The position numbers and the translations under genes were made by a program. A model generated the notes under the pieces. The model made no database searches and was not told the origin of the DNA. It was given only the letters and a program-made list of their open reading frames with translations. Shown in pieces: positions 1 to 60,465 of a DNA stretch of 60,465 nt. Source of the DNA: Lactobacillaceae bacterium (GTDB lineage: Bacteria; Bacillota; Bacilli; Lactobacillales; Lactobacillaceae); contig JAITPD010000029.1 of assembly GCA_031289615.1 (NCBI GenBank), forward strand, positions 1 through 60,465, written 5' to 3'. Positions within the stretch are counted from its first letter, which is position 1, and each line of letters starts with the position of its first letter.

Positions 1-30
1 AAATCATTGACGTTGACTTAAACAATTATA

Positions 31-50
31 GATTAGCCATTTGGCTAATC
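31..50. repeat. Perfect short palindrome
   Basis: GATTAGCCA and TGGCTAATC are 9-base inverted arms separated by TT, followed by an A-rich run. It could be a small hairpin at the 3' end of a gene lying left of the window, or an operator. Nothing in the visible sequence decides between these. Confidence 0.45.
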
Positions 51-69
51 AAAAACAAAAATGGAACCA

Positions 70-95
70 ATGAATAACAAACAAATGTTATTCAT
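70..95. repeat. Second short inverted repeat
   Basis: ATGAATAAC and GTTATTCAT are 9-base perfect arms around an 8-base loop, 20 bases after the palindrome at 31-50. No T-run follows on the plus strand, so a terminator is not supported. Confidence 0.4.
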
Positions 96-126
96 CAGTC
101 CCAAATATTATAGAACCAACCTTATG

Positions 127-155
127 AAAAAGCCGGGCAGGGTGCTCGGCTTTTT
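127..155. terminator. Bidirectional intrinsic terminator
   Basis: AAAAAGCCG pairs with CGGCTTTTT around a short GC-containing centre, giving A- and T-runs on both sides. It lies just beyond the stop of the minus-strand DUF2075 gene and can end transcripts from either direction. Confidence 0.8.
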
Positions 156-187
156 GTATAATTAATTAATAGCCTTCATATCACAAA

Positions 188-1369
188 CTAAACTTCCAAC
201 AAACGTGCACGCAACGCATCATCTGCCGCCGTAATATAAAGTCCGTAAATGCCACGCTTCATCAAAACATCCAGCACATTGAACATGATTGTTTGCTTCA
301 GCATTTCGATATTGGCAGGGTCCGTCAGCTCAGGGTGACGCTTATAAATCTCGGTATGCGTCACTTTATCCGGGTTCACAACAATTCGGTCAGTCGTCGC
401 ATCGTATTCAAACGGCGGTCCCAAAATCACACCAACATAATTGAGGTCGAAGCCTTGAATCGTGTAAATCGAGCCAACCTCATTGATCGACTCAGGACGC
501 TCGGCCCATGGCGTTGGCTGAACATCGTATTCGTCCCACGGCAAATTAAAGTCATCCATGGTGACATTGTGCTCGCCAGCTGAAGTTCGTTGAAATCCGG
601 TTGTTGCCACTACGCGAGAGAGGCCGACTTCGGCATTCTTTTGTTGAATTAAAGCATATAAAGCAGCAGCTCGGTCAAAAATTTTAAAATCATAAGTTCC
701 TAAATCAGCCGGCCGAGGATGAATCTCTCCAGTTGTTAAGGTGTTAATCCAGTCAAGAATGGCTTGAGGTGCTTGCATGCGATATTGTGTATCAAGATGT
801 AAAAATTCATGAGGGTAAGGCGCAACTATGCGAGTCAGCATTTCTCGATCCCAGTACATCTTGGTTTGCATTACTTGTTTAAAATCGAACACCACGATCA
901 CGACTTTTGCTAGCTTAATCAGCTCTTCTAGTTGATTGATTTGCGTGAATTTAATGTATGGCTCGGGCTTTGACAGCAGCAGATGGCCCTCATCAATCAG
1001 GATAATGTCATACGTCTTATCAGTCTTGTACGCGTTATTAATGAGCGAAGTTGGCCGGACATAATCGGCTTTGCGTAGATTAGGCTGTTCCTTAGCTAGC
1101 TCCTGATACACCTTGAGCAACTCTGGGTGGTTGACCGTAAAAATGCTGTTTGTCTGAGCAAATTTTCCATTCTGATCCTTTAAATCCTGAAACAGTTTAG
1201 TAAGAATTACGCTTTTACCTGCGCCAGCTTCTCCTTCGATAATTGCGACGGCCGGAGAATCTTGGACTAAGTGTTGTCCGATAAAATTTTCGAGCTGTGC
1301 GATTTGTTGGATCTGTTCGGGGGTTAATTCCGCAACGTTAAATTTGGTCAGAGCTGAATTGTTAAGCAT
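188..1369 (-). CDS. DUF2075 family P-loop ATPase (helicase-like)
   Basis: 393-residue cytoplasmic protein with a Walker A motif GEAGAGKS at residues 46-53 and a Walker B stretch DIILIDEGH with D126-E127. A downstream QYRM motif and a late TIQGFDLNYVG segment resemble superfamily 1 helicase motifs. These match DUF2075/Schlafen-like nucleoside triphosphatases. Their nucleic acid substrate is not known to me, so helicase activity is inferred only from the motifs. The start is supported by a near-perfect ribosome binding site (GAAAGGAGG) in the minus-strand leader. The gene stands alone, divergent from the transporter gene at 1580, and ends at the terminator at 127-155. A -10-like TATAAT on the minus strand lies at 1404-1409 without a good -35. 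Confidence 0.85.
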   Translation of the reverse strand: MLNNSALTKFNVAELTPEQIQQIAQLENFIGQHLVQDSPAVAIIEGEAGAGKSVILTKLFQDLKDQNGKFAQTNSIFTVNHPELLKVYQELAKEQPNLRKADYVRPTSLINNAYKTDKTYDIILIDEGHLLLSKPEPYIKFTQINQLEELIKLAKVVIVVFDFKQVMQTKMYWDREMLTRIVAPYPHEFLHLDTQYRMQAPQAILDWINTLTTGEIHPRPADLGTYDFKIFDRAAALYALIQQKNAEVGLSRVVATTGFQRTSAGEHNVTMDDFNLPWDEYDVQPTPWAERPESINEVGSIYTIQGFDLNYVGVILGPPFEYDATTDRIVVNPDKVTHTEIYKRHPELTDPANIEMLKQTIMFNVLDVLMKRGIYGLYITAADDALRARLLEV

Positions 1370-1500
1370 TGTGTGAACCTCCTTTCAAGGCAAGTTTGTT
1401 TTTATTATACCCCGTGCGAAGGATGTTGGAGATTGTTATAAGAAATATTCCTTTATCTTTTAAAATAAATGAAATTCAGAGTACACTAACATTGTGCCCT

Positions 1501-1534
1501 TTGGTTGATCAGCGTAGTGAATCTGATCAACCAA
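1501..1534. repeat. Mini inverted repeat related to element A ends
   Basis: TTGGTTGATCAG and CTGATCAACCAA are perfect 12-base arms around 10 bases. The arms contain the same TTGATCAG core as the ends of the 168-bp element A. The left half (GGTTGATCAGCGTAGTGAA) recurs with one change at 3142-3160. It looks like an element A reduced to its ends, or a separate short module. It lies in the leader of the transporter gene that starts at 1580. Confidence 0.6.
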
Positions 1535-1579
1535 AACGCACACACCATTTGCAATTTTTAAATATCGAAGGGAACGCTG

Positions 1580-2521
1580 ATGTTATATATTATTGGATTG
1601 CTCGCTGGATTTATTCTGGCCAACCAGAGCCCAATTAACGCGAAATTAGGTGCCATTTTCAAGTCACCATTTCGATCAAGCTTGATTTCATTTTTAGTTG
1701 GAACTGTCTTTTTGAGTTTAACATATTTTATTTCAGGACAGCATGCTAATAACCTACTTACAATTGCCGGTCAAAACCCATGGTGGATCTGGACTGGTGG
1801 TATTTTTGGGTTCTTTTATCTGACGTCAAATATCCTGATGTTTCCAAAACTTGGAGCTATTCAAACGATTATTTTGCCAATCTTGGGACAAGTTCTGATG
1901 GGTGAAGCAATTGATACGTTTGGCCTGTTTGGTGCAGAACGCATGCCGCTTGGGATGATGAAAATTTTCGGGATTCTCGCTTTGTTCGTTGGAATATTTG
2001 TGGCGGTCGTCTTGGTTAATTTAAGGGAATCGAAACGTGAAGAACAAATTGATGAAAAAGGAGAGACATCTGTAGAGCTGAATTTATGGCGGGTGTGGGG
2101 CGTAGTTGCTGGTGCACTTTCGGCGATTCAACAAGCGGTCAATGGTCACTTAGGCCAAGCGCTTGGTTCGCCAGTTGCGAGTTCGGTGGTGTCGTTCGTC
2201 GTTGGAACGGTCGTGATCTTTGTGGTCGTCTTGGTGCGTGACAAATCCTTCAAACCAACGGGACTAAGCCTAAAAGGGCAACCTTGGTGGATCTTTCTAG
2301 GTGGGATAATGGGAGCATTGTTCGTTCTTGCCTCGGCTTATCTGGTGCCAAAACTCGGCGCCGGAATTACGGTGACGCTCGGGCTATTTGGTTCAATCAT
2401 TGGATCAATGTTCGTGTCGCAGTTTGGATTGTGGCGGTCATTTAAGAATCGTGTGACCTTAATTCAAATCATCGGAATCGTGATTATGGCGGCCGGAGTA
2501 GTTTTGATTAAGTTTGGATAA
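1580..2521 (+). CDS. DMT superfamily transporter, DUF606 (YdcZ) type
   Basis: 313-residue integral membrane protein made of two related halves of about 145 residues. Each half begins with a Gly-rich hydrophobic segment and contains a PWWIW/PWWIF-G-GI motif followed by a hydrophobic KLGA segment. This internal duplication and the roughly ten predicted membrane spans fit DUF606-type members of the drug/metabolite transporter superfamily, whose substrates are mostly unknown. A charged loop (ESKREEQIDEKGE) separates the halves. The start follows GAAGGGAA at good spacing. The gene is monocistronic, closed by the hairpin at 2532-2562, and its leader carries the inverted repeat at 1501-1534. Confidence 0.85.
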   Translation: MLYIIGLLAGFILANQSPINAKLGAIFKSPFRSSLISFLVGTVFLSLTYFISGQHANNLLTIAGQNPWWIWTGGIFGFFYLTSNILMFPKLGAIQTIILPILGQVLMGEAIDTFGLFGAERMPLGMMKIFGILALFVGIFVAVVLVNLRESKREEQIDEKGETSVELNLWRVWGVVAGALSAIQQAVNGHLGQALGSPVASSVVSFVVGTVVIFVVVLVRDKSFKPTGLSLKGQPWWIFLGGIMGALFVLASAYLVPKLGAGITVTLGLFGSIIGSMFVSQFGLWRSFKNRVTLIQIIGIVIMAAGVVLIKFG

Positions 2522-2531
2522 TATTAAAAAC

Positions 2532-2562
2532 AAAAATCCTGTCAATTTCTGGCAGGATTTTT
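2532..2562 (+). terminator. Intrinsic terminator after the DUF606 transporter
   Basis: AAAAATCCTG pairs with CAGGATTTTT, with CA/TG pairing inside, ten bases after the stop codon. Confidence 0.9.
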
Positions 2563-2618
2563 AAGTTGGTTAGTTCGCCCAAGCTAAAACAGTGGTGAAC
2601 AAGCTAAAGTAATTCCCG

Positions 2619-2627
2619 TGCTATAAT
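2619..2627 (+). promoter_or_regulatory. Extended -10 promoter of the 44-residue peptide gene
   Basis: TGCTATAAT is a TGn-extended -10 box with no good -35, located 32 bases before the small gene's start. Confidence 0.55.
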
Positions 2628-2659
2628 GTACTTAAATAAGTATTGTGGAGGTGGCTTAA

Positions 2660-2794
2660 ATGGCAGAAGGAAATATCAATTCAATTCGCGCGTTCATTAA
2701 CGACATTGATGACGAGGATGTTCTTGAGCAAATCGACCAACTAATTGAGGAACGCCGGAAGGTCCTCGTTGATGGACAAAAAAATACAGATTAA
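2660..2794 (+). CDS. Small acidic protein, 44 residues, unknown
   Basis: A short open frame with a strong ribosome binding site (GTGGAGGTGG, 5 bases before ATG) and its own extended -10 box at 2619-2627. The peptide starts MAEGNINSIRAF and contains INDIDDEDVLEQIDQLIEERR, so the middle is acidic and probably helical and the end is basic. There is no signal peptide or membrane segment. It precedes the tRNA-Asn promoter by under 20 bases. I do not recognise a family. The small size limits certainty, but promoter, ribosome binding site and frame agree that it is translated. Confidence 0.65.
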   Translation: MAEGNINSIRAFINDIDDEDVLEQIDQLIEERRKVLVDGQKNTD

Positions 2795-2812
2795 ATTATT
2801 AACTAAAAATGG

Positions 2813-2841
2813 TTGACAAATCGGCGAAAGATTTCTAAAAT
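2813..2841 (+). promoter_or_regulatory. Promoter of tRNA-Asn
   Basis: TTGACA (2813-2818), 17-base spacer, TAAAAT (2836-2841), ending about 35 bases before the tRNA. Confidence 0.8.
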
Positions 2842-2875
2842 TATTAATTGTGATGAAGAAATTTTTCGTTATCAT

Positions 2876-2948
2876 TCCGAATTAGCTCAGTTGGTAGAGC
2901 ACACGACTGTTAATCGTGCTGTCGTCGGTTCGAGCCCGACATTCGGAG
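2876..2948 (+). tRNA. tRNA-Asn(GTT)
   Basis: A 73-base cloverleaf. Acceptor arm TCCGAAT pairs with ATTCGGA and the discriminator is G. The D arm is GCTC/GAGC. The anticodon stem CACGA/TCGTG carries loop CTGTTAA with anticodon GTT. The T arm has GTTCGAG. CCA is not encoded. Confidence 0.95.
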
Positions 2949-3005
2949 TAATCAAAGATAACGTGGGAAGCAAGGTTAAATTGTGAATCGCGTTTACGAA
3001 TTAGT

Positions 3006-3033
3006 GTTGGGACAATTTGTCTCAGCCTTTTAA
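3006..3033 (+). terminator. Terminator of tRNA-Asn transcript
   Basis: GTTGGGACA pairs with TGTCTCAGC (two G-T pairs), followed by CTTTTAATTTTT. Confidence 0.65.
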
Positions 3034-3140
3034 TTTTTGCAAATTTAGCCAAAATTAGATTTCAAGGCTACTTTATGTTCCTGTTAAGTTCATTCGCTTA
3101 CAATAAATAACAACCAAGACCGGTTGTGGAATACTGTGTT

Positions 3141-3160
3141 GCGGTTGATCAGCGTAATGA
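3141..3160 (+). repeat. Element A end fragment
   Basis: GGTTGATCAGCGTAATGAA matches the left half of the inverted repeat at 1501-1534 except for one base. It has no right arm here and leads into element B at 3182, so it is probably a leftover of another element next to the B-A composite. Confidence 0.5.
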
Positions 3161-3181
3161 AAGTAATTTTAAGTGCACACA

Positions 3182-3350
3182 CTGGTCATTTTTCACTTGC
3201 GTGGTGGATTTTCAATAATGATAGTATGTGGCGACACGGTCCCATTCGACTTTACATTTTTGCAAAATGAGTCGAATTGGTGCCGCTACCTCGCTCGATC
3301 ACCTACTATCATCATTTCAAACCACCACGCCTTAAATAAAATGACTGAGT
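3182..3350 (+). repeat. Palindromic element B, copy 1
   Basis: About 169 bases with related inverted ends (CTGGTCATTTT / AAAATGACTGAG) and nested arms: GTGGTGG/CCACCAC, GATAGTA/TACTATC, GTGGCG with CGCTAC, and ATTCGACT/AGTCGAAT. The tip is CATTTT-TGC-AAAATG. The closest relative in the window is 7943-8115, where the outer arms are the same but the tip is a different perfect hairpin. It codes for no plausible protein. It is followed after 12 bases by element A copy 1. Confidence 0.85.
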
Positions 3351-3362
3351 GTTTAGTATAGC

Positions 3363-3530
3363 GTTGATCAGCGGAGCGATTCTGTCGTCGGATGACCAGC
3401 CCTTGCCGAATCTAGCCGAACCTTTTCACGCGTGCTTTAGCGCCGTGAAATTGGCGAATTATTTTGCCATTCGGCATGAATCGTGCAGGGCAAATCCGAA
3501 CGTAAAGAATCTTTAGCGAAGCTGATCAAC
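3363..3530 (+). repeat. Palindromic element A, copy 1
   Basis: 168 bases bounded by perfect inverted 10-mers GTTGATCAGC and GCTGATCAAC. Inner arms include GATTCT...AGAATC, GCCGAAT/ATTCGGC (7 bp) and TTTCACG/CGTGAAA (7 bp), topped by GTGC-TTTA-GCGC. Other copies are at 8119-8287, 30765-30931 and 35944-36112, with a partial copy at 60309-60363. No direct target duplication is evident at its edges. It lies between the tRNA-Asn unit and trxA. Seen directly by comparing the copies. Confidence 0.9.
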
Positions 3531-3643
3531 CCGAGCACAACAGAATAACCAACACACTTTGCTAAATTCATAGTTTGTTCGCTTGCTATCTTATGCTCGT
3601 GAACATACAATTAAGGAATAATATAATAAGAAGAGGTATCCGT

Positions 3644-3961
3644 ATGGCAGTCAAAGATATTAATGACCAAACTTTTGCTGAGGCAACCGCCACCGGTGTG
3701 AGTATTACTGACTTTTGGGCAACATGGTGTGCTCCTTGTAAGATGCAAGGACCAGTCATCAGCGCGTTAGCAAATCAAGTAAAAGACGTCGATTTTTTCA
3801 AGATTGATGTTGACGAAAACAAAGAAACCGCATCAGAACTTGGTATTCGTGCAATTCCAACTCTTATTATCAAAAAAGATGGCGAAATTGTGGAACGATT
3901 GACGGGTTATACGCCAGCACCGCAACTCACTGAGATTTTGAATAAATATACCGATCAATAA
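3644..3961 (+). CDS. trxA: Thioredoxin
   Basis: 105-residue cytoplasmic thiol-disulfide oxidoreductase with the redox motif WCAPC (C29 and C32). Alanine replaces the usual glycine of WCGPC. The cis-proline region AIPTLII and the DFWATWC strand are typical of the thioredoxin fold. An upstream in-frame start at 3575 exists, but I place the start at 3644 because AAGAGG precedes it and the protein then has the usual length. The aldo/keto reductase gene starts 12 bases after the stop, so the two are probably cotranscribed. The leader lies directly downstream of the B-A repeat composite. Confidence 0.93.
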   Translation: MAVKDINDQTFAEATATGVSITDFWATWCAPCKMQGPVISALANQVKDVDFFKIDVDENKETASELGIRAIPTLIIKKDGEIVERLTGYTPAPQLTEILNKYTDQ

Positions 3962-3973
3962 AGGGAAACGAAC

Positions 3974-4798
3974 ATGAAGACAACAATTTTGAACAATGGC
4001 GTTGAGATGCCGATGATTGGTTTTGGAACTGATTTGGCAAATGACACATTACCATATAATGAAGTAATGGATGCTGCAGTTGAAGCAGGGTATCGTTTGT
4101 TTGACACGGCTTCAATTTATGGGAATCAGCCACAACTTGGTGAATATTTAAAGCAATCAGAATTGCAACGCGAAGATTATTTTTTGACTTCAAAGGTTGC
4201 TCAAACTGAACAAGGCTACGAGCAAACGTTGGCAGCCTTTAAGCAAACGGCCAAAGAATTACAGACAGATTATCTAGATTTGTATGTTGTGCACTGGCCA
4301 AAGTTTGGTCCGTTCTTTGAAACGTGGCGTGCATTGGAACATTTGTATAAGGAAGGCCATGTGCGTGCAATCGGGGTTTCTAACTTTGAAGTGCATCATT
4401 TGGATCGCCTTTTGACGCAAGCAACAGTCACTCCAGCAGTTGATCAAATTGAAACGCATCCATACTTCAATCAACACGTGTTGCATGATTACTTGGGCGA
4501 ATTAAGCATTCAACATCAAGCGTGGTCACCACTTGGCCGAGGAGCTGTTTTGCAAGATCCAACGCTGCAGACTATCGCGGAACGTTACGGAGTGTCAGTC
4601 GCGCAGGTTATTTTGGCGTGGCACACCCAACAAAACGTCGCTGTGATTCCTAAATCTGGTAATCCAGAACGAATGAAGCAAAACTTGACGCTTGATTTTA
4701 AGTTGACGGTCAAGGATTTGGCGCGCATCAACGCTTTGCAACGTGGCGAACGCATCATGGGTGCTCCTGACGAAAATTACACTGAGGACAAGTGGTAA
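3974..4798 (+). CDS. Aldo/keto reductase
   Basis: 274-residue NADPH-dependent carbonyl reductase of the AKR superfamily. The catalytic tetrad is visible as D44 and Y49 in FDTASIYGN, K74 in LTSKV and H107 in VVHWP. The cofactor-binding segment IPKSGNPERMKQNL lies near the C terminus. Length and motifs match the 2,5-diketo-gluconate reductase-like group common in lactobacilli; the real substrate cannot be read from sequence. It starts 12 bases after trxA with AAGGG as ribosome binding site, and the next gene begins 4 bases after its stop, indicating a three-gene transcript. Confidence 0.93.
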   Translation: MKTTILNNGVEMPMIGFGTDLANDTLPYNEVMDAAVEAGYRLFDTASIYGNQPQLGEYLKQSELQREDYFLTSKVAQTEQGYEQTLAAFKQTAKELQTDYLDLYVVHWPKFGPFFETWRALEHLYKEGHVRAIGVSNFEVHHLDRLLTQATVTPAVDQIETHPYFNQHVLHDYLGELSIQHQAWSPLGRGAVLQDPTLQTIAERYGVSVAQVILAWHTQQNVAVIPKSGNPERMKQNLTLDFKLTVKDLARINALQRGERIMGAPDENYTEDKW

Positions 4799-4802
4799 CA
4801 CG

Positions 4803-5459
4803 ATGGTTAAGCAAGGCAGTTTTGCCCGCACTGCTAAAACGAAACGGGTTCGTTCAATCAAGCAGAAGAAGCAAACTGACAATTCTGCTAGCATTGACGA
4901 TAAACAAATTAATGATTATCTAATTGTGCGCTACCATTTGACGCAACACGCAAAGCAAGCGCCGGTCGTGGAAGAGACGATGTTACGTTTTTTCAATGTG
5001 TTTATGAGCCAAGACGAATCAGAAAATGTGTGGCGAGTGGATGTGATGTTACCCAAGACATTGGTGGCAATTGGAAATCAAGTTCCGTGGCAATTTTATT
5101 ATTTGGTTGCGAATGAATGGGAGCGGTTTGCCCAGTTCCTAGCAAAAGAAGTTCCGGCAGTTCCTCTGCAAGTTAAAAAAATTGTGACTGACCTGACTGA
5201 AACACAAACGGTGGAAATTTTTGCTAAGCATCTTGCGTTGAACTGGTTCATTAGTCAATTTGGTGCGGATCAAGCGAAGTTAACGCAAATTACAGAAGCG
5301 CAGGTGCAAGCCTTGCAGGAAAGTTTTATTGCTGAAGAAAAAGTGGCTTGGGACAAGGTGGCAATTGTTTATTCACAGGTTGAAAAGGTCGTCGTTGGTA
5401 ACGAAACTGACGATAAGACGAAGCAATGGATTGCGGACTTAGAAAAAATAAATATTTAA
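4803..5459 (+). CDS. Conserved-looking hypothetical protein
   Basis: 218-residue soluble protein with a basic N terminus (MVKQGSFARTAKTKRVRSIK) and a mixed acidic remainder rich in Val, Gln and Glu. There is no signal peptide, membrane span or recognisable motif. The frame is open further upstream inside the aldo/keto reductase gene, but the ATG at 4803 follows GAGGACAAG at usable spacing, so I choose it. It is the last gene of the probable trxA transcript, and the tRNA promoter begins 13 bases after its stop. I do not recognise a family; its steady codon use matches the neighbours and supports a real gene. Confidence 0.8.
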   Translation: MVKQGSFARTAKTKRVRSIKQKKQTDNSASIDDKQINDYLIVRYHLTQHAKQAPVVEETMLRFFNVFMSQDESENVWRVDVMLPKTLVAIGNQVPWQFYYLVANEWERFAQFLAKEVPAVPLQVKKIVTDLTETQTVEIFAKHLALNWFISQFGADQAKLTQITEAQVQALQESFIAEEKVAWDKVAIVYSQVEKVVVGNETDDKTKQWIADLEKINI

Positions 5460-5472
5460 TTGGTAAAAGTAA

Positions 5473-5501
5473 TTGACATTTAGTTTTCTACTTGGTAAGA
5501 T
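5473..5501 (+). promoter_or_regulatory. Promoter of the tRNA cluster
   Basis: TTGACA (5473-5478), 17-base spacer, TAAGAT (5496-5501), 37 bases before tRNA-Leu. Confidence 0.8.
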
Positions 5502-5538
5502 ATATAAGTTGTTTAAGCCAAACAGGCAAGACATCTAT

Positions 5539-5621
5539 GCGGATGTGGCGGAACTGGCAGACGCGCAGGATTTAGGTTCCTGTGTCCTTGTGGCGTGCAG
5601 GTTCGATTCCTGTCATCCGCA
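5539..5621 (+). tRNA. tRNA-Leu(TAG)
   Basis: 83-base class II tRNA. Acceptor GCGGATG pairs with CATCCGC, discriminator A. The anticodon stem CAGGA/TCCTG carries loop TTTAGGT with anticodon TAG. A long variable arm and the T loop GTTCGATTC are present. First of three tRNAs from one promoter. Confidence 0.95.
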
Positions 5622-5635
5622 TTTATATCTATCAA

Positions 5636-5708
5636 GCCGACTTAGCTCAGTTGGCAGAGCACTTCACTAGTAATGAAGGGGTCGCTGGTTCGAATCCAGT
5701 AGTCGGCA
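5636..5708 (+). tRNA. tRNA-Thr(AGT)
   Basis: 73 bases. Acceptor GCCGACT pairs with AGTCGGC, discriminator A. The anticodon stem CTTCA/TGAAG carries loop CTAGTAA with anticodon AGT. An A at the wobble position for Thr is seen in lactic acid bacteria. Confidence 0.95.
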
Positions 5709-5748
5709 TTGGCTTGATAAATATGAATAGCCATATTAAATATTTTAT

Positions 5749-5822
5749 GCACCTGTAGCGCAACTGGATAGAGTGTCTGACTACGAATCAGAAGGTTGCA
5801 GGTTCGAGTCCTGCCAGGTGCA
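5749..5822 (+). tRNA. tRNA-Arg(ACG)
   Basis: 74 bases. Acceptor GCACCTG pairs with CAGGTGC, discriminator A. The anticodon stem TCTGA/TCAGA carries loop CTACGAA with anticodon ACG. Wobble A34 would be deaminated to inosine by TadA. Confidence 0.95.
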
Positions 5823-5840
5823 TTAAGATAAGATAGATAA

Positions 5841-5880
5841 GAAAAGGGGGTCGGATTTCCGGCTCCTTTCTCTTTTTTTA
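5841..5880 (+). terminator. Terminator of the tRNA cluster
   Basis: GAAAAGGGGG/CTCCTTTC stem with inner CGG/CCG around ATTT, followed by a T-run of seven. Confidence 0.7.
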
Positions 5881-5916
5881 TATTACTAAATAATCTATGA
5901 AATGATGTAGGCGAAA

Positions 5917-7893
5917 ATGTTCAATAAAATTAAATCTTTTAAATTACCATTGCTAGCTTTAATTACCCTAATGATGGGCTTTTTAACCACATGGCTCTGG
6001 CAAGTTATGGAAAAACGCATATTGATGAGATCAGGAGCTTTAGTGTATCAACAGTGGCACAAAGCTTTTCTCAATGAACTGATCAATGTTTTAACGAGGC
6101 CGAGAATTTGGTTGGGAATCATCTGGCTAGCAATATTTTTTCTAGCACTCATTTTAATTTTCAATAACTTTGATTTTGCCATCGCCACTTATGGCATTTT
6201 GAGTGTGGGGATTGGAATTGCAATTTATTATAAGAACAAGTTGCGTTTCGAACCAATCTTGCCATCTGATTTAAAAGAATTGAAAAGCTTTGGGTCGTTG
6301 TTAGCGATGGTTCCTAAATGGGTCCCACTTGCGACAGTACTAACGTTTGTTGTGCTGGGTCTAATCATTGCCGGCCTGCGATTCTTACGAGTTAAAAAGC
6401 AATTGCGCTATCTAGGACTTATCAATCGGTCATTACTTCAGCGTAATCTTGTGCACGGAATTGTCACGGTCCTTTTGTTGGGAATAATTTGGCTGCCATT
6501 TGGAATTAATCAAAAGTATATTATTGATTTTTATGCAAATATTACCCGTTATAAGCCAGTCACGTATGATCAGGATGTCAATATTGAAGTGATTGGGCCA
6601 TTGCAAACTTTTTGGGTTAATCGAGTATCAACAATGATGGATCAACCGACCGGATATTCTAAAGCAACCATGAAGAAGTTAGCGAATAAATATACCCAGA
6701 TTGCGGCCGAAAATAACGCCCATAAAACGACAACTTTTAAGGGGCAAACGGTAATGTATATTTTAAGTGAGTCGCTGATTGATCCAAAGATTGTGCCAAA
6801 GCTCACGACAGATAAAAATCCAATGGTTAATATCGAACAAATTATGCAAAGCCAGGCCAGTGTTAGTGGGACGATGATTTCGGCCAGCTATGGTGGTGGG
6901 ACAGCAAATATGGAGTACATGACGCTCACGGGGATGCCGATAAACAATCTTGCTTCAACAGTGACGACGCCATATGTGCAGTTGACAGGAAATGTTAAAG
7001 CAATGCCTAACATTACGAACCTCTTTGATGAGAAAGCTGTTCTACATCCATTTGTAGGAACGATGTACAACCGTCAAGAATCTTATCGCGAAATGGGAAT
7101 TGATAATTTTTACACAACTGATTCAAAGAGTGCGGGACCGCTCAAGCAACTTGAGAAGTTTCCAGGGGGCTACACCAAAGACAGCGCTGCATATGATGAT
7201 TTGTTAAATTTGGTGTCGACTAATTCTAATAAGAGCCAGTTTTTACAGTTGATGACGATGCAAAACCATTTGGGCTACGACAATAAGAGTTATCCAGCTG
7301 AATACCGAGTTGATATCACTGGTAAGGTACCAAATGCAGATAAGAGTGCAATGCAAACGTATTTGGAAGGTGTGAATGCCACTGATATTGCGACGAAAGA
7401 TTTGATTGACAAGCTAGATAAGTTGAGTCGCCCGGTAACAATGGTATTCTATGGTGATCATTGGCCAGTCGCCTTTAGTTATATGGATCCCAAAAAGGAA
7501 GAGACAGGTATTTTGACGCATTCGACGCCGTACTTTATCTATCAAAATCCTGCTGCGAAAAAAGTAAATGGCACAGGTGAATTAAACAAGAATCATAGTT
7601 ATTCTGCGCCAAGTGACTTTGCAAGTGAAATGCTCACTGTTTCGAATGCCAAGGTTTCGCCGTATTTTGCACTAGAGCAAAGGTTTAACAAGTTGATTCC
7701 GACGATTGCTAATTATACGCGGTCTGAGAATGGACAGCTTCAATTTGTTGATGCGAAAGGCAAGTTGATTGACGAAAACAAGCTGACTAAGAAGCAAAAG
7801 GCGTTGCTGCATGATTTGCGTTTGGCTCAATATGATGCTGCAGAAGGTGAAAATTATTTGACCAAGCTGGATTTTTACAAGATAACTAAATAG
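5917..7893 (+). CDS. Lipoteichoic acid synthase-like sulfatase-fold membrane enzyme
   Basis: 658-residue protein with about five N-terminal membrane spans (residues 12-200) and a large extracellular sulfatase/alkaline phosphatase-fold domain. Metal and nucleophile positions expected of LtaS-type glycerol phosphate transferases are visible: E285 in SESLIDP, the candidate nucleophile T329 in GGGTANMEY, H451 in QNHLG and D514-H515 in FYGDHWP. These enzymes polymerise glycerol phosphate from phosphatidylglycerol onto a glycolipid anchor at the cell surface. The domain continues to residue 658 with a Lys-rich end. It stands alone between the tRNA cluster terminator and its own terminator at 7906. 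Whether it is the main LTA synthase or a primase/paralogue cannot be told here. Confidence 0.85.
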   Translation: MFNKIKSFKLPLLALITLMMGFLTTWLWQVMEKRILMRSGALVYQQWHKAFLNELINVLTRPRIWLGIIWLAIFFLALILIFNNFDFAIATYGILSVGIGIAIYYKNKLRFEPILPSDLKELKSFGSLLAMVPKWVPLATVLTFVVLGLIIAGLRFLRVKKQLRYLGLINRSLLQRNLVHGIVTVLLLGIIWLPFGINQKYIIDFYANITRYKPVTYDQDVNIEVIGPLQTFWVNRVSTMMDQPTGYSKATMKKLANKYTQIAAENNAHKTTTFKGQTVMYILSESLIDPKIVPKLTTDKNPMVNIEQIMQSQASVSGTMISASYGGGTANMEYMTLTGMPINNLASTVTTPYVQLTGNVKAMPNITNLFDEKAVLHPFVGTMYNRQESYREMGIDNFYTTDSKSAGPLKQLEKFPGGYTKDSAAYDDLLNLVSTNSNKSQFLQLMTMQNHLGYDNKSYPAEYRVDITGKVPNADKSAMQTYLEGVNATDIATKDLIDKLDKLSRPVTMVFYGDHWPVAFSYMDPKKEETGILTHSTPYFIYQNPAAKKVNGTGELNKNHSYSAPSDFASEMLTVSNAKVSPYFALEQRFNKLIPTIANYTRSENGQLQFVDAKGKLIDENKLTKKQKALLHDLRLAQYDAAEGENYLTKLDFYKITK

Positions 7894-7905
7894 TTTGAGC
7901 TAGGT

Positions 7906-7934
7906 AAAAGAGATCGGCTTGCTGGTCTCTTTTA
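7906..7934 (+). terminator. Terminator of the LTA synthase-like gene
   Basis: AAAAGAGA pairs with TCTCTTTT across a 12-base loop. Element B copy 2 starts 9 bases later. Confidence 0.85.
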
Positions 7935-7942
7935 TTGTAGTT

Positions 7943-8115
7943 TTGGTCATTTTTCACTTGCGTAGTGGCTTTTCGATAAAGATAGTAAGTGGCGACACGG
8001 TCCCATTCGACTTTTAATTTCGGTAGCCGAAATTTAGTCGAATTGGTGCCGCTACCTCGCGTTATCACCTACTATCATCATCTCAACCCACCACGCTTTG
8101 AATAAAATGACTAAG
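7943..8115 (+). repeat. Palindromic element B, copy 2
   Basis: 173 bases aligned end to end with 3182-3350. The arms GATAGTA/TACTATC, GTGGCG/CGCTAC and ATTCGACT/AGTCGAAT are the same. The tip is AATTTCGG-TAG-CCGAAATT, a perfect 8-bp hairpin that shares no sequence with the tip of copy 1. Element A copy 2 starts 3 bases later. Confidence 0.85.
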
Positions 8116-8118
8116 TTT

Positions 8119-8287
8119 GCTGTTCAGCGAAGCGATTCTGTCGTCGGATGACCAGCCCTTGCCGAATCTAGGCGAAACTTTTCACGCGCGCTTTAGTGCC
8201 GTGAAATTGGCAAATTATTTTGCCATTCGGCATGAATCGTGCAGGGCAAATCCGAAACGTAAAGAATCTTTAGCGGAGCTGATTCGC
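8119..8287 (+). repeat. Palindromic element A, copy 2
   Basis: 169 bases closely matching 3363-3530. The ends have drifted to GCTGTTCAGC and GCTGATTCGC, but the inner arms GCCGAAT/ATTCGGC and TTTCACG/CGTGAAA remain. The tip reads GCGC-TTTA-GTGC, which keeps four pairs through reciprocal changes relative to copy 1. It lies about 70 bases upstream of the ctsR promoter. Confidence 0.9.
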
Positions 8288-8355
8288 ACAACAGCTTCAA
8301 ATTTCACAACTATTACTTTTTCACCTAATAATTAGGTTATCTTCGCGAATTCTAT

Positions 8356-8361
8356 TATAAT
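8356..8361 (+). promoter_or_regulatory. -10 box of the ctsR-clpC operon
   Basis: TATAAT directly upstream of the CtsR box. The -35 region is weak. Confidence 0.6.
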
Positions 8362-8363
8362 TA

Positions 8364-8380
8364 AGTCAAGATTGGTCAAA
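8364..8380 (+). promoter_or_regulatory. CtsR operator
   Basis: AGTCAAGATTGGTCAAA matches the CtsR heptad repeat consensus RGTCAAANANRGTCAAA at all but two positions. It begins 3 bases after the -10 box, where bound CtsR would block initiation. This makes ctsR-clpC autoregulated and heat-inducible. Confidence 0.85.
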
Positions 8381-8413
8381 GATTTACGATAAAATAGATT
8401 TAGGAGGTATCAA

Positions 8414-8893
8414 ATGGCTGAAAAAAACATGTCAGACATCATCGAAGCCTATCTTTTGCAGCTACTTGCCGGAGAAACGCGCACTGAAATTCAACGTTCA
8501 GAGCTTGCGCGGAGATTTGATGTTGTACCTTCACAGATTAATTATGTTATCAATAGCCGATTTTCAATGCGCAACGGCTATATTGTTGAATCGAAACGAG
8601 GTGGTGGCGGATACATTCGGATTGAAAAGGTATCGTTACTCCAAGAGCATGATTGGATTGACCAGTTGATGCATGAGATTGGAGCGCATATTACGCCACG
8701 AACTGCGCAGAAGATTTTGAGTTTATTATTAGATGAAAAATTTATTACGCGCCGTGAAAGTGAATTGACAATGGCGATGCTGAATCGTGAAGCCCTTGAT
8801 GTTGGAAATGTTGAGGTTTCAGACGTGATTCGCGCTCAATTGTTAAAAAGCTTCTTGAACCGACTTAGATTTGAAAAAACAAAGGAGTCCTAA
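8414..8893 (+). CDS. ctsR: Transcriptional repressor CtsR
   Basis: 159-residue repressor of class III heat-shock genes. The N-terminal winged helix (residues 1-75) contains the SQINYVINSRF recognition segment. The tetra-glycine wing RGGGGYIRI is the thermosensing loop known in CtsR. The C-terminal dimerisation half ends FLNRLRFEKTKES. AGGAGG lies just upstream of the ATG. The first gene of the operon, it overlaps the clpC ribosome binding site and its stop is one base before the clpC start. The operator at 8364-8380 indicates autorepression. Confidence 0.95.
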   Translation: MAEKNMSDIIEAYLLQLLAGETRTEIQRSELARRFDVVPSQINYVINSRFSMRNGYIVESKRGGGGYIRIEKVSLLQEHDWIDQLMHEIGAHITPRTAQKILSLLLDEKFITRRESELTMAMLNREALDVGNVEVSDVIRAQLLKSFLNRLRFEKTKES

Positions 8894-8894
8894 A

Positions 8895-11375
8895 ATGGAA
8901 AATGAATATACTCCCAGTGCTCAGAACGTGTTAGTTTTAGCACAAGAACAAGCAAAGTACTTTAAGCATCAAGCGGTGGGGACTGAACATCTCTTGCTTG
9001 CTTTGGTGATTGAAAAAGATGGAATTGCCAGCAAGGTCTTGAGCCAATTTGGAATTGTGGAAGATGCAATTCGTGAAGAGATTGAAGGATTTATCGGCTA
9101 TGGTAGCGTTTCGCGTGCGGAACAAGGTTATCGGCCTTATTCGCCTAAAGCAGCAGAAATTTTGACGATTGCTGCAGCGGAAGCCAAGCGTTTGAAGTCT
9201 GGCAAAATCGGGACAGAACACTTGTTGACAGCTTTGGTCACAGATGATGCAATTTTGTCATCACGGATTTTGATGGAGCTAGGAACTAACCCGGACGAGA
9301 TTCGCCGAACGGTTTTGCGCAAGCTTGGAATTGAAGAACGTCCTCAACCAAAAGGACGCAACGGTCGACCAGCAACTGGGCAAAAAGCACCAGAAGGAAC
9401 ACCAACCCTGGATTCATTGGCTCGTGATTTGACTGAACAAGCCCGTGAAAATAAGATGGATCCTGTCATTGGGCGATCATCTGAAGTTAAGCGTGTCATC
9501 CAAATTTTGTCGCGTCGGACCAAGAATAACCCTGTTTTGATTGGTGAGCCCGGAGTTGGAAAGACGGCGATTGCTGAAGGATTGGCCCAAAAAATTGTGG
9601 CTGGGGATGTTCCTGAAGACTTGGCAAACAAGCGCCTGATGATGCTCGATATGGGTGCGCTGGTTGCTGGAACTAAATATCGTGGTGAATTCGAAGACCG
9701 CCTTAAGAAGATTATCGAAGAAATTTATGCGGATGGTCAGGTGATTTTGTTCATTGACGAGCTGCATACTTTGATTGGTGCTGGTGGTGCAGAAGGTGCG
9801 ATTGATGCATCAAATATTTTGAAGCCAGCACTTGCTCGTGGCGAATTGCAAACAATTGGAGCTACAACGCTGGATGAATATCAAAAGTATATCGAGGCTG
9901 ATGCTGCATTGGAACGTCGGTTTGCACAAGTGCAAGTCAATGAACCAAATGAAGCTGATGCGATTGAGATTTTAAAGGGGTTGAAGCCACGTTATGAGGC
10001 ACATCATCAAGTTGCGATTTCTGACGATGCAGTGGTTGAAGCTGTGAAGTTGTCTGTTCGTTACATTTCAGATCGTTTCTTGCCAGACAAGGCCATTGAT
10101 ATCATGGATGAAACGGCAGCCAAGGTGCGAATTGATCGGACTGGTCATCAAACGCCAATTGCTAAGATTGAGCAGAAGTTAAATTCATTGCGCGAAGAAA
10201 AGGATGCGGCGATTGAGAAGCTTGACTTTGAGCTGGCCGCCCAGATTCGTAAGAAGGAAATGGCGCAAAAGAAGCGTTTGGACAAGTTCAAGGATCAACA
10301 AAACTTGGATGCTTCATATGAACTTGAAGTGACACCAGAAGACATTGCAGAAGTGGTTTCAGAGCAAACGGGAATTCCATTGACGCAGTTGGAAAAGAGC
10401 GAACAAGCGCGTTTATTGAATCTCGAAAATGTTTTGCACGAACGCGTGGTTGGCCAAGACGAAGCGATTTCAGCAATTGCGCGTTCAATTCGTCGGGCTC
10501 GTTCAGGATTGAAGGATCCAGATCGGCCAATTGGAACGTTTATGTTCTTGGGACCTACTGGAGTTGGAAAGACGGAGCTGGCAAAGGCTTTGGCTGCAGC
10601 GATGTTTGGTTCTGAAGACAACATGATTCGGGTTGACATGTCTGAGTATATGGAAGCCTATTCAACGAGCCGTCTGATTGGTTCTGCGCCGGGTTATGTC
10701 GGTTATGACGAAGGTGGTCAGTTGACGGAAAAGGTGCGCCGGAATCCGTATTCAGTTTTGTTGCTAGACGAGGCTGAAAAAGCGCATCCGGACGTTTATA
10801 ATTTGATGTTGCAAGTCTTTGATGATGGTTATTTGACTGATTCAAAGGGACGCAAGGTTGATTTCCGTAACACGATCATTATCATGACTTCTAATTTGGG
10901 AGCAACTCGTTTGCGTGATGAAAAGTCGGTTGGGTTCGGCGCTACGAATAACGCTGATGATTATGACAAGATGAATTCAGTGGTGCGCAAGACTTTGAAG
11001 GAAGCTTTCCGCCCAGAATTTATCAACCGAATCGATGAAGTGGTGGTCTTCCATGCGTTGAACAAGCAGGAGTTGCATCAAATCGTTAAGCTGATGGCAA
11101 CGTCAACGTTGAAGCGAATTGCAGATCAAGGATTTGATGTGAAGATTACTGCGGCGGCAATTGATGTTGTGGCAGAGGCCGGCTTTGATCCAGAGTACGG
11201 GGCACGGCCAATTCGTCGGGCTTTGCAGCAAAAGGTTGAAGATCGCTTGAGTGAGGAATTGCTCGCCGGTAAGATTACGATGAATGATACGGTGACGATT
11301 GGCGCAAAACGTGGTGAGATCACTGTGACGGTGAAGAATAACCAGATTGAGGCTGAGAAAGCACCAGTAAAGTAA
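8895..11375 (+). CDS. clpC: ATP-dependent Clp protease ATPase subunit ClpC
   Basis: 826-residue HSP100 unfoldase that feeds proteins to ClpP. Order of domains: double Clp-N repeat (residues 1-145), AAA-1 with Walker A GEPGVGKT (217-224), a UVR/M-domain segment around 425-460 ([21 protein letters not shown]) typical of ClpC rather than ClpB, and AAA-2 with GPTGVGKT (553-560). The frame is open from 8871, but ATG at 8895 with AAAGGAGT gives the standard N terminus [10 protein letters not shown]. Translation is coupled to ctsR. The gene ends 59 bases before a terminator. In other lactobacilli clpC is often next to rpoB; here a surface protein gene lies between them. Confidence 0.96.
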
Positions 11376-11433
11376 AATACAATTGCTGTAAGAAAAAATT
11401 AATAAAAACAATTGTCAATTTTGTTGTTCTGTA

Positions 11434-11470
11434 GAGGCCAAATCCGTTCTGGAGGTTGGCTTCTTTTTTA
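11434..11470 (+). terminator. Terminator of ctsR-clpC
   Basis: GCCAA...CC pairs with GG...TTGGC, followed by TTCTTTTTTA. Confidence 0.75.
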
Positions 11471-11514
11471 TGAAATAAAGATATTGAACTTCATAGGAAA
11501 ATCTCAAAAAAATC

Positions 11515-11523
11515 GGGGGGGGG
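11515..11523 (+). repeat. Homopolymeric G9 tract
   Basis: Nine consecutive G residues after AAATC in otherwise AT-rich DNA, about 50 bases upstream of the -10 of the surface protein gene. Such tracts slip during replication and can switch expression. That role is inference. Confidence 0.7.
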
Positions 11524-11547
11524 TACAGAATACAACCTATTTTAACC

Positions 11548-11576
11548 TTATAAAGGGAGTACAGTAAACCTATATT
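11548..11576 (+). promoter_or_regulatory. Probable promoter of the surface protein gene
   Basis: TTATAA (11548-11553), 17-base spacer, TATATT (11571-11576). The -35 is poor. Confidence 0.4.
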
Positions 11577-11577
11577 A

Positions 11578-11591
11578 TGAAAGCGTTTACA
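11578..11591 (+). promoter_or_regulatory. cre box (CcpA operator)
   Basis: TGAAAGCGTTTACA matches the consensus TGWAANCGNTNWCA at every position. It overlaps the expected transcription start, a location where CcpA represses, so the surface protein is probably shut down on preferred sugars. Confidence 0.8.
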
Positions 11592-11612
11592 AAAAAGATA
11601 AAGGAGAACGAA

Positions 11613-12917
11613 ATGGCTGAATTTAAATTATGCAAAAAAATGGCGCAGGCACTGGCACTGTTAGCGGTAATAGTTGGTGGTGCAGTTGCACCGATGGCGG
11701 GAGTGGTAATCCCGGGTCTGCAACAATCAGTAGCGTATGCAGATGCAGATTCTTATTACGGGACTACACACTATACTATTAGTGGTGGTATTTTAACGTT
11801 GGATGGTGGGGAGTTACCTAATGATTCAGGTGGCGGGAATTCACCTTGGTATTATGATACAAGCATCACTAAGGTTGTTATAAGCGGAACGGTAAAGGCT
11901 GCAAGCGACTCTATTACTTTGTTTCAGGGGTTAAGTAACGTTACCAAATTTGTAGGATTAGAGAATTTAAATACGAGTAGTGTGTATGCGGCAAATTACA
12001 TGTTTTATGGCTGTACTTCATTAGAAAGCTTGGATATTTCGAGCTTCGATACAACAGTGTGGGCTTATACGTATGGGATGTTTGAGGGTTGTTCGAATCT
12101 AAAAACTTTATTGTTGCCCGATTTCAATACACGGCACATATATTACATGCAACAGATGTTTGCAGGTTGTTCGTCTTTAGAAACCCTTGATTTAACAGGG
12201 ATGAAAACAACTGCTGCAACGAGCCAAATGGCATGGGCGTTTGATGGATGTACTTCATTGTGGAAAATCACATTTGGACCTGATTTCTGGTTTGTTGGTT
12301 CGTACAATGGTTTGCCAGGTCCATCTGAAGGAACAGTGTTTGATGGTGGATATACAACTTTTTCAAGTCAATGGCGTGAGGTTGGAACCGGTACAGATCA
12401 TGCGCCGAATGGTGATGAGGTATCAGGTGGCAATATTCCAGGGTACCAAAATGCTCATACTGGAGAGACACATACGTATGTTTGGCAGGGAATCCGGCCA
12501 CCAGATGGGCAGACGAATGTTGACTACACCGTTGAGCCGAGCTATACCATCACGATTCCAGCGTCGATTACAATTGCAAATGACACTAAAAAAGGAAGCG
12601 GGAATGTTGTCTTGGGCGAGTATCCAAAGTTGCCTTATGATGAAAGTCTCATCACGATCGGCGTGACTTCAGCTAATTGGAAGCTGACGAATGCGCCTCA
12701 TGATACTGCGGGTGTTGCTTATCTCTTTGGAACCGAGGATGGCGATGATGATTTGAGTACGGGAGACACGTTTGCGTTTACGGCTGATGGAACAGATGAC
12801 GAGTCACAAGTGCAAACGGTTTACGCAACTTTGCCGAGCGGTTCACAATTCAAGTATGCTGGAACTTACACAGATACGGTGAATTATACGATTAGTACGG
12901 GTGAACCAAACGCATAA
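11613..12917 (+). CDS. Secreted BspA/DUF285-type surface protein
   Basis: 434-residue protein with a signal peptide (residues 1-43, basic start, hydrophobic core, cleavage near AYA-DA). Residues about 115-215 contain repeats of the form MFxGCxSLExLDLSxFxT, the DUF285/BspA leucine-rich pattern used in adhesion. The C-terminal part (about 310-434) is a beta-rich domain starting TITIPASITI and ending GTYTDTVNYTIS. No LPXTG motif or membrane anchor is present, so attachment is non-covalent or the protein is released. The frame opens at 11577 inside the cre box, but AAAGGAG before ATG 11613 marks the real start. It interrupts the usual clpC-rpoB adjacency. Confidence 0.85.
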   Translation: MAEFKLCKKMAQALALLAVIVGGAVAPMAGVVIPGLQQSVAYADADSYYGTTHYTISGGILTLDGGELPNDSGGGNSPWYYDTSITKVVISGTVKAASDSITLFQGLSNVTKFVGLENLNTSSVYAANYMFYGCTSLESLDISSFDTTVWAYTYGMFEGCSNLKTLLLPDFNTRHIYYMQQMFAGCSSLETLDLTGMKTTAATSQMAWAFDGCTSLWKITFGPDFWFVGSYNGLPGPSEGTVFDGGYTTFSSQWREVGTGTDHAPNGDEVSGGNIPGYQNAHTGETHTYVWQGIRPPDGQTNVDYTVEPSYTITIPASITIANDTKKGSGNVVLGEYPKLPYDESLITIGVTSANWKLTNAPHDTAGVAYLFGTEDGDDDLSTGDTFAFTADGTDDESQVQTVYATLPSGSQFKYAGTYTDTVNYTISTGEPNA

Positions 12918-12987
12918 TTAAAATGTCAATAATACTAAGAGTTCCAAAACGTTGAGCACCAACAGCGCAAAACAGCAAGCATAACCC

Positions 12988-13016
12988 TTGAAAAAGGGTT
13001 GAAAAATTGGTATACT
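12988..13016 (+). promoter_or_regulatory. Promoter of rpoB-rpoC
   Basis: TTGAAA (12988-12993), 17-base spacer, TATACT (13011-13016). A hairpin AACCCTT/AAGGGTT at 12983-13000 overlaps the -35. Confidence 0.65.
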
Positions 13017-13048
13017 AATCATAGTTTAACTGTGTATTTAAAGGGGTT

Positions 13049-13128
13049 TTTAGGAAATATTGTCCCTAAATGCCCATATAGCAAGGATGATAACAATTCA
13101 GAAATTTGGCTTGTTATTGTCTTTTTTG
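13049..13128 (+). promoter_or_regulatory. Structured rpoB leader with attenuator-like hairpin
   Basis: The transcript leader of about 195 bases contains a hairpin TTTAGG/CCTAAA (13049-13070) and a second, GATAACAA/TTGTTATT (13089-13118), that runs into GTCTTTTTTG. The second looks like an intrinsic terminator inside the leader. It could tune rpoBC output by attenuation, which is inferred from structure only. Confidence 0.45.
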
Positions 13129-13219
13129 CGCTTAAAAACAGGTAAAATACACAATTTGTAACTAAACTGTAATATTTTACTTGGTACACAGTGACCAAAA
13201 TTTAAGTGAGGTGGAAAAC

Positions 13220-16200
13220 TTGGCAGAACATCATTTAGTTAAATATGGTAAACACCGGGTTCGTCGTTCATATGCGCGAATTAAGGAAGTTTTAGAGTTA
13301 CCAAATTTGATTGCGATTCAAAAAGATTCCTATGACTGGTTTATGGACGAAGGATTGAGCGAGATGTTTAACGACATTTTGCCAATCGAAGACTACCAAG
13401 GTAAGTTGACTTTGGAATTCGTCGATTACAAGTTAAAGGACGAGAAGTATAGTGTCGAAGAAGCTCGAATGCACGATGCAAATTATTCAGCTCCTTTGGA
13501 AGTCACTTTACGTTTGACTAACCATGAAACGGGAGAAATCCAAGAGGACGCAATCTTCTTTGGTGATTTCCCTAAGATGACCCCTGGTGGAACTTTTATC
13601 ATCAACGGAGCAGAACGAGTAATCGTTTCTCAATTGGTTCGTTCACCAGGTGTGTACTACAATGTTGAAAATGACAAGAACGGTCGCCCACACTATGGAA
13701 CTACCTTTATTCCATCACGTGGAGCTTGGCTTGAATACGAAACTGACGCCAAGGGATTGAGCTATGTGCGAATTGACCGGACGCGTAAGTTGCCTGTTAC
13801 TGAGTTGGTTCGTGCACTTGGCTACGGATCTGATCACGAAGTTTTGCAAATCTTGGGTGATCAATACGATTCAATCAATTTGACTCTTGAAAAAGACGTG
13901 CACAAAGATGTCAATGATTCGCGAGTTGAAGAAGCTTTGAAGGACATCTTTGAAAAGTTGCGTCCAGGAGAGCCGAAGACGGTTGATGCATCACGTAATT
14001 TGTTGGATGCACGTTTCTTTGACCCAAAGCGTTATGACTTGGCACCAGTTGGTCGGTACAAGATCAACAAGAAGTTGGCTTTGGAAAACCGTTTGCTTGG
14101 ATTGACACTTGGCGAAACTTTGGCTGATCCAGATACTGGTGAAGTCATTGCTGCCAAGGGTACTGTCATTGATAAGCAAGTTTTGGGAACTTTGAAGCCT
14201 TTCTTGCAGAATAAAGACTTCAAGACTGTGACTTACACACCATCTGATGACGCTGTTGTCACTACACCAATGGTTTTACAAACGATTTTGGTTCAAGATC
14301 CTTCAGATCCAGAAAACGTTTTGCCAATTATTGGGAACGGTCAAATTGCAGCAGGAACTCGAACTGTTCAACCAGCTGATATTATCGCTGGTATGAATTA
14401 TTTCTTGAACTTACCTTATGGAATTGGAAATGTTGACGATATTGACCACTTGGGAAATCGTCGTATTCGCCGTGTTGGTGAGTTGTTGCAAAACACATTC
14501 CGTATTGGTTTGACACGGATGGAGCGTGTTGTTCGCGAACGAATGACTACTCTTGATCCAGAAACTGTTAAGCCTCAACAATTGATCAATATTCGTCCTG
14601 TTGTGGCTGCTGTGAAGGAATTCTTTGGTTCATCACAACTTTCACAATTCATGGACCAAACTAATCCTTTGGGTGAATTGACGAACAAGCGTCGTCTGTC
14701 AGCCCTTGGACCTGGTGGGTTGACTCGTGATCGTGCCGGATATGAAGTTCGAGATGTGCACTATACGCACTATGGTCGAATGGACCCAATCGAAACGCCT
14801 GAAGGACCTAACATCGGGTTGATTAATTCATTGGCCACTTACGGAAAGGTCAACAAGTATGGCTTCATCGAGACTCCATACCGTCGTGTTGACTGGGATT
14901 CACACAAGGTTACTGACCGAATCGACTATTTGACAGCCGATGAAGAAGATAACTTTACTGTTGCGCAAGGAAACTCAGTCTTGAACGAAGACGGTTCATT
15001 CGCAACTGAAACAGTTTTGGCTCGTCGCGGAGATGACAACATTGAAGTGTCAATTGACCAAGTCGATTACATGGACGTTTCTCCTAAGCAAATTGTTGCC
15101 GTTGCCACTGCTGCTATTCCTTTCTTGGAAAACGATGACTCAAATCGTGCCTTGATGGGAGCCAACATGCAACGTCAAGCGGTTCCTTTGATCAATCCAC
15201 ACGCTCCACTTGTTGGAACTGGAATTGAATACAAGGCTGCCCACGACGCCGGGGTTGCAATCATTGCAGCCAATGCAGGAACAGTTGAATACGTTGATGG
15301 ACGTGAAATCCGCGTTCGTCGTGAAGATGGATCTTTGGACAGTTACAAGTTGATGAAGTTCCGTCGTTCAAATGCTGGTAAGAATTATAACCAACGCCCA
15401 ATCGTCAAGGTTGGCGATGCGGTTGACGCCGATGAAGTCCTCGCTGACGGCCCTTCAATGGAACAAGGTGAATTGGCTTTGGGACAAAACCCATTGATTG
15501 CCTTCATGACTTGGCAAGGATATAACTTCGAAGATGCCATCATCATTAATGAACGTTTGATTCGTGATGATGTTTATACTTCGATTCACATTGAAGAATA
15601 CGAATCAGAGGCCCGTGATACAAAGCTTGGCCCTGAAGAGTTCACTCGTGAGATTCCAAATACTGGTGAAGAACAGTTGCGTGATCTTGACGAAGATGGA
15701 ACGATTCGCGTCGGAGCTGAAGTTGAAGATGGAGACATCTTGGTTGGTAAGGTTACACCTAAGGGAGTGACTGAGCTTTCAGCCGAAGAACGTTTGTTGC
15801 ACGCCATCTTTGGTGAAAAAGCCCGCGAAGTTCGTGATACGTCATTGCGTGTGCCGCATGGTGGTGGCGGAGTGATCCAAGACGTTCGTGTCTTCACTCG
15901 TGAAAACGGTGACGAACTTGCTCCTGGTGTTAACCGGATGGTCCGTGTCTATATTGCCCAACGTCGTAAGATTCAAGTTGGTGACAAGATGGCCGGTCGT
16001 CACGGAAACAAGGGAACTGTTTCAGTCATTGTTCCTTCAGAAGATATGCCATTTATGCCAGACGGAACTCCAATCGACATTATGTTGTCGCCAATGGGTG
16101 TGCCATCTCGTATGAATATCGGACAAGTGCTTGAATTGCACCTTGGAATGGCTGCTCGCGAACTTGGTATCCACGTTGCTTCACCTGTCTTTGACGGGGC

Positions 16201-16816
16201 CCGCGACTCAGATATCTGGGAAGCGGTGAAGGAAGCTGGATTGCCAGCCGATGGAAAGACAATCTTGTATGATGGTCGGACCGGAGAAGCCTTTGACAAG
16301 CGTGTTTCTGTAGGAATCATGCACTATATGAAGTTGGCCCACATGGTCGACGACAAGATCCACGCTCGTTCAATCGGCCCTTACTCATTGGTTACTCAAC
16401 AACCTCTTGGTGGTAAGGCACAATTCGGTGGACAACGTTTTGGAGAAATGGAAGTTTGGGCCCTCGAAGCTTATGGAGCCGCACACACCCTTCAAGAAAT
16501 CTTGACTTACAAGTCAGATGACGTGATCGGTCGTGTTAAGACTTATGAAGCTATCGTTAAGGGTGAACAAATTCCTAAGCCGGGTGTACCTGAGTCATTC
16601 CGCGTGCTTGTTAAAGAATTGCAAGCATTGAGTTTGGATATGAAGGTATTGGACGGAGATGATCGTGAAATTGAGTTGCGTGAGATGGACGATGATGATT
16701 CTGTTGTCAATATCGAAGTCGCAACTGCTCAAGCCCAACGTTTGGCCCAAGAATTTGCGGCTGAAGGTGAAGCTGCTAAGGAAGCTGAAACTGCTGAAAA
16801 AGCTGAGCAGAATTAA
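13220..16816 (+). CDS. rpoB: RNA polymerase subunit beta
   Basis: 1198-residue core RNA polymerase subunit. The usual beginning [23 protein letters not shown] is read from a TTG start at 13220 preceded by GAGGTGG. An earlier TTG at 13181 has no comparable site. Recognisable conserved stretches include the rifampicin-binding region [29 protein letters not shown], the [17 protein letters not shown] segment and the C-terminal [23 protein letters not shown] clamp element. The acidic, Ala/Glu-rich tail is normal for lactobacilli. Codon use is strongly biased (TTG Leu, CGT Arg), as expected for high expression. rpoC follows after 65 bases. Confidence 0.97.
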
Positions 16817-16881
16817 TTCCACGAGCACGTTTAAAACTAACTTGCAATGAATATAGGATCTAACTGAAAGGGGTCATAACA

Positions 16882-19800
16882 TTGATTGATGTCAATAAGT
16901 TTGAAAGCATGCAAATTGGTTTGGCTAGCCCAGACAAAATTCGTAGCTGGTCTTATGGCGAAGTAAAAAAGCCAGAGACAATCAATTACCGGACACTCAA
17001 GCCTGAAAAAGATGGTTTGTTTGACGAACGGATCTTCGGACCAACTAAAGACTATGAATGTGCGTGTGGAAAATACAAGCGAATTCGTTATAAGGGAATC
17101 GTTTGTGACCGCTGTGGAGTTGAAGTAACTTCATCAAAGGTTCGTCGCGAACGTATGGGGCACATCGAATTAGCTGCTCCTGTTTCACACATTTGGTATT
17201 TCAAGGGAATTCCTTCACGGATGGGACTCGTTTTGGATATGTCACCACGTCAATTGGAAGAAGTAATTTACTTTGCTTCTTACGTTGTTACGAACGGTGG
17301 AGATACTCCTTTGGTCAACAAGCAATTGTTGTCAGAACGCGAATACCGTGAAAACAAAGCTCAATATGGTAACCAATTCGAAGCCAAGATGGGTGCCGAA
17401 GCCGTTAAAACTTTGTTGGCTGACGCTGATTTAGAAGGTGAAGTTGAACAATTGAAGGCCGATTTGCGTGAAGCCACTGGGCAAAAGCGTATTCGTGCCG
17501 TTCGTCGTTTGGACATTATCGAAGCCTTCGTAAAGTCAGGAAACAAGCCTGAATGGATGGTTATGGATGTCATTCCTGTCATTCCTCCAGACTTGCGACC
17601 AATGGTTCAATTGGAAGGTGGTCGTTTCGCCACTTCTGACTTGAATGACTTGTACCGTCGTGTTATCAACCGTAACAATCGTTTGAAGCGTTTGTTAGAG
17701 TTGAATGCACCTGGAATCATCGTGCAAAACGAAAAGCGGATGCTGCAAGAAGCGGTTGACGCCTTGATCGATAACGGTCGTCGTGGGCGCCCAGTTACTG
17801 GTCCTGGTAACCGTCCATTGAAGTCATTGTCACACATGTTGAAGGGTAAGCAAGGACGTTTCCGTCAAAACTTGCTTGGAAAGCGTGTCGATTATTCTGG
17901 ACGTTCAGTTATCGACGTGGGACCTTTCTTGAAGATGAACCAAATGGGATTGCCTCGTCAAATGGCGATGGAATTGTTCCGTCCATTCATCATGAAGGAA
18001 TTGGTCTCTCGTGAATTAGCCGGAAATATCCGTGCTGCTAAGCGTAAGATTGATCGTAAAGATGATGACGTAATGGATGTCTTGGAAGATGTGATTAAGG
18101 AGCACCCAGTTCTTTTGAACCGTGCCCCAACGTTGCACCGTCTTGGAATCCAAGCGTTCGAACCAGTGTTGGTTTCAGGTAAGGCGATGCGTTTGCACCC
18201 TCTTGTTACTGAAGCGTACAACGCCGATTTCGACGGGGACCAAATGGCCATTCACTTGCCTTTGTCTGACGAAGCACAAGCCGAAGCACGTTTGTTGATG
18301 TTGGCTGCTGGTCACATCTTGGCACCTAAGGATGGTAAGCCAATCGTTGCTCCTTCACAGGACATGGTTATTGGAAACTATTACTTGACGACTGAAGAAT
18401 CTGGTCGTGAGGGTGAGGGAATGATCTTCAAGGACATTAACGAAGCCCGCACTGCATTCCAAAACAAGTATGTACATTTGCATACACGTGTTGGGGTACA
18501 AACTTCTTCATTCGATGCACAAAAGCCATTTACACCTGAACAACGTAACCGGATTATGGTGACGACAGTTGGTAAATTGATCTTCAACGATATTTTGCCA
18601 ATTGACTTCCCATACTTGAACGAACCAACTGAAGCTAATTTGCACGCCATTGATGACAAGTTCTTCTTAGAACCTGGTCAAGACATCAATGAATATATGG
18701 CAAACACAGCAATCGTTGGAGCATTTAAGAAGGGTTACTTGTCAGATATCATTGCCGAAGTATACAAGATTTACAAGGTTACGGAAACTTCATTGCTTTT
18801 GGACCGCATGAAGGACTTGGGTTATGAGGAATCAACTAAGTCAGGTTTGACTGTCGGAGTTGCCGACGTTACTGACTTGAAGGAAAAGCCTGAAATTATC
18901 GAAGCAGCGCACGAACAAGTTGCAACGGTTTCAAAGCAATTCCGTCGTGGTTTGATTACTGATGACGAACGTTATAACCGGGTTATCGACATCTGGAACA
19001 AGGCAAAGGATGATATTACTACAAAGCTGATCGAACACTTCGAGCCAGACAACAACATCTTCATGATGTCAGATTCTGGAGCGCGTGGTAACATTTCTAA
19101 CTTTACGCAACTTGCTGGTATGCGTGGCTTGATGGCTGCTCCTAATGGTAAGATCATGGAATTGCCAATCATTGCCAACTTCCGTGAAGGTCTTTCTGTT
19201 TTGGAAATGTTCTTCTCAACCCACGGGGCTCGTAAGGGAATGACCGACACGGCCTTGAAGACTGCCGACTCTGGATACTTGACTCGTCGTTTGGTCGACG
19301 TGGCCCAAGACGTTATTATCCGTGAGCTTGACTGTTATACTGACCGTGGTTTGGATGTCTCAGCCATCATGAACGGAAATGAAGTCATTGAGCCATTGTA
19401 CGATCGTGTTCTTGGTCGTTACGCTCAAAAGACTGTTAAGAATCCTGAAACTGGTGAAGTCATTGTTCAACATAACCAAATGATTGATGAAGACTTGGCC
19501 AAGGCCATTGACGCAGCTGGAGTTACAACGGTTAACATTCGTTCAGCCTTTACTTGTAACACTGAGCACGGAGTCTGTGTGCACTGTTATGGTCGTAACA
19601 TGGCGACTGGTGACGTGGTTGAAATCGGTGAAGCTGTTGGTACAGTTGCCGCTCAATCAATCGGAGAACCTGGAACTCAATTGACAATGCGTACTTTCCA
19701 CACGGGTGGAGTTGCCGGAGACGATATCACACAAGGACTTCCTCGTGTGCAAGAAATCTTTGAAGCTCGTAATCCTAAGGGACAAGCACAAATTTCAGAA

Positions 19801-20529
19801 GTTTCTGGAACCATTGAAACCATTGAAGAGAACCCAGCTGACCACACTAAGGAAGTTACCGTTAAGGGTGAGACGGATACTCGGACTTACACACTTCCAA
19901 TGTCAGCGCGCATGAAGTTTGCTGAAGGTGATCACATTCACCGTGGAAACACTATCAACGAAGGATCAGCTGACCCTAAGGAGATGATCAAGGTGCGTGA
20001 CACTCTTGCTACTGAAAACTATATCGTTGAGCAAGTTCAACAAGTTTACCGGATGCAAGGTGTTGAGATTTCTGACAAGCACATCGAAGTTATGGCTCGT
20101 CAAATGTTGCGTAAGGTCCGCGTAATGGATCCAGGTGCAACTGATTTGTTGCCAGGAACTTTGTTGGACATCGCACAATTCCGTGATGCTAACCTTGAAG
20201 TGTTGAAGAATGGTGAATTGCCAGCCACTGCTCGTCCAGTGTTGCTAGGAATTACCAAAGCTTCATTGGAAACAAATTCATTCTTGTCAGCGGCATCGTT
20301 CCAAGAAACAACGCGTGTCTTAACGGATGCGGCAATTCGTGGAAAGAACGATCCATTGGTTGGATTGAAAGAGAACGTTATCATTGGTAAGTTGATTCCT
20401 GCTGGAACTGGAATGCCTGAATACCGTGCTGTTAAGCCAAAGTTGGATGCAGATCCAATTGTGGTAGCAACAGAAGACGGCACAAAGATTCCTTCAATTT
20501 CTGATATCGAAAACTCAATGAATCTTTAA
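16882..20529 (+). CDS. rpoC: RNA polymerase subunit beta'
   Basis: 1215-residue catalytic subunit of RNA polymerase. Start is TTG at 16882 after GAAAGGGG, giving [21 protein letters not shown]. The N-terminal zinc finger [20 protein letters not shown], the active-site Mg-binding [10 protein letters not shown] (residues 447-453 for NADFDGD) and the second zinc site [13 protein letters not shown] are intact, as is the trigger-loop region [28 protein letters not shown]. Both rpoB and rpoC use TTG start codons here. The operon ends at the terminator at 20570. Confidence 0.97.
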
Positions 20530-20569
20530 TTTAAATCGTTGTTTGTCGACGGTTGATTAAAAAAATCAT

Positions 20570-20611
20570 CAAAGTCCTTGGTTCTGTGGCAGCAGAATTG
20601 AGGACTTTTTG
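20570..20611 (+). terminator. Terminator of rpoB-rpoC
   Basis: AAAGTCCT pairs with AGGACTTTTT, and the interior adds GGTTCTG/CAGAATT pairing, giving a long stem. Confidence 0.85.
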
Positions 20612-20671
20612 ATTTGTAGATTGATGATTGTTATCATTTCTATAAGTCTTCTTTTCATCACATTTTCAACA

Positions 20672-20700
20672 TTGTAAAACGTTTTAAGCCTTGATATAAT
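20672..20700 (+). promoter_or_regulatory. Promoter of the deo operon
   Basis: TTGTAA (20672-20677), 17-base spacer, TATAAT (20695-20700). Two palindromes overlap it: 20675-20686 and the cre box at 20707. Confidence 0.75.
20675..20686 (+). promoter_or_regulatory. Palindromic operator candidate in the deo promoter
   Basis: TAAAACGTTTTA is a perfect 12-base palindrome with central CG between -35 and -10. This is the shape of a LacI/CcpA-family operator and may bind a nucleoside-responsive repressor. No regulator gene is visible nearby. Confidence 0.5.
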
Positions 20701-20706
20701 ATTGTT

Positions 20707-20720
20707 TGTAAGCGTTTACG
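20707..20720 (+). promoter_or_regulatory. cre box (CcpA operator) of the deo operon
   Basis: TGTAAGCGTTTACG matches TGWAANCGNTNWCA except for the last base and sits at the expected transcription start, a repressing position. Confidence 0.75.
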
Positions 20721-20750
20721 GCCGAAAAGGTTAAAGAGCGCACGCGGGTT

Positions 20751-20776
20751 GGTAGTAAAGCGACGTGGAGACTACC
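20751..20776 (+). repeat. Hairpin in the deoC leader
   Basis: GGTAGT and ACTACC pair around a 14-base loop inside a leader of about 185 bases that otherwise shows no gene. Function unknown. Confidence 0.4.
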
Positions 20777-20893
20777 AGTGCTAGGAATTTGGGCATTTCT
20801 GGAAATAAATTGAGCACAGTAGCTTTTGGGCGCTTCAAGATTTTAAATACGAACGCTATAACCTACTTTATTTTTTGAAAGGTGGAGACACAC

Positions 20894-21577
20894 ATGGCAC
20901 ACACGCAACACGAATTAGCTAAATTTATGGACCACACGCTTTTGAAGGCAGACGCCACTAAAGAACAGGTTCAAGCGATTATCGACGAGGCGAAAAAATA
21001 CGACTTTGCTTCCGTTTGCATCAATCCTTATTGGGTTTCATTTGCAGCCGAAGAATTAAAAGATACAGACGTGAATGTTTGTACCGTCATCGGCTTTCCT
21101 TTGGGGGCGAACACTACGGCAATTAAAGTTGCTGAAACGATTGATGCAATTGAAAATGGTGCGCCTGAGGTCGATATGGTCATCAACATTGGCGAATTAA
21201 AAGCTGGCAATGACAAGATGGTGATTGATGAAATCGAACAATTGGCAAAGGCGGCGCATGCTCGAAATGCTATTTTGAAGGTGATCATCGAGACATCATT
21301 GTTGACGCGTGAAGAAATTATTCGTGCTTCACGGGCCACGGTTGCTGGTGGAGCTGACTTTGTTAAGACATCGACTGGCTTCTCAACTGCCGGAGCAAAG
21401 ATTGAGGATGTCAAATTAATGCGCGAAACAGTTGGTCCAAAGCTTGGAGTGAAGGCTTCAGGCGGAATTCATTCGCGAGCAGAAGCAGAAGCAATGATTG
21501 AAGCCGGTGCAACTCGTTTAGGTGTTTCAGCTTCAGTTGCGATTATGAACGATGAAGTTTCAGATAGTAACTACTAA
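20894..21577 (+). CDS. deoC: Deoxyribose-phosphate aldolase
   Basis: 227-residue TIM-barrel class I aldolase that splits 2-deoxyribose 5-phosphate into glyceraldehyde 3-phosphate and acetaldehyde. The Schiff-base lysine is K158 in FVKTSTGF, and the second conserved lysine is in GVKASGGI. The N-terminal [14 protein letters not shown] motif is typical. The frame opens at a GTG (20882), but ATG 20894 has GAAAGGTGGAG ahead of it. First gene of the deo operon with deoB and deoD, controlled by the cre-containing promoter. Acetaldehyde produced here could be reduced by AdhE encoded elsewhere in the window. Confidence 0.95.
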
Positions 21578-21595
21578 AAATTGAATGCACGAATT

Positions 21596-21694
21596 GTGAT
21601 GACCAAAAGAGAATGGGTAAATGTTTTGCTACATTCTCAATCACGATTACCAACGAGGGTTAACGCCTGGATACTAATCGTGTCTGGGCGTTTT
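21596..21694 (+). promoter_or_regulatory. Attenuator-like RNA between deoC and deoB
   Basis: Three overlapping pairings can be read. Hairpin 1 is GTGAT/ATCAC plus GAGAATG/CATTCTC (21596-21644). An alternative pairs CACGATTA (21642-21649) with TAATCGTG (21675-21682). The third is a terminator AACGCC/GGGCGTT (21662-21692) ending in TTTTG. The second pairing shares bases with hairpin 1 and with the terminator loop, so the states compete. This is the layout of a regulated terminator inside the operon. Confidence 0.5.
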
Positions 21695-21750
21695 GTTGTC
21701 TAATTTTTGGATTTGATGAAAAAATTAATGAAAGTCAGTGGGGAAATGGA

Positions 21751-22935
21751 ATGTATAAACGAGTATTTGGAATTGTACTAGATTCAATTGGTGTTGGGGC
21801 GGCTCCTGATGCAGAAAAATATGGTGATGCGGGTTCAGACACTTTGGGGCATATTGGTGAATTTTTCAACGGCGATTGGCGACTTCCAAATTTGCAAAAG
21901 CTGGGGCTCGGTAATATTCGGCAGAACAATCCAATTCAAGGGATCGAGCCTGTGAATGTGCCGATGGGTTATTATGGCAAAATGATAGAAGTTTCTGCTG
22001 GAAAAGATTCGTTGGATGGGCACTGGGAAATGATGGGTTTGCCAATGTTGCATGAATTTAGTACGTATCCAAATGGCTTTCCTCAAGCGCTCTTGGATAA
22101 AATAGCCGAATTTTCTGGGCGGCCAATCATTGCAAAGGGCCCTTATTCTGGAACTGAAGTGATTAAAGATTTTGGTGAGCAGTCAGTTCGGGAAGGGGCG
22201 CTGATTATATACACTTCTGCTGATCCAGTTATGCAGATTGCCGCGCACGAGGCGGTTGTACCACTTGAAGAGCTTTATAAGATTTGCGAATACGCTCGGA
22301 CTTTGGTAAACGCAGCTCCGGACATTATCGGACGCATCATTGCACGGCCATTTATCGGGACGAATTCAAACGACTACACCAGAACTGCAAATCGCCATGA
22401 CTTTGCTTTGGCGCCAACAGGTGAAACAGATTTAGTTAAGTTGCAAAATGCCGGCCTAAAAGTAATTGGGATTGGCAAGATTAACGATATTTTTTCTGGT
22501 CAAGGAATTGATGAAGGTTATCACAACGAGTCAAACATGGATGGAATGGACCACGTTGATAAAGTTTTGGGTGAAGATTTCACTGGATTTGCGTTCACCA
22601 ATCTAGTTGATTTTGATACGCTCTATGGTCATCGACGTGATCCAGAAGGAATGGGTAAAGAACTGATGCGCTTTGATCGCCGTTTGGGAGTTGTGATGAA
22701 TGAAATGCGGCCAGATGATTTGCTGATTATTACGGCTGATCATGGAAACGATCCTGGGTTCACTGGTTCAGATCATACTCGCGAACAAGTACCAGTTTTG
22801 GCATATTCGCCAAGCATGAAGCAGGGACGGTCTTTGGGAACGCGCGCAACATTTGCTGATTTTGGGGCAACAGTTTTGAAAAATTTCGGACTGCAAAGTG
22901 AAAATGGTACCAGTTTTTTGAATGAATTGGCGTAA
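21751..22935 (+). CDS. deoB: Phosphopentomutase
   Basis: 394-residue metalloenzyme of the alkaline phosphatase superfamily that interconverts (deoxy)ribose 1-phosphate and 5-phosphate. The N-terminal LDSIGVGAAPDAEKYGDAGSDTLGH holds the metal-binding aspartate and the catalytic threonine (SDTLGH). The C-terminal metal site LIITADHGNDPGFTGSDHTREQVP is complete. Full length for the family. It lies between deoC (174 bases upstream, with an attenuator-like RNA in between) and deoD (55 bases downstream), and links nucleoside phosphorolysis to the aldolase step. Confidence 0.95.
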   Translation: MYKRVFGIVLDSIGVGAAPDAEKYGDAGSDTLGHIGEFFNGDWRLPNLQKLGLGNIRQNNPIQGIEPVNVPMGYYGKMIEVSAGKDSLDGHWEMMGLPMLHEFSTYPNGFPQALLDKIAEFSGRPIIAKGPYSGTEVIKDFGEQSVREGALIIYTSADPVMQIAAHEAVVPLEELYKICEYARTLVNAAPDIIGRIIARPFIGTNSNDYTRTANRHDFALAPTGETDLVKLQNAGLKVIGIGKINDIFSGQGIDEGYHNESNMDGMDHVDKVLGEDFTGFAFTNLVDFDTLYGHRRDPEGMGKELMRFDRRLGVVMNEMRPDDLLIITADHGNDPGFTGSDHTREQVPVLAYSPSMKQGRSLGTRATFADFGATVLKNFGLQSENGTSFLNELA

Positions 22936-22990
22936 CTCAAATACAAGAATAGAATATAATTATTAAAACAGTTGAAAGAAGGTATTGAAA

Positions 22991-23701
22991 ATGGCAACAC
23001 CACACATTGAGGCAAAAATGGGCGATTACGCTGAAACAGTCTTACTTCCCGGCGATCCTTTGCGGGCTAAATATATTGCTGACACATTTTTAGAAGATGT
23101 CGTACAAGTGAATGGGGTTCGTGGAGCGCTTGGCTTTACAGGAACTTACAAAGGTCACCGGATTTCCGTTCAAGGTTCAGGGATGGGAATTCCATCAATG
23201 TCGATTTATATCAATGAACTCGTGCGCGAATATGGCGTGAAGACAATCATGCGCGTTGGTTCGTTTGGAGGAATGGCACCTGATTTGCAGTTGGGCGATG
23301 TCGTGCTCGCATCTGGTGGGTCAACGGATTCAGCAGTGATTGCAAACACGTTTGGGACTGGTATTTATTATTCAACAGTTCCTGACTTTGAATTGCTCGA
23401 TACTGCTTACCACACTGCCAAAGAATTGGACATTCCGGTGACAGTTGGAAATATTTTTGCGGCTGATCGTTTCTATAATGATGAAATTGATATGCAAAAG
23501 CTTACTGATTATGGAGTTTTAGGAACTGAAATGGAAGTGGCTGGTTTGTATTTGCTCGGTGCAAAGTTGCACATTCGCACACTAGATATTTTGACGGTTT
23601 CGGATCATATTTTCCGTGGTGAATCATTGTCATCACAAGAACGCCAAACGTCATTTGCCAACATGATGAAGGTTGCGCTTGAGACAGCCATTAAAGGTTA
23701 A
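22991..23701 (+). CDS. deoD: Purine-nucleoside phosphorylase
   Basis: 236-residue hexameric (NP-I family) phosphorylase that cleaves purine (deoxy)nucleosides into base and (deoxy)ribose 1-phosphate. LPGDPLRAKYIADTFLEDV, the phosphate-binding RVGSFGGM segment and the GTEMEVAGLY ribose/base site match DeoD. The catalytic aspartate is in TVSDHIFRGE. ATG 22991 follows GAAAGAAGG; an in-frame TTG two codons earlier is less likely. Last gene of the deo operon. The released base could feed the xpt salvage enzyme. Confidence 0.95.
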   Translation: MATPHIEAKMGDYAETVLLPGDPLRAKYIADTFLEDVVQVNGVRGALGFTGTYKGHRISVQGSGMGIPSMSIYINELVREYGVKTIMRVGSFGGMAPDLQLGDVVLASGGSTDSAVIANTFGTGIYYSTVPDFELLDTAYHTAKELDIPVTVGNIFAADRFYNDEIDMQKLTDYGVLGTEMEVAGLYLLGAKLHIRTLDILTVSDHIFRGESLSSQERQTSFANMMKVALETAIKG

Positions 23702-23707
23702 TTTTTG

Positions 23708-23736
23708 AAAGAGCACGTGGAATTGCGTGCTTTTTT
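23708..23736 (+). terminator. Terminator of the deo operon
   Basis: AAAGAGCACG pairs with CGTGCTTTTTT. Confidence 0.8.
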
Positions 23737-23774
23737 GATGTCGATAGTTTTTGTGCAACTAATGCTATCAAATG

Positions 23775-23783
23775 TGCTACAAT
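23775..23783 (+). promoter_or_regulatory. Extended -10 promoter next to a start codon
   Basis: TGCTACAAT, a TGn-extended -10, ends 7 bases before the ATG at 23791. Transcription would start at or next to that ATG, giving a leaderless mRNA. Confidence 0.6.
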
Positions 23784-23790
23784 AGAAACT

Positions 23791-24138
23791 ATGGAAGAGA
23801 AAAAATATACGGGATTGATTTCTTTGAGAATTGATCCAGCGTTACATGAAAAAATTGCAGAAGCTGCAGAACGAGAGAATCGAAGCCTCAATAACTACAT
23901 TGCACTGGTGTTGGAACGGAACTTAGAAAAGGAGCCCGTGAAATCTTCTTCGTTTGAGAATCGCCAATTCGTTGGCCGGACGCTCGAAGGAAATAAAATC
24001 ACACCAGAGAATGGGTTAGTTTTGGTTGATGGAATTTATTATCGTTACTTGATTGATGGTAATAAGCCGGTTCATCTAAATAAAAATTACGTCATTATCG
24101 AGGCAAACGGAAACGTGTTGGTGCTTCGAGCCATTTAA
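23791..24138 (+). CDS. Ribbon-helix-helix (HicB/Arc-like) protein
   Basis: 115 residues. The N-terminal 45 residues (TGLISLRIDPALHEKIAEAAERENRSLNNYI) are a clear ribbon-helix-helix DNA-binding fold like the C-terminal domain of HicB antitoxins. Residues about 60-115 form a beta-rich tail of unknown fold (RTLEGNKITPENGLVLVDGIYYRYLIDG). No HicA toxin is adjacent, so it may be an orphan regulator. The -10 box ends 7 bases before the ATG and no ribosome binding site is visible, which suggests a leaderless transcript. The ATG cannot move far downstream without losing the DNA-binding strand. Confidence 0.75.
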   Translation: MEEKKYTGLISLRIDPALHEKIAEAAERENRSLNNYIALVLERNLEKEPVKSSSFENRQFVGRTLEGNKITPENGLVLVDGIYYRYLIDGNKPVHLNKNYVIIEANGNVLVLRAI

Positions 24139-24171
24139 AGTTGATAGTGGTAGAAAGGGGAATTGATCTAA

Positions 24172-24558
24172 ATGGGAATATTTTCAGACATCACGGATTT
24201 GTTGAACATTGATTTAGATGATTTAGCTGTTCAAACGCAAGGAAGTAACAATAACGCGAATGCAAACAGAAGCCGAAACAATGTGAATCCAAATGTCGAG
24301 GAACAACGACAAAGGCAGTCTGCAAATCGTGAGCAACAAAGTAATCGTGGCAATGAACAGATTCGTGAACAACGTGATCGCCAAAACCGTTCGTACATGG
24401 CTAAGTCAGGTGGTTTTGGTAAGAACCGCAATACTGAAGAGCAACGCAGGCGAATTCGGCGTGGCGTGACAGAAGGACCATCGCATCGAGTTAATGAGCA
24501 ATGGAAAATTACGAATCAGTTAAAACCATGGATAACTGATGGCGTTAAAAAGCCTTAG
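24172..24558 (+). CDS. Asn/Arg/Gln-rich disordered protein, unknown
   Basis: 128 residues. A short N-terminal amphipathic segment (MGIFSDITDLLNIDLDDL) is followed by about 80 residues dominated by Asn, Arg, Gln and Glu, with GSNNNANANRSRNN and repeated EQR/REQ patterns, and then a basic tail. It is almost certainly disordered and strongly basic, and could bind nucleic acid or membrane surfaces; this is inference. AGAAAGGGG provides the ribosome binding site. It lies between the ribbon-helix-helix gene (33 bases upstream) and the SPFH gene (43 bases downstream), suggesting one transcript. I do not recognise a family. Confidence 0.7.
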   Translation: MGIFSDITDLLNIDLDDLAVQTQGSNNNANANRSRNNVNPNVEEQRQRQSANREQQSNRGNEQIREQRDRQNRSYMAKSGGFGKNRNTEEQRRRIRRGVTEGPSHRVNEQWKITNQLKPWITDGVKKP

Positions 24559-24601
24559 AGCATGAAATTGATTACACAACAAAAATTAGAGGAGAAACAT
24601 A

Positions 24602-25423
24602 ATGCCATTTGGAATAAAGATTGTCCCACAAAATAATGTCGGGTTACGCGAGACGTTGGGAAAGTATACAAACACAGTTGAATCGGGACTAAAGTTTTAT
24701 ATTCCGTTTGTTCAAAAAATTAAAAATGTTAGTTTAGCGATGGAACCATTGCGTTTGCCAAACTATTCAGTTATCACAAAGGATAATGCGGACGTTTCAG
24801 CCAGCGTGACTTTGAATTATCACGTGACGGACGCTGTTAAATATATGTATGAAAACACGGACTCAGTCGAATCAATGGCTCAATTGGTTCGTGGGCATCT
24901 GCGTGACATTATTGGACGGATGGAGTTGAACGAATCATTGGGTTCAACTGCCAAGATTAACCAAGAGTTGAGCGTGGCGATTGGTGATCTGACAAATACG
25001 TATGGAATCAACGTTGATCGAATCAATATTGATGAGTTGACTCCTTCACGGGCAATCCAAGAAGCGATGGACAAGCAATTGACAGCCGACCGTGAACGAG
25101 TTGCAGCGATTGCAGCCGCTGAAGGACAAGCTCGTTCGATTGATTTGACGACGAAAGCGAAGAACGACGCTTTGATGTCAACTGCTCGCGCTGAAGCCGA
25201 TGCCACAAAGACTCGTGCGGATGCTGAAAAGTACCGGATTGATGTCGTGCAAGAAGCTTTGGAACAAGCCAATGATAAGTATTTCCAGAATCAATCAATT
25301 AATGCATTTACGGAACTTGGTAAGAATGCTGCTAACACGATTGTCGTACCAAGTGACAAGGTTGCAGAATTTGGTCAATTACCAGTTGTTGGTAAGCTTT
25401 TGGGTGATGGACTTAAGAAGTAA
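24602..25423 (+). CDS. SPFH/Band 7 domain protein
   Basis: 273-residue stomatin/prohibitin-like protein. An SPFH domain (about residues 8-165: VPQNNVGLRETLGKYTNTVESGL...) is followed by an Ala/Glu-rich coiled coil (165-235) and a small C-terminal part. It lacks the usual N-terminal membrane span, so it probably associates peripherally or through partners. SPFH proteins form ring-shaped scaffolds in membrane microdomains and control proteases or transport. AGAGGAG precedes the ATG. It is the last gene of the cluster with the ribbon-helix-helix and Asn-rich proteins and is closed by a terminator. Confidence 0.85.
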   Translation: MPFGIKIVPQNNVGLRETLGKYTNTVESGLKFYIPFVQKIKNVSLAMEPLRLPNYSVITKDNADVSASVTLNYHVTDAVKYMYENTDSVESMAQLVRGHLRDIIGRMELNESLGSTAKINQELSVAIGDLTNTYGINVDRINIDELTPSRAIQEAMDKQLTADRERVAAIAAAEGQARSIDLTTKAKNDALMSTARAEADATKTRADAEKYRIDVVQEALEQANDKYFQNQSINAFTELGKNAANTIVVPSDKVAEFGQLPVVGKLLGDGLKK

Positions 25424-25439
25424 TAATTTTAACTGGAAT

Positions 25440-25474
25440 GAATCCTTGACCATTTGATTGAGGATTCGTTTTTT
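25440..25474 (+). terminator. Terminator of the SPFH gene
   Basis: GAATCCT pairs with AGGATTC, followed by G and a T-run of seven. Confidence 0.85.
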
Positions 25475-25562
25475 TATACCAGGTTCAGCAGGATAGCTTA
25501 ATTATAAAACATTAACTGCAATATAAAAGCCCCAAAGCACAAGACTTCGAGGCGAAAAAATT

Positions 25563-25745
25563 TTATTTGTGATGTTTATGGAACACGGCGATTCCAAAAA
25601 TAATTGCATAAATCAAGAACAAAGGTGTGAAATCCCAGACCTCAAGACGAAACGTGTGTGGATAGAGGACAATCAAAAGTGACAAGCCAAACATCCATAA
25701 AATGGCTAGGAGTACAACTGGGAAAATAATCTGCAGATACTTCAT
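25563..25745 (-). CDS. Small membrane protein, 60 residues
   Basis: Two hydrophobic segments (residues about 4-27 and 40-54) separated by a loop with PHTFRLEVWDF, and a His/Lys-rich cytoplasmic end (VFHKHHK). The minus-strand leader has AAAGGAC at good distance from the second of two in-frame ATGs, so I start there rather than at 25751. A weak hairpin with GCCCC/GAGGC at 25526-25555 may end the transcript. No family recognised, but hydrophobic pattern and ribosome binding site support a real gene. Confidence 0.6.
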   Translation of the reverse strand: MKYLQIIFPVVLLAILWMFGLSLLIVLYPHTFRLEVWDFTPLFLIYAIIFGIAVFHKHHK

Positions 25746-25872
25746 AAGCATGTCCTTTCTACCTCAAAAATGAAATAAGTTGGAAATTTTAAAATATTTA
25801 ATATGTCTTTTCTGTACCTGTATAATAACCTATATGTATAAATATGTAAATATGGTAAATAGTAAGTAACTC

Positions 25873-25901
25873 TTGACTATATTGGCATTCAGGCGCACAA
25901 T
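25873..25901 (+). promoter_or_regulatory. Promoter of the GAF-domain gene
   Basis: TTGACT (25873-25878), 17-base spacer, CACAAT (25896-25901). Confidence 0.5.
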
Positions 25902-25932
25902 ATTAAAAAACAATGAAAGTTGAGCACTATAA

Positions 25933-26409
25933 ATGGCAGAAATTGAAACGGAAATCCCTTTGTTGAGTCAATTACTAGAAATGTGGGTCGAAGTAAAGGA
26001 GTCTTCTGAATTTCCTCAGGCCACGATCGCTAATTCAGCTGCTGTGTTGCATGAGAATTTGGCGAATGTAAATTGGGCTGGGTATTATTTTTGGAACGAA
26101 GAAGTTGGCGAATTAATTCTGGGCCCATTTGTTGGGAAAGCTGCAACTGTGAGGATTGATCCAGCTAATGGCGTTGTTGGACACGCATTTACAGCCCAAG
26201 AAACGGTCATAGTAGATGATGTTCATGCTTTTGAAGGCCACATCGCGTGTGATGCCGATTCAAATGCCGAAATCGTTCTGCCGATTACGCGAGCGGATGG
26301 AACTCGGGTGGGTGTCTTGGACATTGATTCGACTGAGCTAAATCGTTTTTCAGCGCAAGATAAAGAAGATTTGGAGCATTTTGTGCAGACACTCTTGCAG
26401 TATATTTAA
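25933..26409 (+). CDS. GAF-domain free Met-R-sulfoxide reductase homologue with cysteine loss
   Basis: 158-residue GAF protein of the YebR/fRMsr family, which reduces free methionine-R-sulfoxide. NWAGYYFW, LGPFVGKAA, DVHAFEGHIACDADSNAEIVLP and GVLDIDSTELNRFS all match. Of the three conserved cysteines, only the one in HIACD (C106) remains. The position normally Cys in ACVRI is T72 and the one in GVCGTA is V82. From knowledge of the family, C106 corresponds to the catalytic cysteine and the missing ones are the resolving partners. The protein may use another reductant, or may bind ligand only. Monocistronic with its own promoter and terminator. Confidence 0.85.
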   Translation: MAEIETEIPLLSQLLEMWVEVKESSEFPQATIANSAAVLHENLANVNWAGYYFWNEEVGELILGPFVGKAATVRIDPANGVVGHAFTAQETVIVDDVHAFEGHIACDADSNAEIVLPITRADGTRVGVLDIDSTELNRFSAQDKEDLEHFVQTLLQYI

Positions 26410-26427
26410 TTCCAATTTAGCATGATG

Positions 26428-26452
26428 GCGGGGTGAGAACCCTGCTTTTTTC
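26428..26452 (+). terminator. Terminator of the GAF-domain gene
   Basis: GCGGGGT pairs with ACCCTGC (one G-T pair) around GAGA, followed by a T-run. Confidence 0.8.
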
Positions 26453-26484
26453 TGCCCCATATTCCATCAGTTAAACAAATTCCG

Positions 26485-26503
26485 CGTTACAATATAAGTA
26501 ACG
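26485..26503 (+). promoter_or_regulatory. Dyad symmetry upstream of the oxidoreductase gene
   Basis: CGTTAC and GTAACG are perfect 6-base arms around AATATAA, about 35 bases upstream of a TATAAT (26537-26542). It could be an operator for a redox or quinone-sensing regulator, but no regulator gene is adjacent. Confidence 0.35.
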
Positions 26504-26583
26504 TTCAGTGCCAAGTGAGAAATGTCCAAGATGTTTTATAATTAGCGCAACGAGTTAAGTAACAATAAGTGGAGGTGTCAAAC

Positions 26584-27498
26584 ATGCAAGCAATACAAAT
26601 TAAGCAATTTGGTGATGTTGATGTTTTTGAAATGGCTGAGGTCGCTACTCCAGAGTTGAGTCCTAAGCAGGTGTTGATTAAAAACCATGCGACGGCCATT
26701 GATCCGTATGATGTAAAGTTCGTCATGGGCAAAATGGGTGAAAATGATAAGTGGCCATTAATTCCGGGTTCGAGCGTGGCTGGTGAAATAATTGCAGTTG
26801 GATCAGATGTGACCGACTTTAAAATTGGCGATCGGGTTGCTGCAACGCGCCATTTGTTAACGTATGCTGAGGAAGTTCCCGTTGGACAGTCTGCGGTGGC
26901 TAAAATTCCGGCAGAAGTGAATGACGTCACCGCAGCCTCTGCAGTCTTGGGGGCTGCAACAGGTTATCAAGTGATTGTAAATGATTTGGATGTACAGGCA
27001 GGCCAGAAGATTTTGATTCAAGGTGGAGCCGGGCAAGTTGGTGCAATGGCGATTCAGGTGGCATTGAACCTGGGGGCAACTGTTTATGCGACGGTAAATC
27101 CACGTGATTTTGATTATCTCAAGTCGCTAGGAAACGTTACTCCGATCGATTATCACAGTGCTTATGAAAATGAATTAAAGGATTTCGACGGTGTTTTGGA
27201 TACGGTTGGTGGAAAGGTTGCGATTCAGTCTGCTAAAATTTTAAAAGATGGTGGAAAGTTGCGGAGTTTAGCTACAATGCCGGAACAAGTCCAAGGTTAT
27301 CCAATTGATGCTGAGCACACATATTTACAAGGCAAGCGTCTGATTTTGGCGGCGTTGCTAGATGATTTGGCGCAAGGAAGAGTTAAGATCCGCATTGGAC
27401 AAGTGTTGCCATTCAACTTGGAAAATGTGAAGACGGCGCATAACGAGGCTCGTGAACATTCGCTGGCCGGTAAGACCGTTTTGCAATTTGAAGTTTAA
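26584..27498 (+). CDS. Zinc-independent NADP-dependent quinone oxidoreductase-like protein (MDR family)
   Basis: 304-residue medium-chain dehydrogenase/reductase. The GroES-like N-terminal domain contains NHATAIDPYDVKFVMG and PGSSVAGEIIAVGSDV. The Rossmann dinucleotide motif is GGAGQVGAMAIQVA (about residues 145-158), and zinc-ligating cysteines are absent. This pattern fits quinone oxidoreductases and alkenal/enone reductases. ATG 26584 follows GTGGAGGTG; the ORF is open five codons further upstream without a site. Probably monocistronic, with a dyad at 26485 in its upstream region. Confidence 0.88.
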   Translation: MQAIQIKQFGDVDVFEMAEVATPELSPKQVLIKNHATAIDPYDVKFVMGKMGENDKWPLIPGSSVAGEIIAVGSDVTDFKIGDRVAATRHLLTYAEEVPVGQSAVAKIPAEVNDVTAASAVLGAATGYQVIVNDLDVQAGQKILIQGGAGQVGAMAIQVALNLGATVYATVNPRDFDYLKSLGNVTPIDYHSAYENELKDFDGVLDTVGGKVAIQSAKILKDGGKLRSLATMPEQVQGYPIDAEHTYLQGKRLILAALLDDLAQGRVKIRIGQVLPFNLENVKTAHNEAREHSLAGKTVLQFEV

Positions 27499-27565
27499 TG
27501 TCAAAATGGCTTGCCAAGGTGCGTTTCTTCCTATATATTATTGAAATACAATCAAATATCTGAAT

Positions 27566-27631
27566 GTTTAGTATAATCGTTGGAGAATGGCCAACGAGAC
27601 CTACCTGCTCCTTAGATGCAGACTACTAAAC
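27566..27631 (+). promoter_or_regulatory. Guanine riboswitch aptamer (purine class)
   Basis: P1 is a perfect 8-bp helix GTTTAGTA/TACTAAAC. The junction TATAATC, P2 GTTGG/CCAAC with loop AGAATGG, J2/3 ending CCTACC, P3 TGC/GCA with loop containing CCTTAGA, and the 3' GACTA all match the purine aptamer. The specificity base (position 74 in the B. subtilis xpt aptamer) is C in GACTA, which pairs with guanine rather than adenine. It controls pbuX-xpt downstream. Confidence 0.92.
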
Positions 27632-27639
27632 GGATTTTT

Positions 27640-27676
27640 AACACACCCATTCTGTCTAAATGCGGTGTGTTTTTAT
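27640..27676 (+). terminator. Riboswitch expression-platform terminator
   Basis: AACACACC pairs with GGTGTGTTTTTA nine bases after the aptamer. Ligand-stabilised P1 would free this hairpin and stop transcription when guanine is plentiful. Confidence 0.85.
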
Positions 27677-27724
27677 ATTCACTTTCCACGATTAGAACCG
27701 ACATTCACCGAGGAGTATTAAATT

Positions 27725-29017
27725 ATGGATCACACAGTCAAGCCAAATTCGTTTCAGTCAATTATTTTAGGATTACAACACGTTTTGGCAATGTATTCAG
27801 GCGGAATTTTGGTGCCGTTGCTAATTGGAGCAGCACTGCACTTTACGCCGCAACAAATGGCCTACTTAATTTCGGCTGACATTTTTATGACTGGAATCGG
27901 AACGTTGTTGCAATTGAAAACGACGCGCCTAACAGGAATTGCAATGCCAGTCGTACTTGGTTCAGCCATTCAATCAGTTTCGCCATTGATTAATATCGGC
28001 GGAACTTTAGGAATTGGCGCAATGTATGGAGCCACAATATCAGCGGGAATTTTCGTCTTCTTAATTGCTGGACTTTTCGCTAAATTACGTGACTTCTTTC
28101 CACCAGTTGTGACAGGATCGCTCATCACGGTGATTGGGCTGTCTTTGATTCCGGTTGCAGTTGCCAAAATCGGTGGTGGGGATGCAACGGCTAAAAGTTT
28201 TGGAAACGGAACAGCATTGTCAATCGCAGCTGTGACAATAGTGGTCACAATCCTGATTACAATTTTTGCACGCGGATTTATGAAGTCAATTGCAATTCTA
28301 TTAGGAATCATCGTAGGGACAATCTACGCTGGTGTAATTGGACAAGTCTCTTTGCAGACAGTGGCAGACGCGTCATGGTTCCACCTGCCAACACCATTTT
28401 TCTTGGGAGCACCAACTTTTCACGCATCCGCAATTATTACGATGATCATCATTGCGCTAACCTCAATGATTGAATCAACTGGAGTATACTTTGCGTTGGC
28501 TGACTTGACGGGAACTGATTTGACGGAAAAGAGCATTGCAAAGGGATACCGAGCTGAAGGATTGGCAGTCATCTTGTCAGGAATTTTCAACACCTTCCCT
28601 TATTCAACGTTTTCACAAAATGTCGGCGTGGTTCGCCTATCAGGAGTTCGATCAAAACGCCCGATTTATTACGCAGCATCAATCTTATTGTTAATCGGAC
28701 TGTTGCCAAAATTCGGAGCACTTGCAACAATTATTCCAGACCCAGTTTTGGGTGGAGCAATGTTGATCTTATTCGGGACAATTGGTGTGCAAGGGACAAC
28801 AATTATGCGCAATGTCGACTTTGGGTTAGAGCGAAACTTGTTGATTGCAGCATTGGCAATTGGGGCTGGAATTGGAATTACGGTTTATCCACAATTGTTC
28901 CAACACATGCCAACGATGCTAAAGATTGTGATTCAAAATTCAGTCGTGGTGACGGCGGTACTTGCGGTGGGGTTAAATATTATCTTGCCAGGTCGCAAAG
29001 TTAAAATTTCGGAATAA
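27725..29017 (+). CDS. pbuX: Xanthine/guanine permease (NCS2 family)
   Basis: 430-residue nucleobase:cation symporter with about 14 membrane spans. [20 protein letters not shown] near the N terminus, [11 protein letters not shown], and the NCS2 signature region [20 protein letters not shown] (Q and N in SQNVG) are typical of xanthine permeases. It starts about 48 bases after the riboswitch terminator and is followed by xpt after 17 bases, so import and salvage of the base are jointly controlled by guanine. pbuX is the preferred symbol by context; pure uracil permeases differ in the signature. Confidence 0.92.
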
Positions 29018-29034
29018 AGGTAGAGGAGGAAAGC

Positions 29035-29607
29035 ATGAAGTTACTTGAGAATAAAATCAAGCAAGATGGACGTGTATTGGGGACAGAAGTGTTAAAGGTG
29101 GATAGTTTCTTAAATCATCAAGTTGATCCACAGCTGATGCAGGCAATGGGGGCCGAATTTGCGCAATTGTTTGCGGGTCATAAAATTGACAAGGTGCTAA
29201 CGGTTGAATCTTCTGGAATTGCTCCAGCCGTTTTTGCTGCACTAGCTTTGAACGTGCCGATGGTGTTTGCGCGTAAGAAGAAGTCCCTCACGTTGTCTGA
29301 TGAAAATTATACAGCGGATGTCTTTTCATTCACAAAGCAAGAAACAAATCACATCATTGTTGATAAGCGATTTCTAACAAAGGGTGAACAGATTTTGTTA
29401 ATTGACGATTTTTTGGCAAACGGGCAAGCGGTTGAAGGAATGCTAGAGATTGCTGAAGCTGCACAAGTTGATGTTGTCGGAATTGGAATTGTCATTGAGA
29501 AGACGTTCCAAAAAGGGCGCGCACTCCTGGATGAACGCGGGATTCACGTTGAGTCTTTGGCACGCATTGCTGCATTTGAAAATGGGCAAGTCATCTTTGC
29601 GGATTAG
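29035..29607 (+). CDS. xpt: Xanthine phosphoribosyltransferase
   Basis: 190-residue PRPP-dependent salvage enzyme converting xanthine to XMP. The PRPP-binding motif is [13 protein letters not shown], the hydrophobic [16 protein letters not shown] helix and the [12 protein letters not shown] flexible-loop segment match Xpt, and the length equals the family norm. GAGGAGGAAAG precedes the ATG. Cotranscribed with pbuX under the guanine riboswitch and closed by a strong terminator. Confidence 0.95.
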
Positions 29608-29633
29608 TATTAGTTTGTAAAATTAAAAATATG

Positions 29634-29665
29634 AGGTGTTCTGAAGAAATTCGGAGCACTTTTTT
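29634..29665 (+). terminator. Terminator of pbuX-xpt
   Basis: An 11-bp stem AGGTGTTCTGA/TCGGAGCACTT (three G-T pairs) followed by TTTTTT. Confidence 0.85.
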
Positions 29666-29755
29666 GCTGAAATTTAGTCATAAAAAAATCATACCTGATT
29701 GAGATAATTAAAAGTAAGGAAAATAGGTAAGCTTAAAAGGAGGACAAATAAAACG

Positions 29756-30634
29756 ATGGACAAAAAGAATCAGAATAAAAAACCAAAGAATAAGTTTAAT
29801 CTCTCGACGTGGATCATTTTTGGCCTTGGATTGTTAATTTTTAGCTATCCGATTTTTGCGCAAGCCTATAATGCAACACACCAAACTGGGGTGGTCAAAA
29901 CAATTAATTACGATTATGCGCAGGATCGGCAATCGACTCTTGAAAAGATGCAAGAAAAGATTGATGCCAGAAATGCGGAAGTTAAGGAAAAAGCTACTAA
30001 GCAAGATGATGCACAAGTTACCGAGGCGATGCAAGCGTTGGGAAGCAAGAAGGCTTATGAGAGCGGAAGTAAGATTACGGATTTAAATGGGAAGCAAGGG
30101 CAAGGAATTGCGGTGCTTTCAATTCCTAAATTAGGCGGATTACGGCTGCCAATTTTTGACGGCGTGAGTGAAAAGGTTCTGCAAAATGGAGTGGGGCTTT
30201 TAGAGGGTACGTCGATTCCTGAAAAAGATAAAAAAGGGTTGCACTCAGTTTTGACGTCGCACGCCGGATTGCCAACTTCACGGTTGTTTACAAATTTGGG
30301 ATCCCTAAAGAAGGGCGAGAAGTTTTACATCGAAATCATGGGTAAAACTATCACATACAAGGTCGATCAAATCACGGTCGTAAAGCCAGAAAATTTGGAA
30401 GGCTACTTTAAGATCAACCCTGAAAAGAATTATGCTACTTTGGTGACTTGTACACCTTTGGGAATCAATTCACATCGTTTGCTGGTACGCGGTGTTGAAG
30501 TGCCCGGGGATACGATTCCAAAGAGTGGAATTCAGCAAGAATATCTGATTGTGGCGGCGTTTATCGTCGTTGCTGGGCTGTTGATTACGTTTATGGTTAA
30601 ACGTCAGAAAAAACGAGTAAAAAAAATAAAGTAA
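29756..30634 (+). CDS. Class C (pilin-type) sortase
   Basis: 292-residue membrane transpeptidase. There is an N-terminal membrane span (residues 17-37), an extracytoplasmic sortase barrel with H169 (TSHAGLPTSRLFTNL), C232 in TLVTCTPLGINSHRLLVRG and R241, and a second membrane span (265-284) before a basic tail. The C-terminal span and TCTPxGxNxHR motif mark class C enzymes, which polymerise pilins. The aromatic DP lid motif usual in class C is not apparent. No pilin or LPXTG protein lies next to it, so its substrates must be elsewhere. AAAGGAGG precedes the ATG; it is monocistronic. Confidence 0.88.
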   Translation: MDKKNQNKKPKNKFNLSTWIIFGLGLLIFSYPIFAQAYNATHQTGVVKTINYDYAQDRQSTLEKMQEKIDARNAEVKEKATKQDDAQVTEAMQALGSKKAYESGSKITDLNGKQGQGIAVLSIPKLGGLRLPIFDGVSEKVLQNGVGLLEGTSIPEKDKKGLHSVLTSHAGLPTSRLFTNLGSLKKGEKFYIEIMGKTITYKVDQITVVKPENLEGYFKINPEKNYATLVTCTPLGINSHRLLVRGVEVPGDTIPKSGIQQEYLIVAAFIVVAGLLITFMVKRQKKRVKKIK

Positions 30635-30659
30635 TTCATTAAAAATTTAATCTTTGATG

Positions 30660-30697
30660 CAAACACCTTGGAAAATTTCCTAGTTGTTTTTTTACAA
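30660..30697 (+). terminator. Probable terminator of the sortase gene
   Basis: AAC, CT and GGAAA pair with TTTCC, AG and GTT in an interrupted stem, followed by TTTTTTT. Confidence 0.5.
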
Positions 30698-30764
30698 CGG
30701 CTTTGAATCACCAGGATGCGGTATAATTAAGTATTGCGGAATGCAAGTGGAATTTTATATTTTG

Positions 30765-30931
30765 GTTTATCAGCTCCGCTAAAGATTCTTTACGTTCGGA
30801 TGGCCCTGCACGATTCATGCCGAATGGCAAAATAATTTGCCAATTTCACGGTGCTAAAGCACGCGTGAAAAAGTTCGCCTAGATTCGGCAAGGGCCGGTC
30901 ATCCGACGACAGAATCGCTTCGCTGATCAAC
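30765..30931 (-). repeat. Palindromic element A, copy 3
   Basis: Inverted relative to copies 1 and 2. The ends are GTTTATCAGC and GCTGATCAAC. Read on the minus strand the tip is GTGC-TTTA-GCAC, a fully paired version of the G-T-containing tip of copy 1. Directly after it, TAAATGACCA (30932-30941) is the outer end of element B, so B seems to have been lost except for its terminus. It lies between the sortase gene and pepO. Confidence 0.88.
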
Positions 30932-31000
30932 TAAATGACCAATTAGCATAGTAACTTAACTAGCGCAAAGCTTAATTATAAACAAGAAACGGGTGCTCAT

Positions 31001-32896
31001 ATGACGACTAAACTGCAAGATGATTTTTTTGATGCCGTGAATGGCGAATGGGAAGAACAAGCTGTTATTCCTGATGATAAGCCAAGAACTGGTGGATTCT
31101 CAGACTTAAGTGATGAGATTGAAGACTTGATGCTGGCGACCACTGATCAATGGTTGCAGGACAAAGATGTTCCAGATGATTCAGTTTTGCAAAATTTTGT
31201 AAAATTGCATCGTTTGACTACGGATGAAGCTGGGCGAAATGCGGTTGGTGTGGCACCGGTGCAAAAAATTCTCGCTGAGTTTACAGCGCTGACATCATTT
31301 TCAGATTTCACGCAACATTTAACTGACTTTGAATTGACAAGCAAGCCTAACAACATGCCGTTTAGTGTTGGCCCTGATTTTAAAAATGCGCGAATGAACG
31401 TTTTGTGGGCTGGCGGATTGGGAACGATCTTGCCTGACACCACTTATTATGCGGCTGATCATGAAAAGGGTGCTGAGTTGTTGCAGGCCTTTCATGATAC
31501 GACAATGCCTTTGCTAGCAAAGTTTGGCTATTCACAAGAAGCTGGGCAAGCATTGCTCGATGATGCGATCAAATATGATGCGCGCATTGCAAAGTACGTT
31601 CTTTCAAATGAAGAAGGTTCAGAGTATGCGAAATTGTATCATCCGTATGCTTGGGAAGATTTCGTAAAGTTGGCTCCGGAGTTACCATTGGCTGACTTTA
31701 TGCAAAAAATGCTTGGTGAGCAACCGGATCAAGTCATTGTTCCCGAAGAGCGTTTTTGGCAACATGCGAACGAATTTTATTCAGAGGAAGCTTGGCCTCT
31801 TTTGAAGGCGCATTTGCTAGTCTCTGTGGCACTCGAGTATACCGGCGTGTTAACTGATGAAATTCGCGTGATGGGTGGCGCTTTTGGGCGAATCATTAGC
31901 GGAACTCCAGCAGCCATTTCAACCAAGAAAGCGGCATTTTATCTAGCTTCTGGGCCATATAATCAAGCTTTAGGTTTGTGGTATGCGGGACAAAAGTTTT
32001 CGCCAGAAGCTAAGGCAGACGTGGAAGCCAAAGTTGCGACGATGATTGACGTTTATAAGGAACGCTTGGCCACGACGGAATGGTTGGCAAAGGAAACTCG
32101 TGAAAAGGCAATTGTGAAACTAGATGCAATCGTTCCACATATTGGATATCCAGCAAAATTGCCAGATCGTTTCTATAAGAAGATCATTGATGAAAAACAA
32201 GGCCTTTTTGAAAATATGCAAGTTCTGTGGGAGCAAGCGATTGAGTACGCGTGGTCAAAGTGGCATCAACCAGTTGATAAGAGCGAATGGCATATGCCGG
32301 CGCACATGGTGAATGCTTATTATGATCCACAACAAAACCAAATCGTCTTCCCAGCAGCCATTTTGCAAGAGCCGTTTTATTCATTGGAGCAGAGTTCGTC
32401 TGCTAACTATGGTGGAATCGGAGCAGTTATTGCGCACGAAATTTCACATGCCTTTGATACAAATGGGGCTTCATTTGACGAAAATGGAAGCTTGAATGAC
32501 TGGTGGACGCCAGCGGATTATGCAGCCTTTGAGGAACGCACGCAAGCAGTTGTAGCTCAATTTGATGGCCTTGATTCGTATGGAGCCAAGGTTAATGGTA
32601 AGTTGACTGTTTCAGAAAACGTCGCCGATCTTGGTGGACTGGCTGCTGCACTTGCGGCGGCTAAACGTGATGCTGATTTTTCAGCTGAGAGTTTCTTCAA
32701 GAATTGGGCTGTGATTTGGCGTTTGAAGGCGCGTCCTGAGTTCATGCAAATGATGGCTAGCGTTGACGTGCACGGGCCAGCAAAACTACGGGTTAACGTG
32801 CAAGTTGCTAATTTCGACGATTTCTTCACTACATTTGATGTGAAGCCTGGCGATGGAATGTGGCGTGAACCTAAAGAACGAGTGATGATCTGGTAA
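31001..32896 (+). CDS. pepO: M13 family endopeptidase (neprilysin-like PepO)
   Basis: 631-residue zinc metallopeptidase without signal peptide, hence intracellular as in other lactic acid bacteria. The zinc motif HEISH (H479 onward, in VIAHEISHAFD) and the third-ligand motif ENVADLGGL are intact, and the NAYYDPQQNQIVFPAAILQEPF substrate-binding strand precedes them. It hydrolyses oligopeptides as part of peptide nutrition. The start follows a GGGTG-like weak ribosome binding site. It stands alone, with element A copy 3 in its upstream region and a strong terminator after it. Confidence 0.93.
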   Translation: MTTKLQDDFFDAVNGEWEEQAVIPDDKPRTGGFSDLSDEIEDLMLATTDQWLQDKDVPDDSVLQNFVKLHRLTTDEAGRNAVGVAPVQKILAEFTALTSFSDFTQHLTDFELTSKPNNMPFSVGPDFKNARMNVLWAGGLGTILPDTTYYAADHEKGAELLQAFHDTTMPLLAKFGYSQEAGQALLDDAIKYDARIAKYVLSNEEGSEYAKLYHPYAWEDFVKLAPELPLADFMQKMLGEQPDQVIVPEERFWQHANEFYSEEAWPLLKAHLLVSVALEYTGVLTDEIRVMGGAFGRIISGTPAAISTKKAAFYLASGPYNQALGLWYAGQKFSPEAKADVEAKVATMIDVYKERLATTEWLAKETREKAIVKLDAIVPHIGYPAKLPDRFYKKIIDEKQGLFENMQVLWEQAIEYAWSKWHQPVDKSEWHMPAHMVNAYYDPQQNQIVFPAAILQEPFYSLEQSSSANYGGIGAVIAHEISHAFDTNGASFDENGSLNDWWTPADYAAFEERTQAVVAQFDGLDSYGAKVNGKLTVSENVADLGGLAAALAAAKRDADFSAESFFKNWAVIWRLKARPEFMQMMASVDVHGPAKLRVNVQVANFDDFFTTFDVKPGDGMWREPKERVMIW

Positions 32897-32910
32897 TAAT
32901 ATAAGATATA

Positions 32911-32957
32911 AGGTACGAAATGGTTCGAGGAAACTTGAATTTGTTTCGTGCCTTTTT
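32911..32957 (+). terminator. Terminator of pepO
   Basis: AGGTACGAAA pairs with TTTCGTGCCT (one G-T pair), followed by TTTTTC. Confidence 0.85.
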
Positions 32958-33026
32958 CATTTGCATTTACTATGATTGAACCTAATTTCACAAACTCAAC
33001 CAATAAAGAAGCTTTTAAAACAAAAA

Positions 33027-33040
33027 TGAAAACGCTTTCT
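33027..33040 (+). promoter_or_regulatory. cre-like box upstream of adhE
   Basis: TGAAAACGCTTTCT matches TGWAANCGNTNWCA except for the final base. It lies about 100 bases upstream of the adhE promoter, a position from which CcpA could act in either direction. Confidence 0.5.
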
Positions 33041-33068
33041 AGAATTTGCGTTCACAAACTATGACGAC

Positions 33069-33086
33069 TTGTGAAATAAATACCAT
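33069..33086 (+). promoter_or_regulatory. Rex-like half site
   Basis: TTGTGAAATAAATACCAT carries the left half of the Rex consensus TTGTGAAA...TTTCACAA. The right half is poor. Rex control of adhE by NADH/NAD is common in Firmicutes, so this is worth noting but weak. Confidence 0.3.
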
Positions 33087-33140
33087 TGATAATACTAACT
33101 TTCCAATAGTTAATCCATCAAATTAAAATCACAAAAGGGG

Positions 33141-33168
33141 TTGACATGAAAACTCAGGGTGCTATAAT
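33141..33168 (+). promoter_or_regulatory. Promoter of adhE
   Basis: TTGACA (33141-33146), 16-base spacer, TATAAT (33163-33168); near-consensus and strong. Confidence 0.85.
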
Positions 33169-33221
33169 TAAGTTTGTTAAGAAATGCACAAACTAAAAAG
33201 AATCTCGAGGGAGAAGTTAAA

Positions 33222-35924
33222 ATGGCTGAAGCTACTGCACCTAAGAAAGTAAAGAAAGTTTTGACTCCAGAAGAAAAGGCTGCGAAAGTTGCGGCTGCTG
33301 AAAAGATGACTGATGAATTAGTTGTTAAGTCACAAAAGGCATTGCTTGAATTCTCAACTTATACTCAAGCACAAGTTGATAAGATTGTTGCGGCAATGGC
33401 ATTGGCTGGTTCAGAAAATTCATTGTTGCTTGCTCACGAAGCCGTTGAAGAAACTGGTCGTGGAGTTGTTGAAGACAAGGATACGAAGAACCGTTTCGCA
33501 TCAGAATCTGTTTATAACGCAATTAAGAATGACAAGACTGTTGGTGTCATCAACGAAGATCGCGTGACTGGTAAAGTTGAATTAGCTGCTCCACTTGGGG
33601 TGTTGGCTGGAATCGTTCCAACAACTAACCCAACATCAACGGCAATCTTTAAGTCAATGTTGGCCGCTAAGACACGTAACACAATCGTCTTTGCCTTCCA
33701 TCCACAAGCACAAAAGTCATCAGCACACGCAGCAAAGATCGTTTATGATGCTGCCGTTGCTGCTGGAGCACCTGAAAACTTCATTCAATGGATCGACAAG
33801 CCATCATTGGAAGGAACTAGCGCATTGATCCAAAACCATGGAATTGCCTCAATCTTGGCAACTGGTGGTCCATCAATGGTTAACGCTGCTTTGAAGTCAG
33901 GTAACCCATCAATGGGTGTTGGAGCCGGGAACGGAGCTGTTTACGTTGATGCAACTGCTAACGTTCCACGCGCTGTTGAAGACTTGTTGTTGTCAAAGCG
34001 TTTCGATAATGGAATGATTTGTGCAACTGAAAACTCTGTTGTAATTGCTGCTGAAGTTTACGATGAATTCATGAAGCTTTTGCAAGAACAAGGTGCTTAT
34101 TTGGTTCCTAAGAAGGACTATCAAAAGGTTGCTGATGCTGTCTTTACACCAAACGCTGAAGGCTTTGGAGTTCAAGGACCAGTTGCCGGAATGTCTGGAC
34201 AATGGATCGCTGCTAAGGCTGAAATCAAGATGCCAGCTGATAAAGATGTTTTGTTGTTTGAATTGGACAAGAAGAATATCGGTGAAGCTTTGTCATCAGA
34301 AAAGTTGAGCCCATTGCTTTCAATCTACAAGGCTGGTTCACGTGCAGAAGGAATTGAAATCGTTCGTGCATTGTTGGCCTACCAAGGAGCCGGACACAAC
34401 GCGGCTATTCAAATCGGGGCACAAGATGACCCATTTGTTAAGGAATATGCTGATGCAGTTGAAGCATCACGAATTTTGGTTAACCAACCAGACTCAATTG
34501 GTGGAGTTGGAGACATCTATACAGATGCATTGCGTCCATCATTGACACTTGGAACCGGATCATGGGGGAAGAATTCATTGTCACACAATCTTTCAACTTA
34601 CGACTTGCTTAACATCAAAACTGTTGCACGTCGTCGTAACCGTCCACAATGGGTTCGGTTGCCAAAGGACATTTACTACGAATCAAACGCTATTACGTAT
34701 TTGCAAGAATTACCAGGTGTTGACCGTGCCTTTATCGTGGCTGACCCAGGAATGGTTCAATTCGGCTTCGTTGACAAGATTTTGGACCAATTTGCTTTGC
34801 GTGAAGAGCAAGTTAAGACATCATTGTATGGTGCAGTTCGTCCTGACCCAACAATCAGCCAAGCAATTGAAATCGCCCGTCAAATGGCAGACTTCAAGCC
34901 TGATACAGTTGTTTTGATTGGTGGAGGTTCAGCACTTGACGCCGGAAAGATTGCACGTTTCTTGTATGAATACTCACAATCACATGAAGGTATTTTGCAA
35001 GATGACGAAGCTTTGAACGAATTGTTCCAAGAATTGGCACAAAAGTTCATGGATATCCGTAAGCGAATCGTTAAGTTCGAACACCAAGCTTTGACTCAAA
35101 TGGTTGCCATTCCAACAACTTCAGGAACTGGTTCAGAAGTTACACCATTTGCGGTTATTACTGACGATGAAACACACGTTAAGTACCCATTGGCTGACTA
35201 CGAATTGACACCACAAGTTGCGATTGTTGACCCAGAGTTCGTTATGACTGTTCCAAAGCGGACGGTTGCCTTCTCAGGGATGGACGCTTTGTCACACGCC
35301 TTGGAGTCATATGTATCAGTGATGAATTCAGAATTCACTCGTCCATGGGCATTGCAAGCAATCAAGTTAATCTTTAAGAACTTGGAAACTTCATATAACT
35401 ACGATCCAAAGAACCCTACTAAGGAAGGGGAAGCTGCTCGTTCAAAGATGCACTATGCTTCAACATTGGCTGGTATGTCATTTGCTAACGCCTTCCTTGG
35501 AATTAACCACGCGCTTGCTCACAAGACTGGTGGAGCATTTGGATTGCCACACGGTTTGGCGATTACAATTGCCATGAACCATGTGATTAAGTTCAATGCG
35601 GTGACTGGAAATGTTAAGCGGACACCATACCCACGTTACGAGTATTACCGCGCTCAACATGACTATGCAAAGATTGCTAAGTATATTGGTGTTGAAGGTA
35701 AGAATGACGCTGAATTGGTAGAAGGATTGATGAAGCGTATTTCTGACTTGGCAGCTGCTTTGGATATTAACATGACATTGTCTGGAAATGGCGTAACTAA
35801 GAAGGACTTCGAAGCTCACTTGGATGAGATCGTTGACTTGGCTTACGACGACCAAACAACTCCTGCTAACCCACGTCAACCACGTTTGGAAGAAATTCGT
35901 CAATTGTTTATTGACCAATTCTAA
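33222..35924 (+). CDS. adhE: Bifunctional acetaldehyde-CoA/alcohol dehydrogenase
   Basis: 900-residue enzyme that reduces acetyl-CoA to acetaldehyde and ethanol with two NADH, the main route to recycle NADH in heterofermentation. The N-terminal aldehyde dehydrogenase half has the catalytic cysteine in NGMICATENSVV. The C-terminal iron-dependent alcohol dehydrogenase half has GGGSALDAGK, GMDALSHALESYVS and the metal-binding FLGINHALAHKTGGAFGLPHG. The Lys/Ala-rich N terminus (ATAPKKVKKVL) is an extension. ATG 33222 with GAGGGAG is chosen over upstream in-frame codons. Codon use is highly biased and the promoter near-consensus, indicating strong expression. Its terminator lies beyond element A copy 4. 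Confidence 0.97.
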   Translation: MAEATAPKKVKKVLTPEEKAAKVAAAEKMTDELVVKSQKALLEFSTYTQAQVDKIVAAMALAGSENSLLLAHEAVEETGRGVVEDKDTKNRFASESVYNAIKNDKTVGVINEDRVTGKVELAAPLGVLAGIVPTTNPTSTAIFKSMLAAKTRNTIVFAFHPQAQKSSAHAAKIVYDAAVAAGAPENFIQWIDKPSLEGTSALIQNHGIASILATGGPSMVNAALKSGNPSMGVGAGNGAVYVDATANVPRAVEDLLLSKRFDNGMICATENSVVIAAEVYDEFMKLLQEQGAYLVPKKDYQKVADAVFTPNAEGFGVQGPVAGMSGQWIAAKAEIKMPADKDVLLFELDKKNIGEALSSEKLSPLLSIYKAGSRAEGIEIVRALLAYQGAGHNAAIQIGAQDDPFVKEYADAVEASRILVNQPDSIGGVGDIYTDALRPSLTLGTGSWGKNSLSHNLSTYDLLNIKTVARRRNRPQWVRLPKDIYYESNAITYLQELPGVDRAFIVADPGMVQFGFVDKILDQFALREEQVKTSLYGAVRPDPTISQAIEIARQMADFKPDTVVLIGGGSALDAGKIARFLYEYSQSHEGILQDDEALNELFQELAQKFMDIRKRIVKFEHQALTQMVAIPTTSGTGSEVTPFAVITDDETHVKYPLADYELTPQVAIVDPEFVMTVPKRTVAFSGMDALSHALESYVSVMNSEFTRPWALQAIKLIFKNLETSYNYDPKNPTKEGEAARSKMHYASTLAGMSFANAFLGINHALAHKTGGAFGLPHGLAITIAMNHVIKFNAVTGNVKRTPYPRYEYYRAQHDYAKIAKYIGVEGKNDAELVEGLMKRISDLAAALDINMTLSGNGVTKKDFEAHLDEIVDLAYDDQTTPANPRQPRLEEIRQLFIDQF

Positions 35925-35943
35925 GCAAGCTCAGTTGAGTTTG

Positions 35944-36112
35944 GTTTGTCAGCTTCGCTAAAGATTCTTTACGTTTCGGATTAGCCCTGCACGATTCATG
36001 CCGAATGGCGAAATAATTCGCCAATTTCACGGCGCTAAAGCACGCGTGAAAAGTTTCGGCTAGATTCGGCAAGGGCTGGTCATCCGACGACAGAATCGCT
36101 TCGCTGAACAGC
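35944..36112 (-). repeat. Palindromic element A, copy 4
   Basis: Inverted copy of about 169 bases, ends GTTTGTCAGC and GCTGAACAGC, inner arms conserved. It lies 20 bases after the adhE stop and before the only good terminator (36190-36217), so it is probably transcribed in the adhE 3' untranslated region. After it, TTGGTCATTTCATTCAAAACG at 36121-36141 matches the outer end of element B in minus orientation, a truncated B. Confidence 0.9.
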
Positions 36113-36120
36113 TCAAGTGC

Positions 36121-36140
36121 TTGGTCATTTCATTCAAAAC
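36121..36140 (-). repeat. Element B end fragment
   Basis: TTGGTCATTTCATTCAAA compares with TTAGTCATTTTATTCAAA, the reverse complement of the end of element B copy 2. Two mismatches in 18. Only the end remains. Confidence 0.55.
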
Positions 36141-36189
36141 GTTTCATAGAACGATGCGGACCCTTAAAGCAAAATAGTTCAAAACAAGA

Positions 36190-36217
36190 GGTTGGAGTTT
36201 TTGCTCCAGCCTTTTTT
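36190..36217 (+). terminator. Terminator downstream of adhE
   Basis: GGTTGGAG pairs with CTCCAGCC around TTTTTG, followed by TTTTTT. Confidence 0.85.
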
Positions 36218-36346
36218 CGTATCTTGTTCACGAAATAAGTCATGAAAAGCCTCCATTCATATTGAAAAATGGGGTACAATTATGATATATACGAAAATAA
36301 ATTAAAAGTCTAAACAGGCATATTAAAAATTGGAGAAGAGACCCAA

Positions 36347-37987
36347 ATGGTTAAAAATATTGTCATTGTTGGAGCTGGTTTTGCAGGAGTAATGACTGCG
36401 CGAAAGCTTGCTCGCCAACTTTCAAATAAACGTGAATTTCAAATTGTCTTAATTGACGAACACCCATTTTTCACATATCGTACGAGTTTGCACGAAGTTG
36501 TGACTAAGCGCATTGAACCTAGTGATGTGCAATTTGACCTGGGGCAGTTGTTCGTTCATCAAAAGAACGTCAAAATCGTTACGGCAAATGTCGAGGATGT
36601 TGATCGTGATCAAAAGTTGGTGGAAACATCTCTGGGCTCAATTCCATATGAAAAGTTGGTCTTTGCAACTGGTCGTGAAGCCGATACAAATATTCCAGGG
36701 GCGGCTGAATTTGGTTACACAATGTGGACGTTGAACTCAGCCGTTCAATTGCGTGGGCACATCGAAGAAAAAATCCGTCAGGCGGCGATTGAACTTGATC
36801 CCGTGGCCAAGCAAACGATGTTGAACTTGGTTATCGTTGGTGGCGGGTTCACTGGGATTCAGTTAGCTGGTGATTTACTGGACGAACGCCGTGAACTAGC
36901 AGATGCCAATAATTTGTCAGAACATGATATTAAAGTGACTGTGATTGAGCAAGAAAATGATATTCTATCACAGCTTGGAAGTTCGACTTTAGCAAAAAAA
37001 GCTGAAACTTATTTGCTGAAACAAGGAGCAAACATTATCAAGTCAACAAGTGCTCAGCAAGTGCTTGAACACGAAATTGTGTTGTCTGATGGAACCAAGA
37101 TGCCCACGGAAACTGTGATTTGGGCAGGTGGTGCAAGGGCAAAAGATAGCTTTGATGATTTTGATTTGGAGACTGATGAAACTGGGCATGTTTATGTCGA
37201 TGATTTTTCGCGAGCAAAGGATCAAGCAGACATTTATGCAGTTGGTGACACGTCAACTTACCGTGAAATGGCGCGGGCAAATCCAGATGATCCTGAAACG
37301 GGTTGGACAATTAAAAATGTCGATGGAGCAATGTCTGGTGCTGATACTGCTGTCGCTAATATTGTCTTTGATTTGACTGGTAAGGGGACTAAGAAACGCT
37401 ATAAGGGCCGTCACAATGGCTTTGCTATTTCAGTTGGTTCGCATTATGCGGTGGCACTATTGCACAACCGGCTTAGCTTCTCTGGTTTCTTGGCGAGCGA
37501 ATACAAGCATTGGACTAACATTGGCTTCTTATTGACGCTTGGCTCATATTATCAGGTCTTTAAGTATCTGATGCGCGAAGTATTCCGGACACCGCATCAA
37601 CGGACTTCGACTAAGGGAAATACTTCAAACATGGGGAATACCTTGTGGGCGGTGCCATTGCGCTTGGTCACTGGAATCTTCTTGATCATCACTGGTGCAG
37701 CAATTGGTGGCGGTTTCGGAATGGTCTTCGCCGGGGTTGGCGTGGCGTTGTTCCTAGGCTTCCTGACAACTTTGGCAAGTTTGCTGACACTCTTGTTGTC
37801 GCTGATCTTGTTTGGAACGTCATTCACTCTATCGGCATTGCTCTTGCCGTTCGTGGCGATTGCCTTGATGAACGGATCGGGTCGTTCGTTCGGACTTGAT
37901 CACTGGGTTATGCCATGGTTGATTAAAAACATCGGCACTTTCATTAATGGGGAAAGCAAGTCGAGCTATAATGATTTGAAAAAGTAA
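36347..37987 (+). CDS. Type II NADH dehydrogenase with C-terminal DoxX-like membrane domain
   Basis: 546 residues. Residues 1-420 are an NDH-2 flavoprotein: FAD motif IVGAGFAGV (7-15), NADH motif VIVGGGFTGIQLAGDL, and YAVGDTS at the second FAD segment. Residues about 430-525 contain four hydrophobic spans ending in NGSGRSFGLDHWVMPWL, a pattern of DoxX-family membrane proteins. NDH-2 enzymes oxidise NADH and pass electrons to quinones without pumping. The fused tail would anchor it and may provide a quinone or partner contact. GGAGAAGAG precedes the ATG. Monocistronic. Confidence 0.88.
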   Translation: MVKNIVIVGAGFAGVMTARKLARQLSNKREFQIVLIDEHPFFTYRTSLHEVVTKRIEPSDVQFDLGQLFVHQKNVKIVTANVEDVDRDQKLVETSLGSIPYEKLVFATGREADTNIPGAAEFGYTMWTLNSAVQLRGHIEEKIRQAAIELDPVAKQTMLNLVIVGGGFTGIQLAGDLLDERRELADANNLSEHDIKVTVIEQENDILSQLGSSTLAKKAETYLLKQGANIIKSTSAQQVLEHEIVLSDGTKMPTETVIWAGGARAKDSFDDFDLETDETGHVYVDDFSRAKDQADIYAVGDTSTYREMARANPDDPETGWTIKNVDGAMSGADTAVANIVFDLTGKGTKKRYKGRHNGFAISVGSHYAVALLHNRLSFSGFLASEYKHWTNIGFLLTLGSYYQVFKYLMREVFRTPHQRTSTKGNTSNMGNTLWAVPLRLVTGIFLIITGAAIGGGFGMVFAGVGVALFLGFLTTLASLLTLLLSLILFGTSFTLSALLLPFVAIALMNGSGRSFGLDHWVMPWLIKNIGTFINGESKSSYNDLKK

Positions 37988-37995
37988 TTTAAGGG

Positions 37996-38031
37996 CTCCG
38001 ACTGTAAAAATATTTGCGGTTGGAGTTTTTG
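37996..38031 (+). terminator. Terminator of the NADH dehydrogenase gene
   Basis: CTCCGACTG pairs with CGGTTGGAG (G-T pairs included), followed by TTTTTG. Confidence 0.8.
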
Positions 38032-38128
38032 TATACTGTGACTGATGACGAAAACGATTTACAAAATATTAGTTAAGGATTATTGTTTAACTATCAAAAT
38101 AATCTCACTCAGTTGATAGGAGAACAGC

Positions 38129-39265
38129 ATGACTAAAAACAAATCATTTTATCTGTTCTTCTTTTTATTATATTTATTTATGACAATTGGCTCATTTGTG
38201 CAAGTGCTATATTTCCAAGAAACAGGCCATCTTGGTAATTTTGGAATTTCATATGGAGCGATGGCCATCTCTGGTGCGGTCATGCAGCTATCTTTTCGCT
38301 GGATTAGTGCGCTTAAAACAAAATTGCTTTTAAACATCGCATTGATTTTATATGGTATGTCAATGACGTTACGCCTTTTGAGTTATTCCGTTTCAGCGAG
38401 TATCTTATCAGGAGTGATTGGTGGCTTAAGCGCGACGACAATTTTAATTATTGTTAGATTACAACTGATGGATTTTGCGAGTAATCATGAAAATAGTAAT
38501 AAAATTATTAGTTCCCGTTTTATAGTAGTCCAGTTAGCAGAGGTTTTAGGTACTATTCTTGGTGGCGTAATGATTGGACGGACTACTAACAATGTTAATA
38601 ATATACAAATTGCAATCATAGTTGTAGCTGCATTAGTTATTTTGTTAATCCTGTTTCCTAAAAAAATCACGGTTAAAGTGCATTCAGAAAGAAAATTAAA
38701 AATTTTTACAGGCAACAAGCATTTAATTAAAATTGTGCTGTCATCACTGATGTTTGGATTGTTGGTTTCACTAGTTGCCCCGCTGATACCGGCAATTTTT
38801 AATGGCATGCTTCATAAAATTGATCTAGTTACAGCTCTGACAACAGCGAGCACTGTGTTGGCGTTGATTGGTTCGATTGTGATTGGGCGGACAAATATCG
38901 CTAATAAAGCATATCGATTTCTTGTTATAACAATGCTGGCTATGGGAGTTTTATTCATTGTGGGGTCGCATTTTGCAGCCTTGATGATTTTAATCATTTT
39001 ATTGTACTCATTTGCTAACCCGGTTTATTTTCAGCTAAAAGAAGTTTTTGAATACAATGTTATTCAAAAATATAATATTGATAAAATCGAAATGATTGCA
39101 GTTTCGCAAACTGCTTTTCTGATTGGTGATTCAATAGGGACACCAATTGCAGGGTGGTTTATGAGTGCCTGGCCATTAAGTAATGCGATGTTGGCTTATG
39201 GCGCAATTAACTTTGTCTTTATGATTATTTTCATGACGTTATGGCAAAAAAATAAAATACTATAA
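38129..39265 (+). CDS. MFS-type transporter
   Basis: 378-residue integral membrane protein with about twelve spans and a central cytoplasmic loop (FPKKITVKVHSERKLKIF). General layout fits the major facilitator superfamily, and the segment GDSIGTPIAGWFMS near the end resembles the sugar-efflux/multidrug group. The substrate is not predictable. Base composition is more AT-rich and codon use less biased than the flanking housekeeping genes, which hints at acquisition. GATAGGAG precedes the ATG. It converges on the methyltransferase gene, sharing a bidirectional terminator. Confidence 0.8.
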   Translation: MTKNKSFYLFFFLLYLFMTIGSFVQVLYFQETGHLGNFGISYGAMAISGAVMQLSFRWISALKTKLLLNIALILYGMSMTLRLLSYSVSASILSGVIGGLSATTILIIVRLQLMDFASNHENSNKIISSRFIVVQLAEVLGTILGGVMIGRTTNNVNNIQIAIIVVAALVILLILFPKKITVKVHSERKLKIFTGNKHLIKIVLSSLMFGLLVSLVAPLIPAIFNGMLHKIDLVTALTTASTVLALIGSIVIGRTNIANKAYRFLVITMLAMGVLFIVGSHFAALMILIILLYSFANPVYFQLKEVFEYNVIQKYNIDKIEMIAVSQTAFLIGDSIGTPIAGWFMSAWPLSNAMLAYGAINFVFMIIFMTLWQKNKIL

Positions 39266-39267
39266 AC

Positions 39268-39312
39268 AAAAGGCCTGCCACCTAGCAATTCACGCTAACG
39301 GACAGGCCTTTT
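39268..39312. terminator. Bidirectional terminator
   Basis: AAAAGGCCTG pairs perfectly with CAGGCCTTTT between two convergent genes, with TAGC/GCTA pairing inside. Confidence 0.9.
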
Positions 39313-39320
39313 AAATCGAG

Positions 39321-39926
39321 TTAATTTTCCACATTCGGATGTTGTGCCGCATAAAAGGCCATCACAATTCCGTGGGCGACTGAAACATTGAGCGAACGGA
39401 CACTTCCTGCTTGCGGAATATAAATCATTGCGTCCGCTGCTTTAATCAAGTCATCCGCCAAGCCAATTTGTTCTTCACCAAAGACAAAAGCTGACTTAGC
39501 TGGAAATTGTGTCTCAAACAGATTGACTGGCTTATATTCGTCAATATTATCAACGGCATAAATCTTGTAACCCTCTGCATGCAACTGATCAAACACCATT
39601 TGATAATCCGTGACGCGATGGTGCTCAACGTGTTCGTAGTTATATGTGCCAACCGAACCACGCCGATCCCACTTCTTAGAACCTTCTTCGCGATCAGGAA
39701 ACGATTCATTGACCGGATTCAGAAAAATTAATTTACGGGTCGCAAAGGCGTTGCTGTTTCGAACCGCCGTCGCCTTGTTGAAGTCGTGCGTCAGATTTTG
39801 CATGACTGACACAACTTCGCTTCGTTTGGTATCCAGGTCAGCACGAATCGCCTCATCTGACATATTTTTATAGTAATCCGTGACGTTTCGGTAGTCATTT
39901 GAACGGTTTAAATCAATCTCAGCCAT
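39321..39926 (-). CDS. TrmH/SpoU-family RNA 2'-O-methyltransferase
   Basis: 201 residues. The C-terminal knotted SPOUT fold carries motif 2 AFVFGEEQIGLADDLIKAAD and motif 3 IPQAGSVRSLNVSVAHGIVMAFY. These bind S-adenosylmethionine and the target ribose. The N-terminal 70 residues are a helical region typical of TrmH-type RNA methyltransferases. The modified RNA (tRNA position 18 or rRNA) cannot be decided. GAAAGAAG precedes the ATG on the minus strand. Divergent from ecfA1. Confidence 0.88.
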   Translation of the reverse strand: MAEIDLNRSNDYRNVTDYYKNMSDEAIRADLDTKRSEVVSVMQNLTHDFNKATAVRNSNAFATRKLIFLNPVNESFPDREEGSKKWDRRGSVGTYNYEHVEHHRVTDYQMVFDQLHAEGYKIYAVDNIDEYKPVNLFETQFPAKSAFVFGEEQIGLADDLIKAADAMIYIPQAGSVRSLNVSVAHGIVMAFYAAQHPNVEN

Positions 39927-40073
39927 GATAATCTTCTTTCTTTGAAAACTTTATTCCTAATTGTAACAAGAACTGCGCTAGATTTGGTAAAATATAAGCA
40001 GATTATAAAAAATAAGAACGTCAGCTTCAATCAAGATATTTCGGGATCGGGCGCAATGAAGGAAAGTGAAAAA

Positions 40074-40916
40074 ATGACAACAATGATCGAATTGAAAAAT
40101 GTTTCATACACATACCCAAGCAGTGAACAGCCCGCCTTGGTTGATTTGTCATTGGAAATTGAAGCAGGCGAATGGATTGCTATCATTGGGCACAACGGAT
40201 CTGGTAAGTCGACGTTGGCGAAACTTTTGAACTATCTGTTGCAACCCAATGCTGGCGAAATTAAGATTAATGGCATTGAGGCAAATGCGGAAAACGTCTG
40301 GGAGATTCGTGATTTGGTGGGGATGGTCTTTCAAAATCCGGATAATCAATTCGTTGGAGCAACAGTTGTCGATGATGTGGCTTTTGGTATGGAAAATCGA
40401 GGAGTTCCGCGTGAACAGATGTTGACGAAGGTTGAAGCGTCTTTGCGTCGGGTCCACATGTGGGATTTCGCAGAACGCGAACCTGCTCGTTTGTCTGGTG
40501 GGCAAAAGCAACGGGTGGCAATTGCGAGTGCGTTGGCTTTGGAACCAAAAGTTTTGATTCTAGACGAAGCTACGTCAATGCTAGATCCACAAGGACGGCG
40601 TGAGATGGTGTCGTTGGTTCGTGAGTTGAAGGCCGAGCTTGGGAATGAATTAACCGTTTTGTCGATTACGCATGATATTGAAGAAGCAGCCAGTGCAGAT
40701 CGCGTGATTGTGATTAATGATGGCGTTTTAGAGGAGCAAGGGCAGCCGGCTGAGATTTTTGGTGATGCTCATAAATTAGAGAATTTTGGCTTAAATGTGC
40801 CATTCGCTGAGCAACTTAAGGCGAAGTTGGCTGAGCGCGGAATTGAAGTGCCGCAACAATACGAGACAATAGAGGGGATGGTGGATTGGTTATGGCAATC
40901 AATTTCAACCAAGTAG
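40074..40916 (+). CDS. ecfA1: Energy-coupling factor transporter ATPase 1
   Basis: 280-residue ABC ATPase of the shared ECF module that powers uptake of vitamins by interchangeable S subunits. Walker A GHNGSGKS, Q-loop MVFQNPDNQFVGATV (the EcfA-specific form), signature LSGGQKQ, Walker B VLILDEATSMLD and switch histidine SITHD are present. The ORF extends upstream to 39942, but ATG 40074 follows AAGGAAAG. It overlaps ecfA2 by 25 bases. No S component is encoded nearby, so this is the group II arrangement. Confidence 0.95.
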   Translation: MTTMIELKNVSYTYPSSEQPALVDLSLEIEAGEWIAIIGHNGSGKSTLAKLLNYLLQPNAGEIKINGIEANAENVWEIRDLVGMVFQNPDNQFVGATVVDDVAFGMENRGVPREQMLTKVEASLRRVHMWDFAEREPARLSGGQKQRVAIASALALEPKVLILDEATSMLDPQGRREMVSLVRELKAELGNELTVLSITHDIEEAASADRVIVINDGVLEEQGQPAEIFGDAHKLENFGLNVPFAEQLKAKLAERGIEVPQQYETIEGMVDWLWQSISTK

Positions 40917-41755
40917 GATTTATATATCAAGCTGGAACACCATTTGCGACTGATGGATTGCATGATGTGAACTTTTCAATTCCAGAGGGCCAGTTTACAG
41001 CGGTGATTGGGCACACAGGTTCAGGTAAATCAACAATGGTCCAGCTTTTAGATGGGCTGAGCTTGCCTAGCGTTGGACAGATTGATATTTTAGATTTGCA
41101 ATTAACTACGGAAACTAAGCCGGCTGAAACAAATGAAATTCGCCGCCATGTTGGATTGGTTTTTCAGTTTCCGGAAGCACAATTGTTTGAACAAACGGTT
41201 TTGCGTGATGTGATGTTTGGTCCGAAAAATTTTGGTAAAACAGATGAAGAAGCTCGCGAGTTGGCCATTGATGCTTTGCGAACAGTTGGAATGGACGAGC
41301 AATTTGATGAGCGTTCACCATTTGAGCTATCAGGTGGACAAATGCGTCGGGTAGCGATTGCTGGAGTTCTAGCTCTGCAACCAGAGATTTTGATTTTAGA
41401 TGAACCAACAGCTGGGCTTGATCCACAAGGTCAGACAGAATTGATGGCTCTTTTTGCGCGACTGCAAATTGAACGTAACATGACCTTAGTTTTGGTCACC
41501 CATCAAATGGAATTCGTGGCACAGTATGCTAATCACGTTGTCGTCTTTGAAAAGGGGACTATTGTGAAGGAAGGTTCCGTTGACGAAGTGTTTGCTGATG
41601 CTGATTGGTTGCGGGCAAAACAGCTCGACGTGCCAATCGCTAAGCATTTTGCAGATTTACTGGCTGATAAAGGAATTGAGTTGGAACAAGTGTTGAACAT
41701 CGAGGCCCTAGCTGACCAATTGGCCGTGCAGTTAAAGGAGGCCAATCATGTTTAA
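40892..41755 (+). CDS. ecfA2: Energy-coupling factor transporter ATPase 2
   Basis: 287-residue second ATPase of the ECF module. Walker A GHTGSGKS, Q-loop LVFQFPEAQLFEQTV, signature LSGGQMRR and Walker B ILILDEPTAGLD are typical of EcfA2. GGTGG precedes ATG 40892; a TTG two codons earlier is less likely. It overlaps the end of ecfA1 and the start of ecfT (8 bases), so the three are translationally coupled. Confidence 0.95.
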   Translation: MAINFNQVGFIYQAGTPFATDGLHDVNFSIPEGQFTAVIGHTGSGKSTMVQLLDGLSLPSVGQIDILDLQLTTETKPAETNEIRRHVGLVFQFPEAQLFEQTVLRDVMFGPKNFGKTDEEARELAIDALRTVGMDEQFDERSPFELSGGQMRRVAIAGVLALQPEILILDEPTAGLDPQGQTELMALFARLQIERNMTLVLVTHQMEFVAQYANHVVVFEKGTIVKEGSVDEVFADADWLRAKQLDVPIAKHFADLLADKGIELEQVLNIEALADQLAVQLKEANHV

Positions 41756-42551
41756 TAAAATTTTGATTGGGCGCTTTATGCCGGGTGATTCTTGGATTCA
41801 TCGGCTGGATGCACGGACCAAGTTAATTATCAGCATCTTGTTTATCTTTGTCATTTTTTTGGCAACCTCTGTACCGGCTTATCTGGTTGCGATTGCTTTT
41901 ACGCTCTTTGTGATTTGGCTGACTGGTTTAGGATTTGGAGTATTTTTACGTGGCGTTCGTCCGCTCTTGTTCTTGATGTTTTTTACAACGCTTTTACAAG
42001 TCTTCTTTGTGACAACCGGCGACGTTTTATGGCAATGGGGTTTGATTAAAATCACAACGGACGGCTTAATTAACGGAGTGGCAATTTTCGTACGATTCAT
42101 GCTGATCATTATGTTTTCGACGGTTCTAACTTTGACCACACAACCCTTGGAAATTGCGGACGCTATGGAAGCGATTATGAATCCTCTGAAAAAAATCGGG
42201 GTACCTGTGGCTGAACTAGCTTTGATGATTTCAATCGCCCTGCGTTTTGTGCCCACTTTGCTGGATGAAGCTGAAACGATTATGAATGCTCAGCGTGCCA
42301 GAGGTGTTTTGTTCAACGAAGGCAAGATGATTAATCGCATTAAGGCGTTTGTGCCACTGCTGATTCCGTTGTTTATCAATGCGATTAAACGCGCGATCGA
42401 ACTTGGTGATGCAATGGAGGCGCGTGGTTATCGTGGTGGCGATCATCGCACAAAGTATCGCGTTTTGACTTGGCATAAGCAAGATACGCAGGCTGTGGTT
42501 GGATTTGTGGTCTTTGTGGTTGTGTTAGTTGTGACTGCCGTTTTACATTGA
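41748..42551 (+). CDS. ecfT: Energy-coupling factor transporter transmembrane subunit
   Basis: 267-residue scaffold subunit with five to six membrane spans. Conserved features are the N-terminal GDSWIHRLDARTKL, the long coupling helices ending in NAQRARGV and AMEARGYRGG, which are the two XRX motifs that contact EcfA1 and EcfA2. It forms one complex with the two ATPases encoded upstream and any of several S subunits. The start overlaps ecfA2 and uses AAAGGAGG. Confidence 0.95.
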   Translation: MFNKILIGRFMPGDSWIHRLDARTKLIISILFIFVIFLATSVPAYLVAIAFTLFVIWLTGLGFGVFLRGVRPLLFLMFFTTLLQVFFVTTGDVLWQWGLIKITTDGLINGVAIFVRFMLIIMFSTVLTLTTQPLEIADAMEAIMNPLKKIGVPVAELALMISIALRFVPTLLDEAETIMNAQRARGVLFNEGKMINRIKAFVPLLIPLFINAIKRAIELGDAMEARGYRGGDHRTKYRVLTWHKQDTQAVVGFVVFVVVLVVTAVLH

Positions 42552-42575
42552 AAATGAACTTAGGAGGGAGTGCAA

Positions 42576-43325
42576 ATGCCACGTTATAGAGCTGTAATTT
42601 CATATGATGGAACTGATTTTTTAGGGTGGCAGGTTCAACCCGGTAAGCGGACGGTTCAAGGTGAATTGGAAAAAGCTGTGAATCAGATGGCTAAAAATCC
42701 AGCAGAGCATATTCGCGTGCAAGGTTCAGGACGAACTGATGCAGGAGTACATGCTCTGGGGCAGGTCGCACATTTTGATTTGCCGTTAGATATTAATCCT
42801 GAAGGTGTGCGCAAAGGCTTGGCGACCATGTTGCCGTTTGATATTGGAATTCAAAAAGTTGAAATTGTCGATGATAATTTTCATGCGCAATATAATGCTC
42901 ACACGAAAACATATCGTTATCGGCTTTCAAATCGAGATTTTCGAGATCCTTTCAAACGTAATTACACTGGACATTGGCCTCGTCGCTTAGATTTTGCGAA
43001 GATGGAGCAGGCAATTCCTGATTATCTGGGAGAACACGATTGGATTAGTTTTGCAGCTTCTGGTTTTCAGGCCAAAACAACGGTGCGTACAGTTACGCGT
43101 GCTACGATCGAAGAAGTCCCTGGCGAACAAGAAATTATTTTTGAATTTACAGGAACAGGATTTTTGTACAATCAAATCCGGATTATGGTGGGCGTATTAC
43201 TTGAAATTGGGATGGGGAGCCGGCCGGTTGATGACATTCCACGATTACTAGCGAGTCAGGATCGCCAACAAGCGCGGTTGACGGCACCAGCAAGTGGATT
43301 GTATTTGAAGTCAGTTGATTATTAA
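42576..43325 (+). CDS. truA: tRNA pseudouridine(38-40) synthase
   Basis: 249-residue pseudouridine synthase acting on the tRNA anticodon arm. The catalytic aspartate is D55 in GSGRTDAGVHA. ISYDGTDFLGWQVQP at the N terminus and FTGTGFLYNQIRIMVG later are family signatures. AGGAGGGAG precedes ATG 42576. It follows ecfT by 24 bases, the usual position in Lactobacillales, and ends the operon at the terminator at 43334. Confidence 0.95.
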   Translation: MPRYRAVISYDGTDFLGWQVQPGKRTVQGELEKAVNQMAKNPAEHIRVQGSGRTDAGVHALGQVAHFDLPLDINPEGVRKGLATMLPFDIGIQKVEIVDDNFHAQYNAHTKTYRYRLSNRDFRDPFKRNYTGHWPRRLDFAKMEQAIPDYLGEHDWISFAASGFQAKTTVRTVTRATIEEVPGEQEIIFEFTGTGFLYNQIRIMVGVLLEIGMGSRPVDDIPRLLASQDRQQARLTAPASGLYLKSVDY

Positions 43326-43333
43326 TTATGGAT

Positions 43334-43362
43334 AGGTCTCTGCATGGATGAGGCCTTTTTTG
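43334..43362 (+). terminator. Terminator of the ecf-truA operon
   Basis: AGGTCTC pairs with GAGGCCT, followed by a T-run. Confidence 0.85.
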
Positions 43363-43371
43363 TTAATCATA

Positions 43372-43400
43372 TTGATTGAACTTCAGCAACGTGATACAAT
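43372..43400 (+). promoter_or_regulatory. Promoter of the SRP RNA
   Basis: TTGATT (43372-43377), 17-base spacer, TACAAT (43395-43400) with an upstream TGA extending the -10. Confidence 0.75.
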
Positions 43401-43415
43401 ATAAGACGTCGAAAG

Positions 43416-43494
43416 ACAAAGGCAAGTGTGCACTTCGAACCGTGTCAGGGTCGGAAGGCAGCAGCACTAAGGAGATCGTATACTGTGCCTTAGA
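43416..43494 (+). ncRNA. ffs: Signal recognition particle RNA (4.5S type)
   Basis: The SRP domain IV core GTCAGGGTCGGAAGGCAGCAG contains the GGAA tetraloop and the asymmetric AGCAG loop bound by Ffh. Flanking bases AAGGCA (43419-43424) and TGCCTT (43486-43491) close the rod. No Alu domain is seen, so it is the short form. Its place just upstream of dnaX is common in Firmicutes. Exact ends are estimates. Confidence 0.92.
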
Positions 43495-43506
43495 TTGAAT
43501 TTTAGA

Positions 43507-43545
43507 AACGTTGATTAACAGTTTGGTCTGTTGGTCGGCGTTTTA
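43507..43545 (+). terminator. Terminator of the SRP RNA
   Basis: AACGTTGATTAACAG pairs over 15 bases with CTGTTGGTCGGCGTT, with four G-T pairs, then TTTTATTG. Confidence 0.8.
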
Positions 43546-43692
43546 TTGTTTTGTAGCGTTATATCTAGGATTTAAAACAATTTTTATCGAATTAAATCCA
43601 TATCTGTTTGCCCCATTTTTTGGTAAGATAGAAGTAAGATTATTAAATAATTAAAGTAAAACGATTAACCCCATCGAAAGGAGGACACCTAC

Positions 43693-45510
43693 ATGGCTTA
43701 TCAAGCATTATATCGGACGTGGCGTCCACAAACATTTGGCGACATGGTTGGGCAAGAGGTCGTAACACGAACTTTAAGAAACGCACTTGTGACGGAACAA
43801 ATCTCGCATGCGTATCTCTTCACTGGTCCCCGTGGAACTGGAAAAACTTCAGCTGCCAAGATTTTTGCAAAAGCTGTGAACTGTCTTCATCCAATCGATG
43901 GTGAACCGGATGGAACGTGTGAAATTTGCCAGGCGGCCGACAATGGAACGCTGGGAGATATTATTGAGCTTGATGCAGCCTCAAACAACGGGGTTGATGA
44001 AATTCGTGAGATTCGTGAAGATGTGAACTACGCACCAACGCTGGGTAAGTATAAGGTTTATATCATTGACGAGGTCCACATGCTTTCAACGGGTGCTTTT
44101 AATGCACTTCTTAAAACTTTGGAGGAACCGCCTGCCAATGTTATTTTTATCCTTGCAACGACGGAACCACAAAAAATTCCGGCAACAATTATTTCTCGAA
44201 CTCAGCGTTTTGATTTTCGCCGAATTGACGCAAAAGATGCGTACGAGCGAATGATTTATATTTTGCAAGAGCGCGGAAATACTTACGATGAAAATGCTGT
44301 GCGGGTGATTGCAAATGCAGCTGATGGTGGAATGCGTGATGCATTAAGTATTTTGGATCAGGCATTATCATTTGGCAATGGCGAGGTCACACTTGAAAAT
44401 TCCCTTTTAGTCACTGGATCTGTAACGCAGACTTTGCTGGGAGAATATGTTTCAGCTGTCGTTCATCAAGAATCAAAGACAGCACTGGCTAAGCTTTCAG
44501 AAGTATTGACGGCTGGAAAAGATGCCGGTCGCTTTATCGAAGACTTGATTAGCTATGCTCGCGATCTATTGTTAAGTAGTGAAGCACCTGAGCTGATTTC
44601 ACTTGTCCCTGATGAAAATTTTAATACTTTGGCAAAAGAGCAAGATCCAACGATTTGGTACAACATGATTGATACGTTGAATGAAACGCAACAGCAATTA
44701 CGTTTTACAAATCGGCCAAGTATTTATCTGGAAGTTCTGACTGTGAAATTGAGTCAGCCTGCTCGTTCAATGGTGGTAGCACAAGTCGCACAGGCTGTGA
44801 CTGTGCAACATCCAAATAACCAAGCGCCAACCAGTGAAGTGGTTAACAAGCCACAAGTAGCTGCAGAAGTTCAACCAACACCAGTTCAAGCGGTAGAAGC
44901 AAGTTCACAGACGCCTGAACCTGTTGTGCAAGCTGCAGAGATTGAGACGGTAACTCGGCCAGCTGTTAATGAAGCGCCACAGGTTCGAGTTGCTGGAAAA
45001 GCTAGCACGGAGCCAAAAGACCTCTTTGTTGTATTGAATGAAGCAACCCGCGGAGATTTGAATCGCATTGTGGGAGTTTGGGCCGACATCATTGCAACAT
45101 TACCAATTTCGTTCCAGGCAATGTTGAATACTGCTAAGCCAATTGCAGCGTCACCAAATGGCATGGTTTTAGGATTTGATTTTGAAATTTTTAGAGACAA
45201 TACCAAGCGCAACCAAGAACTTGTCGACATTTTGACTGAAAAAGTTCGTGCGCTGACCAATGCTGCTAACGAACGGAAACTGGTTTTAATTACAAATGAA
45301 GATTGGCCAACTTTGCGCGGTGAATGGATTAATGTTCACAAGCAAGGGCAGCCTAATCAACCTGAAAAAGCAGCTGAACAGCAAAATGAAGTAGAACCGA
45401 TAGAAGCTGCGCTTGAAGAACCGCTTGAAGCAAATGTTGAACAATCACCAGTTGTGACAGAAGCCTTAGACTTATTTGGCAGCGAAATGGTCGAAGTTAG
45501 CCAAGATTAA
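43693..45510 (+). CDS. dnaX: DNA polymerase III subunits gamma/tau
   Basis: 605-residue clamp-loader ATPase. Walker A GPRGTGKT (45-52), a zinc module with Cys in NCLHPIDGEPDGTCEICQA, Walker B VYIIDEVHMLS and sensor SRTQRFDFRRI are present. Residues about 360-440 are a Pro/Gln/Val-rich linker before the tau-specific C-terminal domain. AAAGGAGG precedes the ATG. recR follows after 25 bases; the ybaB gene normally found between dnaX and recR is missing. Confidence 0.95.
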   Translation: MAYQALYRTWRPQTFGDMVGQEVVTRTLRNALVTEQISHAYLFTGPRGTGKTSAAKIFAKAVNCLHPIDGEPDGTCEICQAADNGTLGDIIELDAASNNGVDEIREIREDVNYAPTLGKYKVYIIDEVHMLSTGAFNALLKTLEEPPANVIFILATTEPQKIPATIISRTQRFDFRRIDAKDAYERMIYILQERGNTYDENAVRVIANAADGGMRDALSILDQALSFGNGEVTLENSLLVTGSVTQTLLGEYVSAVVHQESKTALAKLSEVLTAGKDAGRFIEDLISYARDLLLSSEAPELISLVPDENFNTLAKEQDPTIWYNMIDTLNETQQQLRFTNRPSIYLEVLTVKLSQPARSMVVAQVAQAVTVQHPNNQAPTSEVVNKPQVAAEVQPTPVQAVEASSQTPEPVVQAAEIETVTRPAVNEAPQVRVAGKASTEPKDLFVVLNEATRGDLNRIVGVWADIIATLPISFQAMLNTAKPIAASPNGMVLGFDFEIFRDNTKRNQELVDILTEKVRALTNAANERKLVLITNEDWPTLRGEWINVHKQGQPNQPEKAAEQQNEVEPIEAALEEPLEANVEQSPVVTEALDLFGSEMVEVSQD

Positions 45511-45535
45511 CATGAACTTATGAAAGGAGCGCCGA

Positions 45536-46135
45536 ATGCAGTATCCAGAACCAATTGCACGTTTGATTGATAGTTATACTAAGTTGCCCGGAATTGGGAT
45601 TAAAACTGCTACCCGGCTAGCTTTTCACACGATTGATATGCAAGAAGAAGACGTGACTGGCTTTGCTCAATCATTGATTTCTGCTAAACGTGATTTAACT
45701 TTTTGTAGTATCTGTGGCAATTTAACCGAGAGCGATCCATGTGTGATTTGTAGCGATCCATCGCGGGACCAAACAACGGTCTTGGTGGTTGAAGAAGTCA
45801 AAGATTTAATGGCGATTGAAAATACCAACGAATTCCGCGGATTGTACCACGTGTTGCATGGCGTTTTGTCACCGCTAGCTGGTAAGGGACCTGATGATAT
45901 TAATATTGAGTCACTGGTTGTCCGTTTGCAAAAGCATGAAGAAATTCAAGAAGTCATTGTTGGAACCAACGCAAACGCAGAGGGTGAGGCAACGGCGATG
46001 TATCTGAGCCGGTTGTTGAAGCCAGCCGGAATCAATGTTTCACGTTTGGCGACCGGTTTGGCAGTGGGAAGCGACATTGATTATGCGGATGAAATTACGC
46101 TGATTAAATCAGTTGAGGGAAGGACGAAAATGTGA
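45536..46135 (+). CDS. recR: Recombination protein RecR
   Basis: 199-residue DNA-binding ring protein that loads RecA with RecF/RecO. It has an N-terminal helix-hairpin-helix ([15 protein letters not shown]), a zinc finger C57-C60-C69-C72 and a Toprim domain from about residue 80 ([15 protein letters not shown]). GAAAGGAG precedes the ATG. Its stop TGA overlaps the next start (TGATG), so yaaL is translationally coupled. Confidence 0.95.
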
Positions 46136-46392
46136 TGTTTGACTTTATGAAACGACCAAAACTGGATCGGCACGAATACAATCAACGCTTAATTGATGCG
46201 ATTGATGAAGCAAAGTTTGATTTTGAGAAAGCCAAGATGTCTGAAGAAGCGCTTTTTGAAAGCAATCTTGATCCACGTTGGATTAAGGCCCAAACAGCAT
46301 TTTCTAAGCAAAAATATTTTTTCTTGTTGCGAGCATCTCGGCAACGTGAAATGCGAGGACACTGGCAGAGCGCATTTACTAGGCCAGAATAG
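46135..46392 (+). CDS. YaaL-like DUF2508 protein
   Basis: 85-residue, charged, probably helical protein (KRPKLDRHEYNQRLIDAIDEAKFDFEKAK, then LDPRWIKAQTAFSKQKYFFLLRASRQREMRGHW). It matches the small YaaL/DUF2508 family found between recR and tmk in Firmicutes; function unknown. The ATG overlaps the recR stop by one base and GAGGGAAGG lies within recR. A GTG one codon earlier is possible. Confidence 0.8.
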   Translation: MFDFMKRPKLDRHEYNQRLIDAIDEAKFDFEKAKMSEEALFESNLDPRWIKAQTAFSKQKYFFLLRASRQREMRGHWQSAFTRPE

Positions 46393-46442
46393 TAGCATGT
46401 TATAGTGATAAAAATCGTGAAAGTGTTAGGAGAACAAGCCAA

Positions 46443-47087
46443 ATGATGGGGAAATTTATTAGTTTTGAAGGGCCGGATGGGGCTGGTAAAACAAGTGTCT
46501 TAAACGCGATTGTAGAAAAGTTGCAGGCCATCTATGGGGATCAGCTATTGTTGACACGCGAACCGGGCGGAACTGGCAATGTCGTCGCCGAAGCAATTCG
46601 TGATTTGGTGTTGAGCCCTGATTATCCTGCGATGGATCCGCGAACTGAAGCGTTACTTATTGCTGCATCACGACGCGAACATCTCCAAAAAACAATTAAG
46701 CCGGCAGTTGCAGAAGGTAAGCTAGTGATTTCGGATCGTTACGTGGATAGTTCGATTGCATATCAAGGAGCTGGTCGCGAAATTGGCTTTGAAGAAGTGC
46801 TAGCGATTAATCAGTTTGCGATTGAAGATTTTTGGCCTGATAGGACGATTTATTTAAATATTCGCCCAGAAGTTGGATTGCAAAGAATTAAAACAACGCG
46901 GACAGACGAGATCAACCGGCTGGACATGGATCCGCTGGAGTTTCATCAACGAGTTAGTGCTGGATATCACCGCTTAGCTGAAATGGCGCCAAAACGAATT
47001 GCAATGGTTGACGCTGAACAGCCCTTAGAACAAGTGATTGTAGACGCTTGGGATATTTTAAAAGATGAATTAAAACTGGAGGACTAA
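46443..47087 (+). CDS. tmk: Thymidylate kinase
   Basis: 214-residue dTMP kinase. P-loop GPDGAGKT (10-17), the DRX motif SDRYVDSSIAYQGAGR and the TREPGGT substrate segment are intact. Two ATGs (46443, 46446) are equally placed after AGGAG. It belongs to the dnaX-recR-yaaL-tmk-darA-holB-rsmI block and is followed by darA after 4 bases. Confidence 0.94.
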   Translation: MMGKFISFEGPDGAGKTSVLNAIVEKLQAIYGDQLLLTREPGGTGNVVAEAIRDLVLSPDYPAMDPRTEALLIAASRREHLQKTIKPAVAEGKLVISDRYVDSSIAYQGAGREIGFEEVLAINQFAIEDFWPDRTIYLNIRPEVGLQRIKTTRTDEINRLDMDPLEFHQRVSAGYHRLAEMAPKRIAMVDAEQPLEQVIVDAWDILKDELKLED

Positions 47088-47091
47088 GCTT

Positions 47092-47421
47092 ATGAAAATG
47101 GTAATGGCCATTGTTCAAGATAAGGACGCAAATAAATTAGGTTCTGAATTTGTTAAGCACGAGATTCAAGCAACTCGGACCGCTACATCAGGAGGATTTT
47201 TGCGTTCTGGGAATACAACTTTCCTGGTTGGTGTAGAAGACGAACGGGTTGAAGAAGTTTTGGATATTATTAGAACGACGGCACATGCCCGCAAGCAATT
47301 TATGACACCAGCTGCCAGCCTTGATTTGTCAATGGAAGCAACGTCAGCAATGCCGCTGGAAGTCCAAATCGGTGGAGCAACAGTCTTTATTCAAAATATT
47401 GAGCAGTTCCATCAGTTTTAA
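47092..47421 (+). CDS. darA: Cyclic di-AMP receptor, PII-like (DarA/PstA)
   Basis: 109-residue PII-like trimeric protein that binds cyclic di-AMP. The family signature ATRTATSGGFLRSGNTTFLVGVED contains the ligand-binding T-loop region. Length and position between tmk and holB match YaaQ/DarA. CTGGAGG precedes the ATG. Its downstream role is not established for the family in general. Repeat C copy 1 starts 4 bases after its stop. Confidence 0.93.
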   Translation: MKMVMAIVQDKDANKLGSEFVKHEIQATRTATSGGFLRSGNTTFLVGVEDERVEEVLDIIRTTAHARKQFMTPAASLDLSMEATSAMPLEVQIGGATVFIQNIEQFHQF

Positions 47422-47424
47422 AAC

Positions 47425-47537
47425 AGAGCATGAAGGAACGGTTTTGTGTGAAGCGCGATGATAAGTGAAGTTCTTAGAATCGACTGGTTCAAAGTTCCGT
47501 AAGGCGTTTAAAACAGAGCATTAAGGAACGCTTTTGC
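47425..47537 (+). repeat. Repeat C, copy 1
   Basis: Two direct repeats of AGAGCATKAAGGAACGSTTTTG (starting 47425 and 47515) flank a core of about 68 bases that contains GATGATAAGTGAAG, TTCTTAGAATCG, GTTCAAAG and GTAAGGCGTTT. The core is largely identical to 51390-51453. It fills the darA-holB gap. A hairpin TTTTGCG/CGCAAAA follows at 47532-47550. Confidence 0.75.
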
Positions 47538-47575
47538 GGGCAACGCAAAATATTGAAAAGAAAGTGTGACGTGCG

Positions 47576-48586
47576 ATGACCCCAGCTGAATTAATTCAAC
47601 AAGTTAACACGCAACAACCTGAGCTGGTTGGGCGTTTTAAACAGGCAGTGTCGAGTCAGCAATTGGCGCACGCTTTTTTGTTTACTGGTCCAAAAGGGCA
47701 TGGGCAGGCTTTGTTGGCTGATTGGTTGGCAATGCGCTTGATGTGTGAAACCCCGACAGCTGATGGAGAGCCTGATGGAACTTGTTCGCAGTGTCTTCGG
47801 ATTGCTGCACACGAGCACCCAGATGTAATTGAGATTGAGCCGGATGGGAATTCAATTAAGATTGAACAAATTCGTTATTTGCGAGATGAATTTACTAAAA
47901 CAGCAGTTGAAGGCACGCAGAAAATTTTTATCATCGAAGCGGCCGATACGATGACTGACAGTGCTGCGAACGGACTGCTTAAATTTATCGAGGAACCGGT
48001 TGGACAGCAAACGGCAATTTTGATGGCTGAGAATCGGCAACAAATTTTACCAACGATTATTTCACGGACTCAAGTGGTTGATTTTCACGAAATTGCACCA
48101 GAAGATTATTTGAAATCATTGGCAGTGCTCGGATATGATGCTTCGATGACCGACTTGGTAGCTCAGTTAACTGATAGCGTAACAACTGCAGCGGAATGGT
48201 TGGAAGATGATTGGTTTGTGAATGCCAGAAACGTTGCGGCTGAGCTAGTGGATAAAATGGTCAAGTTAGATCCACAAGCGTTTAACTTGGTTCAAACCGC
48301 AGTAATGCCGCTCGCGACCAATCGCAACCAATCGCAAGTCTGGCTCCGGTTGATTGCAGAAGGCTGGCGCGACATTTTATTATTGGCTCATCATGATATT
48401 CAAGCGCCACGTTTTCCAGAGGCACAACAATGGGTGAAGTTAGTTGAAAAGGTTGATTTAGAGCGATTGTTAAAAGTGCAAGAGATTTTATTGCGCGCGC
48501 CTCAAATGTTGGGATTAAATATCAGTTTACAAACAACGCTTGAGACGACCATTTTACAAAGTCAATTTGAGTTAGCGGGGAATTAA
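47576..48586 (+). CDS. holB: DNA polymerase III subunit delta'
   Basis: 336-residue clamp-loader subunit. The P-loop position reads FTGPKGHGQALL, lacking GKS, as expected for the ATPase-dead delta'. The zinc module MCETPTADGEPDGTCSQC and SRTQVVDFHEI sensor region are present. AAGAAAGTGTGACGTGCG upstream gives only a moderate ribosome binding site. rsmI begins one base after the stop; the yabA gene usual at this spot is missing. Confidence 0.92.
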   Translation: MTPAELIQQVNTQQPELVGRFKQAVSSQQLAHAFLFTGPKGHGQALLADWLAMRLMCETPTADGEPDGTCSQCLRIAAHEHPDVIEIEPDGNSIKIEQIRYLRDEFTKTAVEGTQKIFIIEAADTMTDSAANGLLKFIEEPVGQQTAILMAENRQQILPTIISRTQVVDFHEIAPEDYLKSLAVLGYDASMTDLVAQLTDSVTTAAEWLEDDWFVNARNVAAELVDKMVKLDPQAFNLVQTAVMPLATNRNQSQVWLRLIAEGWRDILLLAHHDIQAPRFPEAQQWVKLVEKVDLERLLKVQEILLRAPQMLGLNISLQTTLETTILQSQFELAGN

Positions 48587-48587
48587 G

Positions 48588-49463
48588 ATGCAAGCACAAA
48601 AAAGTTTTCAGGCTCATGCGACAGGCACGCTATACTTAGTCCCAACGCCGATTGGTAACTTGGGTGATATGACGCAACGCTCGATTGAGACTTTGCAGGA
48701 AGTTAATTTAATTGCAGCTGAAGATACGCGGCACACTGCACAATTACTGAACCAATTTGAAATTACGACAAAACAAATTTCATTTCACGAGCACAACAAA
48801 GAAATGCGGATTCCAGAATTGATTACACGGCTCCAGGAAGGGACGAATATTGCTCAGGTTTCTGATGCGGGAATGCCTTCGATTTCAGATCCTGGTCATG
48901 AACTGGTCAAGGCTGCAATTTTAGCCGATATTCCGGTTGTATCAATTCCGGGCGCTTCTGCTGGAATTACAGCGCTGATTGCATCTGGCCTTGCACCACA
49001 ACCGTTCACATTTTACGGTTTCTTGCAACGAAAGCCTAAAGAGCAGATTGCGGAGTTAGAAAATTTAGCTCAACATACCGAAACCATGATTTTCTATGAG
49101 GCGCCGCACCGTTTGGCTAAGACGTTGGCGAATGTGGCAAAGGTGCTTGGTCCAGAACGGCAAATCGTCTTGGCGCGTGAGTTAACCAAGCGCTATGAAG
49201 AGTTCTTACGCGGGGCAGCCGGTGAGTTGGCAGAGTGGGCAACCAGCAATGAAATCCGGGGCGAATTCGTAATACTCATTGATGGAGCCGTGCCAAATTC
49301 AAATGCAAACGAAGATGACGACCCTCTGGCAGAGTTAACACCGTTGGAAGCAGTCGCAGCTTTGGTTGAAAACGGGATGAAGACAACAGCTGCAGTTAAA
49401 AAGATTGCCAAAGAACGCGAACTTGATAGGCAAAAATTGTATTTGGAATTCCAAGGATTGTAA
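48588..49463 (+). CDS. rsmI: 16S rRNA (cytidine1402-2'-O)-methyltransferase
   Basis: 291-residue tetrapyrrole-methylase-fold enzyme that methylates C1402 in the ribosomal P site. LYLVPTPIGNLGDMTQRSIE, AEDTRHTAQLL, SDAGMPSISDPGHELV and SIPGASAGITALIASGL are family motifs. A short helical C-terminal domain (from about 240) is present. One base after holB, hence coupled. Confidence 0.95.
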   Translation: MQAQKSFQAHATGTLYLVPTPIGNLGDMTQRSIETLQEVNLIAAEDTRHTAQLLNQFEITTKQISFHEHNKEMRIPELITRLQEGTNIAQVSDAGMPSISDPGHELVKAAILADIPVVSIPGASAGITALIASGLAPQPFTFYGFLQRKPKEQIAELENLAQHTETMIFYEAPHRLAKTLANVAKVLGPERQIVLARELTKRYEEFLRGAAGELAEWATSNEIRGEFVILIDGAVPNSNANEDDDPLAELTPLEAVAALVENGMKTTAAVKKIAKERELDRQKLYLEFQGL

Positions 49464-49508
49464 GAAAGGAACGGGGCACTTTTAGAAATAGTGCTGTGGC
49501 TAACTAGC

Positions 49509-50246
49509 ATGAAAGTTTATGAAATTAAACATGAAATTTTGTATTTTGAAGGCGATATGACTGGTAAATTAAGCCTGCCAAATATCTTGAACTTGGCAAT
49601 TTTGAGTTCGACGGAGCAGTCAATTGCGTATGAAGTTGGTCCTGATTTTACGCATGACTTGGGATTAGGCTGGATTATCTTGCAGCATATCTTGGAGATC
49701 AAGCGCCGCCCGTCAATTGGCGAAACGGTGACAGTTAAAACATATGCGAAAGAAGTTAATCCGTTCTTTTGCAAGCGTGAGTATATTTTTGTGGATGCGG
49801 ATGATAATGAAATTGTGAAAATCGACACGCTTTATGCCATGATCGATATGGAAAAGCGCAAGATGGCTCGGATTCCAGATGGGATTGCCCAAAAGTTTGA
49901 TCCGATTCTAGTGAAAAAGATTGCCCGTCAACCTGCCCCAGATTCAATTGCTCCAGATGAACAGCTTTTGCGGAGTCAAGACTATCGTGTGCGCTTTACA
50001 GATATTGATTCAAATCAGCATGTGAATAATTCTAAGTATCTCAACTGGACGCAGGATGTGCTGGGGCCTGAATTCTTGTTGAGCCATGAACCAAGTCATG
50101 TGAATATTAAGTTTGAGCATGAGGTTCGGCTAGGAGATACAGTTGATTCAAAGGTAATAGTGACAGGCAATGCAACGCGTCATCAGATTTCGTCGGGAGC
50201 TAATTTGGCGGCCGAGGCTTCGATTGATTGGACGACTAATGCCTAG
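49509..50246 (+). CDS. Acyl-ACP thioesterase
   Basis: 245-residue double hot-dog enzyme that releases fatty acids from acyl carrier protein. The N-terminal half has YFEGDMTGKLSLPNILNLA and the second half DIDSNQHVNNSKYLNWTQDVL, the Asn-His catalytic region of the Fat family. The start is uncertain: the ORF opens with GTG at 49491, about 20 bases after AAAGGA, while ATG 49509 fits the family N terminus but has a weak ribosome binding site. It ends the replication gene block and precedes galE. Confidence 0.88.
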   Translation: MKVYEIKHEILYFEGDMTGKLSLPNILNLAILSSTEQSIAYEVGPDFTHDLGLGWIILQHILEIKRRPSIGETVTVKTYAKEVNPFFCKREYIFVDADDNEIVKIDTLYAMIDMEKRKMARIPDGIAQKFDPILVKKIARQPAPDSIAPDEQLLRSQDYRVRFTDIDSNQHVNNSKYLNWTQDVLGPEFLLSHEPSHVNIKFEHEVRLGDTVDSKVIVTGNATRHQISSGANLAAEASIDWTTNA

Positions 50247-50325
50247 AAGCTTATAATTAAGGTGTTTAGTAATTAACGTGCAACAGTAAATGATTGAAAG
50301 TGTTAAATTTTAAAGGAGAACCTAA

Positions 50326-51318
50326 ATGAGTACATTAGTATTAGGTGGAGCTGGTTATATTGGCTCACACATGGTTGATTTGTTGTTATCACAAGGACGT
50401 GAAGTGGTGGTAGTGGATAATTTGGCAACGGGTCATCGCCAAGCCGTTCCAGCACAAGTTCCTTTCTATGAAGTTGATATTCGTGATAAGAAAGCTTTGT
50501 CAGCAGTATTTGAGAAAGAAAACATCCAACAAGTCGTGCATTTTGCTGCATCATCAATCGTGCCGGAGTCAATGGCAGATCCGCTTAAGTATTTTGACAA
50601 CAACACTGCTGGAATGATCGCATTGTTGGAAGTCATGCTTGAACACAATGTGAAGCAAATCGTCTTTTCTTCAACGGCGGCAACTTATGGTGAGCCAGAA
50701 GAAAGCCCAATCAAAGAGACAACTCCGCAAAAGCCAATCAATCCTTATGGTCTTTCAAAGCTACAAATGGAACAAATTATGGCGTGGGCAGACAAGGCGT
50801 ATGATTTGAAGTGGGTAGCGTTGCGTTACTTCAACGTTGCCGGGGCGAAGGCTGACGGTTCAATTGGTGAAGATCATCCGACTGAAACGCATTTGGTGCC
50901 AATTATTTTGCAAACGGCATTGGGTCAGCGCAAAGAGATTATGATGTATGGGGATGACTATAATACTCCTGATGGCTTTAACGTTCGTGATTATGTGCAG
51001 GTGATGGATTTGGCTGACGCGCACATCTTGGCTTTGGATTATTTGGCTAAGGGTAATGAATCAAACCAGTTCAACCTTGGGACAGCCAATGGTTATTCTG
51101 TGAAGCAAATGGTTGAAGCTGCGCGTGAGGCTACTGGAAAAGAAATTCCAGCTAAGATTGGGCCTCGCCGTGCCGGAGATCCGGATTCATTGGTGGCTGA
51201 TTCAACAAAGGCGCGTGAAGTGCTTGGTTGGGCGCCTAAGTACGAATCTGTGCAAGAAATTATTAAGACGGCTTGGACGTGGCATCAAACGCATCCAAAT
51301 GGCTATGAAGATAAATAG
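50326..51318 (+). CDS. galE: UDP-glucose 4-epimerase
   Basis: 330-residue short-chain dehydrogenase-fold epimerase interconverting UDP-glucose and UDP-galactose. The NAD motif is GGAGYIGSH (7-15), catalytic residues are S116-T117 and Y141-x3-K145 (YGLSK), and the [17 protein letters not shown] end region is typical. AAAGGAG precedes the ATG. It has no other galactose genes near, so it probably serves polysaccharide or teichoic acid synthesis. The stop codon lies at the beginning of repeat C copy 2. Confidence 0.95.
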
Positions 51319-51477
51319 AGCATGTAATATCGGTTTTGAGCAACGCGAAAAATTGAACTGACGAGATAAGGATATTATGTTCATTAAGTGAAACGTGATG
51401 ATAAGTAATCTTCTTAGAATCGCTTAGTTCAAAGATATGTAAGGCGTTTGTGATAGAGCATGTAACAACGGTTTTGA
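51317..51477 (+). repeat. Repeat C, copy 2
   Basis: Starts within the galE stop codon. AGAGCATGTAAyAnCGGTTTTGA occurs at 51317 and 51455 as flanking direct repeats. The core at 51390-51453 (GTGAAACGTGATGATAAGTAA, TTCTTAGAATCG, GTTCAAAG, GTAAGGCGTTTG) is shared with copy 1. The left part holds about 48 extra bases compared with copy 1. Confidence 0.75.
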
Positions 51478-51491
51478 ATAATAGGTATAAG

Positions 51492-51531
51492 AAATGGTAG
51501 TTTTGCGAATTTGCAGAGCTATCATTTTTAT
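51492..51531 (+). terminator. Terminator downstream of galE
   Basis: AAATGGTAG pairs with CTATCATTT, with inner TGC/GCA pairing, followed by TTATT. Repeat C lies between galE and this terminator. Confidence 0.75.
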
Positions 51532-51671
51532 TCAGTGATTGTTTCTTATGCTAATTGGAATATTAAAATAAAACATGCGGTGTAGGGGGGTGTCTATATT
51601 TATAATAAACGGTTACATGCTGATTTAAAGGATTATATATTTGTGAATTCGAAATCCCACTAGCAAGCAGA

Positions 51672-51685
51672 TGGAAACGCTTACA
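51672..51685 (+). promoter_or_regulatory. cre-like box
   Basis: TGGAAACGCTTACA differs from TGWAANCGNTNWCA at one base. It ends 6 bases upstream of the -35 of the next gene, a position more often linked to CcpA activation than repression. Confidence 0.5.
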
Positions 51686-51691
51686 AAAAGT

Positions 51692-51720
51692 TTGATAAAA
51701 ATAAAATTATATACTATAAT
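51692..51720 (+). promoter_or_regulatory. Promoter of the secreted protein locus
   Basis: TTGATA (51692-51697), 17-base spacer, TATAAT (51715-51720). Confidence 0.75.
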
Positions 51721-51788
51721 GAACTTGTGGCATAGTTATGTTTAAAGCATTAAATGATTTTTTATATAATCATACGGAGGGGAATGTT

Positions 51789-52283
51789 ATGACTATGAAT
51801 CGTTTTATGAAAAATACCGCACTTGTACTTTCTTCAATCACTTTGATGGCTGTTATTATTCCTTCTGGAGCAGTAGTATTTGCTTCGAGTAGTTCAAATG
51901 TTGAAAATGTTGACACAAATACTCGGAATAAAGTTCTTAAGGATGTAACTAATGAGTTGATTCGTATTTCTGTTGAACATGGATTTGGTGTTGATCTGGT
52001 TAATTTATCAGATTTTGAGAAAGAAATTGTTTTAAACGAATTTTATGTTCAAATGCCGGAAACTCGTAACCCGGTTGTCGCTGTTCTTGGCGCAATCGCT
52101 GCTGTTATTGCCATTGGAAAGTATGGGTATGATGCAGGACGTTATGGGGCAATGCGCTTGTCAGATAGTGGAGTTGTTACTAGGGGAACTTATAAAAATT
52201 ATCCAGCTCTGTACCCTGCAGTAACTGCTACTTTTGGAGTCATGGTTGGATTAGGATTTGATGATTGGATGAGGGGACGTTGA
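51789..52283 (+). CDS. Secreted protein, possible bacteriocin or toxin-like effector, unknown family
   Basis: 164 residues with a signal peptide (basic MNRFMKN, hydrophobic core, cleavage near VFA-S at 32). The mature part of about 132 residues has a charged first half (NTRNKVLKDVTNELIRIS) followed by a Gly/Ala-rich hydrophobic helix (PVVAVLGAIAAVIAIGKYG, 95-113) and a second apolar segment near the end (PAVTATFGVMVGLGF). No anchor. GGAGGGG sets ATG 51789, although the frame opens at 51738. Its stop overlaps the start of a 53-residue membrane peptide, a toxin/immunity-like arrangement, and an ABC transporter gene follows. The bacteriocin idea is inference from layout; I do not recognise the family. 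Confidence 0.75.
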   Translation: MTMNRFMKNTALVLSSITLMAVIIPSGAVVFASSSSNVENVDTNTRNKVLKDVTNELIRISVEHGFGVDLVNLSDFEKEIVLNEFYVQMPETRNPVVAVLGAIAAVIAIGKYGYDAGRYGAMRLSDSGVVTRGTYKNYPALYPAVTATFGVMVGLGFDDWMRGR

Positions 52284-52441
52284 TTAATTTAGTAGAATTA
52301 TTGCAAAATATAATCAGGGGACTATTGGATTTTGGAAGCTGGATTATCCAGCCTCTGATGTGGATTGTAATAGTTTGTTTGTTTATTGAAAACCACAGAT
52401 TAAAAAATAAAATTAAAGAACAAAAACATGATAAAACATAA
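52280..52441 (+). CDS. Coupled 53-residue membrane peptide, immunity-like
   Basis: TTG start overlapping the preceding stop (TTGA), with GAGGGGACG as ribosome binding site inside the upstream gene. The product begins MINLVELLQNIIRG, has one strongly hydrophobic span (WIIQPLMWIVIVCLFI, about 21-36) and a lysine-rich end (NRLKNKIKEQKHDKT-like, starting ENHR). The pattern fits a small single-span protein protecting the producer or acting as holin-like partner. A strong terminator follows at 52466. Confidence 0.65.
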   Translation: MINLVELLQNIIRGLLDFGSWIIQPLMWIVIVCLFIENHRLKNKIKEQKHDKT

Positions 52442-52465
52442 CTATATGAATAGTTTAATTTATGT

Positions 52466-52500
52466 AAAGTTTGCTGGTGCCACACTTAGCAAGCTTTTTT
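52466..52500 (+). terminator. Terminator of the secreted protein locus
   Basis: AAAG-TTGCT-GTG pairs with CAC-TAGCAA-CTTT in a long interrupted stem, followed by TTTTTT. Confidence 0.85.
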
Positions 52501-52597
52501 ATTTATTATCTGTGTAACTGCTTCCTGCATTTTTTAAATACAGTAAATCAGGATGATTTCGTGATTGACCTTTAATGGTAATAATGTTTAAATTTTG

Positions 52598-52603
52598 TAT
52601 AAT
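52598..52603 (+). promoter_or_regulatory. -10 box of the ABC transporter gene
   Basis: TATAAT preceded by TTTTG. The -35 is poor. Its position excludes the upstream start codons of the ABC gene's open frame. Confidence 0.5.
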
Positions 52604-52637
52604 TAAACTTTATATAGAAGCGAAAGTTGGAACGCTC

Positions 52638-54197
52638 ATGATTGAATACTTCAAAAAAATGTTAGCTGATATTGGAATGAAAGAATGCATCATCAATACT
52701 GTGATAGTAACGGCCCTTTACATTGTTATTTCACTACAGCCGTACATGCTTTCCAAAATATTTACGAACAGTGGCACGAATATTTTAGTAATCGGTAGCA
52801 TCATTATATTTTCATTTTTAGCGCAACCATTGGTAAATTTTCCTAATAACAATATGCTCCAAAGAATTAGGAAGTCATCAAAGAAAATAATTTTTGAGAG
52901 CGTGGCTGAAAAAGGGTTCCAGTATTCATTGAATCATTCTCTAGGCAAAACTCAATCGCTCATTAACGAAGCATCATTTTGTGTTCGAAATCTGTATTCT
53001 GAAGTATTTCAATTTTTCTTTAAATCAGTTATCATGGCGATTTTATATACATCTTTATTGGTACGAAGTGATTTTAAGTTAGGCATTATTTATTTAATTT
53101 CAGTGATAATTTTCTTGCTATTTGCCTATAAGACAAGCTCGAACAGTACTTCACATATTCAAACAGCTTTAAATAGTTCTACCAAAATTAATGAATACGT
53201 AGTTGATTATTTTCGCAATATTGATACGATTGCAAGTCGGAAAACAGTGAATTATGAGGCTGGAATTTATAACGAACTTTTGAATGATGAGAAAAACATA
53301 TACTATCATGTTCAATTGCTGCAGGATCGTAAATTTTTAGTTCAACAGATTTTTCTAATATTATTATTTGCGCTTCAATTTGTTTATTTGATGGTTTTTA
53401 ACGAAAACGGGAGACAGTTGATTTCTGAAAGTTTGTTGATTATGATTTATTCAATCATTGTGCTATCTTCTTTTTCAAAAAATGTTATTGTGGCGAAAGA
53501 ACTTTTTTCAAGGCTCAATATATCTTTAAATAAGCTGGACTTTAACGGTGGTGCGGATGTAGCAAATGTTGAGCACGCCAAGCAACAAGCTGGACTAAAA
53601 GCTGAAAATCTTGGAATAAAAATTCGCGAGAAAAAAATATTTGATGATTTGAATTTTAGTTTTAAGCATGATGAAAAAATTCATATCACCGGAGAAAACG
53701 GGTCTGGTAAAAGTACACTTGTTAAAATCATTAGTGGGCTACTGAAAGCAACTGAAGGATCAATTACTATTTCTGAGGAATACACAAAATCTGGTGAAAT
53801 CGCATATTTTTCTCAAACTTCAAATTTATTTAATCGAACCATCCGAGATAATTTGTTATATCCAGATGGGCAAGACTTAGATGAAAAATTAATTGAAACT
53901 TTGCGCGAGGTTGGGTTTTCAGGAAATAATTCAGAATTATTAACGTTGTTGGACGAATACCCTGGTGATTTAGACGGACAATTTTCTGGAGGTGAAAAAC
54001 AACGTATTCTTCTTGCTAGAATGCTGTTATCAAGTGGGAAAATTGTGATAATTGATGAGCTTGATTCTGCTTTGGATTCTGCTGGTAAAGAGGCTTTCAC
54101 AAAAATTATTAATGAAAAAATGAATGATCGGCTCGTTTTGGTTATTTCGCATTCTGATAAGACAGGAATTAATTTTGATCGAGAATTTAGTTTATAA
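52638..54197 (+). CDS. ABC exporter-type protein (membrane and ATPase domains fused)
   Basis: 519 residues. Residues 1-290 hold about five to six membrane spans. The ATPase domain has Walker A GENGSGKS (352-359), signature FSGGEKQ (449-455), Walker B VIIDELDSALD (470-480) and switch histidine VISHSDK. This is the half-transporter layout of peptide or lipid exporters, without a C39 peptidase domain. The frame is open from 52575, but that includes the -10 box, so ATG 52638 is the likely start; its ribosome binding site is weak. AT-rich with unbiased codons. It may export or defend against the secreted protein encoded just upstream, though a terminator separates them. Confidence 0.82.
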   Translation: MIEYFKKMLADIGMKECIINTVIVTALYIVISLQPYMLSKIFTNSGTNILVIGSIIIFSFLAQPLVNFPNNNMLQRIRKSSKKIIFESVAEKGFQYSLNHSLGKTQSLINEASFCVRNLYSEVFQFFFKSVIMAILYTSLLVRSDFKLGIIYLISVIIFLLFAYKTSSNSTSHIQTALNSSTKINEYVVDYFRNIDTIASRKTVNYEAGIYNELLNDEKNIYYHVQLLQDRKFLVQQIFLILLFALQFVYLMVFNENGRQLISESLLIMIYSIIVLSSFSKNVIVAKELFSRLNISLNKLDFNGGADVANVEHAKQQAGLKAENLGIKIREKKIFDDLNFSFKHDEKIHITGENGSGKSTLVKIISGLLKATEGSITISEEYTKSGEIAYFSQTSNLFNRTIRDNLLYPDGQDLDEKLIETLREVGFSGNNSELLTLLDEYPGDLDGQFSGGEKQRILLARMLLSSGKIVIIDELDSALDSAGKEAFTKIINEKMNDRLVLVISHSDKTGINFDREFSL

Positions 54198-54203
54198 CGA
54201 GCA

Positions 54204-54245
54204 AAAAATGCTAGAGCCCAAATCAACGGGTTCTAGCATTTTTAA
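54204..54245. terminator. Bidirectional terminator
   Basis: AAAAATGCTAGAGCCC pairs with GGGTTCTAGCATTTTT (one G-T pair) between convergent genes. Confidence 0.92.
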
Positions 54246-54250
54246 ATATT

Positions 54251-55204
54251 TTAAGGCAAATCATTTCCTGCCGCGAGATAAATATCGTACCATTCTTGAT
54301 TTGTTAATTGAACTTTGTCGTTTTCGGTCATTTCATCAATCCGGTTCAAACTCATCGATCCCAAGACGACTTGCATCTTTGCAGGATGATACGTAATCCA
54401 AGCGACTGCAACCGCATTTTTAGTCACGCCATATTTGTCAGCAATTTCTTGCAACTTGGCATTTACTTCTGGGAACTTTGGATTGTCGATAAATGGTCCT
54501 TCAAAGAAACCGTACTGGAATGGCGACCAGGCTTGAATCGTCATCTTCTTCAAACGCGAATAGGCTAAGATACCGCCATCATGATCAACAGAACGCGGAT
54601 CAGTCATGTTGACGTGGAATTCTGAATCAATCATTCCAGTATGCATAATACCAAACTGCAACTGATTAGCAACTAATTTTTGATCAACTGCGGATTGGAG
54701 AAGTTCAACTTGCCAAGGATTCATGTTTGAAACACCGAAATGGCGAACCTTGCCAGCTTTTTCAAGGGTATTAAAGGCTTCAGCAATTTCAGCAGGATCT
54801 TGCAATGTATCTGGACGATGTAACAAGAAGACATCCAAATAATCCGTTTGCAAACGTTGTAGTTCAGCATCAACAGACGCAATTAAATGTTTTCCAGCGA
54901 AATCATAACGCGGACCTGTCCAACCATCACCATTAATTTGCCCGTCTTCTAGGATGATCCCACCCTTTGACTGAATGAAAATATCATCACGAGATACACC
55001 AGCATCTTTTAACGCTTGTCCAAAAACGGTTGAAGATTTTCCAGCGGCATAAATATCAGCTGTGTCAAAGAAATTCACGCCCTTGTCGAGTGCTTTTTCT
55101 ACAGTTGATTGAGCTTCATTGGCGGTCTTTGAATCGATGCGCATGACACCCAAAGCGACGTCAGGAACGATTAAACCAGAATTACCTAAATTAATTTTAG
55201 CCAT
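54251..55204 (-). CDS. Aldo/keto reductase, YdhF-like
   Basis: 317-residue NADPH-dependent reductase. FFDTADIYAAG supplies the catalytic Asp and Tyr, FIQSKGG the Lys and VFLLHRPD the His. The cofactor-binding end AKMQVVLGSMSLNRIDEM is typical of the oxidoreductase YdhF group. Start follows GAAAGGAAAA on the minus strand. Unrelated in detail to the aldo/keto reductase at 3974. Monocistronic and convergent with the ABC transporter gene. Confidence 0.92.
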   Translation of the reverse strand: MAKINLGNSGLIVPDVALGVMRIDSKTANEAQSTVEKALDKGVNFFDTADIYAAGKSSTVFGQALKDAGVSRDDIFIQSKGGIILEDGQINGDGWTGPRYDFAGKHLIASVDAELQRLQTDYLDVFLLHRPDTLQDPAEIAEAFNTLEKAGKVRHFGVSNMNPWQVELLQSAVDQKLVANQLQFGIMHTGMIDSEFHVNMTDPRSVDHDGGILAYSRLKKMTIQAWSPFQYGFFEGPFIDNPKFPEVNAKLQEIADKYGVTKNAVAVAWITYHPAKMQVVLGSMSLNRIDEMTENDKVQLTNQEWYDIYLAAGNDLP

Positions 55205-55274
55205 TAAATTTTCCTTTCTTTAAATCCAGTAAACTACCCCTCCATTATAACAGCTTTATTGAGTCTGCTTGGCG

Positions 55275-55303
55275 TTGGTGGTTTCGCATGTAAACAATAT
55301 AAT
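55275..55303 (+). promoter_or_regulatory. Promoter of a 46-residue membrane peptide gene
   Basis: TTGGTG (55275-55280), 17-base spacer, TATAAT (55298-55303). Confidence 0.55.
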
Positions 55304-55325
55304 TACGGCCGTTGCATTTAAGAAA

Positions 55326-55466
55326 ATGAGTAAGGTCATTGCGGTTTTGTTAATCGTGGCTTCGGCGTGTGTGATCTTGCCGTTGGTTGGTAATTGGATT
55401 TCTGTAGTTTTGTATATCGTTGCTTTTGCATTGATTTTGACAAAGGGCAACAATCCAGCTAACTAA
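55326..55466 (+). CDS. Small two-span membrane peptide, 46 residues
   Basis: MSKVIAVLLIVASACVILPLVG followed by NWISVVLYIVAFALILTKG gives two hydrophobic spans with a basic start and NNPAN end. The frame opens further upstream at 55269, but the promoter at 55275-55303 places the transcript start near 55310, so ATG 55326 is chosen; TTAAGAAA is a weak ribosome binding site. A good terminator at 55485 completes a tiny transcription unit. No family recognised. Confidence 0.5.
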   Translation: MSKVIAVLLIVASACVILPLVGNWISVVLYIVAFALILTKGNNPAN

Positions 55467-55484
55467 ATTTTAGGTCTAAAATTG

Positions 55485-55516
55485 TCGAATTCCGTTTTTG
55501 GGGTTCGATTTTTTTG
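55485..55516 (+). terminator. Terminator of the 46-residue peptide gene
   Basis: TCGAATTCC pairs with GGGGTTCGA (two G-T pairs), followed by TTTTTTT. Confidence 0.8.
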
Positions 55517-55611
55517 GTTGTAAAAACATTCACACAAATTTCAGAAAATACACATAATGATAATATACAATGACGTTGTTGTAAAAAAATTAAATATTCG
55601 AGGTACATATT

Positions 55612-56010
55612 ATGAAATTACACACTAAGTTCATTGCTAGCACATTTTGTGCATTAGCGTTGTTAGGTGGCGGAACCGTATTAGCCAATACATGGACAGT
55701 TTCTTCTGTTTTGGTTCCTAGACTAGGTGGGGGTATTATAACTCAAGAGACGAATACAAAGACGACAAATTCAAATGTGGCGTCATTTAATGGTGATGCT
55801 ACACCAAACGCTTTAGGATATGCTGTTATGATTGTTAATTCAAAGGGAGAGGCGCGCTCTAGTTACACCAGTCTTAAAAAGGATGTAACGACGCAAGCTG
55901 CCAATAATACGGGAACAATCGGGTATAATTACCCAGCATACATTCACTCAAATATTGCAGAACCAAATAGTAACCAGACTAAGTTTCACTTCTCAGCAGA
56001 CGCGCAGTAG
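55612..56010 (+). CDS. Small secreted protein heading an ABC operon (DUF2712-like)
   Basis: 132 residues with a signal peptide (KLHTKFIASTFCALALLGGGTVLA, cleavage near LANTW). The mature part of about 106 residues is rich in Asn, Thr and Ser with no cysteine, contains YAVMIVNSKGEARSSYTS and ends FHFSADAQ. It reminds me of DUF2712-type secreted proteins encoded next to multi-membrane-protein ABC transporters; that assignment is from memory and unverified. GAGGT precedes the ATG and a TACAAT (55566-55571) may be its -10. First gene of a five-gene operon with tight spacing. Confidence 0.7.
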   Translation: MKLHTKFIASTFCALALLGGGTVLANTWTVSSVLVPRLGGGIITQETNTKTTNSNVASFNGDATPNALGYAVMIVNSKGEARSSYTSLKKDVTTQAANNTGTIGYNYPAYIHSNIAEPNSNQTKFHFSADAQ

Positions 56011-56020
56011 TTGAATTTGT

Positions 56021-56545
56021 ATGATTAGCTTATTAAAAACAAAGAGTCAACTAATGTATTGCATACTTGCCGCATTATCAGGAATTAGTTTTTTTGTGAG
56101 CGCAGATGTTAATACTGATATTCCAACCCAATTGTTATATAGACATATCACGTACTATTTAACGGTTCCCTTACTAGTAATAGTATGCGCTACTAGATTA
56201 CACAAAAATATGCACATTAAAAATAACTTGATTACTCGATTAGGGTACGTAAAGTTTATTGTTTTTCAATATGCAACTAGTTTTTTAATTTTACTTTGTT
56301 TCACGCTGATGCAATATATGGTGCTGTTTTTGTATGGGAATATTGCTCATGGTAGTGGTTACAATATGGCTGTATTCGCACTGATAGTTAATATTATTTT
56401 GTATATTAGTATCTGGTTGATTTTAAATTTAATTACATTCGGTGTTAATGGAAGTATTCTTGCTATAATCTGTGTTTTCTTAGGATTGGTAGTTCATTAC
56501 GCATATTATTTATTTCCTGTAATTTCTTATTATCCAGCTCGATAG
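56021..56545 (+). CDS. Integral membrane protein of the ABC operon (five spans)
   Basis: 174 residues with about five hydrophobic segments and short basic loops (ATRLHKNMHIKNNLITRLGYVKF). No ATPase or enzymatic motif. The arrangement resembles one permease of ABC-2 type exporters linked to secreted peptides. It starts 10 bases after the preceding stop without a clear ribosome binding site, so it may depend on coupling. Very AT-rich. Family not recognised. Confidence 0.7.
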   Translation: MISLLKTKSQLMYCILAALSGISFFVSADVNTDIPTQLLYRHITYYLTVPLLVIVCATRLHKNMHIKNNLITRLGYVKFIVFQYATSFLILLCFTLMQYMVLFLYGNIAHGSGYNMAVFALIVNIILYISIWLILNLITFGVNGSILAIICVFLGLVVHYAYYLFPVISYYPAR

Positions 56546-56557
56546 ATCGGAGTCTAA

Positions 56558-57409
56558 ATGCGAATTATATGGTTTTCAAAACTCAAATATTTACTTGCAG
56601 TAATTGTCTTAAATATTATTGCAATTTCTGATGTATTCCAAGGCATTAGAGAGAATGGGCCGGCATTGAAGGCAGTTAGCCAAAAAGCAGGAAATGAAGG
56701 GGGAATGATTTTATTCTATCAAATTCAAAGTGGTTATGCATCGGGGTTAATTCAGTTTGTGACAGGATTTTTAGGATACATAATTATTCCGATGATTTTT
56801 TCGCAACAGGTAATTAAATCAAGAATTACGAAATCAGATTCAATGTTGATTACGCGGGTGAATGGGAATAAAAATTACTTATTTTCAGCATTCTACACTA
56901 ACGCTGTGCTCACTTTCTTTGCCTTTTTATCTGCAGAACTAATGCGGCTAGTACTGATTGTCATATTCTATGCACCAATTCATTTGAATCAAACAAGTTG
57001 GTACTTAACAAAGAGTATGCAATATTACATTTTTAAAAATGGACTCGCTAATTTGGTTGCCTTTGTCTTATTGTTTTGTATTGGACAAGCTTTGTTTTCA
57101 AGTTTAGTGCTATCAATCGGGCTTTATCTAAAGAATCATGTGGTCTATTTATTGACGGGGTTAGCAGTGGCGTTGATTGGGATTGTCGTTCCTGGATTAG
57201 TTGGACCGCAGATAATTCAACATAATAGTTTTTGGACGTCGATTCTTTCAATTAATGCTCTCATTCAACCAGCCTTAAGTACAGTTGGAATGTGGGTTTC
57301 AAAGTACAATGGTGGCCTAGTTTGGCTTGGATCGTTTGCATTTTATGGATTAATTACAACAACATTATTAGCAATCAGAATCAAAATTGATGCTGGTAAG
57401 CATAACTAA
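56558..57409 (+). CDS. Integral membrane protein of the ABC operon (about seven spans)
   Basis: 283 residues with about six or seven spans. The first extracytoplasmic loop (residues 27-62, FQGIRENGPALKAVSQKAGNEGG) and cytoplasmic loop QVIKSRITKSDSMLITRVNGNKNY are characteristic of ABC-2 permeases, where the Arg-containing loop contacts the ATPase. CGGAG precedes the ATG and the gap to the previous gene is 12 bases. Likely pairs with the ATPase gene that follows. Confidence 0.72.
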   Translation: MRIIWFSKLKYLLAVIVLNIIAISDVFQGIRENGPALKAVSQKAGNEGGMILFYQIQSGYASGLIQFVTGFLGYIIIPMIFSQQVIKSRITKSDSMLITRVNGNKNYLFSAFYTNAVLTFFAFLSAELMRLVLIVIFYAPIHLNQTSWYLTKSMQYYIFKNGLANLVAFVLLFCIGQALFSSLVLSIGLYLKNHVVYLLTGLAVALIGIVVPGLVGPQIIQHNSFWTSILSINALIQPALSTVGMWVSKYNGGLVWLGSFAFYGLITTTLLAIRIKIDAGKHN

Positions 57410-57421
57410 CAGGTGGATAAA

Positions 57422-58033
57422 ATGCTATTAGAATTAAAAAATGTGAGCAAAAAATTTAATCAACAAATTGTGCTAGACGACGTTGATTTTAGTGTTGATA
57501 CTGGTAAGTTGATTCTGATTCGAGGAGCCAATGGTTCTGGTAAATCTACAATTTTCAAATTAATAGTTAAAATTATCGAGGCTGATAGTGGTGAAATTGT
57601 GATCGATGATAATGCTAATATTGGAGCTTTAATTGAAAATCCAATGTTTATGGAAGATTCGAATTTCAAGAATAACATGAAGTTTTTGGCAAAGATTAAA
57701 AACAATTTTGATGAGAGTGTCATTAAGGATTTAACTAAGCGCCTCGGGTTGGATTACGACAACAAGCTTAAATTGAGCAAATACTCGATTGGAATGCGCC
57801 AAAAAGCAGGCATCATTCAAGCGATCATGGAAGAGCAAAACCTAATATTGTTAGATGAACCAACACGCGGATTGGATCAGGATGCTTTACCTAAATTTTT
57901 TGCGATCATTAATGAATTAATCGCGAACGACAAAACGGTTATAATTACGTCTCATGAATTTTTGAATGATTTAAATTTTGATGCCACATATGAGTTGAAA
58001 GAGGGAAAGTTATCATTAAAACAGGAAAATTAG
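57422..58033 (+). CDS. ABC transporter ATP-binding protein
   Basis: 203-residue ATPase. Walker A GANGSGKS (35-42), signature YSIGMRQK (121-128), Walker B LILLDEPTRGLD (141-152) and switch histidine IITSHE are all present. The YSxGMxQ signature is typical of ATPases of drug and bacteriocin self-protection exporters. The frame opens with GTG 57413, but AGGTGG there serves as ribosome binding site for ATG 57422. Its partners are the membrane proteins on both sides. Confidence 0.9.
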   Translation: MLLELKNVSKKFNQQIVLDDVDFSVDTGKLILIRGANGSGKSTIFKLIVKIIEADSGEIVIDDNANIGALIENPMFMEDSNFKNNMKFLAKIKNNFDESVIKDLTKRLGLDYDNKLKLSKYSIGMRQKAGIIQAIMEEQNLILLDEPTRGLDQDALPKFFAIINELIANDKTVIITSHEFLNDLNFDATYELKEGKLSLKQEN

Positions 58034-58050
58034 GAAACCAAAGTTTATAC

Positions 58051-58482
58051 TTGGTTCTAGTTTTGATGGGAATGCTTATTTTCATTAAAAATCCAGATAC
58101 ATTTGCCAATGTAAGATATGGAATTGATCATTCAACTGTATTTAGCGTACTTTTTTCAATTATTTTAGGATCGATTGAACTTATTATGTTACTAAGCTAT
58201 TTTACTGACTTTTGGAATATCAGTGAGTTAGTTAATATTCGCGCTGGAAAAATGAAACGCGGATTGATTGAGTTAAAAATTATTGCGCCATGTCTGCTGT
58301 ATCTTTTAGGTGTAAATTTTTTGCTGGACCTGCTACATAAAAATATTTTATGGGGTGGATTATTAAGAATTGGAATAACTACGGTGTTGGTAGTCATTGC
58401 GGATCGATTGATTAAGCAAAAAATGTTTTTTGGTTGGGTTGCATTGATGATCATTATAATTGGACGTGTTTTTATATTTTAA
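58051..58482 (+). CDS. Membrane protein closing the ABC operon (four spans); start uncertain
   Basis: 143 residues from a TTG at 58051, with about four hydrophobic segments and the charged loop NIRAGKMKRGLIELK that resembles the ATPase-contacting loop of the other permease. The frame is open upstream: reading from 58012 adds IIKTGKLGNQSLY, a natural-looking basic N terminus before the first span, and GAGGGAAAG (58001-58009) is well placed for an ATC (58012) or ATT (58015) start. No ATG, GTG or TTG occurs in that extension, so a non-standard start is possible. Ends at a weak hairpin terminator. Confidence 0.65.
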   Translation: MVLVLMGMLIFIKNPDTFANVRYGIDHSTVFSVLFSIILGSIELIMLLSYFTDFWNISELVNIRAGKMKRGLIELKIIAPCLLYLLGVNFLLDLLHKNILWGGLLRIGITTVLVVIADRLIKQKMFFGWVALMIIIIGRVFIF

Positions 58483-58484
58483 TC

Positions 58485-58517
58485 GAGCAGTGGAAAATTA
58501 TTTCTGCTGCTTTTTTG
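58485..58517 (+). terminator. Probable terminator of the ABC operon
   Basis: AGCAG and GAAA pair with TTTC and TGCT across ATTA, followed by a T-run of six. Confidence 0.55.
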
Positions 58518-58583
58518 CTGTCTTATTGGTAGCAGAGGTGGCTTTCTTAGGCAATGTGACTTCAAAAGGTAAAGATTGTTTAA

Positions 58584-58611
58584 TTGTTCAATCATTTAGC
58601 TTCTGTATAAT
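58584..58611 (+). promoter_or_regulatory. Promoter of the lactate permease gene
   Basis: TTGTTC (58584-58589), 16-base spacer, TATAAT (58606-58611). Confidence 0.65.
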
Positions 58612-58671
58612 GGTAAGTGAACGTAATAATCAGTTTTTTTAAAATATAAAATAAGTTGTAGGAGAGTTTTA

Positions 58672-60270
58672 ATGATATTAATTGCATTGCTGGCAGTTTT
58701 GTTACCTTTAATATTTTTGGCGTTAATGAATTTGCCTGCCGCTAAGGGAATGGCAATTAGTTCTGCGGTAGTCTTGGTTGTGGCATTTATTTTTTGGAAA
58801 ATGCCCTTGAAAGTTCTCAGCGCGTCTATCTTACAGGGAATCCACAAGACGATTCCAATCTTATGGATCCTGTTTGGTGCCCTGATCATGCTAGAAGTGT
58901 TGCGACATACCGGTGCCATTCAACGGATTAATCAAGGATTTACATCTGTCACTTCAGATATGCGCGTGTTGACAATTATCATTGCCTTTTTGTTTGGCGC
59001 TTTAATCGAAGGTGTCTCTGGCTTTGGAACGCCGGCCATGGTGACAGCTCCATTGTTGATGGCGTTAGGATTTCGGCCAATGGCAGCCGTGACTTTGGCG
59101 TTGGTGGGTGACTCGACCTCTGCTTCGTTTGGTGCGGTTGGAACTCCTTTGACGGTTGGATTAAGCAATATCGCCAGCGGGCCTGACTTTATTCAAAAGA
59201 TTGGCGAGATGATTACTAGAATTGATTTGACAGCTGGTGCGATTGTGCCAACGTTAATTATTTTTTTGCTCGTTAAATTTTTTGGTAACAACGAAAAGCA
59301 AAATCGTGAATGGCTTGAAATTGTGCCGTGGACTTTGTTTATCGGAATTGCGTACACAGTTGTTGCTGTAGGAGCAGTTTTGTTTGTCGGATACGAATTT
59401 GCTTCGATTTTGACGCCTTTAGTGATGCTGGTAGTGGCGATTGCTTCGGTCAAATTTAAATTTTTACTACCTAAGTCAGTCACGCAAAATCCATGGACGG
59501 AAGCGCGAGATCCAAAAGTTAAATTGGACAATGATGAAGCTCCAAAAATGTCGTTGTTAGTCGCTTGGACACCTTACTTGTTGGTTGTTGTGTTATTGTT
59601 GCTTTCACGGACAGTCGAACCATTGCGCGTGTTTATGAACAAGTACGTTGACCTATCGTGGAACCATATTTTAGGATTCAAAGATATTAGCTCGGCGTGG
59701 CAATTTTTGTATTCGCCAGGAACAATCTTGGTATTGTCGGCTATCTTTGGCCTCTTGATTCAGGTTCGCAACATTAAACCAATCGTGCGTCAATCTAAAT
59801 CAGTTTTGAAAGGCATTGGGCCGACAGCATTTACGTTGGCTGTCACTTTGATCATGGTGCAAGTCTTTAGTAATTCAGGCTTGAACGCTGGGTATCTCGT
59901 CAGCATGCCGACGTATATTGCAAACACAGTAGCGTCATTTGCGGCACCAGTCTGGGTGTTCATCGCTCCATTCCTTGGAGAACTGGGCGCGTTTATTACT
60001 GGAAGTGCAACGGTTTCAACTTTAACGTTCGCACCAATTCAGTACAATGTGGCTCAACAAGCGGGAATTTCAACGAACATTATCTTGGCTGTGCAAGTGA
60101 TTGGAGCGGCCGCTGGAAATATGATTTGTGTGCATAATATCGTTGCAGCCAGTGCCGTGGTTGGTCTTGGTGGTAATGAGGGTGCAATCCTACGTAAGAC
60201 AGCAATTCCAGCGTTGATCTATGCTGTGTTGCTTGGAATCACGGGCTTTGTGATGCTGAATTTTTTCTAA
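58672..60270 (+). CDS. lctP: L-lactate permease
   Basis: 532-residue LctP-family transporter with about 13 membrane spans. Family stretches include ALIEGVSGFGTPAMVTAPLLMALGF, GDSTSASFGAVGTPLTVGL, FLGELGAFITGSATVSTLTFAPIQ and AAAGNMICVHNIVAASAVVGL. It carries lactate (and glycolate) with protons; in a lactic acid bacterium it may export or exchange lactate. GTAGGAGAG precedes the ATG and a promoter lies 60 bases upstream. A partial element A follows 38 bases after the stop. Confidence 0.94.
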   Translation: MILIALLAVLLPLIFLALMNLPAAKGMAISSAVVLVVAFIFWKMPLKVLSASILQGIHKTIPILWILFGALIMLEVLRHTGAIQRINQGFTSVTSDMRVLTIIIAFLFGALIEGVSGFGTPAMVTAPLLMALGFRPMAAVTLALVGDSTSASFGAVGTPLTVGLSNIASGPDFIQKIGEMITRIDLTAGAIVPTLIIFLLVKFFGNNEKQNREWLEIVPWTLFIGIAYTVVAVGAVLFVGYEFASILTPLVMLVVAIASVKFKFLLPKSVTQNPWTEARDPKVKLDNDEAPKMSLLVAWTPYLLVVVLLLLSRTVEPLRVFMNKYVDLSWNHILGFKDISSAWQFLYSPGTILVLSAIFGLLIQVRNIKPIVRQSKSVLKGIGPTAFTLAVTLIMVQVFSNSGLNAGYLVSMPTYIANTVASFAAPVWVFIAPFLGELGAFITGSATVSTLTFAPIQYNVAQQAGISTNIILAVQVIGAAAGNMICVHNIVAASAVVGLGGNEGAILRKTAIPALIYAVLLGITGFVMLNFF

Positions 60271-60308
60271 ATAAAACTTTGTGCTAGTTGTGAATTGTTG
60301 TCCTATTG

Positions 60309-60363
60309 GTTGATCAGCTTCGCTAAAGATTCTTTACGTTCGGATTTGCCCTGCACGATTCAT
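60309..60363 (-). repeat. Palindromic element A, copy 5 (broken)
   Basis: The first 55 bases match the minus-strand form of element A (GTTGATCAGC, GATTCTTTACGTTCGGAT, GCCCTGCACGATTCAT), then identity stops at 60363. What follows to the window end is unrelated, so the element is either truncated or interrupted by another sequence. Confidence 0.75.
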
Positions 60364-60369
60364 TATGCG

Positions 60370-60441
60370 TTTTGTTAGCGATTTATCGCTTACCAAAACA
60401 CGATCCGCAGTACTTAGTTGGGCAGCTGTGTCATACAGCTG
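60370..60441. repeat. Two hairpins following the broken element A
   Basis: TTTTG-TAGCGA/TCGCTTA-CAAAA (60370-60398, one bulge) and CAGCTGT/ACAGCTG (60423-60441). These belong to the sequence replacing the rest of element A. The window ends before its extent can be seen. Confidence 0.5.
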
Positions 60442-60465
60442 GGCGACTTAGTAACGTAGGTGGTT

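Follow-up and report, generated by a model that had tools for sequence, protein, structure and literature searches.

Palindromic sequences of about 168 bp recur between genes in the window, the stretch of 60,465 nucleotides that we analysed, and they raise the question of whether their fold is maintained as RNA, as an earlier note had proposed, or as DNA. The repeats are multiple and modular in make-up; the gaps that hold them are longer than in a copy-free relative, target duplications accompany them above chance, their pairing is maintained, and the core of a second hairpin arm (B) is present in three lineages. We consider it probable that they belong to a composite mobile element that resembles a MITE and carries no genes, and that its palindromes are maintained as DNA, through template switching combined with selection favouring a hairpin whose unpaired bases are specified.

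The window contains four full copies of the 168-bp sequence, here called arm A, at the positions first assigned to them, in both orientations and between long open reading frames (ORFs). These copies are pairwise 92–96% alike or complementary over 129–164 nt. The inverted 10-base ends initially described for A (GTTGATCAGC/GCTGATCAAC) held up only in part: they are exact in the first copy alone and do not mark the end of the element, with pairing going further outward. A fifth copy had been considered broken. It is actually a long form of A interrupted by the contig end, and the 102-nt module that directly follows it and runs to that end recurs at the corresponding place in the tip of nine complete copies from our sample and is also seen at eight other contig ends or close to them. 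The features of the window are as follows.

3182 to 3348, + strand: unit 1, arm B (core 3217 to 3312), placed by its end motifs
3363 to 3530, + strand: unit 1, arm A, short form
7943 to 8114, + strand: unit 2, arm B (core 7978 to 8078)
8119 to 8287, + strand: unit 2, arm A, short form
7941 to 8310, + strand: unit 2, approximate extent against the empty site in genome G015, ends read by eye
30765 to 30931, - strand: unit 3, arm A, short form, flanked by the genes for sortase and pepO
30931 to 30942, - strand: unit 3, remnant of a B end alongside (2 mismatches)
30955 to 30966, - strand: unit 3, left outer terminal repeat (2 mismatches to GTGCTAGTTATG)
35944 to 36112, - strand: unit 4, arm A, short form
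36121 to 36132, no strand assigned: unit 4, remnant of a B end alongside (2 mismatches)
60281 to 60292, - strand: unit 5, right outer terminal repeat (the + strand reads GTGCTAGTTGTG)
60309 to 60363, - strand: unit 5, arm A, right part of the long form (the supposed broken copy)
60364 to 60465, - strand: unit 5, tip module of the long form, 102 nt, stopping at the contig end

Upstream of unit 3, a TTGAAT-TATAAT pair is spaced by 13 bases, and we therefore claim no promoter there.

Searching the 2.01-Mb genome that the window comes from (G000) with a 23-mer of the left arm of A, allowing up to 3 mismatches, yielded 174 sites, compared with 0 for the reversed control, so the earlier extrapolation to hundreds of copies per genome was about right. 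Further investigation revealed a larger composite, gene-less unit, of which A is just the right arm. Arm B lies to the left of A in 55 out of 97 sampled units, the other 42 being without a full B, and A was found within 400 nt of a piece of B in 80 out of 86 cases. The outer ends of the composite element resemble GCG..GTGCTAGTTRTG and lie outside both arms. Both arms behave as modules: from one copy to the next an arm can be present or absent, short or long, or chimeric. Some forms have the outer ends and neither a full A nor a full B, down to about 43 nt, and unit size extends from there to about 600 nt or more. In the plan that we propose, a full unit would consist of an outer terminal inverted repeat (about GCGTNGTGCTAGTTRTG), an optional B hairpin, a spacer, the A hairpin and a second outer repeat, and an AT-rich target duplication of 8–9 bases would flank some copies. 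The units are noncoding, as had been suggested: 2 out of 97 overlap an ORF of at least 100 aa, and both of these ORFs span the repeat itself. In the sample, which was chosen to hold copies, 29% of the intergenic DNA is sequence common to at least five other intergenic regions, largely of the A/B family.

Single outer-repeat sites with at most 1 mismatch numbered 117, compared with 40 for the reversed control; both outer repeats (up to 3 mismatches) were found in only 23 of the 97 units. A perfect 8-base target duplication flanked 5 of these 23 units versus 3 of 506 mispairings (permutation P = 5e-5), and a duplication matching at 7 or more of 8 bases flanked 7 of 23 versus 18 of 506, in a register chosen after the outer-repeat results had been inspected; 16 of the 23 units had no duplication of at least 7 of 8. 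In G015, the nearest relative and free of copies, comparable gene gaps were shorter in 14 out of 16 cases and longer in 2, and two empty sites could be resolved to the base level, with the duplications ATTACATA and TATAAATAA. The shorter gaps and the target duplications indicate that the element is MITE-like and mobile. The MITE alternative that the earlier note had named is thus favoured, acting through ends other than those it gave.

IS256-type and ISL3-type transposases are absent from both G000 and G007, a copy-rich genome of the same genus, so that neither type is retained as the parent element. Only 4 of 574 ORFs in the sample have a close paralogue, and none of these, judged by appearance, resembles a transposase. 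Arm A matched nothing in plasmids or phages, a G007 unit and a unit of the third lineage matched no plasmid, and the latter also matched no phage; a query approximating the element end gave four weak, scattered plasmid matches. An exact 19-mer of A occurred at three single sites in genome contigs, all in unrelated MAGs and about the number expected by chance, in a collection from which records near the own genome may have been left out; viral contigs contained none.

The first A copy folds far better than shuffled sequences on both strands (z = -8.85 on the + strand and -6.44 on the - strand; 0 out of 200 shuffles as good on each). The flanks of A pair copy by copy (z = -4.5, with -0.2 for the outer control), and the tip changes that preserve pairs, which had first suggested a maintained fold, are indeed present. 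In the 69 main-type copies of A, double Watson-Crick changes are limited to 6 or 7 pairs, because these copies are so alike. The maintained fold is borne out more strongly in B. Both sides had changed in 33 out of 66 pairs across 14 G007 copies and in 12 out of 20 pairs across three lineages, and in each case 0 out of 500 shuffles scored as high, under shuffle controls that correct only partly for relatedness. Between the B cores of the own genome and those of G007 there were 7 double-changed pairs, which is not above shuffles (5.8; 114 out of 500).

Selection of this fold in transcripts, as an attenuator, processing or stability element, was the proposal of the earlier note, which reasoned that G-T pairs are tolerated. 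We find such a role improbable. The + strand does fold strongly, and pairs taken from its fold of A show G-T cells exceeding A-C cells by 44 to 20, but pairs taken from the - fold show 24 to 34, and adding pairs from one fold alone in G007 gave 22 to 83. When pairs are restricted to those recovered by the folds of both strands, G-T and A-C cells are about equally rare, at 20/15 for A and 8/9 for B in the 14 G007 copies, and hand-named pairs of B in 69 copies of three lineages gave 9/14. We rejected the wobble excess as an argument for RNA function because no skew arises unless the pairs are chosen from the fold of a single strand. Position relative to genes points both ways: 21 out of 27 pattern-caught copies in G007 lie downstream of a gene in that gene's direction, at a median of 65 nt from its end, but orientation relative to neighbouring tandem genes in G000 is even (30 sense, 35 antisense). 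Given the bias in G007, an RNA role may exist in that genome. At gathering scores, Rfam models identified only tRNA and small SRP RNA in the window; G007 stretches and one own unit gave only matches far below gathering scores, the best to a microRNA family. The B core resembles the UGGGACC of the T-box riboswitch, and no T-box match was obtained for the same G007 stretches and own unit with E allowed to reach 1 or 5.

A covariance model detected B in 5 out of 28 genomes of the genus, namely four related species and the own genome. The core, common to three lineages of this one genus, is nearly identical at unpaired positions, while the outer arms differ. All 14 G007 copies keep TCC/TCC (with one exception), two A.A, CA/CTACC and TC/TG, and the TC/TG mismatch is also found in nearly all alignment rows of the three lineages. 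Within G007, conservation was 0.92 for inner-core pairs, 0.88 for unpaired bases and 0.71 for outer pairs; fixity in this genome thus extends beyond the unpaired bases to the inner-core pairs, which are equally conserved. As a doubtful suggestion, the B core, folded as single-stranded DNA, might serve as a recognition structure whose outer pairs are free to vary and whose unpaired bases (TC opposite TG, C-A opposite CT.CC, and CTCC pockets) are almost fixed; mobile palindromic elements of one genus, otherwise differing in their ends, would carry it as a cassette, and an enzyme would read it. Loss of SbcD as a permissive cause is unsupported: SbcD is above the cut-off in 21 out of 28 genomes, including the copy-rich G007, and it is below it not only in G000 but also in G015, G006, G009, G020, G025 and G026, in none of which did blastn or the covariance model find the family.

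Under the reading that we prefer, a transposase acting in trans would move the unit via its outer ends, template switching during replication would keep the arms complementary, and selection would retain a hairpin with particular unpaired bases, probably because the folded strand is met by an enzyme or by the replication machinery. Palindromes could instead be purely mutational products, perfected by template switching and spread through the ends alone. Such a mechanism is described in passages of PMC8794818, double changes occur block-wise with hardly any wobble cells, and the arms of one copy are 96% complementary to each other versus 71% between arms of different copies. We nevertheless regard this account as unlikely: mismatches and loop letters that repair would erase persist (TC/TG, CA/CTACC, A.A and TCC/TCC). 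With template switching as the only process, these conserved mismatches would be lost. An element that folds as single-stranded DNA, in the manner of REP or IS200/IS605, and is moved by a transposase that binds hairpins rather than by a DDE enzyme, would fit the near-identity of unpaired positions in the B core across lineages with differing outer arms, and would fit the G007 copies that often adjoin gene ends. It is quite unlikely, however, given the 42 units without a full B, short forms that hold little beyond their ends, and duplications of 8–9 bases, which fit DDE transposition.

The A/B family thus reads as a new modular MITE-like family. Its strong covariation without strand preference, beside nearly fixed unpaired bases, provides a natural test of the assumption that covariation proves RNA function, and repeats of the MITE type that give such signals could wrongly be taken for riboregulators. 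Contig breaks in draft genomes of the genus may also be due to the family.

Among the matches listed, the literature on repeats and MITEs of Weissella or lactic acid bacteria held no description of the A/B family, which could still have been described. Palindromic repeats that also lie between genes and measure roughly 170 bp include YPAL of Yersinia and EFAR of Enterococcus faecalis, a likeness of description. Passages of PMC3049150 present BOX of Streptococcus pneumoniae as modular, composite, strongly folded intergenic repeats, thought to be MITEs, at high copy number in a 2-Mb genome. The likeness of the A/B family to BOX is one of plan, namely composite intergenic modules in varying number, strong folding and high copy number. 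The same passages describe boxB modules in tandem, report transcription of BOX and liken its ends to ISSpn2, whereas the ends here match no known IS in the searches made and the hairpins are nested or side by side. Bacterial MITEs such as QMITE2 of Coxiella, as characterized in parts of PMC10969869, are gene-less and have terminal inverted repeats, direct repeats of 7–9 bases, AT-rich intergenic targets and stable stem-loops. The A/B family has the same kinds of features; unlike these MITEs, it has units of up to about 600 nt or more, arms that covary strongly from copy to copy and a conserved unpaired core, and its parental IS was not found among IS256 and ISL3 types. REP/BIME sequences, with a REP unit of 20–40 bp in excerpts of PMC3733652, are also high-copy intergenic palindromes, possibly met as a folded single strand. 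By contrast, the elements described here range from about 43 to more than 500 nt and carry outer repeats and target duplications.

The window is an entire contig (C44) of the draft genome G000. Element A, the right hairpin arm of about 168 nt, has four full copies in it, all present where the earlier note placed them. The copy at 60309-60363, which had been described as broken, is a long form with an extra module at its tip. Searching the 2.01-Mb draft assembly of this genome (G000) with a 23-mer from the left arm of A yielded 174 sites with three or fewer mismatches (93 forward and 81 reverse), and the reversed 23-mer, used as a control, yielded none. The 40 stretches picked for holding copies, together with the window (783,641 bases in total), contain 77 full A copies (39 on the plus strand and 38 on the minus strand) and 46 partial pieces; densities from this sample are biased upward because the stretches were chosen to hold copies. 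Identity to the first A copy was 87–100% for 69 of the 77 full copies, and the remaining eight (72.6–76.0%) kept the outer parts with a different centre. A third form, with 98–102 additional bases at the tip, accounted for nine complete copies. Nine contig ends, the window end included, lie inside or near this 102-nt tip module, so the draft probably understates the number of copies. Among them are the ends in L061, L064, L078, L081, L090, L092 and L098 and the window end. A second intergenic repeat family (GAGCATNNANNAACGGTTTTG-like) occurs in the window at 47417-47546 and 51309-51486 and in up to eight other intergenic regions of the sample.

Element A is half of a larger unit. A second palindrome, arm B, is positioned to its left: 80 of the 86 B pieces had an A piece within 400 nt, in the same direction in 76 of these 80 cases. 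By a coverage criterion, B is present in 55 of 97 units and absent from 42; six of these 42 retain both B end motifs and 19 retain one, and among 181 repeat-free intergenic controls the corresponding counts were 1 and 27. Sharing between units fades about 400 nt to the left and 300 nt to the right of the A anchor. B also occurs in longer forms, and chimeras with a B left side and an A right side exist. One stretch (L228, contig G000:C27, approximately 1501-2220) holds a composite in which outer ends about 720 nt apart enclose one B and two A arms that point in opposite directions. In a second genome of the genus, G007, convergent inverted pairs of the B hairpin lie a few hundred bases apart (L119, L120, L128, L129 and L133), and in L126, around 373-552, additional hairpin sequence interrupts the left side of the B core, a part that is conserved elsewhere.

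Insertion through the outer ends is supported by the traces it left. The 22-nt flanks beyond the 168 nt of A pair copy by copy, each in its own letters, with a mean duplex energy of −5.98 versus −4.76 when partners were permuted (z = −4.5), and the sequence 18–40 nt out gave no pairing signal (z = −0.2). By PepO identity to G000, the nearest relative is G015 (77%), followed by G009 (75%), G006 (74%) and G007 (72%). G015 is largely syntenic with the window, and neither blastn at E 0.001 nor covariance model R1, which we built on 12 G007 and 12 own B cores, finds a copy there. Among 86 units with two flanking ORFs, both neighbours were adjacent for 16 within the 0.48 Mb of G015 examined; the gene gap was shorter in G015 at 14 of these 16 sites and longer at two. 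We inspected the sequences of twelve of the 16 gaps and read two of them to the base. Comparison of occupied and empty sites gave ATTACATA-GCGTATTGTGCTAGTTATG ... CATAACTAGCACACCGC-ATTACATA at site 44 and TATAAATAA on either side at site 68. Both outer repeats were found at three or fewer mismatches in 23 of 97 units. A perfect 8-base duplication flanked 5 of these 23 versus 3 of 506 mispairings, and a duplication of at least seven of eight bases flanked 7 versus 18 of 506 (permutation P = 5e-5, with the register chosen after inspecting the outer repeats); 16 of the 23 had no duplication of at least seven of eight bases. At some sites the outer ends occur without a full A or B, in forms as short as about 43 nt. 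The second unit in the window begins about 7 bases past a terminator common to G015. Terminator-like sequences of the neighbouring gene (rho-independent, by eye) lie within about 100 nt to the right of many units, as in the region of L084 and L077.

Blastn searches of 59 related genomes, including 27 from the genus, did not detect element A; a long unit used as query matched G007 in short B-core stretches (best E 2.8e-4). A B-core 18-mer, at one mismatch or fewer, had 106 sites in G000, 26 in G007 and one in G365; of the 397 genomes of the family, the remaining 394 had no site. R1 at E ≤0.1 (E-values are rough) matched 109 sites in G000, 81 in G007, seven in G013, three in G003 and one in G027; the remaining 23 genomes of the genus gave no match. 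Under stricter filters, among the nine candidates scored per genome listed, 395 genomes of the order gave a match in G000 only. Five of the 11 matches in G013, G003 and G027 (the third lineage) were read: each is a long hairpin that shares the core but has near-perfect outer arms of its own. The spread is patchy, because relatives closer to G000 than G007 is lack the element; either transfer or loss may account for this.

The fold of B is maintained across copies. In 14 G007 copies (one of 15 was excluded for its core insert), we tested 66 pairs that appeared whichever strand was folded. Pairing held in 98.0% of 916 cells, each one base pair in one copy (83.4% shuffled), and both sides had changed in 33 of the 66 pairs (17.7 shuffled); covariation was 0.370 versus 0.103, with 0 of 500 shuffles as high, relatedness not being fully corrected. 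Sliding the pairs by 1–3 columns left just 6–13 double-changed pairs. Between own and G007 cores, 99.6% were paired (87.6% shuffled) and covariation was 0.317 versus 0.102 (0/500; relatedness not fully corrected); double-changed pairs (7) were not above shuffles (5.8; 114/500), and further pair types (9) were below them (11.4; 497/500). Alignment A4, fitted to the model structure, comprised 69 rows (40 own, 24 G007 and five third-lineage). It gave 98.1% paired versus 85.2% (0/500), double change in 12 of 20 pairs versus 8.1 (0/500) and covariation of 0.289 versus 0.082 (0/500; structure-fitted, relatedness not fully corrected); further pair types (19) were not above 17.9 (178/500).

Mean identity in G007 was 0.71 in outer paired columns, 0.92 in inner paired columns and 0.88 in unpaired columns: the outer stems are free to vary, and the core is fixed at paired and unpaired positions alike. 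In some copies of G007 and of the third lineage, inner pairs change jointly. TC facing TG and most of the CA/CTACC loop letters are constant in all but a few of the 63 near-complete rows, with G replacing A at two loop positions in the third lineage; G007 is the only lineage in which the two A.A mismatches never vary.

A G-T wobble read on one strand becomes an A-C mismatch when the opposite strand is read. The earlier note had proposed an RNA role from tolerated G-T pairs. An excess of G-T over A-C cells in A (44 to 20) is tied to pairs picked from the plus fold; the counts become 24 to 34 on the minus fold and 20 to 15 on the 36 pairs common to both folds (69 copies). G007 gave 8 to 9 on its 66 common pairs and 22 to 83 once pairs from one fold alone were included, and the three lineages gave 9 to 14 on 20 hand-named pairs. 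These counts therefore favour no consistent strand. Template switching, described in PMC8794818 as able to create and mend hairpins, fits the multi-base double changes with few intermediates. Alone, it would erase the persisting mismatches, which is why we propose selection on the folded form; such selection, acting on a fold with open bases, would keep them.

Relative to neighbouring genes, the 97 units were tandem sense (30), tandem antisense (35), convergent (10) or divergent (9), with 11 at stretch edges and two over mechanical ORFs; background gaps were 258 tandem, 36 convergent and 49 divergent. In 41 G007 stretches, a gene in the same direction precedes 21 of 27 pattern-caught copies, with a median distance of 65 nt from the preceding gene's end, and these copies may act at gene ends or preferentially target them. 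SbcD matched above the family cut-off in 21 of 28 genus genomes; the seven others are G000, G009, G015, G006, G020, G025 and G026. IS256-type and ISL3-type transposases had no match in G000 or G007, and 4 of 574 sample ORFs of at least 120 aa had a close paralogue. Apart from a parent, sought among IS256- and ISL3-type elements, the family has every MITE feature tested. By comparison with BOX elements (PMC3049150), it behaves as a modular, BOX-type MITE.
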